Positions 1 to 24,299 of a stretch of DNA of 24,299 bases are shown here, piece after piece. The DNA is from a virus. The first letter of the stretch is position 1; the number at the start of each line of letters is the position of its first letter. A program made the translations under genes and the position numbers. Where the stretch lies: IMG/VR virus record IMGVR_UViG_3300013372_005524, positions 1 to 24,299 of that record; one strand, given 5' to 3'. The notes below the pieces were generated by a model that saw only the letters and a program-made list of their open reading frames with translations, had not been told where the DNA came from and made no database searches.

Positions 1-1119
1 ATGTCCAAGCCGACTTTATATGCAACTTTTCTTTTCTTCGATTCAATTGGGCTTTTGGAAAATTTTCCGATTATAGGTGAAGAGGAAATATCTATAGATT
101 TCCAAACACCAGGAATGTCGACGATAACAACATACAATTTTCGTTGTTTTGAAGTGACAGGTATTGCAAGAACACCTAATGGTAAGGGAACCTATTTCAC
201 GATGCGTTGTGTTAGTGAAGAGCATTTGTATAACACAGGCACAAGTGTGTCGCAATCGTATACCGATGTGACAAGCAACATTGTTCCTAATCTTTTAGGA
301 AGGTATCTCAAATCCAAAAAGACGTTAATCATGGATGAGACAAAAGGCATCCAGACACTAATAATGCCAAACATAAATGCCCTTCAAGCAATTGATTTGT
401 GCAGACAGCGATCGGTTAGTAAAAAATATCCCTCTTCCGCATATGTGTTTTTTGAGAACCAAGCAGGATTCAATTTTAAAACCGTTGAGGGGCTGATTGC
501 TGGTGGTTTATCTTCTATAGGGTCACGTGTGTTTAATATGACACAAAATCCCGAAGCCAGCAAGCAAGCGAGAGCAGATGCGTTTAGGGCGATACTGCAA
601 TATGAAAACATTACACGTAGTGACTCTGTCGAAAAGCTAGCGGGAGGTGTGTTTCAAGCTGTTACCAAAACATTTGATTTGGCTACAAAAAAAATGGACA
701 GCGTAGATTTTAATTTGAATACCGTATTTGATAAATTCAAATTGCCCGATAAACAACAAATACCTAATACAGATAACTTTATAAATACTTTTGCTTCTTT
801 AGTGCCAAAAACGTTTTTTGCACCAAGAGATACTTCGCGGCCGGATAATTTTATCGATACAATGATAGCAGCTCGTAATTCTTTTGCGATTTTGCTCAAT
901 GGAAATATAACGCGTGTAAAAATACATGGCGACACTGGTCTCAAGGCGGGTGATCTCATTACTTTAAATTTGCCCGATGCGACAGGCACAACGGATCGTA
1001 AGGGATTAGATGATAAATCAGCTGGTAATTATTTAATTCTTAGATTGCGGCACATGGTTACGTTAAGCACAAAAAACCAACATCAAATTGTTATGGATTG
1101 TGCGAGGATGGGAATATGA
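1..1119 (+). CDS. Baseplate hub protein, gp27-like (5' end probably outside window)
   Basis: Likely the T4 gp27-type hub subunit, a trimer that carries the central spike and connects baseplate to tail tube. The visible 372 residues contain a segment, GLLENFPIIGEEEISIDFQT (about residues 17-36), that resembles the hub/gpD-like beta domain of marine T4-like phages; a later part (from about residue 295) has the 'G..AGDLI.LNLPD' pattern expected of the second barrel. The window opens exactly on an ATG, but in relatives as I recall them some 40 residues precede the LYATFLFFDS-like strand, so this Met may be internal and the gene may start upstream. It overlaps the next gene by 4 bases (ATGA), and a gp5-like gene follows, as expected of hub-spike partners. 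The family call rests on pattern recall and context; T4 gp27 itself (391 residues) is only distantly similar. Confidence 0.75.
   Translation: MSKPTLYATFLFFDSIGLLENFPIIGEEEISIDFQTPGMSTITTYNFRCFEVTGIARTPNGKGTYFTMRCVSEEHLYNTGTSVSQSYTDVTSNIVPNLLGRYLKSKKTLIMDETKGIQTLIMPNINALQAIDLCRQRSVSKKYPSSAYVFFENQAGFNFKTVEGLIAGGLSSIGSRVFNMTQNPEASKQARADAFRAILQYENITRSDSVEKLAGGVFQAVTKTFDLATKKMDSVDFNLNTVFDKFKLPDKQQIPNTDNFINTFASLVPKTFFAPRDTSRPDNFIDTMIAARNSFAILLNGNITRVKIHGDTGLKAGDLITLNLPDATGTTDRKGLDDKSAGNYLILRLRHMVTLSTKNQHQIVMDCARMGI
1104..1109 (+). promoter_or_regulatory. Ribosome binding site that decides the spike gene start
   Basis: GAGGAT ends 6 bases before the ATG at 1116. This favours ATG 1116 over the upstream in-frame TTG at 1098, which has no purine-rich motif at a suitable distance. 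The chosen start forms an ATGA overlap with the hub stop codon, pointing to translational coupling. Confidence 0.7.
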
Positions 1120-1904
1120 CTACAAAAAATCTTGGTGATGGTGGGTTTAAGTGGTTTGTGGGTGTTGTTGAAGATCGTAATGATCCTGAGTATCTGGGCC
1201 GTGTGAGAGTTCGTGTGTATAATTTACATGGCAACAAGATGGAGGCACCAACAGATTCTTTGCCATGGGCGCCTGTCTTGATGCCTCCTAACAGTTCTAG
1301 TTTAAAACAAGTTGGTATATCACCAACAGGTTTACAGATAGACTCAACTGTAGTTGGATTCTTTCTCGATGGTCAAGAGACAACAATGCCTATTGTATTT
1401 GGCGTTTTACCTGGCGTTGGTGATATATCTCTGCTTGCAAAGGGGCAAATGTCGATAAATAAAGAGCTTTTTGGTATAGAGCCACCGAGCGCGTTTAAAG
1501 CGCTGTATCCTTTCAATAAGGTTGTTGAGACTGAATCGGGGCATGTGTTTGAGGTTGATGATACACCCAATCAAGAGCGTATTCACCAATATCATAGAAC
1601 AGGCACATATACGGAAATCGATCCAGAAGGTCGGCGCGTAAATAAAATTGTTGGTGACGACTATGAAATTGTTCAAAAAAATCAAAAAATATACATTCAA
1701 GGTAATGTTGACATGCAAGTAAAAGGTAATTATACATTGAACGTGACAGGCAATATTGTCGTTAACGGTAAAATTATAAACATGAACAAAGGAACGCAAG
1801 GGGCCGCTCGGATTGGCGATACAGCAGACACAGCTGACCCAGATGGTCTTGTTGGAACTAATAAAATTGAGTCTGGCTCAAGCACCGTGTTTATAGGGGG
1901 TTGA
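1116..1904 (+). CDS. Baseplate central spike, gp5-like, no lysozyme domain
   Basis: Central spike below the hub that punctures the outer membrane. About residues 9-95 form the gp5/VgrG-type OB-fold: 'GVVEDRNDPEYLGRVRVRV', then 'LPWAPVLMPP' and 'DSTVVGFFLDGQ...PIVFGVLPG'. A linker leads to VVETESGHVFEVDDTPNQER and 'IHQYHRTGTYTEIDPEGRR', a pattern typical of gp5/VgrG spike necks. Residues about 180-225 (KIYIQGNVDMQVKGNYTLNV, then NIVVNGKI) resemble the short repeats of the trimeric beta-helix. T4 gp5 is 575 residues with a lysozyme domain between OB-fold and helix; at 262 residues this protein has none. The C-terminus 'GAARIGDTADTADPDG...SSTVFIGG' may form a tip and is vaguely PAAR-like. The start at ATG 1116 is chosen from the ribosome binding site. 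Confidence 0.85.
   Translation: MTTKNLGDGGFKWFVGVVEDRNDPEYLGRVRVRVYNLHGNKMEAPTDSLPWAPVLMPPNSSSLKQVGISPTGLQIDSTVVGFFLDGQETTMPIVFGVLPGVGDISLLAKGQMSINKELFGIEPPSAFKALYPFNKVVETESGHVFEVDDTPNQERIHQYHRTGTYTEIDPEGRRVNKIVGDDYEIVQKNQKIYIQGNVDMQVKGNYTLNVTGNIVVNGKIINMNKGTQGAARIGDTADTADPDGLVGTNKIESGSSTVFIGG
1895..1900 (+). promoter_or_regulatory. Ribosome binding site that decides a GTG start for gp25
   Basis: AGGGGG lies inside the last codons of the spike gene. It directly abuts a TTG at 1901, too close to serve it, but sits 6 bases before the in-frame GTG at 1907. GTG 1907 is therefore the better start for the gp25-like gene. Confidence 0.65.
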
Positions 1905-1906
1905 TT

Positions 1907-2335
1907 GTGGCCGCCATACAAAAAACAATTAACACGACGCCTCTAAAACTTCAACCAGAAATTTTTTCTGATTTTTTTACAGATTTTGATACACATCCTA
2001 TTAAAAAAGATCTGGTAAGAAGTACAAATGAGGATGCTGTAAAAAAATCAATACGTAATTTGCTTCTTACAAATAGAGGAGATAGGTTGTTTGATAGTTC
2101 CATAGGCAGTGATTTGCGTAGTTTGCTTTTCGAGCCTATGCATACAGCGATGGAGCAAACGATGGCGGATTATATTACAACCACTATAAACAATTACGAG
2201 CCAAGAGCTGAGGTCCTGAATGTGTCTATACAGCTGGATGATGATTCCCACACCCTTTTAGCCACTATAGTATTTGCTGTGATAAATAAAGTAGAACCAA
2301 TCACTTTCGAATTACTTCTCAACAGGATCCGTTAA
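1907..2335 (+). CDS. 25: Baseplate wedge subunit, gp25-like
   Basis: Small conserved wedge protein of contractile tails (gp25/GpW family), with a lysozyme-like fold but no enzyme activity; in T4 it sits in the inner wedge core and nucleates the sheath. The 142 residues show the family landmarks in order: 'DFFTDFDTHP...DLVRSTNEDAVKKSIRNLLLTNRGDRLFD', then 'GSDLRSLLFEPM', then the diagnostic NYEPR (gp25 EPR motif), followed by the terminal beta strands 'LLATIVFAVINK'. T4 gp25 is 132 residues. A GTG start is chosen because of the AGGGGG motif before it. The stop codon TAA ends exactly one base before the gp6 ATG, and AGGA at 2324-2327 inside this gene serves gp6. Confidence 0.92.
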   Translation: MAAIQKTINTTPLKLQPEIFSDFFTDFDTHPIKKDLVRSTNEDAVKKSIRNLLLTNRGDRLFDSSIGSDLRSLLFEPMHTAMEQTMADYITTTINNYEPRAEVLNVSIQLDDDSHTLLATIVFAVINKVEPITFELLLNRIR

Positions 2336-4123
2336 ATGGCCAACACAAGCATAGATTTAGTTGGTTTAGATTTTGCAAGTCTAAAAGACAATTTAAAAAC
2401 ATATTTAAAATCTAGTACACAATTTAAAGATATTGATTACACAGGATCAAATATCAATCTGTTATTAGATCTGTTAGCATACAACACATATCTCAATGGA
2501 TTTTATGTGAATATGGTTGCGAGTGAAATGTTTTTGGATACAGCACAATTGCGAGACAGTGTTGTATCGCATGCAAAGGAATTGAACTATACACCTCGTT
2601 CGTTTGTAGGAGCAACAGCAACCGTTCAAATTAACATTAAACCAATTGCTGCTACGACATCTGTGTTTGTGCCAGCGCGCACATCATTTACTACACGGGT
2701 CGGCTCAAACACCTATACCTTCTCCACTGATGAATCGGTTGTGACCACTATTTCGAATAATGGTGTGTTTACATTAACGACCCCCATCTACGAGGGGTCG
2801 CTTGTTTCTGAATCCTTTGTGCTTAATTACTCCAACAGCACCCAAAGATTTATTCTTTCTAATCCAACCGTTGATGTCACTTCAATTAATGCAACAGTAT
2901 ATGAGGATGGCGGTCAGTCTATCTTTTCTTACAAACAAGCAAGTAGCATCACAAGTGTTACATCCGCTTCGTTGATATATTTTGTGCAAAGTGCAGAGAA
3001 CCAACAATATGAATTAAAATTTGGAGATAATGTTTTCGGAAGAAAACCTAAGGATGGCGCAACTGTTAGTGTTAATTATAGAGCATGCTCGGGCCAGTTG
3101 CCCAATGGCGCATCAGTGTTTGTTGTTGATGGGCCAATCGATGGACATGCTAATGTAATTGTAAACACACTCACAACAGCAATTCAGGGTGCCACCAGCG
3201 AAGGCATTGAATCAATAAGATACAATGCTCCTCGTAATTTTCAAGTTCAAGACAGGGCAGTAACAGCTGCAGATTATGAGACGTTATTGAAATCTCAGTT
3301 CCCTGACATTCAAGCTATAAGCGTATTTGGAGGAGAAGAAGCTTCACCGCCCGAATATGGCACAGTTCTTATTTCTGTCGACGTTAACAATGCAGATGGT
3401 GCATCTGCTTCAGCAAAACAATTATTCAAAGATTACATTTCAACAAAAACGCCCCTGACTATAGCGGTTCGTTTTGTGGATCCCGACTTCATGTATGTCC
3501 ATCTAGAATCTGTAATCAGTTACAACATTGACATAACAACAAAAACATCTAAAGACATTGAAAGTCTAGTGAGTGCAGCAATTAGTAGCTACAGTTACAA
3601 CAATTTAGAGGATTTTAAAACCACACTTGTTTATAGTAATTTAACTAAACAAATTGATGCTGCAGATACAAGCATAATAGGTAATGAGACACGTCTGCAC
3701 GCACAGAAGAACATAATACCAATAGCCGGCACGCCTTTCTCAAGCGTTTTAGACTTTCAAAATCCATTGATAGTTAATGGGGGACTGTATGTAAACAGTG
3801 AGACTGCGAGATATGGCTACACAATAACAAGCTCCTCATTTATGTTTGCTAATTTGATGTGTAGTCTTGCAGATGATGGCGTAGGAAATATTGTTATAAT
3901 TACAAAAGTTAATAAGGATATCAACTTATTGCAACAAATTGGCACGGTAAATTATGAGACGGGGAAAGTAGTCATTAATAATTTGCAGGTACAGTCATAT
4001 ACAGGAAACGCAATAAAAATAAAAGCCTCATTGCGTACACAAAACATACAAGCTGTAAGAAATGTTATTCTTAAAATTGATCCCGCTGATGTTTTTACAC
4101 GAGTTAATGGTATTAAGCGATGA
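2336..4123 (+). CDS. 6: Baseplate wedge subunit, gp6-like (gpJ superfamily)
   Basis: Wedge protein that dimerises to form the continuous inner ring of the baseplate and binds gp25, gp7 and gp53 in T4. The N-terminus ('LDFASLKDNLKTYLKSSTQFKDIDYTGSNINLLLDLLAYNTYLNGFYVNMVASEMFLDTAQLRDSVV', residues about 9-75) is a classic gp6 pattern, followed by 'AKELNYTPRS'. A central beta-rich region contains 'YELKFGDNVFGRKPKDG', and residues about 296-320 (PRNFQVQDRAVTAADYETLL) carry the conserved gpJ-like motif 'A..R.VT..DYE.L'. The protein has 595 residues against 660 in T4. It starts one base after the gp25 stop and overlaps the gp7-like gene by 4 bases, so gp25-gp6-gp7 are probably translated from one message. 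Confidence 0.92.
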   Translation: MANTSIDLVGLDFASLKDNLKTYLKSSTQFKDIDYTGSNINLLLDLLAYNTYLNGFYVNMVASEMFLDTAQLRDSVVSHAKELNYTPRSFVGATATVQINIKPIAATTSVFVPARTSFTTRVGSNTYTFSTDESVVTTISNNGVFTLTTPIYEGSLVSESFVLNYSNSTQRFILSNPTVDVTSINATVYEDGGQSIFSYKQASSITSVTSASLIYFVQSAENQQYELKFGDNVFGRKPKDGATVSVNYRACSGQLPNGASVFVVDGPIDGHANVIVNTLTTAIQGATSEGIESIRYNAPRNFQVQDRAVTAADYETLLKSQFPDIQAISVFGGEEASPPEYGTVLISVDVNNADGASASAKQLFKDYISTKTPLTIAVRFVDPDFMYVHLESVISYNIDITTKTSKDIESLVSAAISSYSYNNLEDFKTTLVYSNLTKQIDAADTSIIGNETRLHAQKNIIPIAGTPFSSVLDFQNPLIVNGGLYVNSETARYGYTITSSSFMFANLMCSLADDGVGNIVIITKVNKDINLLQQIGTVNYETGKVVINNLQVQSYTGNAIKIKASLRTQNIQAVRNVILKIDPADVFTRVNGIKR

Positions 4124-7100
4124 AAGATCTTGAGAGTTTAATTTCTCCGTTTATACAAAGCCAATTCCCGGAATTTTACGAAAGTGAGGGTCCTCGGTTT
4201 ATTGATTTTGTACAGCAATACTATAGCTGGATGGAACAACAAAATCAGGCTGTAGGGGCCGCGCGAAGTCTTTTTCGTATACGGGACATTGATACTACCT
4301 ATGAAGAGTTTGTTGTTCATTTCAAAGAGAAGTACCTTTTAGGCCTACCTTTAACTTCGAGTGCAAATACAAGGACGCTAACAAAATTTGCTAAAGATTT
4401 ATATCTTGAAAAAGGTACTGCGGCTGGTGTTGAGCTTGTATTGCAGGGGCTGTTTAATGTGGAGTCAGAGGTTCGTTATCCTCGGGAAGCTCTTTTTAAA
4501 ACTTCTGCAGGGGCGTGGTATACGCCTGTGTATCTTGAACTATCACCAGCAGAGCGTACACGAGATTTTGTTGGTAAGGAAGTTCTAGGCAGTCAGTCAC
4601 AAGCAAAAGCTTTTTTAGAATCTGTTGTGAGACGGCGTGTGCAGGGTAAATATTTGGATGTCGCATACCTAAGCAATCTTAGAGGCAATTTTGAAACTGG
4701 TGATATAATTACAGAATCAGCAAATACAATTTTGCTAAATGCACCAAAGGTAATTGGCTCCCTCTCTTCTTTGACCGTGACGTCAGGAGGAGCAGAGTTG
4801 ACAGTTGGCCAATTGTTTGATATAACATCTACAAACGGAAAACAAGGCGTTGCAAGGGTTGCATCTATTTCCAATCAAACAGGTAAAGTAGTTTTTATTT
4901 TTGAGAGTGCGCTAGAGAGTGGTGGGTGGGGTTATTCATCAACACCCGAGGTGCTTGTTTCTTCAAAAGTATTAACAGTCGGAAATCAATTAAATGCCAA
5001 CAATTTAATTACACAATTTGAAAATTTTGAAGATATTACCCAAACGTTAAGTGTTATAACATATAATACAGCTACACCCAACAATTCGGGATTCGTTGTC
5101 GGGAGTGTGCTTGAAAATTATGCCGCCAATAATACTGTTGTGGCAAACGCCATTGTTGTTGCTATAGCACCATCTAACACAACAACAGGAACCCTGACCA
5201 TATCACCTCAAACAGGCAATTTGACCAGCGTCGACACAACTTTTTCTCTTAAAGGAAATACAACAACAGCTGTCATCAACAATTATACCGACACAATAAT
5301 AACAGGAAATGTTTTTGGCAGCAACACAACTTCTATTGTTGTTTCAGTAAACGCATTAACAGATGTATCCAACACAAATAAAACGATAACAAGCACAAAT
5401 CATCAGTTCTCCAACAACAATCTTGTGCGGTATACGGCCAAAACGGGTAACACGGCTATTGGTGGACTTTCAAATAATGGCCTATACTTCATTGCCAATA
5501 CAGACACCTCAACTTTCGAGTTAGCTAATTCTTATAGTGGGAATGCAATTTCTATCACATCTGGCAGCAGTGAAGAAGGACATACCTTCACCTTTAGCAG
5601 TGGTTATGTGGGGGTTGGTAACATTGTTGGTGGTGTGTTCATTAGTACGCCCTATGCAAACATTGTTGGTGTTGTTTCAAACACAACAGCTAGTATTTCA
5701 AATACAAGTACCGGTACTGGAGCGACCTTCAGAATAGGACAAATAACGGATACAGAATCGGTATTTTTGACGCCTGATTTTTTGAGAATGAAAAATACAG
5801 CAAATGCAGTTATGCATACTGTGCAGTTAAATGGTAACAACGCAAATACGGTTGAATTTTCACCAGCGCGCGTGCTTTCTTTTGATACATCAGGTATATC
5901 AACAGCTAATATATCTTTTAATGGAAGCACAGACGTTTCCAACACGACAGATTTCATAACACCCTCTGGTGGGTTTTCTAATTTGATATCAAATGGTCAG
6001 TATGTGCAATACGTTACATCCACAGGCAACACAGCTGTTACTGGCCTTTCTAATACTAGTTTTTATTACATCGTTCAAGCAAACACTACTGCATTTCAAT
6101 TATCCGCAACATATGGTGGAAGCGCAATAAATTTGACTTCTGTATCTACGAGTCAAGCAGGGCATCACGTACGGCCAGTCGCTGAAACAGCGACAAGAGG
6201 ATTGGGATTTCCTAAATTTCCTAGCGCGTCTATGGACTCTATACTGCTTGATTGTTTTAGGTATGAAGCTGTAGAGATAGGTTCTATTGCTGATTTAGTC
6301 GGTATTAACCCCGGTAATGATTATAACATCAATCCATTTGTGGCTGTTGTTGAGCCTTATGTTGTTGGGTATGGGTATCGAGATTATGTGATGCTGGCTA
6401 CTGTACTGACAGGCGCTTTTGTTAAAGGGGAAACAGTACAACAAACGTTTAATACACCAGCAACGGTGCTTACAGTCACTGGTTTCTCGGGGACGGGTGC
6501 TAATGGAGCTGTCACCACTACCTTCAACCAAAGTGAATACGTTTATCAGCTGTATGCAAACAGTGCTGTCCGAGCCGCTGGGTTTGTTGCAGAGGCTGCG
6601 GTTTCTGCCGGTGCCGGCACAGTAAAATTACGTAATGTAACAGGTGTTTTTGTTGCTACATCGAACAATTCCACTATTATACAATCTTTAACAAGCAACG
6701 CCACATCGAACGCATCAGCTGTGCAAATAACAACAAGCACCACAACCGCGCGCGCTATAATTAAAGAAATACAACAGCAAACGTTTGCTAATAGTACACC
6801 ATACACTTTATTGTATTTAAAACGAATTAATCTAGAAAACACATTTGAAGAAAATGCTACCATTGTAGGCAGAACGACGGGCAGCACCGCTACTGTCCTG
6901 CAAATAGATCTTGATCAAACCTCTCAACAAATCGGTCTTAACGCTAACATACCGACTGTTGTGCAAACAGCAAATGGTGTTGCCACAGCTATGGATGTTC
7001 AAAGTTCGGGTTTTGGATTTATTGATCAAGAAACCGTAACACTTACGTCCCCTGGAAGTAATTTTGAAATAACTGCAGTTGTCGGCTTGGGTAAACAAGG

Positions 7101-8277
7101 AGTGGGCTCCGGTTTTTATTTGTCGACGGGTGGCTTTTTAAGTTCTGACAAACGTCTCCATGATGGTGATTATTATCAAGATTATAGTTATGAAGTAGAA
7201 ACAAAGATACCTTTTGCAACGTATTTTGATGTCCTCTATAAAATGGCACACGTGGCTGGTACAAAAGCTTTTGGTAGCGTGTCGGTTTTATCTACCATTG
7301 ACGCACAATCGTTTGTTTCGAGTGTACTTGGTTTAATAGACGATCCGACCGGCTTACCTGGGCGTCAATTTACAGGTGGGTGGACAGGCACCTATGTTGG
7401 GGATCTTCAGGCTTATACAGGCATCACGGGTGCATTTACAGGCAACCAATTCAGTGGTGCATATACTGTGCCATTTACAGGAGGCTATGGCACCACAATC
7501 TTTACAGGAGCTTTTAGCTCCGCATATTCCGGAATATATTCTCTTGCCTTCACAAAAGCCTACACAGTAGATTTTACAGGAGCATACTCAGGGCAATATG
7601 CAACCGCGTTCTCATCGTTATATACGAGAGCGTTTACGCACGGGTACACTTCTGCATACACAGGCACGTTTACAGGTGCTTTCACACGTACAACTTCGTA
7701 TATTGACCCGTATACGGAAAGATATACATCTGTGTATAACACGTTCACTGGTATTTACACCAAAAGCATATACACGGGATCCACGGGGTCATTTACGAAG
7801 AATATTTCCTTCTCTTCTGACATTTTCTCTGGAACATATAACGCTTATTTCGGCACGTTTACAACTGCTTACACCGGCGGATATACAGGCACCTATGTTA
7901 GCAATTTCACTAGTGTATTTACACAGCAATTTCAAGGAAGTTATCTTTCTTCGTACACAGGGTTATATACACACACGTATGCATCACCTTTCACAGCAGC
8001 ATACAGTCAAGCATATACCGCTGCATATGCAGGATTCACGTCCGCGTTCTCGTCTATATACACACATGCATATACCTCGCTTTATACGGGCGCTTTCACA
8101 GGAGTGTATGGTAATTTTACAGCCTCTTATACAAGCAATTACTCAGGTAATTACACGGGTATATACGCGGGGTCTTTCACCACAGCCTTTACAGTTGCTC
8201 AATATACGGGAACTTATGTTGGCCAATTTTATACAAGTAATTACTCAGGATACACAGGAACTTATGCTGGTGCATAA
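4120..8277 (+). CDS. 7: Baseplate wedge protein, gp7-like, with C-terminal YTG-repeat extension
   Basis: A 1385-residue protein in the gp7 slot between gp6 and gp8. Residues 1-180 match the C-terminal third of T4 gp7 in pattern: 'FPEFYESEGPRFIDFVQQYYSWMEQ', a helical stretch, then 'FAKDLYLEKGTAAGVELVLQGLF...VRYPREALF', which parallels T4 'FFESRSYDFYSTKGIEASYKFLFKVLYNEEVEI'. Residues about 190-1010 are beta-rich with shuffled modules, including two copies of an 80-residue module (residues about 414-494 and 604-687). Residues about 1025-1060 ('DGDYYQDYSYEVETKIP...MAHVAGTKAFGSV') resemble the end of the conserved domain. After residue 1083 the protein becomes a pure aromatic-x-Gly-x repeat up to the stop. 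T4 gp7 has no such tail. It overlaps gp6 by ATGA. In T4, gp7 anchors the gp8 and gp10 arms, so this tail would plausibly point to the baseplate edge. Confidence 0.8.
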   Translation: MKDLESLISPFIQSQFPEFYESEGPRFIDFVQQYYSWMEQQNQAVGAARSLFRIRDIDTTYEEFVVHFKEKYLLGLPLTSSANTRTLTKFAKDLYLEKGTAAGVELVLQGLFNVESEVRYPREALFKTSAGAWYTPVYLELSPAERTRDFVGKEVLGSQSQAKAFLESVVRRRVQGKYLDVAYLSNLRGNFETGDIITESANTILLNAPKVIGSLSSLTVTSGGAELTVGQLFDITSTNGKQGVARVASISNQTGKVVFIFESALESGGWGYSSTPEVLVSSKVLTVGNQLNANNLITQFENFEDITQTLSVITYNTATPNNSGFVVGSVLENYAANNTVVANAIVVAIAPSNTTTGTLTISPQTGNLTSVDTTFSLKGNTTTAVINNYTDTIITGNVFGSNTTSIVVSVNALTDVSNTNKTITSTNHQFSNNNLVRYTAKTGNTAIGGLSNNGLYFIANTDTSTFELANSYSGNAISITSGSSEEGHTFTFSSGYVGVGNIVGGVFISTPYANIVGVVSNTTASISNTSTGTGATFRIGQITDTESVFLTPDFLRMKNTANAVMHTVQLNGNNANTVEFSPARVLSFDTSGISTANISFNGSTDVSNTTDFITPSGGFSNLISNGQYVQYVTSTGNTAVTGLSNTSFYYIVQANTTAFQLSATYGGSAINLTSVSTSQAGHHVRPVAETATRGLGFPKFPSASMDSILLDCFRYEAVEIGSIADLVGINPGNDYNINPFVAVVEPYVVGYGYRDYVMLATVLTGAFVKGETVQQTFNTPATVLTVTGFSGTGANGAVTTTFNQSEYVYQLYANSAVRAAGFVAEAAVSAGAGTVKLRNVTGVFVATSNNSTIIQSLTSNATSNASAVQITTSTTTARAIIKEIQQQTFANSTPYTLLYLKRINLENTFEENATIVGRTTGSTATVLQIDLDQTSQQIGLNANIPTVVQTANGVATAMDVQSSGFGFIDQETVTLTSPGSNFEITAVVGLGKQGVGSGFYLSTGGFLSSDKRLHDGDYYQDYSYEVETKIPFATYFDVLYKMAHVAGTKAFGSVSVLSTIDAQSFVSSVLGLIDDPTGLPGRQFTGGWTGTYVGDLQAYTGITGAFTGNQFSGAYTVPFTGGYGTTIFTGAFSSAYSGIYSLAFTKAYTVDFTGAYSGQYATAFSSLYTRAFTHGYTSAYTGTFTGAFTRTTSYIDPYTERYTSVYNTFTGIYTKSIYTGSTGSFTKNISFSSDIFSGTYNAYFGTFTTAYTGGYTGTYVSNFTSVFTQQFQGSYLSSYTGLYTHTYASPFTAAYSQAYTAAYAGFTSAFSSIYTHAYTSLYTGAFTGVYGNFTASYTSNYSGNYTGIYAGSFTTAFTVAQYTGTYVGQFYTSNYSGYTGTYAGA
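5359..5600 (+). repeat. 80-residue shared module, copy 1 (in gp7-like protein)
   Basis: Encodes about residues 414-494. The landmarks are 'DVSNTNKTITS', 'NNNLVRYTAKTGNTAIGGL', 'LYFIANTDTSTFELA' and a closing 'EEGHTF'. The same order occurs again at 5929-6182 in this gene and in two downstream genes. This is the most diverged of the four copies. Confidence 0.75.
5929..6182 (+). repeat. 80-residue shared module, copy 2 (in gp7-like protein)
   Basis: Encodes about residues 604-687, with 'DVSNTTDFIT', 'ISNGQYVQYVTSTGNTAVTG', 'FYYIVQANTTAFQLSA' and 'SQAGHHVRP'. It is closest in wording to the copy in the 12-mer repeat fibre gene (18603-18852). Confidence 0.8.
7369..8274 (+). repeat. YTG tetrapeptide-repeat domain of the gp7-like protein
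   Basis: Codes for residues 1084-1385. An aromatic residue (Y, F, sometimes W) comes every fourth position, usually with Gly, Ser or another small residue two places later: FTGGWTGTYVG, then AYTGITGAFTG and 'YTSLYTGAFTGVYGNF'. A few places drop or add a residue. The DNA copies here are mostly diverged, which suggests an older array than those in the two downstream fibre-like genes. Confidence 0.9.
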
Positions 8278-8295
8278 ATATTAAAAAAAGCTAAA

Positions 8296-10098
8296 ATGTC
8301 TACACAAATCACTACCAATTATTTTAGACTGCACAACGTTAAGCAATTTCGTGAGTCTATTAACGAAACAGCCAATAGTGTATATTATGTTTTTGCTGGT
8401 AGGTCTTTGCCCTATTCAGCAGGTGATACAGAAGTGCAAGAAATTACAAACACAGAAGATTCGACGAGCTACAACACACAGGAAAACTTGGTGTTTGGTA
8501 AACGTGTCAGTGCCAATGATGTGTGTGTATCGACAGCTAGAATCAATTGGACTGCAAATACTGTCTATACTCCTTACCGTAATGATGTTGTTTTAGAAGG
8601 CACTTCTTACTATGTGAGCGTAAATGCTGCTTCCGTATATCACATTTTCAAATGTTTAGATAATAATTCGAATGCGGTTTCTACATCAAAGCCCGACGCG
8701 TCTCAAACTGCTCCAAACGACGAATTTTATAGTACAAGCGATGGATATGTTTGGAAATATATGTACTCGGTTGATTCGACTGTTTTTAATAAATTTGCCA
8801 CAATCAACTATATGCCCGTTGTAGCAAATGGACAAGTTGTTGCTAACGCATCGCCAGGATCCATAGACGTTATAACTGTTCCGTTTAGAGGCTCAAATTA
8901 TAACACGACATTGTCAAGCACTTTCATACCCACAGATATACGGGTTGGAGGGAATCCTCTTAAATACAACATAGCAAATACAGCTTCCTCCAACAATCTG
9001 TTTTACCAAGGTAGCTTCATTTACATAACAAAAGGGCCAGGGGTGGGTCAGGGGCGCAAAATCGTTGATTATGTCGTGGTTGGTAATACAAAAACGATTA
9101 CTTTAGATAAGGCTTTCGACACGGTGCCTACAACTGAGACGGAATATGAAATTACCCCTTCTGTATTGATACTGGGTGATGGTGATGATGCGGTGGCTCG
9201 AGCCATTGTCAACACATCAATTTCAAACTCAATATACCAAGTACAAATTATCAACCGAGGTCGTAATTACACGTATGCCACAGCAGAGGTGCAAGGTAAT
9301 ACAGGCGGCGTGTCGAATAGTGCTGTGCTCAATGTTGTAATGGGGCCCAAAGGTGGCCATGGCTCAGACCCCGAATATGAATTAGGAAGTACCGCTCTTG
9401 TTATTAGTAGTAAATTTTCAAACAATGAAATAGGCACAATACCAACAGAGAACGATTTCCGCACCATAGGCTTAATAAAAGATCCGTTGTATGCGAACGT
9501 GGGGCTGACTGTCAGCTCTATTAGTGGTTCGTTTTTAATTGGCGAAAATATCATACAAGCAAACACACTTGCAACGGGTACGGTAACAGAATTTGACGCT
9601 ATTTCCACTGTTGCTATTACTGCTGTGTCGGGGGTGTTTATTGCAGGCAAAACCATTACAGGAGTAACATCTAATTCAACAGCAAATGTTACATCTTTCA
9701 ATATAAACGGAAAATCAAAAGGGTTTGATACGTTTGATCAGCGCGCTCGGTTTGCATTCAGGCAGGTGTCGGGCACACATACACAAGATGAGTTTGTGTA
9801 TCAGACAGCCGCCAATGGGGCTTTCAGTGCAAACGGGTATTTTCACAGCCAAGAAGGCTCGGTTAATGTTAGTTCTGGCCTTTTTGAGGGAAATCTTTAT
9901 TTGACACATATTAAAGGCACCCTAAATACAGGTAATACGCTCGTTGGGAATACAAGTGGCGCTGTAGCGACTTTGTTATTTAAATATCCTCCTGATTTAA
10001 CAAAAGGATCAGGCGAAATAATTTACGTCGAAAATTTAAATTCTGTTACTCGTTCAAATAACCAATCAGAAACAGTAAAAATTATCCTAAAGTTTTAA
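8296..10098 (+). CDS. 8: Baseplate wedge subunit, gp8-like
   Basis: Wedge protein of the upper baseplate periphery, bound to gp7 and gp10 in T4. The N-terminal region follows the T4 gp8 order: 'KQFRESINETANSVYYVFAGRSLPYS' (T4: '...TIFITFGRSEPWS'), then 'VCVSTARINWTANTVYTPYRNDVVL', 'YHIFKCLDNN', and the diagnostic 'DGYVWKYMYSVD' near residue 150 (T4 'DGYVWEYLFEIP'). The last residues, 'GSGEIIYVENLNSVTRSNNQSETVKIILKF', match the T4 ending 'SGEMIYMENRPPI...EEINILFTF'. At 600 residues it is far longer than T4 gp8 (334); the extra length is a central beta-rich insertion (about residues 165-565) with modules such as 'GSFLIGENIIQANTLATGTV'. The ribosome binding site is weak (AAAAAAAGC). The gap to the gp7-like gene is 18 bases. 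Confidence 0.88.
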   Translation: MSTQITTNYFRLHNVKQFRESINETANSVYYVFAGRSLPYSAGDTEVQEITNTEDSTSYNTQENLVFGKRVSANDVCVSTARINWTANTVYTPYRNDVVLEGTSYYVSVNAASVYHIFKCLDNNSNAVSTSKPDASQTAPNDEFYSTSDGYVWKYMYSVDSTVFNKFATINYMPVVANGQVVANASPGSIDVITVPFRGSNYNTTLSSTFIPTDIRVGGNPLKYNIANTASSNNLFYQGSFIYITKGPGVGQGRKIVDYVVVGNTKTITLDKAFDTVPTTETEYEITPSVLILGDGDDAVARAIVNTSISNSIYQVQIINRGRNYTYATAEVQGNTGGVSNSAVLNVVMGPKGGHGSDPEYELGSTALVISSKFSNNEIGTIPTENDFRTIGLIKDPLYANVGLTVSSISGSFLIGENIIQANTLATGTVTEFDAISTVAITAVSGVFIAGKTITGVTSNSTANVTSFNINGKSKGFDTFDQRARFAFRQVSGTHTQDEFVYQTAANGAFSANGYFHSQEGSVNVSSGLFEGNLYLTHIKGTLNTGNTLVGNTSGAVATLLFKYPPDLTKGSGEIIYVENLNSVTRSNNQSETVKIILKF

Positions 10099-10107
10099 GA
10101 GAAAAAG

Positions 10108-13100
10108 ATGCCATTAGAAAATTCTTTAAACCAAAGTCCTTATTTTGACGATTTTACTGTCGACAAAAATTATTATAAAATACTTTTTAAACCTGGGGTT
10201 TCTGTTCAAACGCGGGAACTGAATCAACTTCAAACGTTGTTGCAGAATCAAATTGAGCAGTTTGGCGATCACATTTTCAAAGCAGGCACAATTGTTAGTG
10301 GAGTGAATTTTTCTTATTTGCCTCTCTACAATTATGTTAAGTTGTTGGACACACAAGCTGATGGACAATCAGCTATTCCGTCTGCGTATACAGGGTTTTT
10401 TATAAAAAGCGATTTGGATCTTACTGCTCGAATTGTTAATTTTGAAGACGGCCTCGAATCAAAGTCACCTGATCTTAAAACTATTTTTGTTCAATATGTA
10501 AGCGGTTCTAATCCAGACACAGCTAATAATAATGTGTCGTATACCGAATTTGCTGCTGATCAATCGTTGACTATTTTTAGCAAAGACTATCCCCTTTTCA
10601 AGGTAATAGTAGGAAATGGTGGTACTGGGTTTTCTAACACAGATACTGTCGTGTTCTCTAGTGCACTAACTATTGCAGGCAACACTTCGACATTTGAAGT
10701 TGGAGAGAGAGTCACCCAAGCAGGAACTAATGCACGTGCTATTGTTAAATCCTTAGACACCGCTGCGGTGCCCGGTGCAACGGTTATTAGTATTAAACCA
10801 CTTGTTACCGATCTTCAAAGCTCGAACGCATTGGCGTGGGCGTTTAATGCAGGAAATAATATTGTTGGTAACGTAACTCTATCAACAGCAAACGTTGCTA
10901 GCATTGTTGGCCAAGGTGCCCAAGGATTTTTGACGACTGATTCTCTTGGAATAGTGCAAACCATCAGTCTTTCTAGTAGTGGCAACAATTATACTATTTT
11001 GCCCCACGTGACTATCCAAACATCAAATAACGCAGCAGCAGTGGGAAGTTTAGACATTACCCCCTTCAATTATAAGGCTGTAGTGACAACAGCCAATGCT
11101 GCCGTAAATGCAGTTGGGACTGGTTATGCTTTCGGGGTCTCTAAAGGTGTAATTTATCAAAAAGGATTTTTTCTTCGTGTAGAACCCCAAGTTATTGTTA
11201 TTTCGAAATACACCACAGCTCCCGACAACTTAGCTGTTGGCTTTACATCCACAGAGAAAATTGTCAACGCAAACGAGGATTCAAGTTTGTTCGACAACGC
11301 TGCCAACACGATTAATTATGCAGCACCTGGCGCAGACCGTTTATTATTAACGCCGACTTTGAAAGTACTATCTCTTGATGCAGCCGCTGCAAACAGTGAT
11401 TTTTTTGCTTTAGCAGAATGGAAAGAAGGGTTTCCTTATAAGGAAAATCGCACAACTGCATACAGCACTCTCGGAGACGAATTTGCAAGACGGACAAGAG
11501 AGGCGCAAGGCAATTTCGTTGTCGATCCTTTCCGTGTCGTAACAAAAGATAAAAGTACAGCTAATTTGGATTTTACTCAGGCACTGATTGATCCGGGCCT
11601 TGCGTACATATCAGGGTATAGAGTACAGACGAGTTATAACAATTACCTCGATCTTGCAAGATCCCGGTCTGTCACCGCCCTTTCAAATCAAAGCATTACA
11701 ATCAATTATGGAAATTTTATACGCGTAAAAGAATTAGCTGGTTTGTTTAATTTTAAAGCCGGCGATGTGGTTAATTTTTATGATACAGCTAAACAATTCA
11801 TTACAAGCGTTGTCTCTACTGCAGGCACCATAGCGCCGGCCGGCTCTTCTATAGGTACGGCCAGAATGAGATCTATTATGCTGGACAGTGGCGATCCTGG
11901 GACGCCAGAATGTGTTTATCGTTTGTATCTGTTTGATATTAGTATGAGCGCTGGTAAATCGTTTCGCCAAATTCGTTCGGTTTGGTATGATGGTGGGGTG
12001 CATGATGGTATTGCTGATCTCGTATTGGAGCAAGATGGTACCACAGGGGCAAATGTTGCAGTAATAAAAGACACAAACACCGATGTTATGCTGTTCAAAG
12101 TCGGTAAAAGAGGCGTTGATAGTGTTTCCAATGTCCAATACACATACCGCACCTCAACGCCTTCAACTTTACAAATAACCACTGCAGGCACTATTACAAT
12201 TGGACCATTTGGGTCGGGAACTGTTTTTCCATATTCGGATGGTGTTCTTTCTTCCGTTCTCGAACGAGACTTTATCGTAATGCCAATTGCCAACACAATT
12301 GCAGTAGCAAATATTGCCGGCAGTGTTGTAGTGACAAGCGGATCCGCTTCTGTGACAGGCACCTCTACTGTTTTTCTTACTGCTTTAACACCTGGGGATT
12401 TTATCCGCGTGGCCAACGCAACACACAGCACTGTCGGCCAAGTCAAGTCAATCACGAGTAATACTGCTTTAACTCTTTCGTCTAATGCTACGACAACCGT
12501 CAGTGTTGCCGCCAACGCAGCAATTTTCTTCCCTGCATTATATCCTATACCTTTAGAAAGCCGCTCTGGTCGAACTGTTACCATTTCAGGCTCTGGCTCA
12601 ACAGCAACAATTGATTTGGGGATTGCTTTAACTGCCACTGTCAACGCAATTGCGACGCACAGCGCAAAAAGAAACCCAGCCATTCCTGTTTCCAAAACCC
12701 CAGTGCGGGATATTTTTGTAAAAATACACACAAGCAATAATGCAGCAAATACAATAGGCCCGTGGGGGCTGGGAATTCCTGGTGTGCTTCGTTTGAAAAA
12801 CGTGTTTTCCGGCAGCACAACAGCCAACACAAACATTACAAAATACTTTTCTATTGATGCGGGTGATGATGAGAACGCTTATCGGTTGGCGACACTTGTA
12901 AAAAACCAAGGTGCAGACGTTGATATATCAAACAGTCAATTTCTTCTCGTTCAATTAGATGCCTTCACCACCGGTGGGCAAGAAGGATTTTTTGTTTATA
13001 ACTCCTACAGCGTTAAAGATAGTGTCTCACTTGAAAATCAAACAACGTTTATAAACACACTCGAAATACCTGAAACAGTGACAAATAAAGGTCAATATTT

Positions 13101-14307
13101 CGATATGCGCGACTGTTTTGATTTTAGGCCTTATGGTAGCAACACTGCCACGCTTACAAGTAATGCAGCGCTGGCAACTATAAATCCCTCATTGACGTTT
13201 GCATTGAGTGGAGATGATCAGCTTTTCCCTCAACCTGATTCACTCGTTTCTTATGATGTAAATTATATCAATTCGCGCGTGGATATAGTGTGGGTTGGCA
13301 AGGATGGATCTTTCAATATTAATCAAGGAACTCCTGCTCTTTCAAACCCTGTACAGCCCAAGATTCCTCCGGAAGCAGTGGTTTTAGCAACATTAAACAT
13401 TCCTCCTTATCCTTCATTGCCGGCTGTTTATAATGAGATTACAAGCGCACATGCAGATCGAGGTTTGGGTAATGACCGGGGTGTTTTAAATAGAAGGCTG
13501 TCCAATTTTACAATATCATCGGTCCCTGTTTCTGTATACGATTCCCAACAACCTCGTCGCTTTACTATGGACGAAATTGGTAAATTGCAACGGCGAATTG
13601 AAGCACTCGAGTATGTTGGCTCATTAAACACCATTGAAGGATCTATAAAAGACAAGGTTATTGCAAGTAGCGTAACACCTTCACAGGAAAGATTTAAGCA
13701 TGGTTTTTTTGTTGATCCGTTTGACGATTATAATGGCGTCGACATTGCACATCGCGAGTTTGCGGCATCAATTGATCAGCAAAAAAGCGTACTCACACCG
13801 CCAGTGAAACAAGTAAATTTTGCAATTCAATTTAACAGGGAGCATACAGCGACCAATCAAGGAATTGTGAATGACACACTGCTGATGCTGCCTTACACAG
13901 AAGAGACATTAATTGATCAGTCTATCTTTAGTTCTCCGCTGGGAATTGATGGGATAAAAACGGGGTTTGTTGGTGATCCGAGCATTACACCTGTTTCTTT
14001 TGTGATAAAATCACGTGGTGAAGTAGCCATAACACGTCCTCGCGCCATGGCCGCACTTCCTGCTCCTGCTCCCGTATATGGCAGTCCAGGAGCTGCTCCC
14101 GTATATAACTCACCAGATCAAGGCAGCGGCGGTGATGGTGGCGGTGGCGGTGGTTGGGATGCACCAGCAGCGGCGCCCGACTCTGGAGGCTTTGCGCCAG
14201 ATTCTGGGCCATCTAGTGGTAGTGATAGTGGTGATGGCGGTGGCGGTGGCGGTGGTGATAGTGGCGGTGGTGATAGTGGCGGTGGTGGTGGTGGTGGTCC
14301 ACAGTAA
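10108..14307 (+). CDS. DUF4815-type tail/baseplate structural protein, N-terminal portion, Gly-rich tail
   Basis: Large virion protein of 1399 residues. The start ('SPYFDDFTVDKNYYKILFKPGVSVQTRELNQLQTLLQNQI', residues about 9-50) is the DUF4815 signature: a compact PG-x-x-x-QxRELN-x-LQ motif. The middle has several beta modules, including a T-x-F...GD-x-I-R-V type module at residues about 738-812. Near residues 1150-1180, 'RRFTMDEIGKLQRRIEALEY' resembles the conserved helix of cyanophage homologues. The homologues I recall continue into an Ig-like domain and an 'LAQTF' domain in the same chain; here the chain instead ends in a proline/alanine-rich linker and a Gly/Ser/Asp-rich tail (residues about 1316-1399), and the missing parts are found in the next two genes. 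The exact virion location is not known to me. It starts 9 bases after gp8, behind AAGAGAAAAAG. Confidence 0.8.
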   Translation: MPLENSLNQSPYFDDFTVDKNYYKILFKPGVSVQTRELNQLQTLLQNQIEQFGDHIFKAGTIVSGVNFSYLPLYNYVKLLDTQADGQSAIPSAYTGFFIKSDLDLTARIVNFEDGLESKSPDLKTIFVQYVSGSNPDTANNNVSYTEFAADQSLTIFSKDYPLFKVIVGNGGTGFSNTDTVVFSSALTIAGNTSTFEVGERVTQAGTNARAIVKSLDTAAVPGATVISIKPLVTDLQSSNALAWAFNAGNNIVGNVTLSTANVASIVGQGAQGFLTTDSLGIVQTISLSSSGNNYTILPHVTIQTSNNAAAVGSLDITPFNYKAVVTTANAAVNAVGTGYAFGVSKGVIYQKGFFLRVEPQVIVISKYTTAPDNLAVGFTSTEKIVNANEDSSLFDNAANTINYAAPGADRLLLTPTLKVLSLDAAAANSDFFALAEWKEGFPYKENRTTAYSTLGDEFARRTREAQGNFVVDPFRVVTKDKSTANLDFTQALIDPGLAYISGYRVQTSYNNYLDLARSRSVTALSNQSITINYGNFIRVKELAGLFNFKAGDVVNFYDTAKQFITSVVSTAGTIAPAGSSIGTARMRSIMLDSGDPGTPECVYRLYLFDISMSAGKSFRQIRSVWYDGGVHDGIADLVLEQDGTTGANVAVIKDTNTDVMLFKVGKRGVDSVSNVQYTYRTSTPSTLQITTAGTITIGPFGSGTVFPYSDGVLSSVLERDFIVMPIANTIAVANIAGSVVVTSGSASVTGTSTVFLTALTPGDFIRVANATHSTVGQVKSITSNTALTLSSNATTTVSVAANAAIFFPALYPIPLESRSGRTVTISGSGSTATIDLGIALTATVNAIATHSAKRNPAIPVSKTPVRDIFVKIHTSNNAANTIGPWGLGIPGVLRLKNVFSGSTTANTNITKYFSIDAGDDENAYRLATLVKNQGADVDISNSQFLLVQLDAFTTGGQEGFFVYNSYSVKDSVSLENQTTFINTLEIPETVTNKGQYFDMRDCFDFRPYGSNTATLTSNAALATINPSLTFALSGDDQLFPQPDSLVSYDVNYINSRVDIVWVGKDGSFNINQGTPALSNPVQPKIPPEAVVLATLNIPPYPSLPAVYNEITSAHADRGLGNDRGVLNRRLSNFTISSVPVSVYDSQQPRRFTMDEIGKLQRRIEALEYVGSLNTIEGSIKDKVIASSVTPSQERFKHGFFVDPFDDYNGVDIAHREFAASIDQQKSVLTPPVKQVNFAIQFNREHTATNQGIVNDTLLMLPYTEETLIDQSIFSSPLGIDGIKTGFVGDPSITPVSFVIKSRGEVAITRPRAMAALPAPAPVYGSPGAAPVYNSPDQGSGGDGGGGGGWDAPAAAPDSGGFAPDSGPSSGSDSGDGGGGGGGDSGGGDSGGGGGGGPQ
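14052..14304 (+). repeat. Low-complexity Gly/Ser/Asp-coding tract (GGT/GGC)
   Basis: Codes for the C-terminal tail of the DUF4815-type protein. A proline/alanine-rich stretch with two copies of a VYGSPG/VYNSPD-like unit is followed by runs of 5-7 glycines separated by DS, made of GGT and GGC codons. The purine/T-rich triplet run is prone to slippage, and its resemblance to 14788-14880 could allow deletion of the gene between them. Confidence 0.85.
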
Positions 14308-14332
14308 CAGCAAAATAACAAAAAGGTAGCGC

Positions 14333-14884
14333 ATGGTAACGTCTCAGCCCAAAATTGTTTTTATAGTAGAAGAACAGGTTTTTAGAATTAAGGCAGTAGG
14401 ACTAATGCCGCTCACATATCATAGTTTTTATGTTGAGCGTCAAAAAGTCAATTTTTCAAATTTAAAGCAGGTAGGTGGTTTAAGAAACACAACTCTTCAA
14501 ACTGACGCAAACGGGCAAATAGAGTTTGATTATTTTTATAACTCTGGTCTAACAGGTGATGAAACAACATTGGAGCAGGCACAGCAAGCAACAAATATGG
14601 TTGCTGGAATCAAAGAAGTTATTCTTGCTACCTCAACTAGTAGCACTCTTCCTCTAAATTATGCGCAAACAATGCTTTCCCATTTTCGTACACATATTGG
14701 CATTGAAGTTGTTTTGCCTCCACCATCTGATTATGCACAAATAGATGGTGGGTATTATGATCCCCAAAGCACTGTTTTATCTGATTCGGGTGGAGGTATG
14801 GACGGTGGCAGGGATGGTGATGGTGGCGGCGGTGGGGGCGGTGGGGGCGGTGGCGGTATTGGCAGCGGTAGCGGATATCAATAA
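14333..14884 (+). CDS. Structural protein resembling the middle (Ig-like) domain of cyanophage DUF4815 proteins
   Basis: A protein of 183 residues. The core 'VFRIKAVGLMPLTYHSFYVERQKV...VGGLRNTTLQTDANGQIEFDYFY' follows the pattern 'GL.P.T..Y.F.DG.....L.TDA.G.I...F' that I recall from the middle domain of long DUF4815-type tail proteins. Residues about 150-183 are a tail of aspartate, glycine and serine with a run of 12 glycines, much like that of the preceding gene. A good ribosome binding site (AAGGTAG, 14323-14329) sits 3 bases before the ATG; 25 bases separate it from the upstream stop. It is probably a virion component working with its neighbours. The domain assignment is by pattern only. 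Confidence 0.6.
   Translation: MVTSQPKIVFIVEEQVFRIKAVGLMPLTYHSFYVERQKVNFSNLKQVGGLRNTTLQTDANGQIEFDYFYNSGLTGDETTLEQAQQATNMVAGIKEVILATSTSSTLPLNYAQTMLSHFRTHIGIEVVLPPPSDYAQIDGGYYDPQSTVLSDSGGGMDGGRDGDGGGGGGGGGGGGIGSGSGYQ
14788..14880 (+). repeat. Second Gly-rich coding tract
   Basis: GGT/GGC/GGG codons giving GGGMDGGRDGDG followed by a run of 12 glycines and then GIGSGSGYQ. It repeats the composition of 14127-14304 at the end of the preceding gene. Confidence 0.85.
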
Positions 14885-14921
14885 CAGAAAAATGTAATGG
14901 CAACAATTTTTAGGAAAAAAA

Positions 14922-16961
14922 ATGATCGGTTTTGATTTAGCACAAACGTTTTATATGGATGCGGATGCTGTAAGAGGGGCAGAAAAGGTATTCGTTACGT
15001 CTGTCGATCTGTACTTGTATAGTAAGCCTGTAGCGGGTAAAACCAAATCTGGTATTAACGCGCCCGGCATCTCTGTGTACATTGGAGCATGCCAAGAAAA
15101 TAATGTGCCTGACGTCTCATCAATAAATCAAAGGTTTGGGGCGCGGGTCGAGTATGCTGATTTAAATTCAAATTCATCAGGACTATCTGCTACGACTTTT
15201 ACTTTTAAATCACCAGTGCCGCTGGCTACCAACCTTTCTTATGCACTTCTGATAAAATTTGATGGCAGCGATACTGATTTCAAAATATGGCACAACAGAG
15301 CAGGTGAAAATGTTTTTGGGTCAGAAACCTTAACGAATGTCTCTTCTGGTAGAATTGATGGGTCTTTGTTTGTTATAACCAATGGGGTCAACTTGACGCC
15401 TGAACGTGACGCTGATCTTGCGTTTAAACTTAAAATTGCTAAATTTGATACAACACCAACCTTATACAAATTTAAAAACAAACCTTTAGAACTTTTAAAA
15501 ATTAAAAATTTGAATGGATCTTTTATCGGGGGTGAAGAGGTTTTTCAAGTTACCGCAGCTGCAACAGGAACATTAAACGTTTCTGCTGGTAACGTTTTTA
15601 TTACTGGCACAGGGACGAGCTTTAACACATATTTAGCCGCTGGCATGAAATTTGTTATTCAAGGAAATACGGTACAGGGTAATACTGTAGCTGTGGTTAA
15701 CGCCATAACAAATTCGACCTTTATGTCGATAGCCACGGCGTTACCGTTCACTAATACAGCAACCTTCTTTTATAGACCTGTAATTGGTACTGTCAATAAC
15801 ACAGACGGTCTAACCGATCACCTTTTTATTGCAAATTCAACCGCAAATAGCACATTGTATTTGGCAAACAATAACGGCATAATTGGTATTGAGTCAGGCG
15901 CCACGGCGAACATAGCTGTCGGCGGTGTGCTGACTCAAACCGTCAACGCACTAATTCCTAGTTTCAAATTGTACACACCTCCCGGTACAAGCATTTCTTC
16001 TTCGGTAACTGTTGCTGATAGTGCAGGAAGCATTGACACCACAAGAACTGTGAGTGTCGAAATGGGTAAACGTTATGTGTTTAATAATTACAATGCCTCG
16101 TTTGCTTCCAGAACACTCGAAACGTCCGCAGCGTTGCCATTCAATTCAATAGAAGGTGCTTTCACGTTCCAAACAACTAATCCTTATAGCACACCATATG
16201 TACGTGAAGAGAATTTAGATATGTTTGGTGAAAAATTCGAAATTAACAATCTTTCCGATAATGAATATTTAGGTAAAGGCAATTCAAAAGCGCGTTACAT
16301 ATCTAAAACAGTTACTTTGGGAGCTGGTCTACAAGCTGAAGACTTGAAGGTGTTTATTAGAGCGCATAGACCGTCTGGCACAACTATACAGGTGTATGCT
16401 AAAATTATTAACCCCAATGACAACGAAGCAATTAGTTTAAAAGATTGGACAGAGCTTGTTAATAGAAATTCGACCACGTTCAATAGTGCAAGCGTTATAA
16501 CCGATCGAAGCGAATTTGAATATGCGTTTCCTGCCTATAACGCTGGCACCGAACAAAGCGGTGCATTCACGACATCGAACGGTAGTGCTGTCATAACAGG
16601 AACAAGTGGTGTTGTTAATACCGGAATAACGACAGGGGACGTTGTGAGAGTGTTTTCGCCGTTGTTTGGTGATACGTGGGCTATTGATAGCGTTACAGGT
16701 GCCAACACAACAACGATCACACTTGCGAACCCAATATCTAATTCAAGCATCGTGGGTACAGGGTTTAAGGTTTCAAAGATAACAAAACCGTCTTGTGCGT
16801 TTATCGATGTTCAAAACAGCAATGTCGCAACATATTTCTCTTCTTCCAGAGCAAGGCATGCAACGTTTTCTTCTTTCAGTATAAAAATAGTGCTTCTGTC
16901 AGAAGATGGTATAAAAATACCATATGTCGATGACCTTCGTACTGTCGCGGTGTCAGCATGA
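14922..16961 (+). CDS. Tail structural protein resembling the C-terminal part of cyanophage DUF4815 proteins
   Basis: A 679-residue protein. It opens directly with 'GFDLAQTFYMDADA...VFVTSVDLYLYSK', the start of the domain that follows the Ig-like part in the long cyanophage tail proteins I recall, and continues with 'GISVYIGACQ...TTFTFKSPVPLATNLSYALLIKF' and the 'IDGSLFVITNGVNLTPERDADLAFKLKIAKF' pattern. Residues about 216-288 and 547-620 carry two copies of a beta module ('ITGTGTSFNTYLAAGMKFVI') also present in the first gene of the trio. Near residues 465-510, 'AEDLKVFIRAHRPSGTTIQVYAKI...LKDWTEL' is another recognised stretch. TAGGA (14911-14915) lies 6 bases before the ATG. The 37-base gap to the upstream gene holds no other feature I can see. 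It overlaps the next gene by ATGA. Confidence 0.75.
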   Translation: MIGFDLAQTFYMDADAVRGAEKVFVTSVDLYLYSKPVAGKTKSGINAPGISVYIGACQENNVPDVSSINQRFGARVEYADLNSNSSGLSATTFTFKSPVPLATNLSYALLIKFDGSDTDFKIWHNRAGENVFGSETLTNVSSGRIDGSLFVITNGVNLTPERDADLAFKLKIAKFDTTPTLYKFKNKPLELLKIKNLNGSFIGGEEVFQVTAAATGTLNVSAGNVFITGTGTSFNTYLAAGMKFVIQGNTVQGNTVAVVNAITNSTFMSIATALPFTNTATFFYRPVIGTVNNTDGLTDHLFIANSTANSTLYLANNNGIIGIESGATANIAVGGVLTQTVNALIPSFKLYTPPGTSISSSVTVADSAGSIDTTRTVSVEMGKRYVFNNYNASFASRTLETSAALPFNSIEGAFTFQTTNPYSTPYVREENLDMFGEKFEINNLSDNEYLGKGNSKARYISKTVTLGAGLQAEDLKVFIRAHRPSGTTIQVYAKIINPNDNEAISLKDWTELVNRNSTTFNSASVITDRSEFEYAFPAYNAGTEQSGAFTTSNGSAVITGTSGVVNTGITTGDVVRVFSPLFGDTWAIDSVTGANTTTITLANPISNSSIVGTGFKVSKITKPSCAFIDVQNSNVATYFSSSRARHATFSSFSIKIVLLSEDGIKIPYVDDLRTVAVSA

Positions 16962-17191
16962 AAGTTGACCAGAATAAATATGAAAAAACCAATGATGTAA
17001 ATTTTATTCGTGATATCGATAGTATGGCTGTTCTAAATATAGACACAGTAGGGTACCAGCGATTTGAGCAAGAAAGAGCAAGGATACTTCAGCTGCAACG
17101 CGTCACAAATGATGTTGCTATTTTACATAAAGATATAAACGATATCAAGCAGCTGCTTCAACAATTAATTGATGGAAAATTAAATGGCTAA
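16958..17191 (+). CDS. Small coiled-coil protein of unknown function
   Basis: A 77-residue protein. The first half, 'NFIRDIDSMAVLNIDTVGYQRFEQERARI', resembles small proteins I recall beside tail genes of marine T4-like phages ('RD...AL.N.D...Y'). The second half (residues about 40-72, 'QLQRVTNDVAILHKDINDIKQLLQQLI') has heptad-spaced hydrophobics and should form a coiled coil, so it may oligomerise or act as a clamp or chaperone for the neighbouring fibre proteins. It overlaps its upstream neighbour by 4 bases (ATGA) and its downstream neighbour by 8 bases, so it is probably translated with them. No known function can be assigned. Confidence 0.75.
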   Translation: MKVDQNKYEKTNDVNFIRDIDSMAVLNIDTVGYQRFEQERARILQLQRVTNDVAILHKDINDIKQLLQQLIDGKLNG

Positions 17192-19388
17192 AAATATAGC
17201 AAACGTTGTTATTGCAACAGATTCTTTTGCAACGTGGGTTAGTGTTACAAATCAAACAGCGGACGCATTCACAAAAAATGCGCTTACCGCTAACGCGGCT
17301 CCTGGAGGGGCAGTCGTAACTGGCAATTCTCATTTGTTTGGTATTTTTGCGGCAAACACAATTGTAGCTAATAACTCATTACGCGGCGGTAATGTATCCC
17401 ACTCAAATCTTCTAACAATATCATCAAATACTAATTTTACGGGCGAGGTAGTAAATTCAGCAGCAAACGTTTACATAGGGGCTGCCAACGTTTACATAAA
17501 CACGACTAGTTTCGTCGTGTTGGGTGTTTCCACTCTAACAGGTAATGCGACCTTCAAAATAAACGCAACAAATACAAACATCCAGCTTCTTGGCAATGCA
17601 ACAGCAAGCAATCTGACGTTTTCAGCAAATGCTGTAAGCATTGTGGGAAACGTGTCAATCACCAATGCAACAAGTGTGGCCAACACTGTTGCTGTTACGG
17701 GAGCTGCAACTCTATCAAACACAATAGCCGTTACCGGGAATGCAACTTTCTCCAATGTAATGCTTGTTACTGGAGCCGCAACTCTATCAAACACAATAGC
17801 CGTTATCGGGAATGCAACCTTCTCCAATACAATGGCTGTTACTGGAGCCGCAACTTTCTCCAATACGATTGCTGTTACAAATAATGCAACGTTCTCCAAT
17901 ACAATGGCTGTTACTGGAGCCGCAACTTTCTCCAACACGATTGCTGTTACAAATAATGCAACGTTCTCCAATACAATGGCTGTTACTGGAGCCGCAACTT
18001 TCTCCAATACGATTGCTGTTACAGGAAATGCAACTTTCTCTAACACATTAGGTGTTACTGGAGCCGCAACTTTCTCGAACACAGTGGCTGTTACGAATAA
18101 TGCAACCTTTTCTAACACAATAGCTGTTACTGGAGCTGCAAATTTAGCAAGCACGTTGGGTGTTGTTGGCGCTGCAAATTTAGCAAGCACGTTGGGTGTT
18201 ACTGGAGCTGCAAATCTTGCTAGCACATTGGGTGTTACTGGAGCTGCAAATCTTGCTAGCACATTGGGTGTTGTTGGAGCGGCAACATTATCTAACACAA
18301 TAGCTGTTACAGGTAATGCAACTTTCTCCAATACAATAGCTGTTACAGGTAATGCAACTTTCTCTAACACAATAGCTGTTACAGGAGCTGCAAATCTTGC
18401 TAGCACATTAGGTGTTATTGGAGCCGCAACATTATCAAACACAATAGCTGTTACAGGAGCCGCAAATTTAGCAAGCACATTAGGTGTTGTTGGAGCGGCA
18501 ACATTATCTAACACAATAGCCGTTACAGGAGCCGCAAATCTTGCTAGTACATTGGGTGTGCTTGGCAATGTGTGGGTCACATCGACAATAGCCACCTTTA
18601 ATAGTAATACTGGTGTAGCTAATACAACCGATTTCATAACATCGACGTCAGCTCATGGGTTTGCAAATGGTGAGTATGTACAGTATATCGTATCAGCAGG
18701 AAATACAGCTGTTACGGGGCTTGTTAATGCTAGTTTTTATTATGTTGTTGGAGCAAACGCGACCGCCTTCCAATTAGCATCAACCGTGGATGGTGCAAAC
18801 ATAAATATAACTGCTGGTCTTACGCAAACAGGACACTCATTACAACCTATACGCATTGCATTGTCTACGAGTGGTAAGATTTTTGCTAATACAATAGCTG
18901 TTACAGGAGCCGCAACTCTTTCTAGCACATTAGGCGTTGGCGGTAATGTGACGTTCAGTGGGACACATCATCTTATTGCTGGAAATGTTACATTCGATAC
19001 TGATTTGTTATTTCTGGATGCAACCAACAACAGAATAGGGTTAAAGAATAATTCTCCTTCCTCGGTAGATCTCGTCACAGTTGGTGGCAACGTTGTTTTC
19101 AACGCTGCAAACACTACAGGGTTGCGGTTTATTACAGCTACAGCAGGCGTTAATTCTTCTATTGTTCTAATGGCAAATACGTCGAATAGCAGATTGACGT
19201 TTGCAACCTATGACAACTCAAACACAACTGTAAACGATGGTGGTTTCTTGTTTAATTTTGTTAACTCAACAGCGACAACAGCAGGTGTATTGCTTACCTC
19301 AAACACTTTTCATTATAAAGGAGCTAATGTGACCCACGCTGGTAATTTTGGCATTTATAACGTAAGTGGCACTCGAGTAGGTCCATGA
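17184..19388 (+). CDS. Fibre-like structural protein built of 12-residue repeats
   Basis: A 734-residue protein. The N-terminus 'NVVIATDSFATWVSVTNQTADAFTKNALTANAAPGGAVVTGN' and 'HLFGIFAANTIVANNSLRGGNVSHSN' are of a kind I recall at the start of fibre-like virion proteins of marine phages, probably the attachment end. Residues about 172-471 are some 25 tandem 12-mers of the type TGAATFSNTIAV. The array is interrupted by the shared 80-residue module (residues about 474-556), after which the repeat pattern resumes briefly ('FANTIAVTGAATLSSTLGV'). The C-terminal ~140 residues ('NNRIGLKNNSPSSVDLVTVGGNVVF...') are unique and probably form the tip. No C-terminal intramolecular chaperone (peptidase S74) is seen. 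It starts inside the preceding gene, after GATGGAAAA. The repeats suggest a beta-solenoid or trimeric beta shaft. Confidence 0.82.
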   Translation: MAKNIANVVIATDSFATWVSVTNQTADAFTKNALTANAAPGGAVVTGNSHLFGIFAANTIVANNSLRGGNVSHSNLLTISSNTNFTGEVVNSAANVYIGAANVYINTTSFVVLGVSTLTGNATFKINATNTNIQLLGNATASNLTFSANAVSIVGNVSITNATSVANTVAVTGAATLSNTIAVTGNATFSNVMLVTGAATLSNTIAVIGNATFSNTMAVTGAATFSNTIAVTNNATFSNTMAVTGAATFSNTIAVTNNATFSNTMAVTGAATFSNTIAVTGNATFSNTLGVTGAATFSNTVAVTNNATFSNTIAVTGAANLASTLGVVGAANLASTLGVTGAANLASTLGVTGAANLASTLGVVGAATLSNTIAVTGNATFSNTIAVTGNATFSNTIAVTGAANLASTLGVIGAATLSNTIAVTGAANLASTLGVVGAATLSNTIAVTGAANLASTLGVLGNVWVTSTIATFNSNTGVANTTDFITSTSAHGFANGEYVQYIVSAGNTAVTGLVNASFYYVVGANATAFQLASTVDGANINITAGLTQTGHSLQPIRIALSTSGKIFANTIAVTGAATLSSTLGVGGNVTFSGTHHLIAGNVTFDTDLLFLDATNNRIGLKNNSPSSVDLVTVGGNVVFNAANTTGLRFITATAGVNSSIVLMANTSNSRLTFATYDNSNTTVNDGGFLFNFVNSTATTAGVLLTSNTFHYKGANVTHAGNFGIYNVSGTRVGP
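17697..18596 (+). repeat. Array of about 25 tandem 36-bp (12-residue) units
   Basis: Three unit types alternate: TGAATFSNTIAV, TGNATFSNTMAV or TNNATFSNTMAV, and TGAANLASTLGV. The first half mixes the first two types as 24-residue pairs. Units 13-16 are four consecutive ANLAS types, and the second half alternates NLAS with ATLSN. Runs of almost identical DNA show recent local duplication and gene conversion. Degenerate units lie upstream from about 17530. Confidence 0.93.
18603..18852 (+). repeat. 80-residue shared module, copy 3 (in 12-mer fibre protein)
   Basis: Encodes about residues 474-556: 'GVANTTDFITSTSAHGFANG', 'EYVQYIVSAGNTAVTGL', 'FYYVVGANATAFQLAS' and 'TQTGHSLQPI'. It lies between repeat units of the array, as if inserted there. 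Confidence 0.8.
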
Positions 19389-19389
19389 A

Positions 19390-22300
19390 ATGGGGAGACC
19401 TCTTCGCGCGCGGTATTTAACTGCTGGGTTCAATTCTTTAAGTGGTGTTTCAAACACGACGGAGTATATAACTACCACTTCGCCTCATGTTATTTCAAAT
19501 GGTGATGTTGTTACGTATGTCACAGCAACAGGTAACACTGCTATACCAGGCCTTGCAAACGCTTCAAGCTACTATGCTGTAAATGCCAATACAACCGCTC
19601 TACAGTTATCATTGACTCTGGGCGGCGCAGCAATAAACATAACAGCTGGTACATCTGAAACCGGCCACAGTTTGTATAGAGGCGCCATTGATGGTGTCCA
19701 GGAAATGACGGATACGGAAATTAATGATCTAATAGCACCATTAATTCTTTCTTACATAGTTAACAATCCCAATACATCATATGGCACATCTTTACGATTA
19801 ACACAAGGCGCCTATGGAGTCAGCAGGGGTACAGCTGTACGTTCCGGAACACAAGCTGTCGGCACACATCCAGCCACGTTGTCGTCTCTTGCTTCTTACA
19901 CATTATATCAAACAGAATTACAGCAATCCCTCACAACACTGAATGTGGTCCGACCAGTTCAATACACTATTAGTGGTCAGGAAACAAAAATATCAGAAAT
20001 GTCTGATAGTACCATTCTATCTGACTTCATTCCTTCTGTCGTGCAAACCATGATAACTGGTGGGCAAGGTGCATACTATCTTGGCCTCACTGCTTCTGGA
20101 TCGCCGGCCGGCACCTGGTCATCATATGCAACAATGGATGACACCTATTATAACAGTAGTGGTGTTTTTACGACAGATCAATATACGTTGTGGCAAAAAG
20201 CATCGGGCACAACCGCTGGCATAATACGACCTTTGAAATATGTTGTTGATGGCACCTCTGTTCAACTGAAAGAGATGACCAATGCAGATATAGAGACGTT
20301 GGCTGCTGCTATAGGTGAATATATTAGAACAACGTCAATAGGTCAGTACGCTTTTGCACAGAATGCCCCTGGTGCAGGCACATGGAGCTCTCGTGGAGCT
20401 TTTATTACACAAGCCAACAATTTAGTTGACACAGCATATGTTGGTAATTATGCTGACACGTATACAGGCGTTTATGCAGGCACATATGTCGGGGCATTTA
20501 GCGCTCCTTATGCAGGCACATATGTCGGGGCATTTAGCGCTCCTTATGCAGGCACATATGTCGGGGCATTTAGCGCTCCTTATGCTGGTACATATGTCGG
20601 AGCGTTTACAAGCATATATGCCGGTACATATGTTGGAGCGTTTACAAGCATATATGCTGGTGGTTATATAGGGTATTTTACTGGCTCTTATACAGGTTTA
20701 TATTCACGTAATTGGACCGGTAGTTATACTGGATCCTATTCCCGCGACTGGACGGGCAGCTATACTGGACTCTATTCCCGTAATTGGACAGGCGATTATT
20801 CGAGACCCTATGTAGGATCTTATGATGGTAGTTTTGCAGGTACATATGTTGGATCCTATGCAGGCACTTACGAGCATCCAACAGGATATGCAAGTAATTG
20901 GTCAAGACCCTATGTTGGATCAAGAGACTCAGGAACATTTCAGCAAATTGTTAGCAAATATTTTTCCAGAGGCCCCTATGTTCGCAGTTTCACCCACTCA
21001 TTTACTGGCGCCTATTCAAGAGAACGTGGTGTAGTATATTCTGGTGAGCGTGGTAAATATTACAACGTCAGTTATGCGGGCGTCTACACACAAAACGTGG
21101 GGACGTTAGTGTACACGTCGACGTGGACGCGTCATTATTCTGGTAGTTATTCACGAATTTTTACCGGCTCCTATACAAAAGAATGGACAGGCCCCCATTC
21201 TTATTCAGGCTCACGTACTAAAAATTTATCAAGTTACACCGGGGCAACTTTTACACCATCCTTTCTTGGTCCCGGATATTACAGTCCGGGCGATGGTCAA
21301 TATGGCATTAACTGGACGCGTATTCGCGATGTGGCTTATACGGGAACATATGTCGGATCGTATGCGGGAACGTATCAACGTACAATATATTATGGAGGTG
21401 TATTGACCGCCCACCCGGAATATTATACAGGCCTCTCCAACGACCGCACTTTTTATGGTGGCAAGCAGCTCACGTCTGTCTTTAGCGGTTCTTACTTCAC
21501 GGGAAGCTATGTAACGTCAACAGAAAAATCTTATACACAAGGATATACGGGGCTGTATACAGGAGGCCCCTACACTGGTGCTAACCAGCTTTGGACAACA
21601 ACTGCGCTGAGCGGGTATGGAGGCAACACAACAACATATACCTGGTTTGGCGGAAACAGACTTAACAATCAGACCGCAATTTTAAAATATGTTGTCGGTC
21701 TGCCGTTAACTGCTGCTCAACAGCTTTTCATAGATTTAGCACGTACTTTTCAATATGTTGGGGTTGAGGGCCCACTTGCCCCTCCTGGCCGACGATATGG
21801 TAACATTAAACAAGGTCAAGCCAATGGTGGAGATATTACCACTTCGGATTCCACTATATTTGGTGCCATATCTGTCTATGACAGAAACTCAGGCTTTTTC
21901 TCTACAGGTGAATTGTTTCGGCTCGATTTGTTTCTCGAATACGTTAGAGCGCAATCGCAGGGGTCTATAGACACGCTCGTCGGTGCGGGGCTGCTCACTG
22001 CCACGGTTACAGCATCAACATCACAATGGACAGCTACGTATACAATAGATTCAGGAACGTATGCCGGCAGCTACTCAGGTGAAAAGGTTTTCACTGGTAA
22101 TTGGTCTCGTGAAAAAGCAGTTTCCTTTACAGGCGATGCTCCTGGTTATGCACAAACCTATCAATTGGGTTATACAGCCAATTTATGGACTGGATCGCGT
22201 ACAAAATCTTGGCTTCGCTATTATGCTGGCACATACACAGCAGTTTATACAGGAATATACGGCGCTTACACAAGTGCTGGTGGGTTATATTACACACCTA

Positions 22301-22920
22301 TTACAGCGCTGGGGCAGGGGTCTTATGCCACAGCCTACATTGGGTATTATGTGGGTGTAATCAGTTACAACGTATTAAAGCAATATGCTAACTTTTGGTC
22401 ACGCACATATGCTGGTTCATATGTGGGGTACTATACAAAAGAGTATTCACGCCCATATTCAGGATCATATTCACGCAATTGGACAGGTAGTTATTCAGGC
22501 ACTTATTCACGCGATTGGACAGGCATCTATGCAGGAACATATGTCGGATCGTATGCAGGAAATTTTGCAGGAACATATGTCGGATCGTATGCAGGGGCCT
22601 ATGCAGGAACATATGTCGGATCGTATGCAGGCGCTTATCTAGGTGCCTTTAATCAAACTTTCTCTGGCAACTACACAGGAATATATTCACGTAATTTCAC
22701 AGGTAGTTATACAGGGATATATTCGCGCAATTTCACAGGTAGTTATACAGGGATATATTCGCGCAATTTCACAGGTAGTTATACAGGGATATATTCGCGC
22801 AATTTCACAGGTAGTTATACAGGAGCTTACACACACATATGGACGGGTAGCTATTCTGGTTTGACTGTTATAAATACAACAGCATCCACACAATTTACGT
22901 TGTGGGTAAGAACAGCATAA
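19390..22920 (+). CDS. Large fibre-like protein with EM-type modules and two YTG-repeat blocks
   Basis: A 1176-residue protein. Residues about 12-98 are the shared 80-residue module. Three related modules follow, starting near residues 103, 201 and 293, each with an EM(S/T)(D/N)xxI motif, a helix-like stretch, a G-x-Y segment and usually GTWSS. The rest is YTG repeat: residues about 350-731 and 880-1157. The two blocks are separated by a non-repetitive part (about 732-879, with 'PPGRRYGNIKQGQANGG' and 'GELFRLDLFLEYVRA') of unknown fold. Some repeat units read YSRNWTGS or YSRDWTGS, adding Arg and Trp. It begins one base after the previous stop, with only a weak site (GAGTAGG, 19375-19381). I do not recognise a named family. 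Location in the tail cluster and repeat design suggest an extended virion protein, possibly a host-contacting fibre. Confidence 0.82.
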   Translation: MGRPLRARYLTAGFNSLSGVSNTTEYITTTSPHVISNGDVVTYVTATGNTAIPGLANASSYYAVNANTTALQLSLTLGGAAINITAGTSETGHSLYRGAIDGVQEMTDTEINDLIAPLILSYIVNNPNTSYGTSLRLTQGAYGVSRGTAVRSGTQAVGTHPATLSSLASYTLYQTELQQSLTTLNVVRPVQYTISGQETKISEMSDSTILSDFIPSVVQTMITGGQGAYYLGLTASGSPAGTWSSYATMDDTYYNSSGVFTTDQYTLWQKASGTTAGIIRPLKYVVDGTSVQLKEMTNADIETLAAAIGEYIRTTSIGQYAFAQNAPGAGTWSSRGAFITQANNLVDTAYVGNYADTYTGVYAGTYVGAFSAPYAGTYVGAFSAPYAGTYVGAFSAPYAGTYVGAFTSIYAGTYVGAFTSIYAGGYIGYFTGSYTGLYSRNWTGSYTGSYSRDWTGSYTGLYSRNWTGDYSRPYVGSYDGSFAGTYVGSYAGTYEHPTGYASNWSRPYVGSRDSGTFQQIVSKYFSRGPYVRSFTHSFTGAYSRERGVVYSGERGKYYNVSYAGVYTQNVGTLVYTSTWTRHYSGSYSRIFTGSYTKEWTGPHSYSGSRTKNLSSYTGATFTPSFLGPGYYSPGDGQYGINWTRIRDVAYTGTYVGSYAGTYQRTIYYGGVLTAHPEYYTGLSNDRTFYGGKQLTSVFSGSYFTGSYVTSTEKSYTQGYTGLYTGGPYTGANQLWTTTALSGYGGNTTTYTWFGGNRLNNQTAILKYVVGLPLTAAQQLFIDLARTFQYVGVEGPLAPPGRRYGNIKQGQANGGDITTSDSTIFGAISVYDRNSGFFSTGELFRLDLFLEYVRAQSQGSIDTLVGAGLLTATVTASTSQWTATYTIDSGTYAGSYSGEKVFTGNWSREKAVSFTGDAPGYAQTYQLGYTANLWTGSRTKSWLRYYAGTYTAVYTGIYGAYTSAGGLYYTPITALGQGSYATAYIGYYVGVISYNVLKQYANFWSRTYAGSYVGYYTKEYSRPYSGSYSRNWTGSYSGTYSRDWTGIYAGTYVGSYAGNFAGTYVGSYAGAYAGTYVGSYAGAYLGAFNQTFSGNYTGIYSRNFTGSYTGIYSRNFTGSYTGIYSRNFTGSYTGIYSRNFTGSYTGAYTHIWTGSYSGLTVINTTASTQFTLWVRTA
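19423..19680 (+). repeat. 80-residue shared module, copy 4 (N-terminus of YTG fibre protein)
   Basis: Encodes about residues 12-97: 'SGVSNTTEYITTTSPHVISN', 'DVVTYVTATGNTAIPGLANA', 'SYYAVNANTTALQLSL' and 'SETGHSLYRG'. Here the module is N-terminal, while in the other two proteins it is internal. Confidence 0.8.
19696..20436 (+). repeat. Three EM-type modules in tandem
   Basis: Modules begin at about 19696, 19990 and 20266 (294 and 276 bases apart). Each encodes E-M-[ST]-[DN]-x-x-I, a predicted helix of about 20 residues and then a G-x-Y segment. The second and third carry GTWSS, and a 'VVRPVQY' or 'IIRPLKY' strand precedes them. Three further copies lie in the next gene. Confidence 0.75.
20437..21582 (+). 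repeat. YTG tetrapeptide-repeat block 1
   Basis: Residues about 350-731. Its first part, 20473-20652, consists of 36-bp units: three perfect copies of the unit encoding YAGTYVGAFSAP (20473-20508, 20509-20544, 20545-20580), then two YAGTYVGAFTSI units. Later units take the form YTGSYSRDWTGS. From about 20890 the array is interrupted by irregular stretches but keeps returning to the four-residue rhythm. Confidence 0.9.
22027..22860 (+). repeat. YTG tetrapeptide-repeat block 2
   Basis: Residues about 880-1157, less regular at about 22280-22380. It includes three 36-bp copies around 22528-22642 (YAGTYVGSYAGx) and a run at 22672-22815: one diverged unit followed by three perfect 36-bp units (22708-22743, 22744-22779, 22780-22815) encoding YTGIYSRNFTGS. 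The perfect copies point to recent expansion. Confidence 0.9.
22869..22876 (+). promoter_or_regulatory. Possible T4-type late promoter (TATAAATA)
   Basis: An exact match to the T4 late promoter consensus TATAAATA lies 57 bases upstream of the last gene's ATG, inside the final codons of the preceding gene. In an AT-rich 24-kb window about one match would be expected by chance, and there is a second one inside the hub gene. The position is right for an extra late start of the final fibre-like gene, but there is no other support. Confidence 0.3.
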
Positions 22921-22933
22921 GACAAACGCCCCC

Positions 22934-24299
22934 ATGCCTTCAATTGCACCTTTAAAACCTCTTCATTCAATTGTTTCCTTGCAAACAATGTCGAATAACG
23001 ACATGGATGATTATATGTCATTCATTCTCGCATCTGATTTTGCTGCGACAGTAGGCGTTGGTTCATTGGGTGTTAATTCTTTAGCAAATGGCACAAGCAT
23101 AGGCACGTGGGTTGACACATATCGAACAGGTGCTTTGGGCGATTACCCTGTTGATAATACAGCAATAACAACAACAAGCACCACGATATATCAAAACATA
23201 TCCAATGGTGCTCTGACAGGATCACCAGTAAGACCTCTTGGCTGGAATACTAATATTTTATCACTTGATATTAGTGGTGCACAAGAGATGACCGATGCAG
23301 ACATAGACGCAACCATTATAGCAAAAACAGCTGCGTATATTGTCAATGGTGGTGTCGGGTCTTATGTTCTTCAACCGTCTGCACCAGCCACGGGCACATG
23401 GACTTCGAAAGGCACATTAACAAATCAATTAAATTCTGAAGGCACAACTAATGTAACCACCTTGTGGCAAAAAACAAACGACACAGTTTTAGACAACAGT
23501 TATGTAGTGCGGCCGGTCAAATTTGATAATGGCGTACGTGAAATGACGGATGCAGAAATTAAAACTCTGACGTTTAGACTTCGTAATTACATTGTTAACC
23601 AGGGTGTTGGAAAATATGCGTTGTCCATTAATTCACCATCATCAGGAGGCACTTGGGTCACAGCAGGGTCGGGTTTTGTCGATACGAGATATTCTGTAAG
23701 ACCGGACACCTATACCCGAATTCGCGATCAATCCTTTACAGGAGGGTTTGCTACTACTTACACGGGATCGTACACAGGTCAGTTTACTGGTAGTTTTCTA
23801 AATGACTTTACAGCAACATATACGGGATCTTATGTTGGGGGATATACACAAGATTACACAGGTAGTTATGTTAACTTTGGTGGTTATGCGGGGTTTTTTA
23901 CCGGCGTATATGCTGGAACATATAACCAAACATTTACCGGCCTTTTTACGGGGCAATATTCTGGCCATTGGTCAGGAGAGTTTTCTGGTAATTACATAGG
24001 AACATTTACAGGCGCATTTACCGGTAGTTATGTTAACTTTGGTGGTTATGCGGGGTTTTTTACCGGCGTATATGCTGGAACATACAATCAGGCATTCACC
24101 GGTGCATTCTCAAGCATATACAATCAGGCATTTACAGGGATATATGCAGGTACATATAACCAAGCATTCACCGGCGCATTCTCAAGCATATACAATCAGG
24201 CATTTACTGGGATATATGCAGGAACATATAACCAAGCATTTACCGGCGCATTCTCAAGCATATACAATCAGGCATTTACTGGGATATATGCCGGCACAT
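22934..24299 (+). CDS. Fibre-like protein with EM-type modules and YTG repeats, paralogue of the preceding gene (3' end outside window)
   Basis: An open frame runs from ATG 22934 to the window edge with no stop: 455 full codons. An in-frame stop at 22907-22909 limits the start, and ATG 22934 is the first start codon after it; no clear ribosome binding site precedes it. Three EM-type modules start near 22982 ('LQTMSNNDMDDYM', diverged), 23282 ('AQEMTDADIDATI') and 23540 ('REMTDAEIKTLTF'); each ends in GTW or GGTWV. From 23735 it becomes YTG repeat. The design matches the preceding gene minus its N-terminal 80-residue module, so the two are probably tandem paralogues. The exact end and any C-terminal tip are outside the window. 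Function unknown; likely a virion fibre. Confidence 0.8.
   Translation, partial: MPSIAPLKPLHSIVSLQTMSNNDMDDYMSFILASDFAATVGVGSLGVNSLANGTSIGTWVDTYRTGALGDYPVDNTAITTTSTTIYQNISNGALTGSPVRPLGWNTNILSLDISGAQEMTDADIDATIIAKTAAYIVNGGVGSYVLQPSAPATGTWTSKGTLTNQLNSEGTTNVTTLWQKTNDTVLDNSYVVRPVKFDNGVREMTDAEIKTLTFRLRNYIVNQGVGKYALSINSPSSGGTWVTAGSGFVDTRYSVRPDTYTRIRDQSFTGGFATTYTGSYTGQFTGSFLNDFTATYTGSYVGGYTQDYTGSYVNFGGYAGFFTGVYAGTYNQTFTGLFTGQYSGHWSGEFSGNYIGTFTGAFTGSYVNFGGYAGFFTGVYAGTYNQAFTGAFSSIYNQAFTGIYAGTYNQAFTGAFSSIYNQAFTGIYAGTYNQAFTGAFSSIYNQAFTGIYAGT
22982..23700 (+). repeat. Three EM-type modules in the last gene
   Basis: Modules start near 22982, 23282 and 23540. The second and third have the full EMTDA[DE]I motif, followed by 'AAYIVNGGVGSYVL' or 'RNYIVNQGVGKYAL' and a GTW/GGTW strand. 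The first has M-S-N-N-D-M and 'IGTWVDTY'. They correspond to 19696-20436 in the preceding gene. Confidence 0.75.
23735..24299 (+). repeat. YTG tetrapeptide-repeat block of the last gene (continues beyond window)
   Basis: Starts with FTGGFATTYTGSYTG. It contains a direct duplication (23861-23922 and 24023-24084) and ends in three 72-bp units: 24083-24154, 24155-24226 and 24227-24298. Each unit encodes six tetrads, YNQA FTGA FSSI YNQA FTGI YAGT. The window ends one base into the next unit. Confidence 0.92.
23861..24084 (+). repeat. 62-bp perfect direct repeat, 162 bp apart
   Basis: Bases 23861-23922 are identical to 24023-24084 (encoding GSYVNFGGYAGFFTGVYAGT). The 162-base offset is 54 codons, so the frame is kept. 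This unit breaks the four-residue rhythm with a Y-x-N-F-G-G-Y step, so both the rhythm break and the perfect identity mark a recent in-frame duplication. Confidence 0.93.

Follow-up and report, generated by a model that had tools for sequence, protein, structure and literature searches.

An aromatic tetrad repeat in the fibre-like and baseplate wedge proteins of an uncultured T4-like phage, and its probable arrangement as hairpin arms in the fibres

Related systems and gene context

Phage fibres are usually trimers, and the hydrophobic-x-Gly spacing of the repeat considered here resembles the octad of the gp5 needle. The Tenebrio antifreeze protein is a beta-solenoid with 12-residue coils. The only named record matched by searches with fibA, the fibB N-terminus and L005 was Phage C48C1 (Kyanoviridae), whose 3347-residue hypothetical protein (OQ984149.1) has the same N-terminal modules, tetrads and cap as the fibre-like proteins described below, but differs in an Arg-rich 12-residue version of the repeat and several inserted non-repeat segments. 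Within its residues 290–870 identity is 0.43, 0.41 and 0.41 at lags of 12, 24 and 36 residues, and 0.02–0.05 at odd lags. Relatives are common among uncultured phages.

The DNA analysed (the window) is the whole IMG/VR record IMGVR_UViG_3300013372_005524 of 24,299 bases, from an uncultured T4-like phage. Its gp7-like gene belongs to the T4 gp7-type wedge subunits, based on a profile match over the protein body (PHROG 17744, baseplate wedge subunit, E 3.6e-154, best stretch residues 3–779) and on its position between gp6 (2336–4123, phrog_219) and gp8 (8296–10098, Pfam Gp8 39.1 bits, cut-off 25) in the order gp25-gp6-gp7-gp8. It differs from this type in its 300-residue tetrad tail. By sequence, the two fibre-like proteins belong to the C48C1-type family defined by N-terminal modules, a tetrad array and a cap; fibA carries all three, and fibB has modules and an array that is cut by the contig end because the window is the entire record.

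Table 1 Features of the window
Feature	Position	Strand	Basis
Baseplate wedge protein, gp7-like, 1385 aa, with a C-terminal tail of tetrads	4120..8277	+	PHROG 17744 and gene order
Tetrad array of gp7 (residues 1084-1385) with an irregular centre around 1193-1242	7369..8274	+	Sequence statistics
fibA, fibre-like protein, 1176 aa	19390..22920	+	ORF and sequence matches
fibA N-terminal modules (EMTDxEI ... GTW ... LWQKT), GNTAI-type domain about residues 14-96	19390..20424	+	Sequence; fibB-family alignment A1
fibA outgoing regular arm, about residues 346-500	20425..20889	+	Mirror statistics
fibA middle: irregular repeats and non-repeat segment 21592-22044	20890..22401	+	Sequence, mirror analysis
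fibA returning regular arm, about residues 1005-1158	22402..22863	+	Mirror statistics
fibA C-terminal cap GLTVINTTASTQFTLWVRTA, read as putative closing strand of last N-terminal module	22858..22917	+	Module-2 HMM
fibB N-terminal part, three modules, residues 1-261	22934..23716	+	AlphaFold, alignment A1
fibB outgoing arm, cut off by contig end	23717..24298	+	Sequence, AlphaFold

The repeat and its distribution

The aromatic-x-Gly-x repeat occurs far above chance in three tail genes, with 57 pairs of aromatics four residues apart in the gp7 tail (mean 17.7 and maximum 27 in 2000 residue shuffles), 57 in fibA block 1 (mean 18.6, maximum 33), 49 in fibA block 2 (mean 15.2, maximum 25) and 43 in fibB (mean 12.8, maximum 21). 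All four blocks proposed in the initial annotation were thereby borne out, with positions right to within a few residues, and a single repeat type is common to the wedge protein and the two fibre-like proteins, as it had claimed. Gly occupies the third tetrad position in 24 of 55 tetrads of the gp7 tail, 25 of 35 and 26 of 36 in the end arms of fibA, and 27 of 41 in fibB. The further claim that tetrads are grouped by three holds for fibA and fibB, where residue identity at lag 12 is 0.31, 0.41 and 0.41 across the blocks and 36-base tandem repeats are present, but not for the gp7 tail, where lag 12 is the lowest (0.24, 0.23 and 0.18 at lags 4, 8 and 12) and a 12-residue period is absent. The gp7 tail draws on every synonymous codon of Gly, Thr and Ser, and its DNA has an identity of only 0.34 at a lag of 36 bases; the pattern there is thus maintained in the protein and does not stem from a recent repeat of the DNA. 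Elsewhere in the family tandem units of 1, 2 and 7 tetrads also occur, and strict-phase runs reach 215 tetrads. A compact member of the family measures about 330 residues.

No Pfam or PHROG match for the window proteins describes the tetrad repeat, in agreement with the initial reading that it was not a characterised domain. The period of four separates it from the hexapeptide repeats of the left-handed beta-helix (Pfam Hexapep E 0.068, 13.3 bits, cut-off 27), and PDB sequence searches with profile A1 (the alignment of the fibB family), fibA and the gp7 tail gave no matches at E 0.1. A description of the repeat was likewise not found in a literature search covering titles and the starts of abstracts in largely open-access sources. 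Gly-zipper_YMGG (PF13441) was considered as an identity and rejected; it is not among the matches of the five window proteins scanned, and its cut-off of 28.9 bits was reached by only one of nine other proteins scanned, the L051 array (49.3 bits), over a short stretch that we read as a composition match. A pattern scan returned at least 119 stretches from bacterial and archaeal genomes and at least 120 from viral contigs; among the 110 ORF matches listed from the former, inspection by eye found short simple repeats or unrelated Gly-rich proteins.

Arrays lie inside 13 of 78 gp7 relatives, all at one internal site, and no array stands at the end of the 63 relatives' gp7 ORFs that run to a stop codon. 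This distribution suggests that the repeat entered the gp7 baseplate protein at two different places, the C-terminal tail and the internal site. No relatives of the gp7 tail alone were found among 15 pattern stretches.

Mirror order of the array halves

In 31 distinct arrays of up to 300 residues, facing was defined exactly about a centre fitted on aromatic positions, and six-residue steps lying 12 residues or less from that centre were left out. Under this definition 116 steps have an exact counterpart opposite and 11 lack one, a count tied to the fitted centre, which was placed with the same aromatics; only the step types are independent of it. Both steps are classed in 54 of the 58 facing pairs, and in all 54 the types are opposite, a result that none of 20,000 label shuffles reached (at most 50), with the qualifications that the classes were chosen after looking, that related arrays are not independent of each other, and that the VTD step of L031 was assigned manually to the T class (leaving it out gives 53 of 53 opposite). 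The other four pairs hold an unclassed or SRN-type step; L270 has PAN opposite SRN, and L226 has four SRN steps without a partner. Exact facing replaced a pairing of bulges at looser offsets, which had given KT 40, KK 6, TT 2, RR 5 and other 1.

Length changes are also ordered. The 14 distinct indels between homologous arrays are all even, 11 are multiples of four and none is a multiple of twelve, and of 263 related pairs that differ in length, 104 show exactly the same difference in each half. The fixed 12-residue coil put forward in the initial annotation is not supported by these indels, and the symmetry is that of an out-and-back hairpin. The window fibA and fibB share a 12-residue super-period with the Tenebrio antifreeze protein, but the arrays differ from it in being almost free of Cys, in lacking 12-residue indels and in length changes that are mirror-ordered and not direct-ordered; neither indels nor, in the gp7 tail, the register keep a coil of that size.

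Equal halves and breaks at mid-position could instead be the history of a tandem duplication and not a sign of pairing. Several comparisons lean that way: with aromatic positions alone, direct translation is better in 22 of 51 arrays, mirror in 16 and neither in 13; the 1112-residue fibB array of L051 matches 0.97 directly and 0.90 in mirror (0.44 shuffled); the step order is mostly alike in both halves (KK 23, TT 23, KT 3, RR 2, unclassed 1); and identity at non-aromatic positions is highest in the direct register (0.357), which could mean that the arms have a common origin. We nevertheless consider duplication as the whole explanation unlikely. Of ten indel signatures whose sizes agree between the halves, eight follow mirror order, none direct order and two neither, and the sole pair with exactly two equal indels (L014/L029) is fitted with an error of 0 in mirror and 62 in direct order. 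Where the classed steps in an arm are odd in number, the two rules exclude each other, and L041, L196 and L226 fit the mirror and break direct order. A fairer test of the halves in 41 arrays favoured mirror in 22 and direct in 6, with 13 ties. Phe/Trp faced Phe/Trp 62 times at register +4, which was chosen after looking from eight registers tried (permuted mean 42.5, maximum 57; 0 of 1000 permutations), and was depleted at register 0 (34 versus 48.0), with correlation peaking at 0.59 in mirror and 0.43 in direct registers. Facing-residue correlations in eight long arrays showed no single peak, and the position of the centre near the middle in 36 of 44 arrays is largely bias (551 of 880 shuffles likewise).

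Among hand-bounded long arrays, 8 of 13 have a mirror that 0 of 40 shuffles reach, including the fibB array of L051 and that of the window fibA, in which the centre lies at 0.502 of residues 341–1160 and residue i faces 1505-i. Its aromatics are matched at 0.53 (0.36 in shuffles), and its arms give 45 matches in mirror versus 29 for the best direct repeat; Arg/Lys faced in one of four cases across the protein, with no clear signal over registers. The fibA of L054 has no significant mirror. Mirror order extends to two gp7 insertions, L325 (0.81 matched versus 0.52 shuffled) and L331 (0.70 versus 0.48; 0 of 40 shuffles each), both of which tie with direct order on aromatic positions, and is not significant in three others (L333, L338 and L340). 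In the window gp7 tail, 16 successive aromatics per side face about residue 1215.5, which is not significant (66 of 500 shuffles reach the score), and over the whole array 29 of 40 shuffles do so.

Array base, structure prediction and proposed architecture

A module-2 HMM scored 65 family caps alone at a median of 7.8 bits versus 0.1 for shuffled caps, with 15 caps and one shuffled cap above 10 bits, and AlphaFold models the equivalent module-2 segment of fibB as two strands (155–165 and 172–182). The fibre-family array thus seems to be inserted in the beta-hairpin of the last N-terminal module, with both array ends sharing one base. Joining the two flanks of that module gave no gain (median best 7.8 bits joined, 11.0 for the N-terminal part alone, 7.0–8.6 in controls with shuffled caps or array pieces); support for the hairpin comes from the cap alone outscoring shuffled caps. 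The cap could also be a distal clamp on a shaft of three parallel chains wound as a triple-stranded, T4 gp5-like beta-helix, a reading with the trimeric habit of phage fibres, the gp5-like spacing and a relative with a C-terminal GP38 adhesin in its favour. It is improbable in our judgement, as it does not predict mirror-ordered indels or opposite-type steps facing within one chain, and the HMM score of the cap fits a closing strand in a base module.

AlphaFold folded the fibB modules confidently (pLDDT mostly 70–95 per ten-residue block to residue 250) and the fibB arm at pLDDT 30–48, and its five models of the C-terminal 177 residues of fibA disagreed (mean pLDDT 61, 54, 46, 34 and 28). Each construct held one arm only, and so neither could form the proposed hairpin. 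The solenoid suggested in the initial annotation, a thin monomeric one of 12-residue coils with stacked aromatic ladders, may be compared with the one-arm fibA model, which is loosely solenoid-like, with short strands about every four residues, but of low confidence. Among the chains listed by VIA, this low-confidence model matched beta-helical ones with Z up to 11.7, most high Z values coming with an rmsd of about 11 and a few with lower values (3p4g, Z 10.6, rmsd 4.1; 6n2b, Z 8.6, rmsd 3.0); Foldseek returned nothing at E 0.001 or better for either model in the PDB or for the fibA arm in BFVD. Together with the 12-residue super-period of fibA, fibB and C48C1 residues 290–870, these matches speak for such a solenoid. 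It is quite unlikely, given the disagreement of the models and the varied tandem units, and since mirror-ordered indels, opposite facing steps and two array ends that appear to close one hairpin are unexpected of a linear coil; twelve-residue indels are also lacking, although a solenoid with equal faces could bear single tetrads. Intrinsically disordered, sticky Tyr/Gly tethers of the stickers-and-spacers kind, serving as glue for fibres, baseplate or host surface, would suit the low pLDDT of the fibB arm, the low-complexity Tyr/Gly/Thr/Ser/Asn composition and the extreme length variation of the family arrays. They are very unlikely, having no need for strict phase through as many as 215 tetrads, for indels that are even and mostly whole tetrads, or for mirror covariation.

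We consider it probable that the fibre-protein arrays are long antiparallel out-and-back hairpin arms, and that the same repeat was put into the gp7 wedge. Each array, as the long arm of a phage fibre, would be a very large insert that parts the two strands of a beta-hairpin in the third and last N-terminal module, the C-terminal cap supplying the second strand. The chain would leave the base as an extended strand, one face of which bears aromatics and Gly and the other Thr/Ser/Asn, turn at a middle motif or domain, run back antiparallel and close at the base, its register kept by cross-arm complementarity through opposite-type inserts that face each other and equal length changes in both arms. 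Like repeats seem to pack together, as the first reading had supposed, but mainly within one chain. Fibre copies would probably associate further, perhaps as trimers; three hairpins could form the trimeric beta shaft also envisaged at the outset, and a trimer of hairpins is a possible form covered by the hairpin-arm explanation. The repeat at two places in gp7 would make an arm-bearing wedge that may extend or brace the fibres. The sequence data show the repeat, its spread, its place in the proteins and the mirror statistics; the beta structure, the oligomer, the display role and the part played by the gp7 tail are inferences.

More tentatively, and a little short of an even chance, this may be an architecture undescribed in the sources searched: self-complementary antiparallel ribbons of up to about 555 residues per arm, with opposite-type inserts that co-vary like base pairs, grown from a small beta-hairpin by mirror-paired tetrads and movable between fibres and wedge. 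Giant hairpins as a way to build a virus fibre are apparently undescribed. If the proposal is true, mirror covariation makes a low-complexity protein, left unresolved by structure prediction in this study, readable from sequence alone, phages can change fibre length, tip and attachment simply and without a new fold, baseplate wedge proteins are seen becoming arm-bearing, and very long protein ribbons almost without cysteine could be of use as materials.

The middles of the arrays carry variable segments, which the arms would hold away from the baseplate. In fibA the non-repeat segment, with no Pfam match at E 0.01, may be a displayed tip. The window proteins scanned gave no match to the gp38 tail-fibre adhesin (PF05268), and one relative, L052 (7097–9952), ends in such a domain, preceded by about 590 residues in which the tetrads are interrupted. 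No module hairpin is seen around the L052 array, which lies upstream of the gp38 domain (42.7 bits, cut-off 25).

Tetrad arrays in the tail module and among related viruses

The window, a complete IMG/VR record of 24,299 bases, carries part of a T4-like tail module, in which gene order and profiles place homologues of gp25, gp6, gp7 and gp8 ahead of large fibre-region genes. Long runs of the tetrad aromatic-x-Gly-x (arrays) are found in the C-terminal tail of gp7 and in two fibre-like proteins, fibA, built from N-terminal modules, an array and a short C-terminal cap, and fibB, which has modules and an array up to the contig end. The initial annotation had described this rhythm in four blocks, and it was borne out by aromatic pairs at four-residue spacing, whose counts (57, 57, 49 and 43) lie above every value obtained in 2000 residue shuffles of each block (maxima 27, 33, 25 and 21). 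Codons in the gp7 tail are mixed and its DNA is not locally repetitive, and the pattern is therefore held at the protein level.

Features of the window and their coordinates
Feature	Position	Basis
gp7, array-bearing	4120-8277	
fibA, array-bearing	19390-22920	
fibB, array-bearing, incomplete	22934 to contig end	
Second recurring domain (GNTA[IV])	gp7 4120-8277, about residues 405-490 and 590-685; 17184-19388; 19429-19677	by eye
734-aa fibre-like protein	17184-19388	
Low-complexity tails	14078-14307; 14800-14884	
Open shifted frames beneath arrays	7598-8284; 20426-20671; 22061-22642	

Shifted frames of up to 228 aa are open beneath the arrays, probably as a by-product of biased codons. Elsewhere in the window, Gly/Ser/Asp-rich low-complexity tails end two successive genes, and a 734-aa protein repeats another 12-residue unit, of the NTIAVTGNATFS type, about 24 times, encoded by 36-base tandem repeats. 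A second recurring domain, with the motif N..VxY.x..GNTA[IV].GLxN...YY...T.FQL, was recognised by eye in gp7, at the N-terminus of fibA and in the gene for the 734-aa fibre-like protein; it seems to move between tail genes much as the tetrad array does.

Searches of family libraries with the window proteins yielded no entry describing the arrays, and sequence searches of the PDB returned no match. Searching 50,697 phage records by tblastn with fibA returned a single match, a 3347-residue hypothetical protein of Phage C48C1 (Kyanoviridae) consisting mostly of tetrads. Relatives of the array-bearing fibre proteins are plentiful among uncultured viral contigs, where fibA retrieved 42 loci (array detected in 39) and fibB 23 (array detected in 22), and a tetrad DNA pattern revealed additional relatives among the matches listed. 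A script identified 187 array-bearing ORFs in viral loci, a set that was not deduplicated and from which those with <60 array residues or odd composition were dropped; 153 were assigned to the fibre family because they carry either the C-terminal cap or two or more EMTDxEI-like motifs, and among the other 34 are truncated fibres and simple repeats as well as relatives of gp7. Neighbouring pairs of array-bearing genes were seen repeatedly among the relatives, and array lengths range from 57 to about 2,500 residues, the longest being interrupted. The complete compact member at locus L041 is a protein of 330 aa whose array spans 57 residues. Another viral contig encodes a protein of a different kind (L212:3086-4843), with a Ser/Thr-rich tetrad array whose parts are separated by Cys/His clusters.

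The proposed grouping into 12-residue units can be made out in fibA and fibB, with a corresponding 36-base unit in the DNA. None of 14 distinct indels scored inside homologous arrays is a multiple of twelve, 11 being multiples of four and all 14 even (79 of 96 pairs were used, the others having been set aside for excessive length or for an identity beyond the accepted band). As read from the sequences, the evolving unit of the arrays is the tetrad. Residues 290-870 of the C48C1 protein keep a 12-residue period (identity 0.43, 0.41 and 0.41 at lags 12, 24 and 36) with odd-lag identity almost nil, which would fit an extended strand whose two faces differ.

Mirror symmetry and the hairpin reading

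The arrays may be hairpins that run out, turn near the middle and run back, their antiparallel arms facing each other about a centre. Of 40 arrays of at most 300 residues (lengths 51 to 276), 25 have a loose break motif near their middle, at 0.45-0.55 of the length; this is a raw count, uncorrected for chance, and in 14 of the 25 the motif also matches elsewhere. When aromatic positions were reflected about a fitted centre, at least 0.80 were matched in 23 of 44 compact arrays, and in 28 of the 44 the mirror score was reached by no more than one spacing shuffle in 100. The centre fell near the middle in 36 of the 44 and likewise in 551 of 880 shuffles, so this count alone says little.

Six-residue intervals (steps) are in exact facing in 116 cases versus 11 across 31 distinct arrays, with positions that depend on the fitted centre and types that are independent of it. 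All 54 facing classed pairs are of opposite type (AKx, PKx or PAx versus TSx, TGx or TAx; best of 20,000 label shuffles, 50), for classes chosen after looking, with VTD in locus L031 classed by hand and many arrays related. Four further facing pairs include an unclassed or SRN-type step, one being PAN versus SRN (L270). Step arrangements vary (AK-TS-AK-TS, AK-AK-TS-TS, TS-AK, PK-PK-TG and PA-PA-TA), and classed steps are mirror-complementary in all. Ten distinct indel signatures, each having two or more gaps and the same sizes in both halves, and not independent where lineage is shared, comprise eight in mirror order, none in direct order and two in neither. Across eight registers tried, Phe/Trp faces Phe/Trp 62 times at register +4 (permuted mean 42.5, maximum 57) and is depleted at register 0 (34 vs 48.0).

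Eight of thirteen longer arrays, with bounds set by hand, exceed all 40 shuffles: window fibA (0.53 of aromatics matched vs 0.36), fibA and fibB of L051 (the latter an array of 1112 residues with 0.90 vs 0.44), both fibre proteins of L309, fibB of L207, and the gp7 insertions of L325 (0.81) and L331 (0.70). The five that do not are gp7 of L333, L338 and L340, fibA of L054 and the window gp7 tail. A local search of this tail found 16 successive aromatics per side facing about residue 1215.5, which is not significant (equalled in 66 of 500 shuffles).

The main rival explanation of these mirror findings is that half an array was duplicated in tandem, which would account for equal halves and a repeated step order. 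On aromatic positions alone, 51 arrays fit direct order better in 22 cases and mirror order in 16, with 13 ties; L051 fibB reaches 0.97 direct, and the L325 and L331 insertions are tied. A fairer test of halves in 41 arrays favoured mirror order in 22 and direct order in 6, with 13 ties. Window fibA fits the mirror clearly better (45 vs 29 matches on aromatic positions). Duplication also leaves the mirror-ordered indels unexplained, and in L041, L196 and L226, where odd numbers of classed steps permit one rule only, it is the mirror that is satisfied. We consider duplication improbable and favour the hairpin.

AlphaFold predicted well-folded N-terminal modules for fibB, module 2 ending in a strand pair, but not a well-folded array, whose residues 256-455 have a pLDDT below 50 (each of the two constructs contained a single arm). 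Scored with an HMM of the module 2 end segment, built from 28 distinct sequences, the caps at the C-termini of 65 proteins had a median of 7.8 bits versus 0.1 after shuffling, and in the alignments inspected the pre-array flank matches the HMM start and the cap a later part. Joined flanks scored no better than the first flank alone, so the hairpin-insertion reading rests on the cap. On this reading the array would lie within the hairpin of the last module, separating the two strands, and its ends would come back to one base.

Arrays in gp7

Among 78 ORFs with a gp7 N-terminus, drawn from L311 and the 80 best among 96 loci (15 are truncated by contig ends), 13 have an array, always internal and starting at residue 378-394; by eye, these form five sequence groups. 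None of the 63 relatives reaching a stop codon has a C-terminal array like that of window gp7, which itself lacks an array at the internal site; the array therefore entered gp7 at two places. Array-free relatives have the flanks of the internal site close in sequence, sometimes with a further domain inserted there, and this closeness would also ask for neighbouring array ends. Possession of a gp7 array is not tied to fibre arrays: on the contig of L048 and L051 the two fibre genes bear arrays and gp7 bears none, and the contig of L337 and L054 has fibre and gp7 arrays alike. The gp7 array could provide extra arms or brace the fibre arms through like repeats.

Possible role in display

The simplest reading is that the arms would keep receptor-facing parts away from the baseplate. 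An extended chain spans about 0.33 nm per residue, and a 555-residue arm, if straight, would therefore be near 180 nm long. Non-repeat segments break up the arrays of C48C1 and window fibA, and the six tested (five from C48C1) have no Pfam match at E 0.01; the giant C48C1 protein (L004:19404-29447) has several, of roughly 140-275 residues. In L052 (7097-9952), about 590 residues of interrupted tetrads precede a GP38 adhesin domain (42.7 bits, cut-off 25), and a PHROG match there reads tail fibre, host specificity. This array is Lys/Gln/Glu-rich and lies in one reading frame with the gp38-type tail-fibre adhesin.

What the first reader, a model, noticed from the sequence alone, without database searches (positions are those of the whole stretch)
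10108..16961. A normally single long tail protein appears split into three genes, two with glycine-rich tails
The DUF4815-like gene, the small Ig-like gene and the 'LAQTF' gene look like N-terminal, middle and C-terminal parts of one long cyanophage tail protein as I recall it. The breaks fall at domain borders and each piece has its own start codon and ribosome binding site, so this is not simple decay. Both upstream pieces end in Gly/Ser/Asp tails of similar composition, which could be flexible tethers or low-complexity contacts that keep the parts together.
Basis: partly seen in the sequence, partly recalled or inferred. Interest (0 to 1): 0.65.

Follow-up and report, generated by a model that had tools for sequence, protein, structure and literature searches.

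The report
Phage baseplate protein in three genes
A large phage tail-tip protein that is one chain in most relatives is encoded here by three separate genes, an old and repeatedly evolved arrangement; the glycine-rich ends of two pieces sit where relatives attach interchangeable extra domains, some of them of a self-cutting type.

Summary
Confirmed: window 10108-14307 (N, 1399 aa), 14333-14884 (M, 183 aa) and 14922-16961 (C, 679 aa) are, in order, the three parts of the VrlC/DUF4815 baseplate protein. All three map collinearly onto one solved chain (PDB 9euf, 1152 aa) and onto single-gene homologues; N-M-C order holds in 134 of 134 loci. It is not decay or sequencing error: the window's whole 21-member clade has both breaks, M has dN/dS 0.04-0.16, and the two borders changed state at least 8 and 11 times on the family tree. 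The tether idea is weakly supported. Gly runs mark 14 of 94 broken borders and 1 of 174 intact ones, but not significantly once relatedness is controlled. In relatives the Gly run usually leads to a swappable C-terminal module: a Hint (intein-like) domain, an undescribed helical domain seen on either N or M, or other cargo. The window's tails look like such linkers without a module. In four unsplit relatives a Hint domain lies inside the chain and its His-Asn end is 3 residues before LAQTF, where the window's C gene starts, suggesting protein-level cutting at the same border. That step, and any tail function, is inferred.

The parts
10108..14307 (+). N piece of the split VrlC/DUF4815 baseplate protein (1399 aa)
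   Evidence: Pfam DUF4815 1e-50; PHROG_358 6e-177; aligns to residues 6-600 of PDB 9euf chain
14110..14304 (+). Gly/Ser/Asp-rich C-terminal tail of the N piece (residues 1335-1399); includes an imperfect 15-bp tandem repeat at 14246-14298
   Evidence: sequence; tandem repeat; at the same place relatives carry Gly linker plus Hint, CT or other Cys-started modules
14320..14327 (+). Shine-Dalgarno-like AAAAAGGT before the middle gene
   Evidence: read from sequence; not tested
14333..14884 (+). Middle piece M (183 aa): conserved domain 14333-14749 plus tail
   Evidence: iterated profile finds M in all unsplit homologues; profile matches 9euf residues 681-786, E 3.9e-8; dN/dS 0.04-0.16 in near relatives; AlphaFold pLDDT 85
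14747..14881 (+). Gly/Ser/Asp-rich C-terminal tail of M (residues 139-183)
   Evidence: absent from L011-L015 M genes, which end at 140 aa; replaced by a Gly run plus helical module in L112 and L052
14910..14915 (+). Shine-Dalgarno-like TTAGGA before the C gene
   Evidence: read from sequence; not tested
14922..16961 (+). C piece (679 aa), begins MIGFD-LAQTF
   Evidence: PHROG_358 positions 1424-1648, 2e-37; profile matches 9euf residues 805-950, E 7e-16; 42-50% identity to C pieces of the nearest relatives

Best explanation
The window encodes a three-gene form of the VrlC/DUF4815 baseplate protein of T4-like phages. The single chain of most relatives has three modules in fixed order: N (next to gp8 in the operon), M (a small beta-rich domain) and C (starting at [LIV]AQTF). 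Gene fission at the N/M and M/C borders turned them into three separately translated chains, which presumably assemble at the baseplate by the same domain contacts that the fused chain uses. Fission leaves N and M with free C-termini. In this family those ends are a fast-changing slot where a Gly/Pro-rich linker carries a swappable C-terminal module: a Hint domain, a helical module, a Cys-started module and others. In the window both linkers are present without a module, either because a module was lost or because the Gly-rich tail itself is the current occupant. Shown: homology, order, conservation of the split, module turnover. Inferred: direction of change (fission rather than fusion), three chains in the virion, non-covalent assembly, exposure of the tails.
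For: Collinear mapping of all three pieces on one solved chain and on single-gene homologues such as phiM12 (1802 aa), OC (1942 aa), HTVC008M (2001 aa). N-M-C order in 134/134 loci; 68 unsplit, 28 with both breaks, 38 with one. Window in a 21-member clade, all with both breaks. M under purifying selection as a gene of its own. Modules at the same ends: Hint in L011, L013-L015, L006, L051, L073, L079, L122-L124, L128; the helical CT module on the N piece of L031, L038, L106, L116, L146 and on the M piece of L052 and L112; a Cys-started module followed by a cytochrome P450 gene in L012.
Against: No protein data for any split member. Most split homologues have neither Gly run nor recognised module. 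No relic of a Hint or other module remains in the 25- and 37-base gaps of the window. Gly/break association is not significant after control for relatedness. The tree counts changes but cannot tell fission from fusion.
Confidence: 0.7

Rival explanations
1. Separation of the chain is itself the selected trait, reached by two routes: gene fission, and post-translational cutting by an embedded type A bacterial intein-like (BIL) Hint domain at the M/C border. The window's Gly tails are scars of Gly linkers that once led to such Hint domains.
For: In unsplit L137, L141, L143 and L151 Hint domains sit exactly between M and C (Pfam Hom_end_hint 46-125 bits in L137, L143 and L151, cutoff 32), with Cys1, TxDH-type block and a final HN-(K/R)-DP-LAQTF; the last Asn lies 3 residues before LAQTF, the window's C gene starts 5 residues before it. 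L143 has three tandem Hints. Split L006, L073, L079 keep a Gly run plus Hint at the end of the N+M gene. [quoted passage not shown]
Against: Only about 5 of 68 unsplit chains hold a Hint; BILs can also splice, which would restore one chain; no cleavage was shown; the window holds no Hint sequence.
Confidence: 0.3
2. The Gly-rich tails are functional low-complexity contacts: flexible tethers that keep N, M and C together, or Gly-rich receptor-binding tips like the Gly-rich adhesins of T-even phages (the latter resemblance is from memory).
For: The two tails of the window resemble each other; own-genome N and M tails are slightly more alike than shuffled pairs (p 0.036, 25 genomes). Gly runs occur at 14 of 94 broken versus 1 of 174 intact borders.
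Against: Near relatives with the same three genes lack Gly tails on M altogether (L011-L015); Gly content of the two tails does not correlate across genomes (rho 0.20, p 0.33); relatives use the position for linker plus domain.
Confidence: 0.25
3. The breaks are decay or sequencing errors and the products are not separately functional.
For: A few loci show frame breaks in this region (L013 and L163 inside Hint; L024 inside C), so errors or decay do occur in the data.
Against: Same borders in 21 clade members from different metagenomes, own start codons, low dN/dS for M, intact C genes.
Confidence: 0.02

Closest known systems
VrlC / DUF4815 baseplate protein of T4-like and cyano-/pelagimyophages (PHROG_358; e.g. 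phiM12, OC, HTVC008M)
   Same: Same domains in the same order, same place after gp8 and before a small ORF
   Different: One gene of 1800-2500 aa there; three genes here, with Gly-rich ends on N and M
PDB 9euf chain 'DUF4815 domain-containing protein, ORF65' (1152 aa, 15 entries; from memory probably a Staphylococcus kayvirus baseplate, not checked)
   Same: All three pieces align to it collinearly (N 6-600, M 681-786, C 805-950)
   Different: Single shorter chain, remote sequence similarity
Caulobacter phage Cr30 gene pair (1201 + 787 aa) and Stenotrophomonas phage DLP_6 gene pair (1824 + 555 aa)
   Same: Cultured phages with the same protein split in two: N | M+C in Cr30, N+M | C in DLP_6
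   Different: Only one border broken in each; DLP_6 carries a Gly run and a Hint-like domain at the end of its first gene
Type A bacterial intein-like (BIL) Hint domains
   Same: Cys1, TxxH-type block, final His-Asn without a following Cys/Ser/Thr in Hints inside unsplit relatives
   Different: Not present in the window; activity untested
Two-protein L-shaped tail fibres of T5-like DT57C (LtfA/LtfB in place of T5 Ltf, PMC4728585 abstract)
   Same: A fibre protein that is one chain in a relative is encoded by two genes
   Different: Different protein family and virion position

Membership tests
VrlC/DUF4815 baseplate protein | DUF4815 domain in the N part | tested here: met
   Pfam PF16075 1e-50, 173 bits, cutoff 30
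VrlC/DUF4815 baseplate protein | N, M and C modules in this order | tested here: met
   order in 134/134 loci; collinear on PDB 9euf
VrlC/DUF4815 baseplate protein | Gene follows a gp8-type wedge gene in the baseplate operon | tested here: met
   gp8 Pfam PF09215 6e-10 in 8296-10098; same order in isolates
VrlC/DUF4815 baseplate protein | Encoded as a single chain (usual, but not kept by the whole family) | tested here: not met
   three ORFs; also not met anywhere in its 50-member clade, so I do not count it as defining
VrlC/DUF4815 baseplate protein | Present in the virion baseplate | not testable with these tools
   no proteomics or structure of this phage
Type A BIL (Hint) domain, for unsplit relatives L137/L141/L143/L151 | Hint fold with Cys1, TxxH, final His-Asn, no nucleophile after it | tested here: met
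   Pfam Hint families above cutoff in L137, L143, L151; CFI/CFV start, TSDH or TNDH, HN followed by K or R
Type A BIL (Hint) domain | Autocleavage or splicing activity | not testable with these tools
   sequence only
Type A BIL (Hint) domain | Present in the window itself | tested here: not met
   Hint profile finds no window ORF on the + strand
Immunoglobulin-like domain (M piece) | Significant fold match to an Ig-like structure | tested here: inconclusive
   AlphaFold model pLDDT 85 with beta strands and one helix; best PDB fold matches E 0.09 or worse, Ig-type folds among them

The most novel reading that the evidence does not exclude
In this baseplate family the long chain is meant to be parted at its domain borders: some lineages part it in the genome, others let an embedded self-cleaving Hint domain part it after translation, at the same residue border; the freed ends on Gly-rich linkers then act as a display slot for exchangeable modules on the phage baseplate.
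Probability: 0.3. Interest if true: 0.75.

Novelty: new variant of a known kind. Interest (0 to 1): 0.55.

Why it matters
It indicates that the covalent continuity of a conserved baseplate protein of T4-like phages is dispensable, and it marks two borders at which the chain is repeatedly cut and exchangeable C-terminal modules are hung. If the embedded Hint domains cut at the same border, gene fission and protein self-cleavage would be two routes to one assembly state, which a simple expression test can decide.

Tried and rejected
Single-sequence searches with M found nothing in phages or Pfam; profiles were needed. A single-sequence locus scan with C found no relatives; the alignment scan did. 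Sequencing error or decay was rejected because the borders recur clade-wide. A split intein joining the pieces was considered and not supported: no Hint sequence in the window and the gaps are 25 and 37 bases. A relatedness-controlled test of Gly tails against breaks had too few independent pairs to be significant. Correlation of Gly content of the two tails across genomes was absent. Fold searches with M and with the helical CT module gave no significant PDB match; CT matched only other phage proteins, among them a DUF4815 protein. No paper on PDB 9euf, on a split VrlC or on Hint domains in VrlC was found in the held library. Family-library hits for the L012 Cys-started module were not significant; its resemblance to the CFI-box C-terminal domain is from memory only.

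Full report
What is there. The window is a 24.3-kb viral record from the baseplate operon of a T4-like myophage: 8296-10098 matches Pfam gp8 and is followed by N 10108-14307 (1399 aa), M 14333-14884 (183 aa) and C 14922-16961 (679 aa), each with ATG and a plausible ribosome binding site. N is DUF4815/VrlC (Pfam 1e-50, PHROG_358 positions 165-1081); C matches positions 1424-1648 of the same PHROG profile.

One protein in three genes. In the phage collection, homologues are single genes of 1802 (phiM12), 1942 (OC), 1922 (RHph_I1_18), 2001 (HTVC008M), 2045 (Mosig) and 2127 aa (Melnitz); the closest isolate, Cr30, has two genes (1201 + 787 aa) and DLP_6 another pair (1824 + 555 aa). M has no match alone, but a profile of M genes from near relatives, iterated, finds M in all unsplit homologues. 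A 46-member M profile matches residues 681-786 of PDB chain 9euf (E 3.9e-8), between the N match (6-600) and the C match (805-950, E 7e-16). So the three window proteins are collinear with one experimentally solved chain. Caution: the M profile was iterated on loci of this family, so its E-values on those loci are not independent; the PDB match is independent of that set.

Conservation. IMG/VR scans and isolates gave 164 distinct loci. In 134 with N end, M and C recognisable, the order is N-M-C in all. Borders: both intact 68, both broken 28, only M/C broken 20, only N/M broken 18. On a FastTree of 131 rows the N/M border changed state at least 8 times and M/C at least 11; the window lies in a 21-row clade (support 99) with both breaks throughout, inside a 50-row clade with no unsplit member. 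The tree cannot tell fission from fusion. For near relatives, dN/dS of M is 0.04-0.16 (one near-identical pair 0), of N and C 0.03-0.11 (synonymous sites are partly saturated). The three genes therefore evolve as functional units; decay and sequencing error are excluded as the general cause.

The tails. A Gly run (7 of 10 residues) stands at 6 of 46 broken and 0 of 88 intact N/M borders, and at 8 of 48 broken and 1 of 86 intact M/C borders. Fisher tests on the 131 tree rows give p 0.0015 and 0.0014, but independent pairs on the tree are too few for significance. In near relatives the M gene ends at 140 aa without any tail (L011-L015). What follows the Gly run in relatives is usually a module: Hint domains at the end of N (L011, L013-L015, L051, L122-L124, L128; the linker of L011 and L015 is only weakly Gly-rich) or of N+M (L006, L073, L079); a helical module (CT) at the end of N (L031, L038, L106, L116, L146) or of M (L052, L112); a Cys-started module in L012, followed by a cytochrome P450 ORF. 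The same CT module on either N or M shows that both free ends are used as equivalent slots. CT is all-helical in prediction (pLDDT 84), has no PDB match, and occurs on an unrelated protein of cyanophage SynMITS9220M01 after Gly, Pro and Arg runs. The window's two tails are thus best read as linkers without a module; they are alike in composition, and own-genome pairs are slightly more alike than shuffled ones (p 0.036), though Gly content does not correlate across genomes.

Hint domains at the M/C border of unsplit relatives. L137, L141, L143 and L151 carry one to three Hint domains between M and C, ending HN-(K/R)-DP-LAQTF, with Pfam Hint-type scores above cutoff in L137, L143 and L151. The final Asn is 3 residues before LAQTF; the window's C gene begins 5 residues before it. 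Cys1, TxDH, HN and no following nucleophile are the features of type A BIL domains, for which cleavage products dominate over splicing (PMC4031507). This suggests, but does not show, protein-level parting at the border where the window parts the gene.

Mechanism. Most likely, N sits at the baseplate wedge beside gp8, M and C dock on it through contacts that the unsplit chain also uses, and the free ends of N and M carry variable extensions. The literature at hand calls VrlC an integral component of two-layered baseplates (PMC7029224) and reports carbohydrate-binding-like folds in the C part of related Bacillus phage VrlC proteins (PMC11406892), which fits a host-facing role of the C part; this is inference for the window.

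Verdict. The Gly-tether reading is possible but not favoured. No description of a split VrlC was found in the held library, which lacks most subscription journals. Rated a new variant of a known kind.

Noticed in passing
L012 12457-13725: A cytochrome P450 ORF (Pfam PF00067 2.5e-21, with FGGGERGCPG heme motif) lies between the N and M genes of a near relative, directly after a Cys-started C-terminal module.
   Followed up: partly
L013 9886-10428, L014 12781-13284: An extra ORF between N and M; the L013 copy matches PHROG_1128 (4e-24) with a weak hint of a permuted papain-like enzyme.
   Followed up: partly
L143 ORF 2283-10196 residues 1432-1894; L137 ORF 1-6486 residues 1135-1421: Three and two tandem Hint domains joined HN-K-C inside an otherwise unsplit VrlC chain.
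   Followed up: partly
L013 9471-9522, L163 4798-4801: Reading frame breaks inside the Hint domain, real or from assembly.
   Followed up: no
L152 13106-16686: Three or four consecutive downstream genes each carry a Hint-like domain, two of them after collagen-like GPP repeats.
   Followed up: no
L180 4669-6519 (SynMITS9220M01): The undescribed helical CT module follows Gly-rich, poly-Pro and poly-Arg runs on a cyanophage protein next to a fibre gene.
   Followed up: partly
L119, L121, L125 N pieces: About 1000 extra residues at the end of the N piece, apparently repeated domains, not identified.
   Followed up: no
window 17680-18546: Coding 36/144-bp tandem repeats in the 734-aa fibre-like ORF, with a long mirror ORF on the other strand (17492-18637).
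   Followed up: no
window 20459-20793, 22520-22854, 23861-24299: 36-bp tandem repeats in the large downstream ORFs.
   Followed up: no
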